From assembly GCA_034620365.1 (NCBI GenBank), contig JAQGEQ010000192.1:2661001-2725000 (forward strand): a stretch of DNA of 64,000 nucleotides. Direction: 5' to 3'. The notes beneath the pieces are model-generated. The model ran no database searches and was not told where the DNA came from. It saw only the letters and a program-made list of their open reading frames with translations. Below are positions 1 through 64,000 of the stretch, piece after piece. Source of the DNA: Pegea sp. RAD2-039. Lineage: Eukaryota > Chordata > Thaliacea > Salpida > Salpidae. The translations under genes and the position numbers were made by a program. Position 1 is the stretch's first letter. Each line of letters begins with the position of its first letter.

Positions 1-827
1 TGAATTATTATAGAAGATATATATTATTGATTGCTTAAAAGTTAAATAAATTTCTAATCTTCTATTATAAAAAAGAAAATAAACTCAATTTTATTTTTAT
101 TATCAGATTCTCCCCATTTTTCTAATTTCTTATACTCTTATTTTATTTATTGATTTTAAGTGTTAATAACCTCCCCTGTATTGTAATTTTGAAAACAATT
201 GACTTTCTACTACTTTACCACCATGCACATCATAAATTTTCATTGTGTATTTGTTTAAATCCAACTTTTGCTTCTTATGTCTTATGGTTTTGAGTCTACA
301 TTTTAATTATAAATAATTACATGCTAGTTCACTTTTAAGCTGCTACTATTTTGCCATAAAATGTTTTATAATATAAATGTGATAAGATAATTTAACATTA
401 GATTTCATTGATAGTATCAAATCATTCATTTATTTGTTTTAATGATTTGATTATATCCACCAGTACACTTTTCAACTTTTAATTTTAATGTAATCTTTGG
501 TAAATATTTAAGTAGTTTTTGTTATCTTAGATGTATAGTAGACATTGTGCTACCTTAGATAATTAAAAAAAAATATTTTTGATTATTTTTGCATAAAAGT
601 ACTGTTGTAATTTTTGTTTAGTGATAGATACTGTGTTGTTGTTCATTAATTAATTTAGGTGATATGTCAATATTTCTGCTAGCTTTTTTTATTTATTTAG
701 AATTTTACATTTTTGTTGAGCATTTTCTTTAAAAGCTTTCATTTTAATGTTATTTTTATTTTAGGCTTTATCAACTAAATTATTGTTGGTAGAATTTATA
801 GATTTAATTTTAATTGAAATAAGTTTT
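1..827 (+). other. AT-rich upstream region of INTS3
   Basis: No coding exon is recognisable here. The stretch is very AT-rich and should hold the promoter and 5' untranslated region of the INTS3 gene that starts at 828. An acceptor-like run ending in TTTTAG near 765 could mark a non-coding leader exon, but this is only a suggestion. Confidence 0.4.
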
Positions 828-3800
828 ATGATGGCAACAGATAATAGTAATGAATTACTTAGCTATTCAATCTTGGAATCTAAAGATGGTGTTGATGAGG
901 TATTATGCTAGATTTAATAAATTTTTGTAATTATTGATATTGATAGAACATTTAAGATTTTATCTGTTTTTAAATATTAAAGTCAAAGATATTTTTATAT
1001 TTTCAACTTTTATTTTAGAAATTTGAAAAACAGTTCAAAACTTTAACATCTCTTCTAGAAGGAAAATCAACTGATCGTGAAATAAATGATGCCTTCACAA
1101 AGCATGTTAGTTCTTATACTTTTTATTGGTATTTGTTTACTGTAATTGCATATTAAAAATTTATTAAATAGGCTGAAAAGCTTATCAAGTTAAAGTTTTC
1201 TTTTTGAAGAATTCTCAAATTGCTATTAAAATGTTTCGCTTTGCACTGGTGTGAGTCTCATAAGCACACTCTACGATCCAAGTACAAGATTTGTCAGTCA
1301 TGCAGGGTTTTTCCTGGTTTTGCTAGCATAGGTTTTTACAGATTGTAAGCCCAAACTGACCAGACTCTAAATACTCTGCGTAAAATTTGAAACTAAAATA
1401 ATAGCTGCTATTTTGATTCAAAGTTTGAATCAATCTTCAATTTAAGCACTTTTAAAACTCACTCTCATTTAATCATCAAATAACTATTGAGTGATGAGAA
1501 ATTATTCTTTTATTTTTCGGCCTTTTTTGATGGACTAATTCCCAACAGTTATGGTTAGGTCGGGTTAGCTTAGTACCTCGGTTCGTAAGAACTTCTTGAC
1601 CAACAAAATAAAGTTGAGAAACATTTATCTTGAAGACAAATCTTGCATTTGGTTGTCAAGGGTGGTTAGAAGACTCGAAATTACGCCAACTGAAAGTTGA
1701 ATTTGTAAACTTTTCTATAAAACGCCTTTTTGAGCAAATTAATAAATTTAATTTTTGATCAGAGTTCCAGAGGAGGGCCAGAATATGATGAAGTAAATAT
1801 GGGTTTACTTTACAAGATCCTAATTGAAAGAGGAGACGCATCAAAAGTAAACCAACTTATTTCATTACTGACAAGACCTTCATACAACTTAATTTCATTG
1901 AATTTGGTTTACAGTGGATGAATATTTTGATTATGAATAATAGAGACTGCATGCAATGTATTTCATGTTTCATGATCAACTTTGTTACCACCAAATTCCA
2001 GTATTTACAATCTATTCCACGAATCCAGGTGAATTCAATTTCATATTTTTCTTTGAATCTAACAAACGTTTCACTCAATATTGGATATACTCAAAATTAT
2101 TTCAGTTTTCACATTTCTTCAACAAAAATTATGTTCGATTTTTTTGACTTAAAACGTTCAAGTAATAAAAATCATTTAAACTTTTGTTAATTATATTGGT
2201 TTTGAGCCGGATTTACAACCTTTCTTCAATCGATCTTCTATTTTTCAGTGTGTTTTCCTCGCTAATGAGTTTATAAGAGCTCAAATTAACAACGCTGACC
2301 CGTTTTGCTATGCTCTCCTCAGACAAATTGTTGGTGAGTTTTCATTAGTTTAATAAGTACAAAAGTGGAGAACTACAAACAGCTAGATGACGCGTTTTAT
2401 CGATTTACTCATTTTAATTGTCTTTATCAATTGCTATCTATTTTGTCTCGCTTCTTTTTGTGACAATTTCTTCATTTAAAATTTAAAAAAGAATTTTTAG
2501 TCAAATATTTGTTGCTTATCAGGAGGAAATCTATCAATTAAAAATGTGAATCTAACTGAGAAAATGTTAGATATGTTTACAATTAATTATGGTTGGTTAG
2601 AAAAGATACCGCACTTGTTTCAGATGGTTGTTTATACATTTCTACGAACTATTCAGGTGATTCAACTTCCTACATTGATGTGAAAGTGATCTGATGTCTT
2701 TGATTTTTTGCAGGATCATGCACAACCCACATTTGCTGTCCTTCGTCAAAAAGAAGTCAACTTTGTGATTAAATCACTTCGAGAGCATGTGAGTTTTGTG
2801 ATTCAACTTTCTGTTTCTATTTATTGTTTTTTGAGATCAATTTCAACTTGTTGCTTTTGTTTTTCAAATCAAGAATTGTTTAAAATGTTTTTAATTTATC
2901 TTTTATTATATAAAAAATTTTAAAATCGAATTCTCTTAACTTCATTAAACAAAATATTTTTCAACAAAATTTACTCAAAAGTCGATTTTTCTAGTGGGAC
3001 ACTCTCTTTCCAGTTGGAAGAGACTTGGTTCGGATGCTGATTTGTCTTAGAAGTATTCCTGAAATGGAGAAGCTCTTAGAAGATATTAAAAAACCAAATG
3101 TTTGTGAATTCTTTATTTTGAACTAGTTGTTAAACTTTTTCATCAGGTCTTATCACCTTCATATACTGGAATATTATCCTTATTTCAAACAAGAACATCT
3201 AAAAAGTTTCATGTGTCCCGCGTCACCGTTGAAATGGAGAAAAGTCTTCGGTTCATCCTCTTCAACGTAAGGACTCTTTAACGTAAGGACTCTTTATAGC
3301 CGGCATCAGCTGATGTATTTGTGAATAGGTCAACAAACGAAATATTTCCTATTATCAAGACTTCTTTAAACGCCAATATTTTTCAACACAAGAGAGTGGA
3401 ACTCTACGAGCTGATATTATCCGCTTCATATGTACTTGTATCCATCCAAGTAACGATGTCCTCGGTTCCGAAGTCACTCCTCGGTAACTACATCAACTAA
3501 CTCTCAAAACAACTCTCAACTTGTTTAATCGCAGCTACCTTCTCATCAACTGGTTACTCAAAACCTCCACACACAAACACACTTTCCATAACAACCTCTC
3601 ACTGTTTTGGGATTGGTTTATGTTTGCTGAAAACCGCCACAGTATAATGGACATCGAACCAGCGATCCTGGTGATGCAGCACAACGCTCGCCCCTTACCA
3701 ACCGTCACCTGCAATCTACTCGATTTCATTTTCCGGATTGTAAACTTGGAAGTTTTGAGTGTGATCAAATATCAAGTCCGTCAATACTTCTCGTGGTTGA

Positions 3801-6800
3801 AGCCAATTTTAAAGTATCTTTGTAAACAGATGCAGGGAGGTGTGCAAACCGCACTAAATCTCATCATCAAACATCGAGTCGTTCCGAGCCTGGCACAAAT
3901 CCTAGATACAACAAGAAACAATCCAGAACTCACAGCTCTTACTAGAAACTGTTTAGGCAAGCTTTGTAATTCCATCGAAAGTGAGTTGATCTACTGAAGT
4001 TTTCAAGAGATTCAAATCAATATAATTGATTCATGTCTCAACTGTCAGTTGATTCTTCACCTCTTGTTTCACGTCATTCGTGTTTATGATTATTTGAGTC
4101 TGTTTCGTTTAAAAGATTCCGATTTTAATTTGTGTTTGTAACAACTTTTAGAAAGACATCGTCATCACCCTGCTGGTTAGTAGCTGAAATATTGAAGTGT
4201 GTTTTGTAAGCTGGCTCCTTATAATTAAGAAAGAAGAAAAATAAAACTTGTAAAAAGTATCTGAGTATCCTGAAGATAATAAAAACAGCAAGATATGAGG
4301 AAGACCTGGGAGTTTTTAACTTCCCAATTTCATTAACATATTTTGTATCTTTATCATTTTTCAGTCAATTTTATTTTGTAAATCATAAAACTCCCAAATC
4401 TTTTATTTTGATTATGAGAATCATTTTATGATTTTGATACATTTTAGGCCCGATGCCAGCAGTGCAACCTCCTCCTGTAATAGATCTAACTGATGTCAAT
4501 CGTAATCCATCTCTGAGAGCTCCCTCACCCGGACCTTCCTCAGTTTGTAGTGAAGATAATCTTGTGATTATTGAAGGTGATTCCATCTAAATCTGATGAT
4601 TGATTCTGATCAATTAACTCGTAGATGATTCTGAAAATGAACAAAATGATACTAAATCGGTAGAAGAGACGAATCTGGCTTCGTTTAGTGATGAAGATGA
4701 TGACGTGGTTGATTCCATACGTGAGTTAAAGATCGGATCTGTTTTGTGTCTTTGTGATCATTTAAAGTCTCTATAGATGATAAAGATGATGAATCCAACT
4801 GTGATACTCCTGAAAGATCAAAATCTGATAGAACTGTGAACTTTTCAAAAGCTTTACAGAAGTAAGTTGCTGAAGATGTTTCAACATTCGTTTATTCTTC
4901 ATCTACAGATTAGATGAAGGATTACAAACTGTATTCACTCAGTTCGAAAAAGCTTCAAATTTATCGGAGAAATGTGATCAGGTCCAAGAGATAGTTACGA
5001 ACATCATCACAACAGTAAGTCAATACATCTTCATCTGATCTTTTATTAATTACTGTTTGTAGATTGATTGGGAGGAAGATCAGATGAGTGCTGTGTCTAC
5101 TTGCTTCTTATATCTCCTAACAGATGATTGCAACTCTTTTTCATCTTTACTTCCATCAGAGATGACAAATGAGTGCCTACTTGCTCCTAGCTGATTGCTT
5201 CAGACCCCTAACTTCATTTCTTTCTAGATATTTAAGTAGCTGCATCGAAAAACCGATCTTCATCGTATTTCGGATGTTGTGGGAAAATCGTAAAGATGAA
5301 ATTGCGTTGAAAACGCTTCTACTAATACTATCAGAGGTTTATTCTCAACTTCCAAAGATCGGATACCTGCTCCTCTTCTACCTATCTGTTCTGTTAGTTG
5401 ATCTCTTCTCTTTTCAGTCTCAATATTTTAAATATTTCAGCAATCCGAAAAAAGTTACAGAAAGTGTGAATCTGTACAAATCATTTGCGAGAAAGACACA
5501 ACTCTCTGATCTCTACAACTGTTTGATGATGGATCTGAAGACTTGTCAAGAAGCGGACGTCAATATGCTGGTTTATTTAACACCATATGTCTTCAAAACG
5601 GTCTCTATCACCTCTTCTTTCATCTCTACATCATCAACACATCTCTAAAGTTTCCAGATTTGTGTCTCGACAACAGCGAAGTCTTCAACATCATTGTAGC
5701 CGCTATTGATCCTCTTCAACTGGAAGAGCTTTCATTTCTAATCATGATGGGGGATTTCTCAATGATGAACAAAGATTCAGTGATGAACATCCTCGGTGAT
5801 TCGATCTTTATTGATCTTCATCTTGAAACTCATCTTCACTATTCATAGAATCTAGTTTAGACTGGGAAACTTTCGAACAATACGCTACCTGGCATCTTTT
5901 GGAGGCTCACAATATCCCGTTTGATGTTGTTCTTCCTCTCATCCAGAGACTTGATCCTAAAGCTCATGCAGAAGCTCTCTCACACATCCTCTTTAGTTTA
6001 AAACGAATTGAGTCCGTTGAAGACTTCATCTTGATCCTCATCTTCATCTGATCTTTATATAGACCCACACAAGACATGGTTCAGCACATCATTTCGCGTA
6101 GATGTATTGATGTAGACCGATTCACAGTCTCACTGCTTCGTAATTGGGCCATTACTTATCCTAAACAACTTGCGGACCACCTGTCAGTGGTACTGAGTAA
6201 GAGTAAGCCTAGGCAGTTGTCTCAATCGAGAAAGAGTTTAAGGCAAAGGTAAGTTGCTGATGCCTGGCCTGGTGGTCAGATAATTAAGTTTTATTTCTCT
6301 TTTTCAGAACTCATGCGTTTAAGAGGTGAAAAGCTTATGACTATAGAAGTAGTTGCTGACCATAGCAGTGGTTGATGACCATAGCAGTGGTTGCTGACCA
6401 CAGTGATGGTTGCTGACCACAGCAGTGGTTGCTGACCATAGCAGTGGTTGCTGACCACAGCAGTGGTTGATGACCATAGCAGTGGTTGCTGACCACAGCA
6501 GTGGTTGATGACCATAGCAGTGGTTGCTGACCACAGTGGTGGTTGCTGACCACAGCAGTGGTTGCTGACCATAGCAGTGGTTGCTGACCACAGCAGTGGT
6601 TGCTGACCATAGCAGTGGTTGCTGACCACAGCAGTGGTTGCTGACCACAGCAGTGGTTGCTGACATGTTTGTTGTTGTAGAGCGCAGCAAGGACTAGCGT
6701 CTCAACCATCTACTACGGATATGTTGACACATGTGGACAATCTACGCAAATTGACCTTACCCAAATCATGCGAATGTAAGTATTTGTGACCTCGACAAAG

Positions 6801-7261
6801 CTTGCATCACCCTCATCTGTGTTTGATCAGTTTTTCGCCAGGACTCGTTGATTGCGTGTCTTCTTCAAATGCACGAAAACTTTGATGAACCTTGCAAATC
6901 AAAATTCAGTGAACTCTTCTCAATAGCAAGTAGCTTTGAATCAGATGATGATGAAGTGACTCTGAGGTAGGGAAGGAAGTCTTGAAACAACTTCTTAAAT
7001 TTGAAATTTGCAGCAATGTTAAAACAAGCATGAAGAAAAGAGGTAAGCATGCAGCGCCATCTCGTGGTAGTTCTGCATCTAATAGAAACAAAACATCGAA
7101 CAAATATGCTGAATCTGGTGACAGTGATGATTCGGTAACTTATTCCTGGATGTTCTCTGATTGTACATCAGCAAAGTCTTATATTTTAGGAGGAGAATTA
7201 TCAGACAAAGCGGCGCCGAAGAGGTAGACCAGCAGCAAACGAATCTTCGGGTAGCGATTGA
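828..7261 (+). CDS. INTS3: Integrator complex subunit 3 (spliced, about 26 exons)
   Basis: INTS3 is a helical scaffold subunit of the nuclear Integrator complex (snRNA 3' processing, promoter-proximal termination) and of the SOSS single-strand DNA complex. Coding exons: 828-899, 1019-1105, 1763-~1906, ~1944-2028, 2249-2333, 2523-2656, 2714-2788, 2995-3099, 3147-3266, 3329-3483, 3535-3980, 4448-4576, 4625-4720, 4777-4861, 4909-5014, 5063-5172, 5228-5392, 5441-5600, 5651-5795, 5849-6011, 6063-6248, 6308-6325, 6681-6775, 6831-6966, 7014-7134, 7190-7261. Phases agree at every junction except exon 3/4, which I could not resolve. Family motifs include IEPAILVM, LRQKEV, PKIGY, NLYKSFA, CLMMD and LDWETFEQY. 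The predicted length of about 1,070-1,100 aa compares with about 1,040 in human. The C-terminus is basic and Ser/Asp-rich with GRP. The in-frame stretch at about 3742-3827 may be a short intron or a lineage insert. Most introns in the second half are 45-100 bp. Confidence 0.93.
1195..1650. repeat. GC-richer island in INTS3 intron 2, possible dispersed repeat
   Basis: Intron 2 of INTS3 (1106-1762) is much longer than most others in the gene. It contains a block less AT-rich than its surroundings, with short tRNA-like words such as GGTTAGCTTAG and CGGTTCG. It is probably a decayed dispersed element, but no ends or second copy could be recognised. Confidence 0.25.
3265..3296 (+). repeat. 16-bp tandem duplication across an INTS3 splice donor
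   Basis: The unit ACGTAAGGACTCTTTA occurs twice head to tail at the end of INTS3 exon 9. The first copy contains the donor that keeps frame with the next exon (exon end 3266). The second copy offers an identical donor sequence 16 nt further on, which would shift the frame. Confidence 0.85.
6351..6665. repeat. 19-bp minisatellite in an INTS3 intron
   Basis: About 16-17 tandem copies of a 19-bp unit close to GTTGCTGACCACAGCAGTG fill most of the intron between the 18-nt exon (6308-6325) and the exon at 6681. Units differ mainly at CACAG versus CATAG and TGCTG versus TGATG. The unit is not a multiple of three and lacks stops on the minus strand, so all three minus frames stay open and give look-alike ORFs. 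These are not genes. Confidence 0.97.
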
Positions 7262-7366
7262 TGACATCTCTTTTTGTGTCTTTCTCCTCTAAAAGCTGAT
7301 TTGAGTCTGCTGATGATAACTTCACCTCTGATTTTTAGCAGTTCTTTTTTAGTCATTTCTAATCAC

Positions 7367-7372
7367 AATAAA
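7367..7372 (+). terminator. Poly(A) signal of INTS3
   Basis: AATAAA lies about 105 bp after the INTS3 stop codon, and no earlier canonical hexamer was seen. It is the likely cleavage and polyadenylation signal. Confidence 0.6.
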
Positions 7373-7780
7373 TGGGAAATTTTTATTTAAATTTTTTAAT
7401 TGGAAACCTTTTCTGAAGTAAGGTTTGGATGATTCAGATCTCTTACCAATCACGTGTTTAAAGATCGACTGAATTTATATTTAGCTTTTATATTTTACAA
7501 TCTTATGTAAGTAGAAGCTGAGGTTAATATATTGGATTAATTACTATTTTACTTTTTATTATTTTTCTATTTAACAATTATCTGCTGCTAATGAAAGTTA
7601 AGTTGAATATTTATATGAAAGATATATTTAACAACATGTTAATTTGATACTAAATCAAGTTATACTTCAAGAAAAATCAAGTCTTTTAGTAGCTAAAAGA
7701 TCTTTCTAATATATCAAATAATAATATCAAATTTATTCTGAAAATCGCGTTAATTTACTTAAACATAACCTTCTACAACA

Positions 7781-9059
7781 TATTTATTTATTACAATAAA
7801 TGCGAACGAGGGTACCTGAAGAGAGTACCTCTCGCTAACACACATTTTCACAAATAACATCTGTTTAGTCAAAAATATAGAAAGTAAAAGATGTAACAAG
7901 TGGTATTTCGATATCACTCAAAGCATATAACAGGGAACAATTACATGGAATGTTAATAATATAAAAAAGAGAAAAAAATCATAGTTTAGAAATGACAATG
8001 TTGGCAACATTATAACGGTTCAACTTTTTTTTGAACAACGCGAGCGACTCCGAGATGACAATGTCTGATGGCAGCTGGTTCCATATACTAATTGTGCGGT
8101 ATGAGAAAAAATTTGCTCTGACCAATGTACCAGGTGATATAGGCTTATTAAGATGTAGTGTGTGTCGTCTGAGCTGATATAACTTTAGGGAAAGACTAAT
8201 GGAAAAAAAATCATCAAACTGAATGTCAATTAAATTGTGGATAATTTTAAAAATAAGAATTAAGTCGCATTTATCCGTCAAATTTCCAAAATATCTAAAT
8301 TGAAGAAACTGAGACGATGTTTATAATTATCATATTTAATATTAAGTTTCCTGCATACTAATCTCGTAAATATAGCCTGAACGGATTCGATTTTTTTGAT
8401 ATCACTAACTTGATATGGCATCCATGCACTAACATTGTATTCAAGAATTGGACGTACGTACAATTTGAAAAGATTGATAAAAAAGCATGGATCCTTAGAA
8501 TTAAAGGTCTTTTTAATAAGAAAGACAAGGTTGATTGATTTTCCAAAGATTTTGGAAACATAACTGTGCCATTTAAAGTCAGATGATAAAGTAATGCCAA
8601 GGTCTACTCGTTGAATAATAGATCCATTAAAGGAGTATTGGTTCAAGGAATTTACCGCTGGTTTACGAGAAAAAGTTATAAGTTCAGACTTTGTGGGCTG
8701 GATTCTAAGCTGCCAATTCGTAGACCGGTTTTCTACAGTGTGTAGTGCAGTTTGAAGGATTACAAGATAATAGCTTATACAACAAACTAGCTGTTACAAC
8801 AAACACACTGACATCATCTACTGCTACTAGTCTTCTGATGAGGTCTTTGATGAAAATGAAAAAGAAAAGGGGACCCAGAACAAAACCCTGAGGAACACCA
8901 CTAGTGATTTGACTAGAAGTATATAAAGATCTTTCTACACGAGATTGTTGGGTTCTACCTGATAAGTAATCTTCAATCCACTGTAAGATAAAGCTGTTGA
9001 TTTTTAAGTTTTTCAATACAGTAACTAGCTTAGTGTGTGGGACAGAATCAAACGCTTTT
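7781..9059 (-). mobile_element. 5'-truncated CR1-group LINE, ORF2 C-terminal half and 3' UTR
   Basis: On the minus strand this block encodes the RT C-terminal half and the downstream region seen in the full-length LINE at 21.7-25.9 kb (shared words GVPQG, FKWHSYVS, AWMPYQV, RLVCRKLNIKY). It ends with the same 3' UTR stem-loop and TTATTGTAATAAAT tail. Its 5' truncation falls in the segment that encodes KAFDS in the intact copy. Frameshifts split the frame (8705-9016, 8278-8646, 7979-8281) and the YADD box region is disrupted, so it is dead. Divergence from the full-length copy is clear, so it is an older or different-subfamily insertion. Confidence 0.92.
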
Positions 9060-9535
9060 ATTTAATATTATTTTATTTAAAGAGCAAACATAGTATGATA
9101 GTGGGTAAGATTTCAACTAATGTTGGTGGTGACAAATCATACAATTGTATCGCTATTCTAGCTGATAATTTAATGTAAGATAATAAATCAGATTGAAATT
9201 ATTTTTAATAAAACTTTTTCCATCTAATAGTTTGAACTTTTATTAGAGTTGAAGTCAAAAGTATCTGTTAGAAATAAAAGGTCAGCTTCTTAAAAGCACA
9301 TAAACGCGAATTTCAAGGAAGTTAGTATATCTGAATTATAAAAAAAAGTCAGTAATAGAAGCATATTTATAATAAAACACGCGCAAGCATATGAGACATG
9401 ACAGTGATCAACTACTTCAGTATAACAGATATTTGATTAGAAATCGTAAATCAAATGTTTTATTGAGTTTAATAAGTTGTAGCAGAAAGAAGACAAATGC
9501 TGTTTAAATACAACGCGTAGAATGTTGAAATAATT
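9060..9535. other. Intergenic, downstream of the 10-kb peptide gene
   Basis: No exon is recognised. The interval contains the 3' untranslated side of the minus-strand peptide gene ending at 9536. Confidence 0.4.
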
Positions 9536-11021
9536 TCAACTAAACCATGATACACCAACATGATAGCAAAAATGATGTTTTTTGCACCAATAACATTTTC
9601 CTCGTAGTCTTTTAGCTGTAAATTGAAAAATGTTTTAAAACTTAAATTCAAACTTTAAATAATTTTGAAATTCTTTTTAATTCCTATCGAGTAATTTTAA
9701 GTAAAAAGAAATAAATCTTACTTGAAAATCGTTTACACTTTACTCTGCACATACTTGTATGGCAAGAAGTTCTTCTAATTGAACGCTTTGACCTACTTTT
9801 TAAGTTCATCATTTTTAACAAGCCATCATGTTTGATCTTTTCTACTTTATGGCATTTAATGACTGGATTCTATAAAAACAATTTTTTTATAAACAGCATA
9901 AATGAACATTATCAATTTAAATTTGTATTAGTCATGAAATTATCAGATATTTTGTTATTTAACTTGGACGTTTTTGGCCTTGAGTCAGGACTTAAACTGT
10001 ACAGATCTATAAATGAACTTTAGTATATCATTCTTGGATCTTAATCTTTACTTAAAGTTGCATCTGTTCATTTCTACAACCTTCTATCTCTTATTTTCTC
10101 TTCGGTTTTGTAAAGAAAACTTTAATTAAAAATGAATTTGTAATTTCAACTGTAATTTGTAACTCATCTCTTTAATGTTTGCTTCCTAGTAAAGTTTAGA
10201 TTTTTTAAATGATAATATATTATCAATTATACATCTTGAGTGCTTGAAAGCACAAATGTGTAGAGTTATAATAAGATATTTTAAAATAAGAAGTTTTTTA
10301 AGTTAAAATAGACAAGTTAGAAAATAAAAAAGTACTAAACGCGTTTGAAGGAGTGTTTCACAGACCCACTTATCTCAATCAGTATAATAGAATAAAGGAG
10401 TAGAATGAGAAGAATAGGAAGATTTTATTTTTTTGACTATTTTCTTTGCTTCTCTATTTTCAGTTTTAATGTTTAATAAACATTTAAAAATCTCATTCTG
10501 TTTGAAAAATAGAGTCAACAAAAAAGATTAAAAACTTCTAATTTAATAACTTATACTGTTAGAGAGTTAGTGTACAACAAACATTTCTTACCGCCAGACA
10601 ATCAGGGTACTGAACTGAAACGAAATAGTTGTTAGAAATTTAAGCTATTTTATTAAAGAATCACCTTTACACGAAGGCAGGGGAAAGTCCCATTTTGAAG
10701 TATTCTGATTACATGTTAGAAGTAATTGACCAATCAAAACTGTTCCAGGCATGCAATTGAATTTACATGTGGAACCATCACTAGAACATCTCACTGTTGC
10801 ATACTCAGGTAAAGATGGTAACTTACAACCTGTAGTTTTGAAGTATTCAATTGAGTTTATTCAAGCAATAAGGGTTTAGTAATCTTGTGTATCTTTGACT
10901 TAAACCCCAAATTTGTTATTATTTTTAATTGATCTAATTAGAAAATTAGATAAAAATACTTACAATCAACTGACTTTGTTTCACTGATAACTACGAGTAA
11001 AAGAATTATAAGAAAATTCAT
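9536..11021 (-). CDS. Secreted sushi-domain, furin-type cysteine-rich peptide precursor
   Basis: Five exons on the minus strand: 10964-11021, 10665-10829, 10592-10614, 9722-9869, 9536-9615. All phases fit and the total is 474 nt, 157 aa. Exon 1 is a signal peptide (MNFLIILLLVVIS). Exon 2 (165 nt, phase 1-1) is a sushi/CCP domain with the expected Cys pattern and a Trp before the last Cys. Exon 3 is a 23-nt microexon ending in PDCLA. Exon 4 carries a linker, the furin-type site RSKR and the first three mature cysteines (CHTSMCRVKC). Exon 5 adds the last three (CYWCKKHHFC). The mature part is about 46 residues, basic, spaced C-x4-C-x3-C-x11-C-x2-C-x5-C. It shares the sushi and microexon with the 33/39-kb genes and RSKR with the 15/20-kb genes. 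The secreted role is inferred (defence, toxin-like or signalling). No named family is recognised. Confidence 0.8.
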
Positions 11022-11096
11022 TGCTATGCTTCTGATATAAAAACGATAATTTAGCAAAACAATTAGCTTCAAGTGAACAGCATCACCAGCTAAACT

Positions 11097-11104
11097 TATT
11101 TATA
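11097..11104 (-). promoter_or_regulatory. TATA box of the 10-kb peptide gene
   Basis: On the minus strand TATAAATAAG lies about 80 bp before the start codon. The same core TATAAATAAG occurs before the 15/20-kb peptide genes and in the orphan promoter at 21.28 kb, which supports it as a real core promoter. Confidence 0.55.
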
Positions 11105-12340
11105 CCCTGAAAGTTAAAAAAGAATTTATGCAGATGCTTTTAAATGATATTAACTTATATGACTTAGTAAATATTATTTTAAAATGTTAAAAAATTATGA
11201 TAAAAACAGATAAAGTGATTGATGTAAGTGCATTTTAGTTTAGGCTTCATAAAAACTTATTGTTCAGTTGTTATGAGTTAATTGTAGTACTTGACTTTAC
11301 AAGGTTTTGGTTTAAGCTTGCTTGTTTTGTATCTGCGTTGTTTACATAAAACAAATTCAGTTTTTACAGAAAACTTTATGTTTGAAGATTTTAGAATGTG
11401 ATGTTAAAAGCAACAAACTGATTGTTTTCAAGTTTTATGTAAACTAAGTAAAAAAATATATAATTTAAAGCAATAATTATAATGGTATAATTATTTTCGA
11501 CAACAATTTTTTTGTAATTTATAAAATTTGTTTTGAAATGAACACATTTTATTGTTGGAAACTGATAATGACAAAATCTTGATTATATATCCAATTAATG
11601 ACTATATTGTAAAATTTCAACTGAGGTAGTTTTTCTTTTAAAACAACCTACCAAAATTCGATGTAATTTCAAACTATCAACGCCTCATAACCGTTATAGT
11701 TGTCTTGCAATAATCAAATTTCAATTTTTCTTACAGTTGGCTTTCTTTTTGATTATCATAGCTTCAATTGTAAAAATAAAATTGTAAATAGTTGATAAAA
11801 GAAATGAAAGTATTTAGCAAAACTTATTCTGAAATAAAAAAATAGAATAAAAACAACCTTTAAGAAATGTAGAAATTAGTAAATTTGTAATTAAAAAAGT
11901 AGTATTTAGAAGTCAGAAAAGTATCTAAAAAGCTTCTTATGAAGGAAATTGAAACGAAAATGATGTTTTAAAAGTGTTTTAGTTTATAAAACATTAATTT
12001 CTATTTAAAAAAGCAAAAATTTTAAGATTTTTTTAGCCAAAAGTTTATTCAAACAAAGTACTTGCTAATATTATTTTAAAAAAATTGAAAGTAAAGATTA
12101 TCTTAAAGATTAATCTTTATCACATTTACTAGTTTAAGCGCAGAATATTACTTTAGTTTGATAGGATGATAACTTTATTTTAAGACATAAACATCAAGCT
12201 AAAATACCTTGTTGGAAAAAGGATTGTAATTTTTTAACTTTGGTTGCCTTAACCGAAAAGAAAAGCTTTTCAAAATCAACCAAATATAAAATTCCAAGAT
12301 TAATTCTCAAAAAGTCACAAATTTTTAACTAGATAAAAAA
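11105..12340. other. AT-rich intergenic
   Basis: No gene, RNA or repeat is recognised between the promoter of the minus-strand peptide gene and the first tRNA. Confidence 0.4.
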
Positions 12341-12412
12341 TGAGCCCGACGTGATTTGAACACGCAACCTTCTGATCTGGAGTCAGACGCGCTACCGTTG
12401 CGCCACAGGCCC
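12341..12412 (-). tRNA. tRNA-Trp (CCA)
   Basis: The minus strand folds as a cloverleaf. The acceptor arm is GGGCCTG/CGGGCTC, box A is TGGCGCAACGG, the anticodon loop is CTCCAGA with anticodon CCA, box B is GGTTCAAATC in the animal tRNA-Trp context GTGTTCAAATCAC, and the discriminator is A. No intron is present. A run of six T follows directly (12335-12340 on the plus strand as A), serving as the Pol III terminator. Confidence 0.96.
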
Positions 12413-12649
12413 TTATATTTGTGCTATCAAAACATATATTAAATATATTAAAAACAAGTTTGTATCTATACTTAATACTATTTATATTAGAAACAGTAAA
12501 AAAAACAAAATACTGAATATATTTATCATTTATCTAAGATTGATGATTACTCTAGCTGGTTCTATATTTTGTAATTTAGTTTTTGTAATATACAATAAAT
12601 GTTCAATATATTTCACGAATATTCATCGGTTTATCTTTTTTTCTCAGAA

Positions 12650-12741
12650 ATTAAAGAGATATTATTCGTGAGAATGTATGTTAACGAGAAGGGCTCTTTT
12701 CAGGCACCCTCCTTTGCGTTTATTGTAATAAAAAATAAATT
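12650..12741 (+). mobile_element. LINE 3'-end fragment
   Basis: Only the last about 90 bp of the CR1-group LINE 3' UTR is present: GTGAGAATGTATGTTAACGAG, the GGCACCCTCCTT segment and the TTATTGTAATAAAA tail. The 5' arm of the stem-loop has decayed. This is an old, heavily 5'-truncated insertion. Confidence 0.8.
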
Positions 12742-13254
12742 AATTAATCGTAAACTTATTTAATTTTTTTTCTAAGAACATAACAACAAATTTAGATGAA
12801 AGTTCTAGCCACATTAATTTAAATTCCATTTGAAGATCAAAAATTTGATCAGAAGAACTTTTTCCAGCGGTAGTATCATATCTTGATATATCTGAGAAAC
12901 CTGTGAAAATCTATTTTATTGAAAATATTGATGCTGGTGGTCAAAGATCCTGAAGACTCGCATGCTTTTAGCAGCCCCCTACAAAATTAATTCAAATGAA
13001 ACTTTTTTAAAAACTTTAAAAAAATTAATTCTTGAAATTTGTGTTGTGGTTGAAATGAACTTGTTTTGATCTCACTGATTAAAACTGAATAACAGGTAAA
13101 GAGGTTAACTATCAATTTAACGTTCAAAAAAATATTATCTACAAAACAATTTTTAAATCTCGTCATGGTCAAATATTATTACCAAAATATTTTTTTAACA
13201 CAAAGCTTGAACTCGGCCATTGGAATGTCAAGAAAAACTTAACGAAAAATAGAG

Positions 13255-13326
13255 TGAGCCCGACGTGATTTGAACACGCAACCTTCTGATCTGGAGTCAG
13301 ACGCGCTACCGTTGCGCCACAGGCCC
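13255..13326 (-). tRNA. tRNA-Trp (CCA), second identical copy
   Basis: Identical over all 72 nt to the tRNA at 12341-12412, same strand, 914 bp away, with anticodon CCA. It is followed on the minus strand by a TTTTT terminator after a short spacer. The flanks do not match those of the first copy, so only the tRNA has stayed identical, by selection or by a short duplication/conversion. Confidence 0.96.
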
Positions 13327-14219
13327 ACATAACTTTTTTCAAATATTATATTTAATTATTTGTCCTTACATAATATAGATACTTAAGAATTACTTAATTT
13401 TAATTTGTTTATCTGTACAATTTTTTCCTAATGTATTATAATGGTTATTCAGAAAATAACACTTGATTTTTTATGAAAGATATTAGACTTTTCCTGATAA
13501 GCATTCTTAAAGATGTAAATAAGTACAAACAAGTTTTTAAGAGCAAGTAAGAACATCGTTTTAAGAGTTTTTTCTTCTTATTTAAACTAAAAAATTTCAA
13601 TAGTTTTTAATTTTTATCAATTAATTTTAATTTAAAGTACAAGAAGTTCAGCTGCCTTAAACATTTTAAAATGAAAGAAAGAGGATCAACATTTGGAAGG
13701 ATTAATTTTTAATAAACATTTTTTTAGAACTTTTAAAATAATTTTGATCGGTTTTTTTATGTTCATGTTTGTTAAAGAGATATTATAGATGAAATAAACT
13801 TTTTGAAAAATCTGCTAAATATCACTTAAATCGATTTTCACTGATATAAAAAATGCTTTAGAGTTATTCATTTAAAATACTAAAACAATTGAAGAAATCA
13901 CATATTTGTATAAGTTTGTATATCAATAAGTTAGCCTAATATTGAATTAATTACTTTTAAATGAGTTTCACATACGTTTAATCTTCCTTATATACAGTTT
14001 TTAATGAATAAATTTTGTCAATGTTTAAATATAATTTTTACTTAAGAAAAGACAATGATATCATTGAACTACTTTCTCATTTTCTATGGGACATGAGAAA
14101 TTTAGAAAGTGAGTATCCACATTACTTTAATCATCGCTAACATCATGTCATAAGACAGACAAAAATAACTGAAAAACTTACAAATTTTTTTCAACTCATA
14201 AAATCTTATGTAAATAAAG
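13327..14219. other. AT-rich intergenic
   Basis: Nothing recognisable. A duplicated segment starts close to 14220. Confidence 0.4.
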
Positions 14220-14956
14220 AACAGTTTATCGATATGACATATAAACTACTAAACCAACAAACTCTATTTGACTAGGTTGATATTTAATGTTTTGACAGAA
14301 ATTAAAACATTGACTTTAGAGTAAATCTTTTAAGTATCATTAAAAGATCTTAAATAAGCCACCCACTTGAAGCTCAAATATCAAACTCTAAATTCCTAAT
14401 TGCCCAACTAATTGCCATTTGTCTTTCAATTAATTACATTAGAACTTCTTTTTGTTGTTATAAAAAGTTATAAGTGTTCAATTCTTATTTTAAATATAAA
14501 CTTAATATAACTATATAAGATAACTATATAACATAAGTAAATGTAAGTCTATGTATGAGTGGCATGTAGTTTTGCAACAAATAGTTTTGTATTCAAATTT
14601 TTCTAAATTTTAATTGTAAAACAGAAAATTAGCTGTTTCCTGTGTAATCTTGGAAAATAAAGCTCTGCTAAAAATTCCTTACTTTCAAACTCAAACAATT
14701 GAACTTATAGTATCAATTTATTTATTAAATTCTAAGGAACTGTTTCAAAAATTTCTTATATTTACATTTGAAATTAAATTTGATAATCAAAATGAAATAA
14801 CATTTCTAATCAATTTGGAAAATAATTGAGATAAAAATTAATGAGAAAAGGTTTTCTGGTTTAGTTTTTGTAGACACAACCATAAAAGGAATAAAGACAA
14901 AGTTGATAAATCTTCTGCGGTTTACATGTTTGTCATTACGTCTGTCTTTTCGCATA

Positions 14957-14964
14957 TATATAAA
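14957..14964 (+). promoter_or_regulatory. TATA box of the 15-kb peptide gene
   Basis: TATATAAA within CGCATATATATAAATAAG lies 78 bp before the start codon. The duplicate at 19503 has exactly the same spacing, and a third copy of this promoter lies at 21284. Confidence 0.7.
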
Positions 14965-15034
14965 TAAGTAAGTAGAATTGATTTTATTATAACAGTTATA
15001 TAGTGAACTACAAGACTCAAATACTTTAAGAAAA

Positions 15035-15772
15035 ATGAGTTTTCGACTTTTTATAATAATTTTGGCAATTGCTACTGTTGTCAATACGAAATCAGTTTTA
15101 AGTAAGAGCAAAATTTATTGCTGATATTCTAAAATTCTAATCTAATAGTATAAAGAAAAATAAAATAATAATCTTTCATAATTGATATTATTTCACGTTT
15201 AAATAATAAAGATAATTTTTGAATAATAGTAAATAGTTTTAATGTTTCTTTTCATATTATAATCTTTAAATAATCTTAGATTCTAACAAATGGCGAATAA
15301 TGGAGAAGAAAGAAGCACAAACTGAAAACTTTCGGCCAGAATTTCTAAAAATCAATGATGTTAATAATTTAGTTCCTGAAGAAAACTTTGACTTGAAGTT
15401 ACGAAGTAAAAGATCAACAACTGGCAAAAATCCTGTTAAATGTTACATAGAATTTTGTCATAACCGATGCTCAGCATTTTCAAGTAAGATTTCTGCTTTT
15501 AACTAATATCTTTTTCATTTACTTTAATTATCAAAGAAAAAACATTTGATTTTACTTTTTATAAAAGTTTGTAAGAATTTACTGGCAGATAAAAACGGTT
15601 TCTTATTTAGTAATAAGATTTAATAATTTGATTTGCTGTTGAACAATTAGTTACCTTATATTACAAACGAAATATATATTTGTAATCTTTTACAGGAAAA
15701 CACAATCTTAGACGAAACTGCAAAGTTTGCAAAAGTCATAAAGCATGTAAACGAGGATATAGTTATTTCTAA
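15035..15772 (+). CDS. Furin-type cysteine-rich cationic peptide precursor, copy 1
   Basis: Three exons: 15035-15101, 15280-15483, 15696-15772 (348 nt, 115 aa), all phase 1 junctions with GTAAG donors. Exon 1 is a signal peptide (MSFRLFIIILAIATVVNTKS). Exon 2 holds an acidic propeptide that ends in a furin-type site (LRSKR) and the first half of the mature peptide (CYIEFCHNRC). Exon 3 holds the second half (CKVCKSHKAC) and the end GYSYF. The mature peptide is about 48 residues and strongly basic, with six Cys spaced C-x4-C-x3-C-x12-C-x2-C-x5-C. Unlike the 10-kb gene there is no sushi exon. The design resembles antimicrobial or venom-type precursors, but no known family is recognised and function is inferred only. 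Poly(A) hexamers follow at 15852 and 15961. Confidence 0.82.
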
Positions 15773-16600
15773 TCTTTCTTGTCTGTGATTATATGGATGC
15801 AGGCATCTGTAAATGATTGGAATATTTTTTCAGTTTCCATTAACTTTTTATAATAAATAATTTATTTAGTGACTGTCTTTTTTATTCTCATTCCTTTTTT
15901 ATTCATATATCAGTAATTGTGTTATTTATTAGTACTTAATTTGAATTGTACAATCTACGAAATAAAATCTTCTAAGTTACTGTTGATATGATTTAATTAA
16001 GGTGTTTATAAAAGCAGAACTTAGCATATTTGAAATAAATTGGTTTTAAATGTAAATGTTTCTTATGAGTAAAGAATCAGAATCAATAAAAATGATTATT
16101 TGTGTAAAACGTGAAATCTTCCTATCAATTCATTTAAGTTAATCATTTGAAATATGGATGATAATTTATAAGGAACATATTTTGATAAAGTAGGTTTTTA
16201 GATTGACTCCTTGAAACGTTTTTAGTCGTTCTTAATCAAGAATTGTAAACTAGATACTATAAAAAGCAATTAAAATTGATATTGAAACATATTTGAAGTT
16301 GGTGTTCGAACAGTTCGCAATTAAAATATGATTTTAGCAACTTGATAAAAAACATGATTAGAAATGTTTGAATTTTAGAAGTTAAATTAAATAACTTTGA
16401 ATGAGAGCTTCTGCGGTTCATCATTCTTTTAAAATTTGTTTGATTATTTTTCGGAAACCGATATTTGTTTTTTCAAACCAAAACTGCTTTGCTTAATATA
16501 CACATCAAAAATTTTGTAAGATTTCTGACAATTAATTTAGTTTAAGTGATGATTAGAATTAAAAATGAATTCAAATTTCTATTTTGTAAATAATTGCATT

Positions 16601-18559
16601 TGCAATTACATTATAAAAACATCATAAGCAAATATTTATTCTTAATTAATTTATAATATTATTTTTATTCAGTCTAAATGACATAAATGCAAAAATTATT
16701 TTATATTCTTAATCAAAAGATTAAAAATCGAATATTCGAAGTTATTTTTTATATTTGAGATTCAATTATCTCTTCTTAAATAAGCTGATTAAAGATAATA
16801 TAAAAGAAATTTGACAAAATAACTGATATAAATAATATCAATAACATTCTTTTAATAAATGAAAATATCAATATAACCAATTCAATCTTGCAAAATTAAA
16901 TCATTGTCAAATCCTGCAAGACATTTAACTTAAATATATATTTTTTTCTTAACATATTTTAGTTTAAGCAAAGATACGAACTTAATTTTTATTGGCTGTG
17001 ATAATCAAAATTCGATAAACTAAATTTCATCTTTCAAGAAAATTTTCTTTTTACTGTATAAGTAGTTTAATGCGAAAAATAATCGAACATTAAAGGAAGA
17101 GTTGCAAAACTAAGATTACAGCAGAGCTGTAAAAATTGACTTGTAGAAGGTAAGCACCACCAGAAATGTTGTTATATTGCAAATAATTTATGAAAATTTG
17201 TTTAATTTACGAACGTTAAGCATTTCAACCTTATTCTAGATAATTTTTATTATTATTTGTTGTAAAGAAAAACTAGAAAATTTTACTTTATGCAGTTTTT
17301 TTTTACCTTTTGTCTGATTAAATAAATAGGAGTTAAAAAATATTATTTAAATAACTCATAGCAGCATAATTAAATGTGTAAGTGACTTATTTCAAAATAA
17401 AACATGGTTCAGCAATAAATAATCTTTAAAAGTTATGAAGTAAAAAAAACAAGATTTAAGTTTTTAATGATTAAATAAAAGATAGATAATGTAATTTTGA
17501 TAATAATTATTATTAATTACTTAATAACATCAATATAGTTTGTAATTTTTTTTTCTGAAGTTGTCAATTCATAAATTTTTATTGAAAATCTTTTTTAAAA
17601 ACTGGTTGAGGTCTTATTGGAAATAGTGAAACTTTAATTATTTTAACTGAAGAATCCATGATGACTTAAAATAAATAAAAATAATCTTTGTTGAAGTTAA
17701 TCTGGGAATAAAATATTCAGTTTGTGTAAAATTAAGCTAAATAACTTTATAATAAAAACACGGAAACAATTAAAACTAATTCTAGCTGCTCTACATAATT
17801 ATTATTTGCACCTTATATTAGCTAATACTCACTAATTAGCGGATTTCTTGCTGCAAGATTTCAAGAAAACTCAAATTAGACAGTTACTAGACATGGTACT
17901 GTTTAACTATTTAAACTATTTACATGTATTACACGTTTAAAATTCAATTTAATAAACGCACCATATTAGAATAGGTTTGTAAATGTGCTTTGCTATGATA
18001 TGTTTTTTTTGTAACAGTAAAACAGTTAATATGTAAAATATTTTCGACAGTTAATTATAATTTTTCACTTTTGATGTGATACAAAAGTGATATAATCATT
18101 CTAGTAGGTTCTGAAGACCTGATTTTCTATAGCTTCTTAACAATATCTCTCTTTTACTTTATTTATTGTCATCTAATTTTGAAAATTATTAAAGATTTCC
18201 GTTTAAAACACAAAATGTGATAAGCAATTTGAAAGCCAATTTATGTCATATAGTTCAATTTAAGTAATAAAATTGTAAGTTCATAGCTTTAAGTGCAGTG
18301 TTTCTAAATGAATAATTTCAAATAAAAAAATCATCAATAAAAGTGGTGAGATTTATTCTAAATAGATAAAAAACATATCATTTATTAAATAACAAAGTAA
18401 TATTCCATATTAGTCTTTGTTTTATAAAGACTTAACAATTTTGAATTTATGAACTATTTCTGACTCTTTATAGTTTTGCCATAATCAAATATGTAAAACC
18501 ATTAAATATCTAAGAAAGTTAAGCTCATAAATTCTTAAATAAATAAAAAAACAACTTGT
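16601..18559. other. AT-rich intergenic spacer between the duplicates
   Basis: No gene or clear repeat is seen. Confidence 0.4.
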
Positions 18560-18738
18560 CGACAAGATACATGAACTACTAAACCAATAAACTCTATTTG
18601 ACAAAGTTAATATTTAATGTTTAGGCAGAATTCAAATTAATAGATTTAGAATATATTTGCTGAGTTTCATTAAAATTTTTGAAAAAGTTATCTATTTGTA
18701 AAATCGAATAATTAAAAAATCTAATTACGTAATTAATC

Positions 18739-19174
18739 AAAATTATTCACAACCTAATTGATCTTCAGTTTGATGACTTTTTCTCCATTAGTCCCTCCCT
18801 CAAGTTATATCAACTTAGAAGACATAAATTACATCTTAATAAGCCCACTCCACCAGCTACGTTAACCAGATTAAGTTTTTTCTCATACCGCATAATCAGT
18901 ACATGGAACAATCTGCCATCAGAGATTGTCATGTCAAAATCACTTATGCTGTTCAAGAAAAAGCTGAATTGTTATAATATCGCCAACATTGCCATTTCTA
19001 AACTGTGAATTTTTCTCTTTTACAATACTATGATTCTGTGCAGTTCTTCATTGTCATATGCTTTTTCGTTTACACGTCAAATAGATCTAATTTGTGAGAA
19101 TGTGTGTTAGCGAGAGGTGCTCTTTTTAGGCACCCTCCTTCACATTTATTGTAATAAATAAATAAATAAATAAA
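18739..19174 (+). mobile_element. Very young 5'-truncated LINE insertion
   Basis: This insert matches the last about 430 bp of the full-length LINE (from about 25525 to its AAAT tail) with a single substitution that I could find (AACAATCTGCC here, AACAATATGCC there). It includes the end of ORF2, the stop, the 3' UTR stem-loop and an AAAT-repeat tail. No clear target-site duplication could be picked out in this AT-rich context. Confidence 0.95.
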
Positions 19175-19502
19175 AGTCGGTGACGTTAAAAAGTTATTTT
19201 AAAAATATTTTAGTAAAATAAGAGAATTTTAATGAGATTCAGAAAATAATTTCAACTAAATTCAAACAATTGAACTTATAGTATTAAGTTATTTATGAAA
19301 TTCTAAAGAACTGTTTCAAATTTTTCTTTTATTTACAGTTGAAATTAAATTTTAATCAATTTGGAAATTAATTGAGATAAAAATTAATGAGAAAAGGTTT
19401 TCTGGTTTAGTTTTTGTAGACACAACCATAAAAGGTATAAAGACAAAGTTGATAAATCTTCTGCGGTTTACATGTTTGTCTTTACGTCTGTCTTTTCGCA
19501 TA

Positions 19503-19510
19503 TATATAAA
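19503..19510 (+). promoter_or_regulatory. TATA box of the 20-kb peptide gene
   Basis: TATATAAA lies 78 bp before the start codon, as in the duplicate gene. The sequence between the TATA box and the start codon is almost unchanged. Confidence 0.7.
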
Positions 19511-19580
19511 TAAGCAAGTAGAATTGATTTTATTATAACAGTTATATAGTGAACTACAAGACTCAAATACTTTAAGAAAA

Positions 19581-20312
19581 ATGAGTTTTCGACTTTTTAT
19601 AATAATTTTGGCAATTGCTACTGTTGTCAATACGAAATCAGTTTTAAGTAAGAGCAAAATTTATTGCTGATATTATAAAATTCTAATCTAATAGTATAAA
19701 GAAAAGTAAAATAATAATCTTTTATAATTATTATTATTTCACGTTTAAATATTATAAATAATTATTAAATTATAGTAAAAAGTTTTAATGTTTCTTTTCA
19801 TATTATAATCTTCAAATAATCTTAGATTTTAACAAATGGCGAATAATGGAGAAGAAAGAAGCACAAACTGAAAACTTTCGGCCAGAATTTCTAAAAATCA
19901 ATGATGTTAATAATTTAGTTCCTGAAGAAAACTTTGACTTGAAGTTACGAAGTAAAAGATCAACAACTAGAAGAAATAATATTAAATGTTACATAGAGTT
20001 TTGTCATAACCGATGCTCAGTGTTTCCAAGTAAGATTTGTAATTAATATCTTTTTTCATTTATTTTGATTATCAAAGAAAAAACATTTGATTTTACTTTT
20101 AATAAAAGATGTATGAATTTACTGGCAGATAAAAACGATTTATTATTTAATAATAAGATTTAATAATTTGATTTGCTGTTGAACAATTAGTTATCTTATT
20201 ATACAAACGAAATATATATTTGTAATCTTTTACAGGAAAACACAATCTTAGACGAAACTGCAAAGTTTGCAAAATTCATAAAGCATGTAAACAAGGATAT
20301 AGTTATTTCTAA
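19581..20312 (+). CDS. Furin-type cysteine-rich cationic peptide precursor, copy 2
   Basis: Three exons: 19581-19647, 19826-20029, 20236-20312 (348 nt, 115 aa), the same sizes and phases as the gene at 15035. The signal peptide is identical and the propeptide differs at one residue, while the roughly 48-residue mature part after LRSKR differs at about eight. The changes cluster just after the cleavage site (RRNNIKC in place of GKNPVKC), around Cys3 and in the last loop. All six Cys are kept (CYIEFCHNRC, CKVCKIHKAC). The AATAAA at 20501 is shared, while the nearer hexamer of copy 1 is altered. Role as for copy 1: secreted basic peptide, function unproven. Confidence 0.82.
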
Positions 20313-20745
20313 TCTTTCTTTTCTGTGATTATATGGATGCAGGCATCTGTAAATGATGGGAATATTTTTTCAGTTTCCATTAATTTTTTATAACAAATGA
20401 TTTATTTAGTGACTGTCTTTTTTATTCTCATTCCTTTTTTATTCATATATCAGTAATTGTGTTATTTATTAGTACTTAATTTGAATTGTACAATCTACGA
20501 AATAAAATCTTCTAATTTAATGTTGATATGATTTAATTAAGGTATTCATGAGAACAGAACTTAAAATATTTGAATTAACGTGGTTTTAAATTTAAGTGTT
20601 TCTTATGAGTAAAGAATCAGAATCAATAGAAATGATTATTTGTGTAAAACGTGAAATCTTCTTATCAATTTCTAACAGTCAATTTAGTTTAAGTGATTAT
20701 TAGAGTTAAAAATGAATTCAAATTTCTATTTTGTAAACAATTTTA

Positions 20746-21204
20746 TTGGCAAAATATCGAAATCTAGTTCAAAACTTGTACAGGTAATTACTGAATATGT
20801 TAAAAATTTCTTTAAAGATATAGGTTAACTTTGTTTGACTTTTGAAACAATGAATACTTTTTGTCAAACAGCTTAACAAACAGTATTAGGTTAATAAAAG
20901 TTATTTCAGACACTATTTCAAACATTTGCTTTCAATACAATATAAATTTAAACAAGGTTTAAGCATTATTTAAACAATACAAGCTCCTATACACCTAGCA
21001 GTAAAAGTATTTTTTGGGAATAGGTCATTTTTAGTAAACTCTAAAATACTTAAATTTAAATACTTTGTGTTTAAAAACTTTTCAAGTTTGTTAGTTATGC
21101 AATTATTTACTTAAACAGTTAAGAAATCAAACAGTTTGTCGTGAGTTTATCAATTAACTGATATATATTATACAATTTTTCTTTCAAATGTTCTTCTTTA
21201 GTCA
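20746..21204. other. AT-rich intergenic
   Basis: Nothing recognisable between the end of the duplicated block and the orphan promoter copy. Confidence 0.4.
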
Positions 21205-21345
21205 CCGCCATACAAAGAATAAAGATAATATTGATCCATCTATTGTAGTGTAGTATTTGTCATTACGTCTATCCTTTAGCATTTATATAAATAAGCAGCT
21301 AAACTTGGTTTTATCATAGTATCTATATAGTGAATTATACGACTA
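21205..21345 (+). promoter_or_regulatory. Orphan third copy of the peptide-gene promoter
   Basis: The block carries the landmarks of the 15/20-kb promoters in the same order: a CATA-rich box, TTTGTCATTACGTCT, CTTT.GCAT, TATATAAATAAG (21284-21295), a TATAGTGAA..TAC block and ACGACTAAA. No signal-peptide exon follows. The homology stops shortly before the LINE region. It is the remnant of a third, lost member of the peptide array. Confidence 0.7.
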
Positions 21346-21797
21346 AAGTTGTTATTTAATGCTGCAAAGAATTTTGTTGAAACCGATGTTTTTCAAATAA
21401 GAGTTTTGTTATTGAATAATTTGTTCTTAATTAGATAAATTTTATATTTATAAAGCCAAATATCTCCATTTTGGAAATATTTAATAAAAATATTAAAAGA
21501 AAATATTTAATATATTTTTAAAATATTTAATAAAAATGTGAAAAAATTTACCAAGAAAATTAGATTTTAACTCCTTTGTAATATTAATATTTATTTGATT
21601 TAATATTAAACAATTTATTTTCTATAAAAATATTCTATTTGAATAAGAAAATATTTCTATTTGAATAAGGAAGTGAATTGTTTATTATATATATATTATA
21701 TTTTGTGGCTGGTGACAGTAAAAATCTTTTATAAATCTTTGGTGGATACACATTTATTAACCTTGTATACTTTGGTGGGAGTTACTAAAAATCTATC

Positions 21798-22793
21798 ATG
21801 GAAACTATGGTAGATACAAATGACAGGACCTTGCGGTCAAAAGCTCCAAAAGACCCAAGCAAACCAAGTTCTTCAAAACAAGCTTGCAATGGCAATTGCC
21901 AAGCTTGTAACAAAACTTGCTCTGGTAAAGATCTGGCAATAGATTGCATCAAATGCCTCTCTAGGTTTCACCTCACTTGTAGTGATGTGAATAAAAAATT
22001 ATATGATATATTTGAAAATAATAAAATGCAGCAAGTGGGATTTTGTTGGTCCTGCATTAAATGTAGATCTATGGACAAAACAACTACCTCGTCCAACACT
22101 AACAAAAGCCTATTGTCTGACATCAGCAACACCATATCCACTGAATTGACCAAATTAAAATCTGAAATCGGCAACGATGTTGCCAAAATCAATGAAAAGA
22201 TTTCTATCTTATCCAAATCTATGGATGAACTGGAGGCCTCCACAAAGAAGCCTCTCACGTGGGCCTCAGTTGTTGGTAATTCTGGATCCGAAAAGGGTAC
22301 TAGCGTGGTGCAACTTCTTGCCAAGAAGGTTACTGACACGCACAAGAAACTTACTCTGGACCGGGAGGATAGAGAAAACAATGTCATCATCTTTGGTGTC
22401 CCTGAGACTGATAAAGACGATGACATCAAGACTTTTAATCAAATGTGCACTCAAGGCCTTGGTGCTGTGGACACTCCAAAAGTTTCAATGACCAGACTCG
22501 GGGCAAAAAGATCAAATCATAAAAGACCGTTAAAAGTTTCCTTTCAGGAAAGATGGGACAAACGTAAGTTTCTTGCTAAGCTGTATAAACTTAAGCAGGA
22601 CGAAAAATTCCAGGGCATCAGAGTAGCACATGATATGTGTGAAGACGATCGCGTAGAAAATAAGCGTCTTCTAAAAGAGGCGTACAGCCGAAATCAGAAA
22701 GAGCAACCAACTGATTTCAAATACAAAGTTCGAGGTCCACCATGGGCTTTACAGATTGTGAAGGTCTTTTCAAAAAACGGAAGTGCAAAATAA
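21798..22793 (+). CDS. LINE ORF1 protein (PHD-like finger, coiled coil, RNA-binding fold)
   Basis: 331 aa. Residues about 30-95 hold paired Cys/His motifs (CQAC, CIKC, FHLTC, CWSCIKC) that look like a PHD-type zinc finger, as known in CR1 ORF1. A heptad-like stretch follows at about 105-150. A basic segment (VIIFGVPE at about residue 200) resembles the RRM-like module of LINE ORF1 proteins. Its role is to bind element RNA and form the ribonucleoprotein. The stop lies inside the start of ORF2, so ORF2 is probably reached by reinitiation or frameshift. Confidence 0.85.
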   Translation: METMVDTNDRTLRSKAPKDPSKPSSSKQACNGNCQACNKTCSGKDLAIDCIKCLSRFHLTCSDVNKKLYDIFENNKMQQVGFCWSCIKCRSMDKTTTSSNTNKSLLSDISNTISTELTKLKSEIGNDVAKINEKISILSKSMDELEASTKKPLTWASVVGNSGSEKGTSVVQLLAKKVTDTHKKLTLDREDRENNVIIFGVPETDKDDDIKTFNQMCTQGLGAVDTPKVSMTRLGAKRSNHKRPLKVSFQERWDKRKFLAKLYKLKQDEKFQGIRVAHDMCEDDRVENKRLLKEAYSRNQKEQPTDFKYKVRGPPWALQIVKVFSKNGSAK

Positions 22794-25789
22794 CCACTGG
22801 ACCCACATCACCCTTATTCAACCTCTCTTCGCACAAAATTATTAATACTATGCTTCCAGCCCAAGATAACAGTACACAGAAGACTACCACCAAATCTTAC
22901 AAGTGTCAAAAAGACAATTTTTCTTTTATATTAGGTATGCTTTTCAACGCACGGTCAATTGTCAACAAAATTTTCGAATTGAAAGCTCTTTTGCTTTCTC
23001 AAGATTTTACATTTGTTTTCATTACCGAAACTTGGTTGAAACCCTTTTATCCTGACTCCTTTCTGGATGACAGTGATCTTTTTCGTGCTTTGCGCTGTGA
23101 TAGACTGTTTGATAGAGGCGGCGGTGTTTGTGTAATCTATAAAACATCACTGGCACCCATGATTTCAAGAATTAAGATAGATACCATTGATTGCCCAGGA
23201 TTTGAGATTATTGCTTTCAATTTTCATTACTCAAAGTCTAAGTTTTCCCGCTTTATATGTACCTACCTACCACCGTCTAAAGTTAACGATGAGGTTACTA
23301 TTAAGGCCTTATTGAAGGTTCTGAAAAGCCTTGTTTGTCCTGAGATGTATATTCTCGGGGATTTTAATTTTAGTAGAATTGATTGGAATAACCCAAATTT
23401 AGCATTCAATGGAAAAATGTTTAATTTGAATGGAGACAAAACTAATTTAGCCAATCTGAGTCATGTCTTTGTAAACTTCCTTGATGCCAATAATCTATCT
23501 CAGATGGTTACTTTTCCAACCCAAGTTAGTGGTAATACTTTGGATCTTCTCATCACGTCAAAACCTGATAACGTTATCTACGTTGATCAAAATGAACCTT
23601 TTGCTCTGACATGCGATCACAACATGATTGAATTCAAGCTCCAACAAACTTTTTCTACGAACGTTAAAACTCCAAGCATACGGAACTTTTATCGTGGAAA
23701 TTATAACAGTATAAACAAGTTTTTATCAGGTGTTGACTGGATTTCTGTTTTCAACTCTACCGAAGACATCAATGATATCTACTCAAGGTTTACTAACATT
23801 GTTAATGAGTCAATTAAAAAGTTCATACCTTTATATAGAGTCAACAAAAAACCACACTTGCCAAGATATTTAAGGAATTTACAGCATTTGAAAAACCTCT
23901 TATACAAACAAACTAAAGCAGATCCTTCCATCAAACCTCTATACAAAGATCTTTGTCTAGTCTACAAGAAATCAGTTTATAGCCTCTATTTAGGAAAAGA
24001 AAGTGCAATCTTATCTTCACCTAGCAAGAAAACGTTTTTTGGCTTCATTAATCACAAGCTTAAGGCGAGATCTCATCTACCTCCCTTGCTTGATAACGCC
24101 AATCAGCTGGTGATGGAACCAAAGAATAAAGCTGAATTGCTAAACAAACAATTTGAAAAGGTTTTTATAACCGATGATGGCAATACTCCTACTATTTCCT
24201 ACTCCAATATCCTTTCAAATATCTCTGAGATGGTAGATCTAGACATAACAGTTGATATAGTATCTAAGGCTATTTCTTCTCTAAAATCAACAGTTTCCAA
24301 CACCCCAGATCAAATCCCAGCTTTGTTTTTAAGAAAAAGTACTTCTTCTTTAGCGCTACCCTTATCGCTACTCTTTAACATGACTCTTAAGCGGGGAAGA
24401 CTTCCACAAATTTGGAAGAATGCTATTATTACTCCAATTTATAAGAAAGGTCCCAGAAACACTGCACTTAACTACAGACCAGTTTCGCTGACTTCGGTTA
24501 TCTGCAGAACTCAAGAACATATCATTCACAACCATATAACTAGCCATTTGACGGAGCATCATCTAATATCTGATGCCCAGCATGGCTTTGTTAAGCAAAG
24601 ATCTTCTTTGACTCAACATCTCACTTTTTTCAATGAGCTTACAGCTCATTACGAAAGTAATACTCCATGTGACATCATATACCTTGATTTTGCTAAAGCG
24701 TTTGATTCTGTTCCACACAACAAGCTCATTACTGTATTGAAAAACATAAAAATCAGCAACTCTATCTTAAAATGGATTGAAGATTTCTTATCAGGTAGAA
24801 CCCAACGAACCCGTGTAGAAAGATCTTTATCTACTCCTAGTAAAGTCACCAGCGGCGTTCCTCAAGGTTCCGTCCTGGGTCCACTTCTCTTTTTGATTTT
24901 CATTGAAGACCTCATCAGAAGACTAATAACAGTAGACAATGTCAGTGTGTTTGTGTATGCAGATGACATCAAGCTATTATCTGGTTCTCACTCAAAACTC
25001 CAAACTGCACTAAACATTGTAGAAAACTGGTCTGCGAATTGGCAACTTAAAATCCAGCCAACAAAGTCTGAAGTTATAACATTCTCCCGTAAGCCAGCGG
25101 CCAACTTCAGCAACCAATACTACATCAATGGATCCATTCTTGAACGAGTATCCTCAGTCATAGACCTCGGCATTACTCTGACATCTGACTTCAAATGGCA
25201 CAGTTATGTTTCCAGAATCTTTGGAAAATCTATCAAGCTTGTCCACCTCATCATAAAGACTTTTAATTCTAAAGATCCATGGTTTTTCGTCAACCTTTTC
25301 AAACTGTACATACGCCCTATTCTTGAATACAATATCAGTGCATGGATGCCATATCAAGTTGGTGATATCAGAAAAATCGAATCTGTTCAGGCAACATTTA
25401 CGAGATTGGTTTGCAGGAAACTTAATATCAAATACGGGAGTTATAACCATCGTCTCAGCTTCTTCAATCTAGATTCTTTGGAAATCCGAAGAATCAAATA
25501 CGACCTTATTCTGATTTTTAAAATTATTCACAACCTAATTGATCTTCAGTTTGATGACTTTTTCTCCATTAGTCCCTCCCTCAAGTTATATCAACTTAGA
25601 AGACATAAATTACATCTTAATAAGCCCACTCCACCAGCTACGTTAACCAGATTAAGTTTTTTCTCATACCGCATAATCAGTACATGGAACAATATGCCAT
25701 CAGAGATTGTCATGTCAAAATCACTTATGCTGTTCAAGAAAAAGCTGAATTGTTATAATATCGCCAACATTGCCATTTCTAAACTGTGA
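22742..25789 (+). CDS. LINE ORF2 protein (APE endonuclease and reverse transcriptase)
   Basis: Up to 1,015 aa. The real start may be an internal Met near 22850, because the first codons overlap ORF1. The N-terminal APE endonuclease shows FNARSI, TETWL, LGDFN and CDHNMIEF. The central RT shows PVSLTSV, DFAKAFD, GVPQGSVLGP and the catalytic YADD at about 24958-24969. The C-terminal region ends in NIAISKL. It nicks target DNA and copies the element RNA by target-primed reverse transcription. The frame is fully open, so it may be competent. Confidence 0.95.
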   Translation: MGFTDCEGLFKKRKCKITTGPTSPLFNLSSHKIINTMLPAQDNSTQKTTTKSYKCQKDNFSFILGMLFNARSIVNKIFELKALLLSQDFTFVFITETWLKPFYPDSFLDDSDLFRALRCDRLFDRGGGVCVIYKTSLAPMISRIKIDTIDCPGFEIIAFNFHYSKSKFSRFICTYLPPSKVNDEVTIKALLKVLKSLVCPEMYILGDFNFSRIDWNNPNLAFNGKMFNLNGDKTNLANLSHVFVNFLDANNLSQMVTFPTQVSGNTLDLLITSKPDNVIYVDQNEPFALTCDHNMIEFKLQQTFSTNVKTPSIRNFYRGNYNSINKFLSGVDWISVFNSTEDINDIYSRFTNIVNESIKKFIPLYRVNKKPHLPRYLRNLQHLKNLLYKQTKADPSIKPLYKDLCLVYKKSVYSLYLGKESAILSSPSKKTFFGFINHKLKARSHLPPLLDNANQLVMEPKNKAELLNKQFEKVFITDDGNTPTISYSNILSNISEMVDLDITVDIVSKAISSLKSTVSNTPDQIPALFLRKSTSSLALPLSLLFNMTLKRGRLPQIWKNAIITPIYKKGPRNTALNYRPVSLTSVICRTQEHIIHNHITSHLTEHHLISDAQHGFVKQRSSLTQHLTFFNELTAHYESNTPCDIIYLDFAKAFDSVPHNKLITVLKNIKISNSILKWIEDFLSGRTQRTRVERSLSTPSKVTSGVPQGSVLGPLLFLIFIEDLIRRLITVDNVSVFVYADDIKLLSGSHSKLQTALNIVENWSANWQLKIQPTKSEVITFSRKPAANFSNQYYINGSILERVSSVIDLGITLTSDFKWHSYVSRIFGKSIKLVHLIIKTFNSKDPWFFVNLFKLYIRPILEYNISAWMPYQVGDIRKIESVQATFTRLVCRKLNIKYGSYNHRLSFFNLDSLEIRRIKYDLILIFKIIHNLIDLQFDDFFSISPSLKLYQLRRHKLHLNKPTPPATLTRLSFFSYRIISTWNNMPSEIVMSKSLMLFKKKLNCYNIANIAISKL

Positions 25790-25892
25790 ATTTTTCTCTT
25801 TTACAATACTATGATTCTGTGCAGTTCTTCATTGTCATATGCTTTTTCGTTTACACGTCAAATAGATCTAATTTGTGAGAATGTGTGTTAGC

Positions 25893-25918
25893 GAGAGGTG
25901 CTCTTTTTAGGCACCCTC
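25893..25918 (+). other. Conserved LINE 3' UTR stem-loop
   Basis: GAG-A-GGTGC and GCACC-CTC pair as 8 bp with one bulged A around a TCTTTTTAG loop. The 7.8-kb and 48.5-kb copies carry paired changes that keep the stem (GGTAC/GTACC and GTTGC/GCAAC) and a similar TCTCTTYAG loop. A 3' hairpin read by the element's RT is known for some LINEs. That role here is inference. Confidence 0.75.
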
Positions 25919-25953
25919 CTTCACATTTATTGTAATAAATAAATAAATAAAAA

Positions 25954-26573
25954 ACAAGGAATAAATAATTTGTTTTCTTGCTATGTAATTGAGATTAACA
26001 ATTTTGATTTTCACAGAAAAATGAAACTGCAAATAATAATCCTTAAAAAAGTTAGAAGTAAATAGTTTATATCGAGTCATATATAGTCAATTGCTAAGAA
26101 TGTTTTATAAAGATAAGCAAAATTAAACAAAACAACTTTAGTAATACTTTGCTTATCTGTTTAGCAAAATTTATTTTCAATTTTGTTTTTTGGAGGTTAA
26201 AGTTTATGAAAAATAAAAGCAATTTTCTTGACCGGTAAAATTTTAAACTTTTCTTAATTCTTTCTTAAGGCTATTAGTTAAATTTGCATCTAATAACTCT
26301 CACAAAAATGTTAGGACATAATTCCGATTTATATCATTTGCTTTATAGAGATTAGACTGATGTAGTTAATTATGTAAACACAGTTGATTACTTAACATTT
26401 TTTGACAAATTATAGATTTGACTTTATATACTTATAAGCTGAAACAGTTTAAATATATTATTAAAGAATTAAACTTGTAGATAGTTTCTATATTTTATTA
26501 TTACTTTTGAAGCGAATTTAAGAAGTATAAGACAAATATTTGAGCAAGTAATAATATTATCAGCATTAACAGT
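25954..26573. other. AT-rich spacer between LINE and CFAP70
   Basis: It contains the 3' untranslated side of the minus-strand CFAP70 gene. No clear A-rich retrocopy tail or direct repeat was found. Confidence 0.4.
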
Positions 26574-29500
26574 TTAGGCGCTAAACGAGGGGTTTCCAAA
26601 TCCACATTCTTTTTGTAACTCGTTAATTTCAATCAATAAATCCTCACATTCTAAACCAAGTTTCGAAGCATATTTAAAACATTGCTCAGACTCAAGCTTG
26701 CGTTTAGTTTTTAAAGTGACTAAAGTCAGGTATGCCCAAACCATAGCATTAGTGTTGTTAAGAACATTTGCTTCAGCTAGAGCATCTTCAGCTTCACTTA
26801 GTTCATTCAGCCGATAACAAGCGGTTCCAACACCTAACCATGTGAGGCAAGTAGGCTGTCTTCTACAAGCCATTAAAAATACCTCTTTTGCTTTTAAATA
26901 TTCTTCTTTATCCAGATAAATCTCACCAAGTCTTAGTAGTATGGTATGCATTTTTGGAGGATCATTTACAAATGAAATTGTTCTTTCATAATAATCTTGT
27001 GTAGCTTCCTGATCACCCAGTTCGTAAGACAAATGTCCACAAATCGCCCAAGCTTCTGGATTTTCAACATCTATTTCAATTGCTCTTTCAATTGATTCTT
27101 TAGAGGCATTAAAGTTTTTTTGAATCATCTGAAGACGAGCTAATAAGATATGGTATCCAGAACTTGGTCCACGAAGTAATAGTTGACGAGCAAGAGCTAG
27201 TTCTGTAAAATGACTAGCATAACGTTCTAACAACCAATCAGCAGCCTTCATAAAGATACTATGTTTAAGGATGTGAGATTCTTCTTCTTCTTCATTTATT
27301 ACTTTCCGATCTGAGCAATTAGAAAACGGTTCATCAGAAACACATGAATCATCTTTTGCAGATGTATTCTTACTCATGTGAACACTACTAGATTGTTTGG
27401 TTGAAGTTTTTACTTCAGCCTTTGGTTTACTGTTTCGTGATAGAAGAGTGAGACTTGATGCTGACTTTGTCATTCTTTTTGATAACCCTTCAGTCTCGTT
27501 GATTGTTCCATTTTCCTCCTTTTTCACTTCTTCAGGAATATTAATCAAACCATCAGAAGTTGTGCAACATGTTGACAAAGCAATGCGATTAGCTTCCAGA
27601 AAAGAATGTTCAAGTAGAATCTGATTATCAGTTATCTTATAAAACAAGCCAATCATAGTCCAAGCTAGTATTGCTTGGTTTTCATTTGTAGAAATGCTCA
27701 CAGCTTTTTCAAACATAATTTCTGCTTCTTGAAAACCAGATTCGATGGTGCAAACGATAGCGTACATGATAAGAGCTTCAAGAAAATCTTGTCTAATTGA
27801 AATTGCTTCTTTAAAACATTCTTTTGACTTTATGGTGTTTCCATTTCTAAAATGGAAAACCCCATAATCATACCAACTAATAGGATCTTCTTTCGTTCTT
27901 AAAATTCTTTCTTTATAATAAGAAGCTGCGATTTCAAAGTCACCGTTATCAGCTGCTTCTTCAGCAAATATTTTTAATTGACAGACAGTGATATGTGGTA
28001 AGGTCACATTTGCTTCTTCTTCAGTTGTAGTGAGAAACTTTCCGATGCAAATATGCATCTCATCAATAAGATAAACATAAAGTTCAGTCAGAAATTGTTG
28101 AAGTGCTTCTTGTGATGTAAACACTGAAGTTTTTAGGAACTTTTCGCGCACAATCTTCACAATTGAATGCTTTAGTTGTTCTTTGAAAGCAAAATATTTA
28201 CCAGAAGTATTCAGAACGTAGTGAAGTTGTTTCTTTCGTTTGATTTGTTCTTCAACACATTCATCAAAAGTGTTCTCAATGATGTTTTTACCAAATAAGT
28301 TTTGAAATTCATCCAAAATAAGGTGAGATATAGAAGAAATTTGTGAATGAAAATCACTAACTGCTTGATTAGCTCCTCCAATCTTCATCTTCAGTACAGG
28401 ACGAGGCGGGATCAACTGAGATACTAACTCAACCAGCTCATCTGGTTGTTTTCTTGGTATCAAAGATCGGTGTAAAGTAAACTGGATATAGATATAAGTT
28501 TTAGCTTCAGAATAAGCTAAAGAATCAGTAGGACTTCCTAAAACTATTATATCTGCATCCAAATGTTCTTTGCCTTCTTTCCAAGCTGTGCTTCGTTTAT
28601 TAGTTGGTCCTTTACTTCGTTGCTGATTAGAAGTAGCAGCCCCTTTTGAAATTTGGTTGCCTGCACGAATAATCTCTTCTGCTATTAGTGTCTTTCTCAA
28701 AGTTTTCTTCTCCATTTCAATTTCACTGTATGGATAAACACGGAACGCTCCTGAGACAGAAGCAACTCCTGGATAGAGTAAAGGACTAAAATCAACATAA
28801 CAAACTCCATGATAGGACATCATTGTCGGGCCATCATCGTCAGTATGCTGCTGGCTTTTATCTTTCTTCCCTCCACCAGAGGCTTTAGGGTTGCTAGTAA
28901 CTCTGATTATCTCCACCGGTAAGAATCTACTGCTCTTTATATTGTTACGAAAAGTGGTTTTTGTTTCAGGATCAAAATAAAAACGTTTTTCAACATCCCA
29001 TGTCACACGATTTTTTTCGTTTTCTGCTTCTCGACAAAACATTTGATCTTTAACATCTCCTGTTTCTTTTATTGGAGCAGGTTTCTTCAAATAAGAATAA
29101 GGAATAAACTGAGCATCCGGAGCTGACGAGTTGATATTGTTCCACTTCATTGGCTTTTTTTGAAGCTCTTTATCATTTGCAAGCTTAAATGTTCCATTTT
29201 GAACCAGTGTAAAGCCTTCTTTATTACCAGCTTGAAGCATTGGGAAGCCAACCACATAATTGTAACTCTGATTAGGACTAGTCCAAGATTCTGGCAATGA
29301 ATAGGCGGATCCAACCTTAACAGTCATGAAATTTGTTTGACTTTTAATATCTTCATCAATTAAAGGTTGATTGACACTAATTCTTACGTCAACTTCTGGT
29401 TTCACTTCTTCATTACTATCTACAGGGGTGTTTGTAGTGTTTGCAGAGTAACCTATTCTTTCTGTTGTATTATTAGCTATATTTGAGGCTGTAGATTTAG

Positions 29501-29912
29501 ATTCAATTAATAATATAGGATATATCAGGTAACTTTGATCATACTGTGTTTCTGTTCCATGTAGTATTGGGAAAATATCTATAGTGCATTGACCAAGAAG
29601 AACAACTTTTTCTTCTTTTTGTTTTTTTTCTTTTGGCAACACTTCAATGAAAGTCAGTACTAATGGTTTTGAAGCAATATCATCAACTGTAGTTTTTCCA
29701 CCTTCTTCTGTTAAACTGCAGTCGATATGAGTTGTATAATTGTACTCTGCAGGGCTGTCAATACTTGATTCAACTCTAGAGCTTTCTCCAATAATTCGTC
29801 CATCAAATTCAGCTTTTACATATGAGACATTAAGTTCATTTTTTGTGCCTCTGATATGCCTTGCTCTGATGATATTAATTTGAATAGTTTCACTTGTTCT
29901 TACACCTTCCAT
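26574..29912 (-). CDS. CFAP70: Cilia- and flagella-associated protein 70 (intronless)
   Basis: A single 1,112-aa frame, close to human CFAP70 (about 1,120 aa). CFAP70 (TTC18) is an axonemal protein at the outer dynein arm base. The N-terminal part has family words (TFIEVLPKEKKQKEEK, SYHGVCYV, LLYPGV, PPRP.L, SGKYFAFKEQLKH). The C-terminal half is a TPR array (ERTISFV, CLTWLGVG, EDALAEANVLN) ending in GFGNPSF, the family terminus. The Met at 29912 was chosen because it aligns with the human start. The frame stays open for 22 more residues to a Met at 29978. No intron interrupts 3.3 kb, unlike INTS3 and the GH9-like gene here and unlike vertebrate CFAP70. The frame is intact, so the gene is functional by appearance. 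Confidence 0.95.
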   Translation of the reverse strand: MEGVRTSETIQINIIRARHIRGTKNELNVSYVKAEFDGRIIGESSRVESSIDSPAEYNYTTHIDCSLTEEGGKTTVDDIASKPLVLTFIEVLPKEKKQKEEKVVLLGQCTIDIFPILHGTETQYDQSYLIYPILLIESKSTASNIANNTTERIGYSANTTNTPVDSNEEVKPEVDVRISVNQPLIDEDIKSQTNFMTVKVGSAYSLPESWTSPNQSYNYVVGFPMLQAGNKEGFTLVQNGTFKLANDKELQKKPMKWNNINSSAPDAQFIPYSYLKKPAPIKETGDVKDQMFCREAENEKNRVTWDVEKRFYFDPETKTTFRNNIKSSRFLPVEIIRVTSNPKASGGGKKDKSQQHTDDDGPTMMSYHGVCYVDFSPLLYPGVASVSGAFRVYPYSEIEMEKKTLRKTLIAEEIIRAGNQISKGAATSNQQRSKGPTNKRSTAWKEGKEHLDADIIVLGSPTDSLAYSEAKTYIYIQFTLHRSLIPRKQPDELVELVSQLIPPRPVLKMKIGGANQAVSDFHSQISSISHLILDEFQNLFGKNIIENTFDECVEEQIKRKKQLHYVLNTSGKYFAFKEQLKHSIVKIVREKFLKTSVFTSQEALQQFLTELYVYLIDEMHICIGKFLTTTEEEANVTLPHITVCQLKIFAEEAADNGDFEIAASYYKERILRTKEDPISWYDYGVFHFRNGNTIKSKECFKEAISIRQDFLEALIMYAIVCTIESGFQEAEIMFEKAVSISTNENQAILAWTMIGLFYKITDNQILLEHSFLEANRIALSTCCTTSDGLINIPEEVKKEENGTINETEGLSKRMTKSASSLTLLSRNSKPKAEVKTSTKQSSSVHMSKNTSAKDDSCVSDEPFSNCSDRKVINEEEEESHILKHSIFMKAADWLLERYASHFTELALARQLLLRGPSSGYHILLARLQMIQKNFNASKESIERAIEIDVENPEAWAICGHLSYELGDQEATQDYYERTISFVNDPPKMHTILLRLGEIYLDKEEYLKAKEVFLMACRRQPTCLTWLGVGTACYRLNELSEAEDALAEANVLNNTNAMVWAYLTLVTLKTKRKLESEQCFKYASKLGLECEDLLIEINELQKECGFGNPSFSA

Positions 29913-29978
29913 GTTAAATCCTTGATCTAGCAATGAAATATTATTACCAAAAACAATTTCCTTGTATAAAAGTCTCAC

Positions 29979-31129
29979 CTATATTTAATATGTAAGCTTA
30001 TAAAAATATATCAGTGTTTTCTTCATAACCAAAGCTACTAATTTACTATTTATAAAAATTGATGTTGAATATCTATTTAAATAAATTTATTAATTTTATT
30101 TAACATGTGGCAAGCGATGATAGATTATATAGCTCTTACAACAAACAAAAAATATGACAATAGAAAGATAATGGAAACGTCTTTAGTATTATAGTCAGCA
30201 TTTAGTTTTTTGATTTATTAATTGAATAATCTATCGAAAAATATAATATAAAAATAAAATATTGATGTTAAAAAATTAAGAATAAACATAGTAAAAAAGT
30301 TAGCGAAATTTTAGATTGCTTATTAAAGTTTTAAATTTATATAATATGATTAAATGCAACTAAAAATATATAAATGGTGTTTAAAAGTCTTACTATAAAT
30401 TAAATATATTTACAAATTAAACTTTAAATAAAGCTTTCAAGTGAAAATATATTTTCCAAATTCTAAAGGACTAATGACAAAATTATTTCAAAGTGAATCA
30501 CAAATTTTGGTAACCTATACATATTTAAAGCAAGTTCAGTAAAAAAATACAAAAACAAGACAAAGAATTCCACCTAATACATGTAACAGAATCAAATACA
30601 TAAATATTTTTAATTTTTAGCTCAAATAACTTTATAAATAATAAATAACAGTTTGTTAAGAACCAAAGTTTATATCTATTTTAACTTTAACATCTTAGTT
30701 AATTTAGCAGGACATAATAACTGAGAAAACTATTTTTATTAATTAATGATGATTTATATTTATAACTATTAAAACTGTTATAAAAATTCTAGTATGTATT
30801 TTATAATTAAAAAATCTAGCATGTTTACAATAAATTGAATTATAAATAATTGTAAATTAACAAAGCAGAATGTTAAATAATTAAATAAAATTTATCCTAA
30901 CTTCTATCTTGTGAATCAATTTTGAAATAGAAACTTGCTTACAATTTAGCTATTAGTTTCTATAGCAATGTATTAGTGGTGGCGCATTAGTTAAAATAAA
31001 CAAAAATTAGACGAAAAATGTTATCCCACTAGATGTGTTATCACACAATAATCAATTTTTTATCAGAATCCTTACAAATAATTTAGAAAAAAAATTAATC
31101 TATTATGAGCAATAAATACTTTGGCTGTA
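29979..31129. other. AT-rich upstream region of CFAP70
   Basis: No exon is recognised. It should contain the CFAP70 promoter. A possible leader intron boundary (TATAG then GTGAG on the minus strand) lies just above 29979 but is not proven. Confidence 0.4.
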
Positions 31130-31604
31130 ATATAATATAAATATAATAATTGCCTGTTCCGGCCGGGAACGGCCATGCTGAATATACATATATTTTGTTG
31201 ATCCGCTTCGGCCGCGAACAGCGATACATACATATATGCAAGCATATATATGTCATGGAGGAAGTAATGGATATCGAGCTTTTCCCCATGTAGCAGGATT
31301 CTACTTTCCACGCCAGCCAGATTATAAAGCGGAACAGAAGGACTAATACAGCAGCGCCCAGTTGGCGTCGCAGGAGCTGCCAGAACGACACTGAATACAG
31401 TGAAGAACTGCCTACGGAGCTCCGACCCCAGCTTTGAATTCAAAGTTTTGTATCTCCTAGAAGTGTTGCCTTTTTACCAGACACACAAGGCCCTTGTACC
31501 CGGGTATTTTATACTGACTTTTCCTTGCCACTAATATATGTCCACCTGGGATAGAACCCGAAATCTCCTGCTTGATATGCAGCTATGGTAACCGCTTCGC
31601 CACA
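31130..31604 (-). mobile_element. tRNA-derived SINE candidate
   Basis: This is a GC-rich island in AT-rich DNA. On the minus strand its head reads as a tRNA-like unit: box A TGGCGAAGCGG (31592-31602) and box B GGTTCTATCCC (31548-31558), at tRNA-like spacing. The body runs towards 31130 and includes short palindromes such as GGCCGGGAACGGCC. The ORFs across it (31072-31443) are by-products. No second copy is present in this window, so the family assignment rests on the internal promoter alone. Confidence 0.6.
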
Positions 31605-32029
31605 TAGATGAATATATATATATAATATATTTAGTTGAATCTAGAGATAACTCGTATTTTTATATTTAAAATTGTTCAAAAATTGCTGGTGATTATTATA
31701 GGTATCAAATGAATTAATAATATTTAAGCTAGATAAAAACTACTAATAAGGCCAGCCAAGTGGTGTGTATTATAGTACCACTTTCTGATATACTGTAGAC
31801 GTTAAATAACTGAGGTATATATTTGCGAAAACTCAATTGTGATCATAACAATGACATTAAAGAAAATATACTAGTTTGTGGTCATCATTGGTGGAACAAT
31901 TTTATGATAAGAGCTATTAATGACTTTTTTATCTGTCATTAAATCAAAGTTACCAACAACATTTAAAAGGAAATACGTCTTTGGCTGTTATAAATGGTTG
32001 ATAAGTGTAATATGTCAACCAAAGTAATA
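31605..32029. other. AT-rich intergenic
   Basis: Nothing recognisable between the SINE head and the start of the sushi-gene duplication. Confidence 0.4.
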
Positions 32030-32711
32030 GCTTTAAGTAAATTATAATAAACTTTTGTTTTCAGCAAATTGAGTACATGTGAAAATTTTCTGAAATTTTA
32101 TTGTTTAAAAAATACTTGATAATAGAAAAATATTTATATCAAGGTATGATAAATAAAGATTGTACAAAATAAAAAGAAATTGTTTTTTATTAAACTGTCA
32201 AACAGTTGTCCTTTAGAACTCCCTAAAAATTGTTCAATGACTTAAAGAGGGAGTAGAGGAAAACAAATTTGATTTTATATTACTAATTTAAAAGTCCAAG
32301 CTTACAGCTTTCAACAAAAGTCATATACTTAAATTCAACTTTATTCTGAAACTACGAAATTGATTTTTTTTAAATATTTCTATATTTTTAAATATTAAGT
32401 TGAATACTTAGTGATAATGCTTATCATCCCCTAATATTGATTTTATTACAATTATTTATTGATTTTATTTGCTGTAGGAACAACAAAAATTCAGTTTAAA
32501 TAATTTGTTTTTTAAAACTTTTAGTTTTGTTAAGTAAGCTTTGAAAAGAAAAATTAGATGCAAATGTTACAGAGATAGTTTCCTTAATTGACCTAATATT
32601 GCATTAAAATGTCATTTTAGAATAAATTGATGATGTCTAGGAAGTAATTTAAAATCAAAAAACGTCAATACTGCAAGTCTTGAAAAATTGAAAAACATTT
32701 AGTGATAAAGA

Positions 32712-32719
32712 TATATAAG
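32712..32719 (+). promoter_or_regulatory. TATA box of the 33-kb sushi gene
   Basis: TATATAAG within GATAAAGATATATAAG lies 110 bp before the start codon. It is conserved in the duplicate at 38824. The leader is 25 bp shorter there. Confidence 0.6.
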
Positions 32720-32821
32720 ACAAGCTGCTTTGATCTAGAACATCAGAATATTTCTGTGAGACACAAGTCAATAATCTTCCTTTAGAGTGTTTTAAATGAG
32801 AAGAGAGTAAAGAAGATTAAA

Positions 32822-34258
32822 ATGAAAATCATTATTATAACGTTTATTTTCATGATATCATCTGCATTTGGTAAGTAAAAAAAGTGACTAGTTGCTGTTG
32901 AAACTAATAAAAAGTTGAAATTATTTATTAATTTTTATAGGAAAACAATTCATTAGTTTTCTGTTTCAATACCAACCAGTTTTGATTTAAACTGTTTTAT
33001 TTTTGAGAAAAATGTAAAACTATGTATAATATAAGTTGCTAATTAAAACAAAGTGAATGGTTGAGCAGGTTAAATTAGATTTTAAAAATCAGTTTTTAAA
33101 CCGCTAAGTTCATTTATAAAAATATTATCAACTTATTCTGTGAGATCTTTTATTGCTTCTAACAACTTCAAATTTATATAAACTAATTTGATTAAACTTA
33201 CAGCAAAGCAGTGTGAGCTGATAACACCGCGAAAATATTCTCAGATGAGTTGTGCAGATAACTCTTGTACTTTTACTTGCCCAACATTTTCCCAACTTAT
33301 TGGTCCCAATAACCTTACTTGTGACACTGCTACTGGTGAATGGAGTGATGATGCGCCTTTTTGTGATGGTCAGTTTTATATTTCAAATTATTACTAAATA
33401 AATTAGCAGCTTTAATAACTTGTATAATCTATAAATAACTCATACTTCATAAAATTAGTTTGAATTTTATGTTAGTAAATTTTGATTTATTAGATGGTTG
33501 TGTTTCCAAATCATTAATGTAAAAATGATAATAGAGTAGCAATGATCATTTTTATCTTTAATACTCTTCATTTTTTCTTTCAGTTTTTCCTGATCAATGT
33601 CAACAAGTGAGTACAATTGAAGCCTTAAACGATTCTCTGCTTTTATAATTTTAATAAAAAAAATTAAGATGATTAAAAATTTATTTTAACATTAAACTAG
33701 TCATCTTTCGATTTCGATGTTTCAGGTAATCGACGGAAAGCGAATATCTTGTAGATTATACACAAATGAAGAACTTGAGATACTTAACAAATTTTTTAAA
33801 AATTTTAAACCTTTTGATGATTCTGAAGCTCTGCTGGTAGTAAACTATACACTTTTACATAAAGCTAGGAAACCAGATTGTCACAGACACTACTGCAGTA
33901 CATTTTGCTGGCGACTTGCAAGTAAGTAGTCTTGTAAAATGGTTTTGTTAATTCAAATTTTATAAAGTTTAGTTTGATGGCTTTAAGTATCCATAATTAA
34001 GTACATGTTACTACAAGGTTCATAGCTCTCAGATTCAGCTAATAAAACCTCTGTCATAACGAAATCATTTCAATCTACTACATGAGATAGTATTACCTGA
34101 AGTTTTGATAACATTTTCTACTCAAATAGGAATATTTGATCAATTAACTTCAAATTTAATTTTTACAAACAGATCGCAGACGACGACGAATATGTAAGAA
34201 GTGCAAAAGAACTGAATTGAAAAACGTTTGTGTAAGAGCAAACACACTCTTTGGTTAA
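32822..34258 (+). CDS. Secreted sushi-domain cysteine-rich protein, copy 1
   Basis: Five exons: 32822-32870, 33204-33368, 33584-33606, 33726-33921, 34173-34258 (519 nt, 172 aa), all phases consistent. Exon 1 is a signal peptide (MKIIIITFIFMISSAF). Exon 2 is a 165-nt phase 1-1 sushi domain (CELITPRKYSQMSC ... EWSDDAPFC). Exon 3 is a 23-nt microexon (VFPDQCQQ). Exon 4 adds a helical linker and three Cys (CHRHYCSTFC). Exon 5 has an Arg run (NRRRRRICKKCK) and the last Cys before NTLFG. The terminal module is spaced C-x4-C-x3-C-x11-C-x2-C-x8-C. Exon sizes 2 and 3 equal those of the 10-kb gene. No RSKR is seen, so processing may differ. Extracellular binding or defence is inferred. Confidence 0.8.
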
Positions 34259-35945
34259 CAAGAAATTAGAAGCCCGTGAAGAAAACATTTATTTTGATAA
34301 GATTTTTGAATTGATTTTCAATGTCTATCGTTGATTTAGATTTATAAACTTTTTTTTAATATCACATGTAAAAATTATTTGATAAAATGTATTAAAATCT
34401 TGATATGGTGCAAAACATGTAATTATAGAAAGTCTATCTTTCAAAACAATCTGGACAACAAATATCTAACTCAGCTGTTTTTAGCAAACTTTCCTATCTC
34501 GTTTCATTTGGTTTGTCAAAATATTTTTGAATAATGCTAAGATCGCTAAATATATTTTCATAAATGCTTAAAGAGGTTTCAATTATCTTCAATCAAAATC
34601 ATCATGGTTAAAGATACCTTTAATTTTTTTTACTACGCCACCTATCGAGAGCAGAATGTATCTTTTCCGTTTATGGTAAAATAACGACACTGGTTTGTGC
34701 TTACTGTTTGATAATCAAAGATTACGGATTATGTCCAGATAGAATATTCACAATCTGCTCACCCCAAAGTCACTGCTCGAGGTCAATGAGGGTTGTCATT
34801 GAAGATTAGATCTAAAGAGCGGGGACAGTTCATCTATCGCTATTTTTCACTGAATTTAAAACCAATGAGCATGTCAGAGAGTAGTGTGTTAGCAAATATA
34901 CACATCTAAAAGCTCTATAGAGGTAGTGTCACAGTTTTGCTTATGATCCAGGGTGTGAGTTGTCTTTGCTGTCGAAGTGAAGATGATAGCAGCAACCGGC
35001 AGCAAATAAAACTCTGATCTTTTTGAAATGATTTAATTTTAAAACTTGTTAAATACCTTTTGAAAAAATTGATTTAAGGACTTTAACTGAAACCTCTTAA
35101 TAAGTTTAAGTAAGTTCACTGTTTTATTTTTATCGTAACTATTAATAAAAACAGAAAAATCAAAATTTCAAAAATCGATTCAACTTGTATTAATGTTTTA
35201 AAGATTAAAAAGGATAGATTAAAGAAGATTAAAATCAATTTATGATTTGCAAAACATATCAAAAATAAATTTTACATTGGTCAAATAATATGAAAGTATT
35301 TTGGTTTTAAAATGATAAGTCGAACGCAAAAATTAACTAAAAGTTATTTTCAAATTTTAGTGATAGAGTAATTATAGTTTTATAAAAAAAAGTTTTTAGA
35401 ATAGGCTGCTGAAGAAATTTAGTTTAATTTTTCGCTGTCTGTTTATTCATATAATTTCTAGTACTTTCAACTTATATTTGCTTCTAAACTTATTAACTTT
35501 TATTGCTTCTAATTTACTCTATGTTGTTTTTATATATATCTAACTTTTTCATTATTTCATGATCTTTCAATAACTATTTCTAAAATCGTTAATTTATTTT
35601 TTGAATTGAAGTGTTAATAATTTGTTTAGTTTAGACCAACTTTTATTTACTTACTCTAGTTGCTCATTATTATATTTATTTAAAAATATGTTTTTTAATT
35701 TTCTTTGTTTCTTTATTGTAAGCTCTGTAAGAGCTTCTGTCTAAAACTTGTATCGTCATTTAATAAGGTTTTTGATAACTATGACATTAATCAAACTTTC
35801 GCTGCAAGAGTTTAAGACTTTTTAAAAATCGATCAGGGCTTTTATTTTGTTATCATTATTCATAAGAGTTATGAAAATACACATTGTTTGTTTGATCTTA
35901 AACGATCGATAGTTTTTTGTTACATAAATCTAGTTTTTAGCTTTT
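33990..35945 (+). repeat. Large inverted repeat, left arm
   Basis: The reverse complement of this segment is found at about 40930-42892 with high identity. It starts in intron 4 of the 33-kb sushi gene, includes exon 5 and runs through a GC-richer block (about 34620-35010) into intergenic DNA. Confidence 0.85.
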
Positions 35946-38219
35946 GTGGTGAAGAACACGATTTATTAACTCTAAATATAAAAGTAATTTATTGAAACAG
36001 TTGTTGAGAATATAAGTCTTAATAGAAGTTTCTTCAGCAGCCAATCTTGTTATTCTCACAACTATTGAAAAATAAATATTGTTTAATTTGAATAACATCT
36101 TCTTTCTTAGTTGTATTAAAATTTAGCTTGCCTTTTATTTTGTTTAAAAAAGTACAATTAATCATGATATTATAATAGTTTGAAAAATCTTTTTAATCAC
36201 AAATTGTAAATGAAACTATGTTGAAATATTTAAACTTTTCAAAATCATTAAATTTTTGATGAAACATTTCGGCTAAAAAGTTTTATAAAGGTAAATATAT
36301 CAGAAGGAACACTTCTTGAAGATCAACTTTTGAGTTTGATGCATTGATTAAACAACGAATGACTTGAAGCACAATTCAAACTTGTTTTATCACTATTTTT
36401 AGAAACGTTAATGGACTAACCTTCAATTTAATGTGGTTAACCTAAAAGAAAATCTAGTTTTGAAAATTGCTTTTTAGAAGGATGGAAAGTGAATGAATAA
36501 GTCAAAAGTATAGTCGTTGACATACAATCTTCCAAAATAAATCTTTTGAGTTGTACATTTTGCTTAATATCCAAAAATGTTCTTGTATTTAGCAATTTTT
36601 ACCTTGAACTGAAATCTTAGAGACTTACAATTTTCATTTTTTTCAACGATTTTTAAGCGACTAATTCTACAATTATTGTAAATAAAATCTTTATGCTTCT
36701 GTCAGTTCATAGCTACTCAGTAATTTGTAAGTTATTGCTACTAAACAAAAGCAATTTTAACAAAATTGTGCGACAAGAAGTACATTTAATTGAATTCCTG
36801 AAATAACAGCTTTTTCTTAGGGGACTTCATATAAATAAAATCTTTTAAAATAAAGAGCAACGACAATTGGGAGTGCTAGATGCCTAAAATATAAACTCTA
36901 TCTCAAGAAAAGTCTTTTCGGTAAGTTGGATTCCTACAAGTTTAAGAATGTTTGTTGTCAATAGTAAATAGTCTATAGAAGTTAGTAGAAATAAAAGATG
37001 TAAATTTTTCTTATATTCTTAATCATTAAAAAACAAATAACTTTCAACTTTAATTTATTTTCTATCAGACAGCAAACTTTTTGATTTTATTCACGTATTT
37101 TAATTGACTAAATCGTTTGAGAGTTTATTTTTAGTTTTTATTCTAAAAAATTGCACCTTACAAGAAAAGCAAATAATTTCAGTATTCTTCTAACTCAGGA
37201 TTCACACATTACACTTTAAAAGAGGCGCTTTGTCGGTCACTAAGAAAATGAAAAGAGTTCTTTACTGGCTTGCAAGATCTACAACACTTATGTGCATAAT
37301 TGGTTAACGAGAAAGAGAAAAAAACTTAAAACTCTATCAAACTAGTTTTGCAGAAACTTATGTGAAGAAGTTTGAAACAATTTTGTCAATACTTGAAAAC
37401 AAATAAGGCTTTAATTGCATTGATTTATAAATAGTGAATTATTACATTACTTTATGAGAATGTTTGCATTTTTTCCAGATTAAAGTTAACCATTCAATTG
37501 CTTGACTTCAATTACTAGTGAAGTTTGTTTTCTTTTAAAACGTTTATGGTTGACCACAGGTTTTATTACTGGGTTGTTAATACTTATTTTACTACTACTA
37601 AATTATTATATTATAATTACACAAAATTTACCTTAAATTGATTTTTGCTTCTCAAAACTTAATTGTAGCTTTGTAACCTTATTTCGTTTGCTTTAAAATT
37701 CGTTTTCATCTGCTAAGTTGTCACATTTCCAAATTTAATAGCTCAAGTAATACAGAAAAATTGATTGAGTTAAAGATATAAGTTGTACTTATAGACTTAA
37801 ACACATTTATAGTTTGCTGTAAGTTCATATTTACTTTTATTTTAACATTTTCGAAGTTTTCTTGTGTTTATCTTGTAAAAAATTATAATTAGAAATAATT
37901 TTATTGGTGATAAATTTTAATTTATTTAGATTATATACTTATGTATAGAACCAATTAAGCTCCCGAAAATATTTATATTTTTCATTATTCACTTTTAGTG
38001 TTGTGAGCTGAAACTTATTTGATAGATGTTTTTGAAGCTTCTTAAACGAGTTTTAACTTTATTTCAATTTAATTATTAGTCTGATTTTATCTTACTCAAG
38101 ATTAACAACAGCAATACTTGTAAAATACAACTTTTGCTTATTCCAATATCAAAACTAATCTAACACTTGTAACTAGCGAGTTTATAATACAAATAAATTT
38201 TTATCTACAATATCTATAA
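35946..38219. other. AT-rich intergenic
   Basis: No exon, RNA or repeat is recognised. Confidence 0.4.
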
Positions 38220-38823
38220 ATTAGATTATAATAAAGTTTTGTTCGGCAAACTGACTATTTGTGAAAACTTTTCCGAAATTTTGTTGTTTGATAATGACTT
38301 AAAAACATCAAGATATTTATATCAGGGTATTACAAATAAAATTTCTAAAAATGAAAAAGAAATAGAAGTATAAGTAGAGGAGAACAATTTTAGTTTTTAT
38401 GTCACTAATTTGAAAGTCAAACTTACAGCTTTCAACAAAAGTCATATATTTTATTCAGATTTATTCTGTAACTACGAATTTGATTTTTTTTATATTTCTT
38501 AAGTTGAATACTTAGTGATAGTGTTTATCAACCTCTAATATTGATTTTATTACATGAATTTATTGATTTTATTGTCTGTAGGAACAACAAAAATTCAGCT
38601 TACTTAATTTGTTTTTGGAACTATTATTTTTGTGAAAAAGTTTTAAAAAGAGAAATTAAATGCAAAGGTTACCAAGAAAATTTCCTTAATTGACCTAATA
38701 TTGAGTTAAAATCTAATCCTAGAATAATTTGATGATGTCTAGGAAGTAATTTCAAATTTGAAACCGTCAATACTGAAAGTCAACTGATCATCAACAAAAT
38801 TGAAAAACATTTAGTGATAAAGA

Positions 38824-38831
38824 TATATAAG
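38824..38831 (+). promoter_or_regulatory. TATA box of the 39-kb sushi gene
   Basis: TATATAAG lies 85 bp before the start codon in the same context as in the 33-kb duplicate. Confidence 0.6.
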
Positions 38832-38908
38832 GCAAGCTGCTTTGATTTAGAACATCAGACAAATTCTGGAAGACACAAGTCAATAATCTTACTTTAGAGC
38901 GTCTTAAA

Positions 38909-40354
38909 ATGAAAATCATTATTATAAGTTTCATTTTCATTATATCATCTGCATTTGGTAAGTAAAAAAAGTGACTAGTTGCTGTTGAAACTAATAAAAA
39001 GTTGAAATTATTTATTAATTTTTATAGGAAAACAATTCATTAGTTTTCTGTTTCAATACCAACCAGTTTTGATTTAAACTGTTTTATTTTTGAGAAAAAT
39101 GTAAAACTATGTATAATATAAGTTGATAATTAAAACAAAGTGAATGGTTGAGCAGGTTAAATTAGATTTTAAAAATCAGTTTTTAAACCGCTAAGTTCAT
39201 TTATAAAAATATTATCAACTTATTCTGTGAGATCTTGTATTGCTTCTAACAACTTCAAACTTATATAAACTAATTTGATTAAACTTACAGCAAAGCAGTG
39301 TGAGCTGATAACACCGCGAAAATATTCTCATATGAGTTGTGCAGATAACTCTTGTACTTTTACTTGCCCATCATTTTCCCAACTTATTGGTCCTAGAATC
39401 ATTTCCTGTGACACTATTACTGGTGAATGGAGTGATGATGCGCCTTTTTGTGATGGTCAGTTTTATACTTCAAATTATTACTAAATAAATTAGCAGCTTT
39501 AATAACTTGTATAATCTATAAATAACTCATACTTCATAAAATTAGTTTGAATTTTATGTTAGTAAATTTTGATTTATTAGATGGTTGTGTATCCAAATCA
39601 TTAATGTAAAAATGATAATAAAGTAGTAATTATCATTTTTATCTTTAATACTCTTCATTTTTTTCTTTCAGTTTTTGATGACAAATGTTTTCAAGTGAGT
39701 ACAATTGAAGCTTTCAACGATTCTGTGCTTTAATAATTTTAATACAAAAAAATTAAAATGATTAAAAATCCATTGTAATATTAAACTAGTCATGTTTCGA
39801 TTTCGATGTTTCAGGTAGTCGACGGAAAGCGAGTAACTTGTAAATTATACACAAATGAAGAACTTGAAATACTTTACAAGTTTTTTGATAGATATAGGCC
39901 TTTTAATGATTCAGAAGTGTTGTATGCATTAATACAACTGAACAGCACTAAATTTATCAGGCCTAAATGTTACAATATATACTGTGGTACTCTGTGCTGG
40001 CGACTTCCAAGTAAGCAGTCTTGTAAAATGGTTTTGTTAATCAAAAATTATACAGTTTAGTTTGATGGCTTTAGGTATCCATATTTAAGTACATGTTACT
40101 ACAAAAATTATAGCTCTTTAGATTTAGTTAATAAAATCTCTGTCATAACAAAATCATTTCAATCTACTACATGAGATAGTATTACATAAAACTTTTGATA
40201 ACATTTTCTACTCAAAAAGGAATATTTGATCAATTAACTCCAAATTTAATATTTACAAACAGATCGCAGATTACGACGAATATGTATGACGTGCAAAAGA
40301 ACTGATTTGAAAAATGTCTGTTTAACATCATACACATTATTTAGGAATCACTAA
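38909..40354 (+). CDS. Secreted sushi-domain cysteine-rich protein, copy 2
   Basis: Five exons: 38909-38957, 39291-39455, 39672-39694, 39815-40010, 40263-40354 (525 nt, 174 aa), with the same sizes as the 33-kb gene except the last. The signal peptide is nearly the same (MKIIIISFIFIISSAF). The sushi domain keeps all Cys. The microexon reads VFDDKCFQ. Exon 4 keeps its start (YTNEELEIL) but diverges strongly towards the Cys module (CYNIYCGTLCWRLP). Exon 5 reads NRRLRRICMTCKRTDLKNVC and ends LFRNH. Cys spacing is unchanged. Introns are far more alike than exon 4. Confidence 0.8.
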
Positions 40355-40929
40355 ATTAAAAGCTTTTGAAGTAAACATTTATTTTGATAAGATTTTTGAA
40401 TTGATTTTCATTATCTTTCGTTGATATAGATTTATAAACTTTTTTCTTCAACATCACATGTAAAAATTGTTTGATAAAATGTATTAAAATCTTGATATGG
40501 TGCAAAACATGTAATTATAGAAAGTCTATCTTTTAAAACAATCAAGACAACAAATATAGAAGTTCTTACTCAGCTGTTTTTAGCAAATTTTCCTATTTAT
40601 TTTCGGTTGGTTTGTCAAAATATGTTTGAATAATGGTAGAATCGCTAAATATAATTCGTAAATGCTTAAGAAAAGGTTTCAATTATCTTCAATCAAAATC
40701 ATCATGGTTAAAGATACCTTTAATTTTTTTTACTACGCCACCTATCGAGTGCAGAATGTATCTTTTCCGTTTATGGTAGAATAACGCCACTGGTTTGTGC
40801 TTACTTTTTGATAATCAAAGATTAGGGATTATGTCCAGATAGGATATTTACAATCTGCTCACCCCAAAGTCACTGCTCCATGTCAATGAGCGTTTTAGCT
40901 ATCTCATATTGTTTACGATTGTGTGCAAA

Positions 40930-42892
40930 GAAGCTTGATTTATGTAACAAAAAACTATTGATAGTTTAAGATCAAACAAGCAATGTGTATTTTGGTAACT
41001 TTTAGGTTATGATAGACAAAATAAAAGCCATGATTGATTTTTAACAAGTCTTTAACTCTTGCAACCAAAGTTTGATTAATGTCATAATTATCAAAACCTT
41101 ATTAAATGACGATACAAGTTTTGGACAGAAGCTCTTACAGAGTTTACAATAAAGAAACAAAGAAAATTAAAAAACATATTTTTAAATAAATATAATAATG
41201 AGCAACTAGAGTAAGTAACTAAAAGTTGGTCTAAACTAAACAAATTATTAACACTTCAATTCAAAAAATAGATTAACGATTTTTGAAATAGTTATTGAAA
41301 GATCTTGAAAATAATGAAAAAATTGTATTTTTAGATAAACAGCATAGAGTAATTTATAAGCAACAGAAAAGTTAATAAGCTTAGAAGCAATTATAAGTTG
41401 AAAGTACTAGAAATTATATGAATAAACAGACAGCGAAAAATTAAACTAAATTTCTTCAGCAGCCTATTCTAAGAACTTTTTTTATAAAACTATAATTACT
41501 CTATCACTAAAATTTGAAAATAACTTTTTAGTTAATTTTTGCGTTTGACTTATCATTTTAAAACCAAAATACTTTCATATTATTTGACCAATGTAAAATT
41601 TATTTTTGATATGTTTTGCAAATCATAAATTGATTTTAATCTTCTTTAATCTATCCGTTTTAATCTTTAAAACATTAATACAAGTTGAATCGATTTTTGA
41701 AATTTTAATTTTTCTGTTTTTATTAATAGTTACGATAAAAATAAAACAGTGAACTTACTTAAACTTATTAAGAGGTTTCAGTTAAAGTCCTTAAATCAAT
41801 TTTTTTCAAAAGGTATTTAACAAGTTTTGAAGATAAATCATTTCAAAAAGATCAGAGTTTTATTTGCTGCCGGTTGCTGCTATCATCTTCACTTCGACAG
41901 CAAAGACAACTCACACCCTGGATCATAAGCAAAACTGTGACACTACCTCTATAGAGCTTTTAGATGTGTATATTTGCTAACACACTACCCTCATACATGC
42001 TCATTGGTTTTAAATTCAGTGAAAAATAGCGTTAGATGAACTGTCCCCGCTCTTTAGATCTAATCTTCAATGACAACTCTCATTGACCTCGAGCAGTGAC
42101 TTTGGGGTGAGCAGATTGTAAATATCCTATCTGGACATAATCCCTAATCTTTGATTATCAAAAAGTAAGCACAAACCAGTGGCGTTATTCTACCATAAAC
42201 GGAAAAGATACATTCTGCACTCGATAGGTGGCGTAGTAAAAAAAATTAAAGGTATCTTTTACCACGATGATTTTGATTGAAGATAATTGAAACCTCTTTA
42301 AGCATTTATGAAAATATATTTAGCGATTATTGCATTATTCAAAAATATTTTGACAAACCAAATGAAACGAGATAGAAAAGTTTGCTAAAAACAGCTGAGT
42401 AAGATATTTATTGTCCAGATTGTTTTGAAAGATAGACTTTCTATAATTACATGTTTTGTGCTATATCAAGATTTTAATACATTTTATCAAACAATTTTTA
42501 CATGTAATATTAAAAAAAAGTTTATAAATCTAAATCAACGATAGACATTGAAAATCAATTCAAAAATCTTATCAAATTAAATGTTTTCTTCACGGGCTCC
42601 TAATTTCTTGTTAACCTAAAAGTGTGTTTGCTCTTACACAAACGTTTTTCAATTCAGTTCTTTTGCACGTCATACATATTCGTCGTCGTCTGCGATCTGT
42701 TTGTAAAAATTAAATTTAGTTAAAAAGCTAATTGATCAAATATTCTTTTTTGAGTAGAAAATGTTATCAAAAGTTTTATGTAATACTAACTCATGTAGTA
42801 GATTGAAATGATTTCGTTATGACAGAGGTTTTATTAGCTGAATCTAAAGAGCTATGAACTTTGTAGTAACATGTACTTAATTATGGATACTT
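40930..42892 (-). repeat. Large inverted repeat, right arm
   Basis: Reverse-complement copy of 33990-35945. The outer end stops within intron-4 sequence of the sushi gene and is joined directly to a LINE fragment at about 42893. Confidence 0.85.
42614..42699 (-). pseudogene. Orphan last exon of a sushi/cysteine-rich gene
   Basis: On the minus strand, inside the right inverted arm, lies a copy of exon 5 (ICMTCKRTELKNVC) with its acceptor but no upstream exons. It is a fragment carried along by the inversion-duplication. It shares ICMTC with the 39-kb gene and the ELKNVCVRANT part with the 33-kb gene. Coordinates are approximate. Confidence 0.75.
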
Positions 42893-43915
42893 TTGATATC
42901 ACCAACTTGATATGGTTTCCATACACTGACTGACATTGTATTCAAGAGTTGGACGTATGTACAAATTGAAAAGATTGATAAAGAAGTATGGATCCTTAGA
43001 ATTGCAGGTCTTTATTTTAAGGTAGACAAGGTTGATTGATTTTGGAAAGATTTTGGAAACATAATTATGCCATTTATTTTCAGATGATAGGGTAATGCCA
43101 ATGTCAAGCACCGAAAATATTCGTTAAATTATAAATCCATTTATGGAATTTGCAGCTGGTTTACGAGAACAAATTATAAATTCATTATTTGTGGGCTGGA
43201 CTCTGAGCTACTAGCTCTTAGACCAGCTTTATACAGTGTGTATTGCAGTTTGAAGTTTTGAAGGATATCAAGATAGTAGCTGTATGTCATCTTCATACAC
43301 ATACACACTGACATCATCTACTACTGCTAGTCTTCTGATGAGGTCTTCAATGAAATATTAAGATAGAATGGGACCCATAACGGAACCCTGAGGTACACCA
43401 CTGGTAACTTGACTAGGAGTGAATAAAGATATTTCAATACGAGTTTGTTGGATTCTACTTTATAAATAAATTTTAATCCACCTTAAGATAAAGCTGTTGG
43501 CTTTTAAATGTTGTAATACAATAATGAGCTTGTTGTGTGGGATAAAATCAAACACTTTAGCAAAATCAAGATATATGATGTCACAAGGATTATTACTTTC
43601 ATAATGGGATGTAAGCTCATTAAGAAAAGTGAGATGTTGAGTCAGGGATGATCTCCGTTTCACAAAGCCATGCTAGACATCAGATATTAGCTGGTGTTCC
43701 ATCAGATGACTGGTCATATAATTGTAAATGATAGGTTCTTCAATTCTGCTAAAGTCAGAGAGACTGGTCTGTATTTAAATGCAGTGGTTCTGGGACCCTT
43801 TGTATGAATTTGTAAATGTGTAAATTGATATCTTTGGCTGGAATGATGGTATTCATAATTTTGTGTGGAGAGAATGTGAAAAAGGAAGATGTTGGGCCAG
43901 TGTTTATTTGTCACT
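42893..43915 (-). mobile_element. LINE RT-domain fragment, truncated at both ends
   Basis: The minus strand encodes decayed pieces of the ORF2 RT region (RRSSLTQHLTF, DIIYLDFAKVFD, WHNYVSKIF) with frame breaks. The 3' end of the element is missing: the match stops at the GDI segment where the inverted repeat arm begins. The element was therefore cut by that rearrangement or used as its junction. Confidence 0.85.
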
Positions 43916-44509
43916 TATATTAAATAGCGCTTACATACAACATTTTTTGTAAAAAAATGATTATGATAAACTAATTTAGATGTCAATTAATTTAAAATAC
44001 AATAAAACTTTGTGAATGCAATACTACTGAAACAAACTACGTACTTTTAAATGATTAATTTGTTAACCATTTCATGATTTATTAATTTTTTAAAATCTCC
44101 TTTAATAAAATTTCGTTGGTAGACATATTTTCAATAAAAGATAGAAAATCAAAAACTGAATATTTATTTGTTGAAAAAAGTTACTTAACTATCTTAAGTT
44201 TTGAATTAGGAGTTAGCTGTAGTGCACCAACATAAGCTGGATTGTTCGTGTTAGTCAATTTAAACGTTTATCTAATTTATATCGACAAGTATATAACGAC
44301 GATATGGAATGTAGAAACAATTCAGGGAAAGTATTCAAACTTAAGCTAACAAAGGTCACGTTTTTTAAGGAAGTAAACAAACTTTGATATGTATCATACA
44401 AAGAAGTTTTTGATGAAATAATCAACAAGTTATTTATCTGAAATATTTGAAAACAACAAAAAAATACTTTAAATACACTGTAACAGAAATTTATCAATTT
44501 AATCCGAAT

Positions 44510-53915
<9,406 letters not shown>

Positions 53916-56653
53916 TATTATCTTAATTAGTAAACAAAACAAAATAAAATCTTTTTCTCTAAACTTTTATACTGCAAAATATCAAATCAAAACTTAGAGT
54001 AAAAGTAAAACTTGAGTAGTTAACAAACAGCATTTTATTGAATTTTCCGAAATTAATCATTTTAAAGAACATTTTAAAAACAGCCAAAATATTTAAACAT
54101 ATATATTAAGCTGTTTATACCAGATTTTATGATACTTAACATACAAACTAAACTAGTTGCCGCAGGGAAAACTTTTAAAGTCATTTTGCTAGAATGATCT
54201 TCTCAAGCCAAGAGTTTATACATTTTAAATAAAAACTTTTTCATGTTCTATCTCGAATTTTTCAAAAACTCTATCATTTTAAATCAAAAATATTTAAGAA
54301 CTAATTAAGTTTCAACAAAATACCCACCGTCAGAAATATCTAGATGCATGTTCAGAAAACGTTTTTCAAATTAAATATTCAAAAATTATTCTTTGAGATA
54401 AGAATATATTCAAATTAGATTATGCAAATTTCATCATTAGATTTTTATCATTTTGCTTCTTTTGAAAGATTTGAAAAATCTGAGTTGTTATTGACTGACT
54501 TGACAATGAAACTTTTTTGGCAGTTCATAAAACTTTGCTTGAATTTTAATTTAAAAATAATTTTCAATCTAGTGGAAAGTAATGTTTTAACAAAGTACTA
54601 TTAACATAAATGTTAATTTTCCAAGTATTTCATCATGTTTATAATTTAACCTATTTTCATAAATGTTATAGCTAGGCTAATCTAAGGAGTTACAATATTT
54701 TTAAACTGATTTTTCTTGCAATAAATCAAGTCTAACAGTATTTAATTCACTTGTTTAGACTTTCAATGCTTATAAATAATTGTGTTTTGATCAATCTTAT
54801 TTATATGGAAGTGTAGTTGTTTCACTGTCAAAAACCAGACGAGTGTAACACAAACAAATCATCTTTCTAGTTTTGAATTATAAACAACTGTAGCCTGCTG
54901 AATATATGTTTTAAGTAAGCTAAAATTTAGTGTAACAACTTAATTAGAATTTGAAGATTGACTATTTCTATGAAATGAAAACTTTTGTTAAAAATTGACG
55001 TTCAGCGACAAAAGATTTTAAGATAGCAAAGCTAAAGTTTAACTTTTTTACTATCTTATATTATACAAGTTTCCCAAACAGCTAAATTAAAAATAAATTA
55101 AAAAATGTTATTAAAATACTTCAGAGTCAGCTTTATTTAATTATTGCTTCTGAATTAAAATAATTAAAAGTTTATTTGTTGATTGAATATATATTTTGTT
55201 ATAATTGCTTTTTTTATTTAGCAATTGGCAGTAAATAATATTTGCCAGTTATAACCAGCAATAAACCAAATCGGAAAACTTTAATTATTTAAACAGATAT
55301 TAAAAATTAAAAATGTTGTTAAGATATTGAAGTTTTATTAATGGTATAAATCTGTCATTAGTTTAAATGATTGTTCAACAGTTTTACGCTTATATAAACT
55401 ATAGAATAGACAATTACACTAATTAACTATTAACAAAATTACGTTTGAAGTTTTTAGTAAAACTCACATTTTAAATATAAACAAATAAGCTTTTAATTTC
55501 TAAAGTTTTCATCAAGTTTTGTTGCTATTGATACTTTCCAATATTTAATAAATCTACTAAATTTTAAGAAAAATAATTTTTTTATAGGAGATTATAGAAA
55601 TTGATTAATGAAAAATACCAAAGAATAAAGGATGTCTTTTAGGTTGAAGTACTTTAGAAGCTTTGATAAAAGAGTTCTTTAAATCCGCTTAAACAGTGTA
55701 TTCAAATTTTTTGAAGTATGGAACTATTTCTTCTATTCTAACAGAAAGTTTACTTAAAATGATTATATCTTGTATAACCGATGTTTGTTAATAACGATAT
55801 AATTTTTAGGCGCCAGAAAATTATTAGTGTCATCTAAAACTTTGACTGATTTAGTTTCCTACTAGCAATAACTTGACTAATTCAAAGTTTAGCTAAAGCT
55901 ATTTTTAAAAAATCAGTTTAAAATAATGATAAAAATTAGTTATTAGTCACGTGATCTACTGTGATTTCTTATCTATTTATTCACTTTTTATCGACTATTC
56001 ACATAATTTAATAATTATAAGCTGCTTGTAAACATTAAAGAATCTTAACAAATATCTACTAAAACGCTGATTAAGGTAAAATTAAAAAAATTTATTGATT
56101 ATCCGAAAAGTAATTGATTAATCTATTCAAATTGTTGTAATTACAATGTAATATAAAGCTCAATTTCTATCAATATATACTTCTAAAAACGCATCAATTA
56201 CCGATTTTAAATCGTTTTATTATAAATCTTCTCAAATTTATAGTAAGTATACACCATTAAAATTTCTTGAAAAGCATTTAAGACTTTAAAACTCAAAGCG
56301 ATAATATTTTTTCGAAAATTTTACATGCCTACAATAAACCAAAATATCAAGCAACCGATAGTTTTTTAAAACTAACAAATGTGTAATAGTTTCACAATTT
56401 TTAAGCTTAAAATATTTGTGCACAACATTGAGATATATTTTTGAATATAAATAGATACATTATGTTTCAAGTTTGATAAAAATTTTAGATGTCTTCGACT
56501 AACTGTCATAAAAATGCAAAATGAAAAGTAGATCAAGGTTTGTATGATGAACATTAAAGTATCTTGTATAGGGCAGTAACTAAATACATATTTAATATAG
56601 CAAGCTAGATGTTTGATGATATCAGAGAACATATTGCAAATCTGTTTAGCTGG
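53916..56653. other. AT-rich intergenic between two minus-strand genes
   Basis: It should hold the promoter of the GH9-like gene and the 3' untranslated region of the 253-aa gene. The short ORFs here (54422-54604, 56372-56632) have no splice context or recognisable content. Confidence 0.4.
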
Positions 56654-59600
56654 TCAGGAGAGAATAGAGAAGAGAAGATGAACATTCACTATCCTGGAAA
56701 ACAATCAATATAACTAAACATTTTATTTAACAAATTTTGGTCAAAAATATTTAAATTTTAAACTATAATACCTCAGTTTTTTGTTGGCTAATTGTGCGTT
56801 TAGAGTATAGATCTCTAGAAACAGAAATTGTTGTTAGTATTAACGTTTTTGACCAGTTACCACTTAATAAATGTTTGATGTAACCTTTGAAAGTTAGGAT
56901 TTGTCTTCAGCTGGTCAGCTAACTGCTTAGTTATCATAATTTCATGTTCAAGTTCCATTTCTGAACAAGGTTTTTTCACATTTGGCACATAATACGAAAA
57001 CAATTCTGAAATAGTTATTAAAAGCTTTATTTTAATCATATTAACTCTAAGTCTTATTTTTTCAGCAGTTTGCTACAAAAACAGTTCATAATATATAAAT
57101 TATGTTTATTTTACAAACTATAATTAATTCATATCAGAAAAAATGCAGTTTTAAACTCGAATGGTTGAACGTTTTATATTAAAATGGTAATAGCAAGAGC
57201 AAAACATTGTGATGAAATTAATAAAAATATTTATGAAATTACAAAGTACTGGTTGTTTATCTTTACCTCCAAAATAAATGTCAAGTGTTTTACATCTCTT
57301 CATTTATTGATTATTTCACTGAAAAGTGTTTAAGTGAAATTTGTAAAAATCTCAAACATTATAAAGAGATTTTTGTTGAAACTGAATTTTTTTCACATAT
57401 TGGAACAACATTCTTCTAATTTTTAGATAAAAAATGTAGAAAGTTTTCAACAAAATATGTTTAGAAGTAAAAACAAAAGTTGAATAAATCGATTTTTCTA
57501 ATTATATTACAAAGATTTTTTCCGGTTTTCATTTGAGCTTTCTGTCAGTTTCTGTTTATAAATTTGAAGAAAAATTTGCTATTGGCACTTTGCAGCATTC
57601 ATCTGCAAGTTCTCGTTGACTTGGAGATTGGCTAAGTATTTCAAGCTGCAAAAACAGCTCGTACATGTTCATGTTCTTCAGATTTTAATCTAAATCTTCA
57701 AAAATTTACAATTTTGTAAGTCCTTACCATGCTTCGATCAAACTAGAAGCAACATTTTTTTAAAGTGACAAATTGATTCAGTAAAAAGAAAATAATTTTT
57801 CAAATCAATCAACTATTTCAAACACAATTGCAAACCAATAAATCAAATTATAAAAAACATTTTTGCAAATCAGAAATAAAATATTGAATTTTACAAAATT
57901 TTTTCCATGAAAAAAATCCTTTCAATTACAACAATGGATAACGTTTCCGCTTCAAGCTTTATAAGTTGGACGAAAATACGGTTCTTTCAAGTTTTGCTCA
58001 ATATACTATTTAGTTATGATTTAAGTTTTAAATAAATAATAATAATTCACCTGTTTCAGTAAGATGAATATCTGGCATCATCTTGTGAAGTGAATTGACT
58101 AGATCAAACAAAATACTCGGATCAACAGCAAAAGATTTTTTGCGAGTTGTTTTGATTGCCTCTAAAGATAATGATACAAAATAATTACTTAAGATAAGAG
58201 CTCGGTTTTTGTGTAAGATTGCTTTTAGTGTAAATATACAAAACGAGAAACTTGAAAAGTTATTTTTTAAGTAAATAAACATTTCAAAAAAGCAATTTTC
58301 TTGTGAAGTTGAATTTAGAATTGTTGATTAGTAAAACAAACTTATAAGATTTATGAAAATAAAAGTAAATAAAAAAGAGGGAACTAATTGTATATTAAAA
58401 AGGTTTCCAAGGCAAGTTTTAGAACTTAATTAAGTTTTGGAATTATTGCTTCATTTCTGACAAAAATTTGAGAAATTTCAAAAACTGAAACTTGATTTTA
58501 ATCACTAAATCTATGGATATCACAAAACTTGAAAATAAGAAAAATAACATTTAAAGAGTACAATTCATTCTAATCATCATAAAAACTAAACTTCTAGGTG
58601 ATTTTTTAGCTGGTACATTTTTTAATAACCATTAGTTGTGTTCTACTTTATTTTTATAATCTCTACAAAAAGGGATCATCTTGAAATTAAAGAATAATCT
58701 ATCAACCACGACAACTAGAACAAGGCTCAAATTACCGCTGTTGTTTGTAGTTTTGTGAATTTATAATAATTGAGTAACTTCAACCACTTAATTTGGAACC
58801 ATTTCAACAAATTTAATAAAAACATTTTACATCAAGCTGTTGGCAATAACAAAATTCTAAGAATGCTTTTTATTGTAAATATCAAATTTGTTTTCAAACT
58901 ATAAGTTTCAGTATTGATTTTTTTGGTAGAATTTAAATGTACGTTTCAACTAATCATTATAACAAATTTTTAAGACAAATTTAATGTGCTATAAATGTTG
59001 TGTATAAAAGACAAAAATGTACAATTCTAGAAAAAGTTTTTGTAAATTAAAAAACCTACGCTTAAAAAATATCTTGCAAAATAAATTCGTGTGAAATTAA
59101 CGAAAAAAAAATATATCAAATTATAAAGATATCATCAATTTTAATTTCATATAAATAAAACCAATAAAAAACTTACCAATAATATCTAAGGTATGGCGTT
59201 CAACCACAAGTTTCTTGAATAAGTTAAGCAAGAGGATTTCAAAAGATTTTTCAGCAGTTAAATGAACATTCTTAATAAATAAAAGAGATTATTAAAGACC
59301 AGGAATAAATCTAGATAAAATTTATGAACATGAATTGGATAAGAAAGTAGCTGAAGTTAAACAATGAATTATTTGTTAGCTCGGCTTGGTAAGCTAGTAG
59401 TAGGTGGAAAGAAGGCAAGAGTCGTACTTCTTTTTGGTTAGCGCGTAAGATTTGATTACAGTGGAGAGTAGTGGAAACTAAACTACCCCCATTCTTTGAA
59501 TCCGATGCTTGGTGACACGACCCAGTAACCTCAAGTTCAGCGTAATGTAGACCGGGTTCATTCTCATGGCCCTTACTTCTTCCGAAGCAACCACAAAGTT

Positions 59601-61134
59601 TGTGGATTCACCAATAGTTGGGGAAGATACTTTGCGTGTTCAATAAGTGGCATTATAAACGAATAATCTAATAATGAATGATAAATTAGCAGCTTGTCTG
59701 TAATACTTTCAGTTCTGATTGAAACACAGAAACACTTAAGAACTACCTTTGAAGAAAGTTCTTTCCAAATGTTAATTTATTTATCTTGAAGAACTTAAAA
59801 AATAATACTTTTCCATTATTATAATAATATTAGTAAAAGAATTTAAGTATCATGAGATTTTTATTTATAATTTCAAACTAAATTCAAGATCTATATTAAT
59901 TCTCATCAAAAACCATTTAAAAAACACCAAAAATAAATTTGATCGACTTTATCTATATATTATTTTTATATCTATATAAATATATATTATTATCATAATC
60001 AATTTACAGTTATTAAAAAAAAAGTTTTAAAAGCAATTACTTTCAACTTTCAGAATAGTTTTAGTTTAATAATATTGTTGTTACATTGAAATCATTAACT
60101 TGCTGAAAAATGAAAACTATAGATGGATTTTTTATTTTGTTGTAACTATATATTGAGCAATTGTTTATTTCAAAACTGGCAAAGAACTACAAGTTTATGC
60201 TGGGCCAGAATTTAAATATTTTCTTTAGTTTCATTAAATTATTTGAAGAATTGAGAGATAATTAAATACCTATCACCAAGGATTATAGAACAAGTTTATA
60301 TGTTATGAATTTTTTCTTCTTGAAATAAAGGTACCAAAACAGATAGGCAAGTTTTTATCTTACATTCTTACCGAGGATTCAAAAGAGAGTTTGTAATATT
60401 TGAAGAGATTTTGTTATAAAACTATATTAGCAAAAATTGTAAAATTAATTTTATCTCACTATATATTGAATGAGTGGGAAAAGCTTGTGAATAGCATTTC
60501 CAAAAAAACTCATCAATTTTTGGACATCATGAACCAAACAAATGCTCTTTTCAAGATCATTTTTAAGAGAAAATGGAATATTAAAAACTTTATCAGAGCA
60601 TTTCGTGATACATGATGTTACAATTAAATAAATATCATTGCATATATTTTCGAGTTGGCCATGTTCTTTGCATTTCTCTGCTAATCTAGAAAACATTTTA
60701 ACATGAAGTATTGAATATTATCTTTATACAAATTTAATCATCATTCTAATTAAATTGAACTCTATTAAAAATGATTCTTATAAAGGTTTTTATCAACTTT
60801 TTAGTTTACTTTTCTGCTTGGTGCCAAATATAAAGTATAATAAATAATCTAATATTTATAATAATTTATATTTTTACTTATTTTATGTAAAAATGTTATC
60901 TTAGTACAACTTAGTAGAAAAGCTAACAAATTTTTAAAATCTTTTTAAAAAACCTAATAATTATTTAACAAACAAATTATGTTCTTACTTAATAACTATT
61001 TCTTCTTCTAATATTGAAGATGTCTTTTGATTGTTACTAAACAAATTACAAACTTCTTTATTTAGTAATGATTTCAGTTGAAGATACTCAGACTTCTTGA
61101 TGGAATTTGTTTCTTCCAGAGTTGAAAGATTCAT
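56654..61134 (-). CDS. Unknown 253-aa protein, six exons, predicted helical
   Basis: Minus-strand exons: 60989-61134, 60460-60685, 59177-59270, 58051-58161, 56861-57005, 56654-56693 (762 nt). Every junction is GT-AG and phase-consistent, which is the main evidence that this is a gene. The protein starts MNLSTLEETNSIKKSEYLQL, has no signal peptide, and is rich in Leu, Lys, Glu and Ile. Segments such as AEKSFEILLLNLFKKLVVE and ILFDLVNSLHKMMPDIHL look like helical-repeat protein. The C-terminus is short and hydrophobic (VNVHLLFSILS). I do not recognise the family. It might be a helical scaffold, but no function is claimed. The final exon is the least certain. Confidence 0.55.
59380..59645. repeat. 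GC-richer island in an intron, possible dispersed repeat
   Basis: The block is less AT-rich than the surrounding intron. It contains TAGCTCGGCTTGGTAAGC, which resembles a Pol III box A, but no box B at the right distance. It may be a decayed SINE-like insert. Confidence 0.3.
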
Positions 61135-64000
61135 AATTCAAAAATTAATTATATAAAAATTTTAATAAATTTAACAGTCTTTTTAAAACTTATGAAATCA
61201 CTACATAAAAGACTAAAATATATTAATAATAAAACTAAGCATGAAGATATATCAGGTAACATTAAAAAAATTCATGAAGTTGACTTCAAAATATTTTTAA
61301 TATATTTATTTTACAACAAAAATGTTACAAATTTCTGATGTAATTATGTAAATTAAGATTTTATCCAATCTATACATGTTGAAAAATTATTTGATTTCAT
61401 TTTTACCAAATTATTCATGAATTGTCTGTTATATCTTCCTAAATGATGCTACATATTCTAGTTTAAGCATGATTTAATATAAAATGTTTTTTTCTTAAAG
61501 AGCTTTTAATACTAGCACAAAATACTGAATAAAATATTTTCTTTACAAATATTCAATATACTTTCAATAATTTGTTTGAAAGCAAACTAAAGGAAAGAAA
61601 AAAACATTTATTTATGATTAGTATTACTATCTGTGAGTAACATTTCTAATATTAAGTATTACAATTTAATCATCTTTTATACTTTTATACAAAGTTTAAC
61701 TTAAGGATTTTATTTTTTTTGTTGAAACTTCATAAAAACATATTTTAAAAGTAAAATAAAATGTTTAATCATTTTCATAGCAAACCTTTGATTTAATTTG
61801 CTAAAACTATCTTAAATTAAATTTATGGTAAAAAAATATTTTTAAAAAAATACAAATAACTGTAAGATTTCAACAAACAGCTTGATAATAGTTCTTTTAC
61901 TTTTCCTAAATTTAAAATTAAAACAATTCTAAATAAACTATTATATATCATTTTTATAGATCTTTAATTGTAAATCGCTATATTTTATAAAACGATAATA
62001 ACGTATAAAAAATAGTAAAAATATAAATAAAACAATAAAAACATAAATATTATTTGGTATTTTGATTTTATTCAATTAAAAGAAATAAGAAAAATATATC
62101 AAATAAACATGACAAATAAAAATTTAGAAATAATTAAAATAACACATTTCTCTAATAACCAAAATATGTTTACATAAGATGTAAACTTTACTAGAAAGTC
62201 GGCAACGTTGAACCTTAATTGCCGATGGTGGAGAAGAAAATGGCCATCTGCAACTAAAGAATTTTTACCAGCTAGACATTTAAAAATATGTTTATATAGA
62301 AGGCTACCTAAATTATAAATTATAATTGAATCAGTGTTTAGGCTAGCTATCTAAAGTATAAAGTGTAACTTTTATTACCTTTATGTTACATATACCAAAC
62401 ATTTTATATTTAACTTTTGATCTTAAGGGCACAATTTACAACAAAAAGTATTTTTGATCATACTTGGTATAAAAAGGTGTTTTCAGATTAGCAAAACTTG
62501 AAATCATGAGATATATTTTTGATAATTTACTTACTAACAAGTTGCTTTACAAAATGTAGATACTTCTCATATTACTCATAACAATATTAGTCGTTGTATA
62601 CAAAGAAGAAGCAAGCTACATTTTCAACTGTTGTTAGAATGTCATCAACATACAAATATTAAAGAGACATGTTATTGGCTTCGAGGTTCGAAAATAGATA
62701 AAACCATACAAGGAAAGAAAATATAAGCAGAACAATAACCGATGATGGGAACGAAAGAGTCATAGAAATAAAGCTAAAGAATAGAAAAAACACCTAGATT
62801 TTTGTCCTCTTGTCAGACACAAAATTGATCATAAATTATATAAGGTCAAAATTGACACTTTGAATAAGTTTGAATGATATAATAAATCATATATTTTATA
62901 CTATCTATAAAATAATAAGATTTTATATTGTCCTGCTATTAAATACTTAGACATCTTCATCTCTCATGATTTAAAATGAACTCACCACGTTAGCATATTT
63001 GAATTGTGTAACAGTATAATATTTTACTGCATATGTAAATGTGTTATCTTGCTTTGTTTGATCGCTATCAGTAGTTCATTATGTAGCTGACCGTAGTGTT
63101 GTTTATTGTTGCATATCGTTGTTATTCGCCGCATTTACAATTGAATAAAACTTGTTTAAAACGTAATCTTTAATAAACCACGTAAACTTTTTGTTGAGAA
63201 CTGGTTCTGTTACTTCATACAAAATTATTAAACTTTTTGAAACCAAAAATATTTAAAGGCTGTTAAGAATTTGCACCGCATCTGTATAGAGTCCTTGCCT
63301 AAAAAGGCATATTTAAAAGCTTATTTTACTTCAAAAATTGTTTACTAGGAAAAGTTTTTCTTGATTAGGCATACTCTTTTATCAAAGCTTATAATTAAAT
63401 CCCTTCAATATAGGCCCCCTTTTCTGGCTTTGTATAAAGTTATTAATGTTTTTAAACTGTTATCATATCTTAATTTCATTGACTTCTGTTCAGATTGCAA
63501 TCCTCTATACGTCCTCAGAAGTTCATTATTTAAAGTTAACCCATTGAACTCAAAGCTTTTTCAACAAGGTTAAAATTTAGGATCTTCTCTACTCTATCAA
63601 TACAAAAATTTAAGTTACCTCTCTTAAACTTTTGCCAAAGTAGTATGATTTCAGTAATTTGTTGATAAGCGATATAAAATGCTTACCACTTTCAACTCAT
63701 TTTTTATCTTATTATTTTTATAATCTTTACTTGCATAAGATTTATTTAATGAGCTACTAATATCGAACTGTTGTAGTTCCTTCATTCTTTTAATCATATC
63801 GTTTTGCGTTCGCTATAAGAGTTATATAATTTACTACTTGCAGCCATACATTAAATGAATAAATAATTTTTAGTTTGTTATGGTTCAGATTTATCAAAAA
63901 CTTTAATCTCTCTTCATTGAAGATTAGTTTAATTAGTAGGGCTGAATTATTTTATTTACGACTGATGATTAAGCAACTTGAACCGTAGATGGGGGCGCTT
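61135..64000. other. AT-rich flank with one possible decayed LINE end
   Basis: No gene is recognised. At 63361-63573 (+) a 70-aa frame (LALYKVINVFKLLSYLNF, YVLRSSLFKV) has the flavour of the C-terminal region of a LINE ORF2 from a family other than the CR1-group element here. This is weak. A slightly GC-richer patch lies at about 62195-62260. Confidence 0.3.

Follow-up and report, generated by a model that had tools for sequence, protein, structure and literature searches.

Turgencins A and B, cationic antimicrobial peptides with six cysteines, come from the ascidian Synoicum turgens, and excerpts of their description give the disulfide connectivity as C1-C6, C2-C5 and C3-C4 (PMC7024374). In snake venoms, accelerated segment switch in exons (ASSET) denotes the radical alteration of short exon segments in secreted, cysteine-rich proteins, as outlined in excerpts of the corresponding report (PMC2711939). 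Here we describe a tunicate gene family, found in a 64-kb stretch of DNA (the window, that is, all of the sequence initially analyzed), in which a six-cysteine module is joined in most genes to a sushi domain.

Gene models and extent of the family

Splice models were built for five genes in the window. The sushi gene g10 (9536..11021, minus strand; 157 aa, stop at 9536) consists of five exons at 11021-10964, 10829-10665 (sushi), 10614-10592 (microexon), 9869-9722 (RSKR and Cys1-3) and 9615-9536 (Cys4-6). The three-exon gene g15 (15035..15772, plus strand; 115 aa) has no sushi exon and comprises 15035-15101, 15280-15483 (RSKR and Cys1-3) and 15696-15772 (Cys4-6); its tandem copy g20 (19581..20312, plus strand; 115 aa) comprises 19581-19647, 19826-20029 and 20236-20312. 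The five-exon sushi gene g33 (32822..34258, plus strand; 172 aa), which has no convertase-type site directly before Cys1, is made up of 32822-32870, 33204-33368 (sushi), 33584-33606 (microexon), 33726-33921 and 34173-34258. Its tandem copy g39 (38909..40354, plus strand; 174 aa) is made up of 38909-38957, 39291-39455 (sushi), 39672-39694 (microexon), 39815-40010 and 40263-40354. Checked exon by exon, all 16 introns of the five models were GT-AG, and each model translated as a single open reading frame, starting at an ATG and having a hydrophobic N-terminus.

The structural features listed in the preliminary description were recovered in these models: a 165-nt sushi exon of phase 1-1 and a 23-nt microexon (phase 1-0) in all three sushi genes of the window, a phase-1 intron separating Cys3 from Cys4 and the spacing C-x4-C-x3-C-x(11,12)-C-x2-C-x(5,8)-C in all five genes, and an RSKR common to g10, g15 and g20. 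Alignment showed 92.7% identity between g15 and g20 (1,445 columns) and 87.8% between g33 and g39 (2,573 columns). Because both pairs are tandem duplicates, the five genes represent three lineages and not five independent witnesses.

A splice-aware scan was run over the window with one pattern for each half of the module, C4C3C followed by four codons and a phase-1 donor for Cys1-3, and a phase-1 acceptor followed by C2C(5-8)C and a stop for Cys4-6. It returned five and six matches, respectively, with the five modelled genes making up all but one of them; 100 windows shuffled within 200-nt blocks gave means of 0.0 and 0.02. The sixth Cys4-6 match, at 42.7 kb, was an orphan last exon (42611..42696, minus strand) of a further g33-like copy, which lies inside an inverted duplication and breaks off at about 42892, where LINE-like sequence starts. 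A promoter-like relic (21199..21347, plus strand) is 75% similar to the region upstream of g15 and g20; by eye, no signal-peptide exon was recognized behind it, up to the LINE.

The family is larger than first described. Two more complete genes lie outside the window, one about 0.72 Mb away and the other on another contig, and two last-exon fragments also belong to it. Both outside genes repeat the 165-nt sushi exon, the 23-nt microexon, the phases and the six-cysteine spacing, and carry convertase-like sites, as g10 does. Counting these two, the same five-exon layout is shared by five sushi genes found at three genomic locations.

The spacing C4C3C11-12C2C5-8C and a Phe near the C-terminus were invariant in all seven modules. 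Similarity beyond the cysteines reached the observed level in 29, 0 and 16 of 20,000 Cys-fixed shuffles, and hhalign gave a probability of 88% between the module groups with and without a sushi exon. These comparisons suggest that the six-cysteine module is homologous in all three architectures; together with the two outside genes, they bear out the earlier proposal of a single modular family with g10 as the link. Exon 2 of the sushi-less genes is of phase 1-1, the phase to be expected after loss of both the 1-1 sushi exon and the phase-0 intron that separates microexon from exon 4. The phases are compatible with ready gain or loss of the sushi exon, in either direction.

The sushi exon and searches for relatives

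Four sushi cysteines, assigned by reading of the consensus, and a conserved Trp were invariant in the six aligned exons, as were two further cysteines, making six in all. Pfam Sushi was matched at E<=1 by two of seven precursors and four of six exon sequences (best E 3.3e-4); the g10 domain scored 18.6 bits against a gathering cut-off of 20.7, and the g33 exon alone gave no Pfam Sushi match at this threshold. An AlphaFold2 model of the g33 exon (33204..33368, plus strand) had a mean pLDDT of 84.8. When it was compared with the PDB by Foldseek, nearly all of the best 50 of 281 matches were sushi-bearing chains, with TM scores to the query of up to 0.85, probabilities of up to 1.00 and no E below 7.6e-3. 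The predicted structure thus supports a sushi fold for the 165-nt exon. The first-ranked chain, 2yra, is titled as a zinc-finger structure in one listing and as Seizure 6-like protein in another.

The six-cysteine module matched no family in Pfam or NCBIfam. None of the seven precursors matched defensins, hepcidins or other cysteine-rich defence-peptide families in these libraries at E<=1, although weak matches may have been lost to HMMER filters. A profile of the module matched 16 distinct PDB sequences at E<=10; these zinc-binding and ribosomal stretches were taken for chance (best E 0.034). A protein search with all seven precursors retrieved none of 813 candidates at E<=10, and one scan of viral_contigs found no relative. 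With three sushi precursors, the single match among 557 candidates was the metagenomic P0121 (E 3.4e-21), whose contig is 695 bases long. It matches the g10 sushi exon at 43 of 54 residues and also the read-through of the introns flanking that exon, so P0121 probably represents a relative's genomic DNA and not a transcript. The earlier remark that no named family with this layout is known agrees with these results, within Pfam, NCBIfam and the protein sets searched. Larvacean house proteins were considered and not favored because the spliced leader is of the Ciona type. A search of the assembly for COX1 gave no match.

Charge, cysteines and divergence between copies

All seven modules carry a net charge of +8 to +13, whereas the N-terminal part of the precursor is near-neutral or acidic (ranging from -5 to +4 among the five that were measured). 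A basic convertase-type site (RSKR, RKRVKRR or KKRVIRR) stands directly before Cys1 in five of seven genes, g33 and g39 being the two without it. The modules end in aromatic tails (GRSWF, GYSYF, TLF). An extra pair of cysteines, one in the microexon and one at the start of exon 4, is complete in g10, g33 and g39 and wholly absent from the two outside genes with sushi; two cysteines joined in a disulfide would be expected to behave this way. The cysteine total is odd in g10 and the two outside genes because one cysteine sits at the exon 1/2 junction; it is possibly lost together with the signal peptide.

Between g33 and g39, exons differ at 99 of 519 sites (19%) and introns at 39 of 917 (4%; p ~6e-19). 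Among 158 codons compared, 25 carry more than one change, and all 25 alter the residue. Exon 4 of g33 has a hypervariable core (33828..33890, plus strand; residues 114-134), where 17 of 21 residues differ from g39; of the 40 nt starting at 33845, 24 are changed, as against 8.4% of sites in introns 3 and 4. The dN/dS ratio (0.204/0.278) is not clearly above 1. Silent exon sites (dS 0.278) are also far above intron divergence, and simple positive selection was rejected as the sole cause for this reason. We prefer either homogenization of introns by gene conversion with exons held apart by selection, or segment switching. In g15 and g20, the mature part differs at 12 of 144 sites and the signal and pro part at 1 of 201 (p ~1.7e-4); dN/dS of the mature part (0.087/0.096) is not clearly above 1, and divergence of its sites is not above that of introns (p 0.71).

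Candidate function and comparison with known systems

A tentative reading is that these genes encode secreted precursors and that, in five of seven copies, cleavage by a furin-type protease frees a strongly cationic six-cysteine host-defence (antimicrobial) peptide, with the sushi serving as its pro- or targeting domain; we regard this as a serious possibility that falls short of probable. The hydrophobic N-terminus would direct secretion, cleavage before Cys1 would release the peptide, and the peptide, presumably with three disulfides (a nested hairpin is a guess), may bind a membrane or microbe. The sushi-less g15 and g20 would be the bare peptide form. The g33 and g39 modules, having no cleavage site, would remain joined to the sushi domain and may act as two-part binders, and their fast exon-limited change would be in keeping with an arms race against microbes. 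The shared five-exon layout, charges, convertase-type sites, paired extra cysteines, sushi fold, exon excess in g33/g39, mature-part excess in g15/g20 and the occurrence of turgencins in another tunicate were counted for the defence reading. Counted against it were the dN/dS values, the high silent divergence of g33/g39, the g15/g20 mature sites not exceeding introns, the two genes without a cleavage site, the odd cysteine totals, the lack of detectable turgencin homology, and the aromatic C-terminal motif and constant propeptide, which also fit a signaling ligand.

Such a growth-factor- or hormone-like ligand, a cystine-rich receptor binder freed by a furin-type protease and recognized through its aromatic tail, would account for the convertase-type site in five of seven genes, the Phe invariant in all seven modules and the nearly unchanged signal and pro part of g15/g20; the very high charge combined with a scarcity of acidic residues, the sequence differences between copies and, for the candidates scored, the absence of any relative from a named animal make it unlikely. 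More doubtful still is a reproductive or self/non-self recognition protein, with sushi and variable module acting in gamete or tissue recognition and diversification separating variants. Recognition proteins commonly contain sushi domains, and exon divergence exceeding intron divergence in g33/g39 would suit this role, but to our knowledge such proteins do not typically carry a strong positive charge or a convertase site. High charge and cysteine content would also suit a peptide with a structural or adhesive role in tunic, mucus or cuticle whose basic module binds acidic glycans, an improbable reading given the short, repeat-free chain, the processing site in five of seven genes and an exon-limited divergence that would be unusual for a structural protein. 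That the gene models or the module match are artefacts, with unrelated exons sharing a cysteine spacing by chance, is very improbable: the g10 sushi is under the Pfam cut-off, but exon lengths of 165 and 23 and their phases recur in two outside genes, the scan of the window picks out family members only, and the Cys-fixed shuffles and predicted sushi fold argue against it.

If the defence reading is true, one tunicate precursor would unite a cationic peptide with a recognition domain of complement type, and the family would provide a compact example of exon-limited diversification outside venoms. The fuller picture, which we consider doubtful, is a chordate defence system in which sushi is a detachable guide of the peptide, cleaved off in most copies, fused in one pair and dispensed with in another, with venom-style diversification of exons while introns stay close. 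The layout recurring at three genome places also offers a simple way of searching other tunicates, by a 165-nt sushi exon, a 23-nt microexon and a six-cysteine module interrupted by a phase-1 intron; fast change in those species may conceal the family from sequence search.

The domain resembles sushi/CCP (PF00084) in the placement of four cysteines and one Trp, the single phase 1-1 exon and the predicted fold; it differs in two extra invariant cysteines, weak sequence scores and the fusion of a lone sushi to a cationic six-cysteine module. Hepcidin has eight cysteines, unlike the six here, and we know of no hepcidin-type precursor with a sushi domain. The likeness lies in the prepropeptide, the RX(K/R)R site and the small cysteine-rich peptide, as excerpts on hepcidin-type precursors describe them (PMC3325200). 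Compared with the ASSET account as excerpted (PMC2711939), exon segments here are likewise strongly changed and introns remain close, but the organism is a tunicate, one copy pair is involved and venom evidence is absent, so that we see a parallel and not membership. Homology to turgencins was rejected (hhalign probability 0.2%, 8 columns). None of the seven modules fits the turgencin spacing C-x3-C-x4-C-x(7,8)-C-x2-C-x3-C, and the CXMAC and KKXGG motifs, which excerpts of the turgencin report give along with an amidated C-terminus, are absent from them (PMC7024374). What the modules have in common with the turgencins, on the same excerpts, is a cationic character, six non-adjacent cysteines, an equal Cys1-to-Cys3 span, Cys4-x2-Cys5 and a tunicate source (PMC7024374).

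Gene models and the common six-Cys module

The five gene models were rebuilt exon by exon from the sequence, with GT-AG boundaries at all 16 introns and reading frames open throughout; the stop codon of the gene near 10 kb (g10) was placed at 9536. Each of the three sushi genes (g10 and the tandem pair g33/g39) consists of a signal exon ending in phase 1, a 165-nt sushi exon (phase 1-1), a 23-nt microexon (1-0), exon 4 with Cys1-3 (0-1), and a last exon with Cys4-6. The sushi-less tandem pair (g15/g20) has a signal exon, a 204-nt exon (1-1) bearing RSKR and Cys1-3, and a last exon. The unspliced motif C-x4-C-x3-C-x(11,12)-C-x2-C-x(5,8)-C was absent from all six frames of the window. A splice-aware scan of both strands gave exactly five hits for the first half-module and six for the second (the five genes and 42.7 kb), whereas in 100 control windows, shuffled inside 200-nt blocks, the hits averaged 0.0 and 0.02. 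The scan thus picked out the same five genes as the preliminary description.

Protein searches of the Pegea assembly (105.7 Mb, 387 contigs), in which the window spans C3:2661001-2725000, revealed two further complete sushi genes, at C3:1943777-1945481 (forward strand) and C11:2265539-2263834 (reverse strand). Both have the 165-nt sushi exon, the 23-nt microexon, and the intron phases of the window genes, with the module spacing C4C3C11C2C5C. Orphan last exons lie at window 42611-42696 (minus strand), in a copy that stops where LINE-like sequence starts, and from C3:2617355 onward, where by visual inspection the exon follows a LINE relic. The family examined comprises at least seven complete genes and two fragments, counts that are lower bounds because only the best candidates were scored.

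In the alignment of seven modules, a Lys and a Phe are invariant along with the six Cys. Once Cys columns were excluded, 29, 0, and 16 of 20,000 column shuffles equalled or exceeded the similarity seen between the three groups, a test that tilts somewhat toward the real score because gaps were set on the real sequences. Comparison of profiles for the five sushi-gene modules and the two sushi-less ones gave 88% probability over 40 columns, and the phase-1 intron between Cys3 and Cys4, noted earlier in five genes, is present in all seven. These results uphold the view of one module in three architectures, for which common descent is the simplest reading. The exon phases suggest a possible route to the sushi-less form, in which the symmetric sushi exon and the phase-0 intron after the microexon would both have been lost, or a history of the reverse gains.

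Divergence between tandem copies

Exons 1 to 5 of g33 and g39 differ at 4/49, 11/165, 7/23, 60/196, and 17/86 sites, and the introns at 3/333, 5/215, 10/119, and 21/250 (in an alternative alignment, intron 2 differed at 8/215 and exon 5 at 15/86). Every exon is more diverged than its neighbouring introns (p 0.006 to 4e-11), with totals of 99/519 for exons versus 39/917 for introns (Fisher p ~6e-19). The flanks (5', 78/537; 3', 45/541) exceed introns 1 and 2, a hint that a tract there was converted. Residues 114-134 differ at 17 of 21 positions, the sole Cys being unchanged. Within the first 158 codons, all 25 multiply changed codons alter the residue, and single changes comprise 20 residue-altering and 10 silent. 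A simple reading of this divergence (dN 0.204) is weakened because silent sites are raised too (dS 0.278). Gene conversion homogenising the introns, with selection purging converted exons, would explain the pattern, as would replacement of exon segments.

For g15 and g20, the signal and pro part differs at 1/201 sites and the mature part at 12/144 (p 1.7e-4), the latter not exceeding the introns (28/383, p 0.71). The four g33-type last exons form two classes 19 to 22% apart, with 4.7 and 7.0% difference within classes; their 3' flanks are 7.6 to 8.6% apart between classes, and the grouping of the preceding intron does not match. An inverted duplication (33985-35936 and 40931-42892, 94.8% identical) bears the third g33-type last exon, which is the window orphan, and could promote inversion or conversion in the cluster.

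Spliced leader and neighbouring features

The genome contains 272 exact copies of ATTCTATTTGAATAAG, given as the Ciona intestinalis spliced leader in a passage of PMC7986045, and none of the reversed control. A tandem array with a period of ~199 nt at G000:C4:1135044-1142217 likely represents the SL RNA genes. In the window, a leader at 21632 and a shortened second copy at 21657 (span 21632-21669) lie directly upstream of a LINE whose first frame starts at ~21.8 kb. LINE-matching sequence was present at all 10 loci examined among the 272 matches (L072-L081 on contig C1, seven distinct places), several of which carry tandem pairs of leaders separated by a few bases. Together, these observations suggest that LINE RNA was trans-spliced and then re-inserted, repeatedly in succession.

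CFAP70 neighbours the family as a single 1,134-aa open frame (26574-29978, minus strand). Its best named relatives, among 120 of 249 matches listed in a search scoring only candidates with the most words in common, were from the tunicates Styela clava and Clavelina lepadiformis (43% each). These matches, together with the spliced leader, indicate a host that is very probably a tunicate. The unnamed metagenome protein P0001 is 91% identical, so a close relative was probably present in an environmental sample. Exons of a glycosyl hydrolase family 9 cellulase occupy 45137-49647 and 50332-51510 (minus strand; PF00759 in five of six tested frames), with a weak sushi-like stretch (E 0.91) upstream. 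Two locally duplicated minus-strand tRNA genes (12341-12412 and 13255-13326) have anticodon CCA (Trp) by manual reading. A minisatellite at 6338-6664, with copy offsets in multiples of 19 nt, adjoins Ints3-like exons; its three minus-strand frames are all open across nearly the full length.

Domain structure, relatives, and predicted function

Pfam support for the sushi domain was weak: g10 scored 18.6 bits, below the cut-off of 20.7, and two of seven precursors and four of six exon sequences matched at E<=1. The six aligned sushi exons have six invariant Cys and a Trp, whereas a standard sushi domain has two Cys fewer. AlphaFold2 modelled the g33 sushi exon, aligned with five relatives, at a mean pLDDT of 84.8. 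Sushi-bearing chains made up nearly all of the best 50 of 281 Foldseek matches (among these, probability up to 1.00, TM to query up to 0.85, lowest E 7.6e-3); the top-ranked chain, 2yra, carries a zinc-finger title in one listing and that of Seizure 6-like protein in another. In the PDB, a sequence profile of five precursors picked up complement receptors and a CUB-sushi protein.

A second Cys pair, with one residue in the microexon and the other near the start of exon 4, is complete in g10, g33, and g39 and wholly missing from the two outside genes, as a disulfide would require. Cys totals are odd in g10 and the outside genes (15, 13, and 13, counted manually) because of an additional Cys at the exon 1/2 junction, which may be removed with the signal peptide.

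In a protein search that reaches relatives with short exact words in common, the seven precursors matched nothing at E<=10 among 813 candidates, and the sequence profile of the module gave no convincing PDB family (best E 0.034, a ribosomal protein), in keeping with the earlier statement that no named family with this layout is known. In literature searches outside most subscription journals, no title or abstract opening described a precursor joining sushi and six-Cys parts. The same kind of protein search with three sushi precursors picked out P0121 from 557 candidates (E 3.4e-21), on a metagenome contig of 695 bases. It shares 43 of 54 residues with the g10 sushi, and its ends match read-through of the introns flanking that exon; a related species thus probably has a gene corresponding to g10, known there from the sushi-exon region alone.

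Net charge is +8 to +13 for the module or predicted mature part in all seven genes, and -5 to +4 for the N-terminal part in the five genes measured. A convertase-type basic site directly precedes Cys1 in five of seven genes, including the furin-type RSKR reported at 10 and 15/20 kb and RKRVKRR or KKRVIRR in the outside genes; g33 and g39 lack it. We tentatively predict, from sequence features, a host-defence peptide, with the sushi part as pro- or targeting domain. Less probable readings are a signalling ligand, a recognition protein, and a structural peptide, in that order. The cysteine spacing and motifs of the ascidian turgencins are unlike those of the Pegea module and homology to them is undetectable, so we do not class the module as a turgencin. 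As six-Cys cationic antimicrobials, turgencins are its closest functional parallel, and by analogy the module may act like one.
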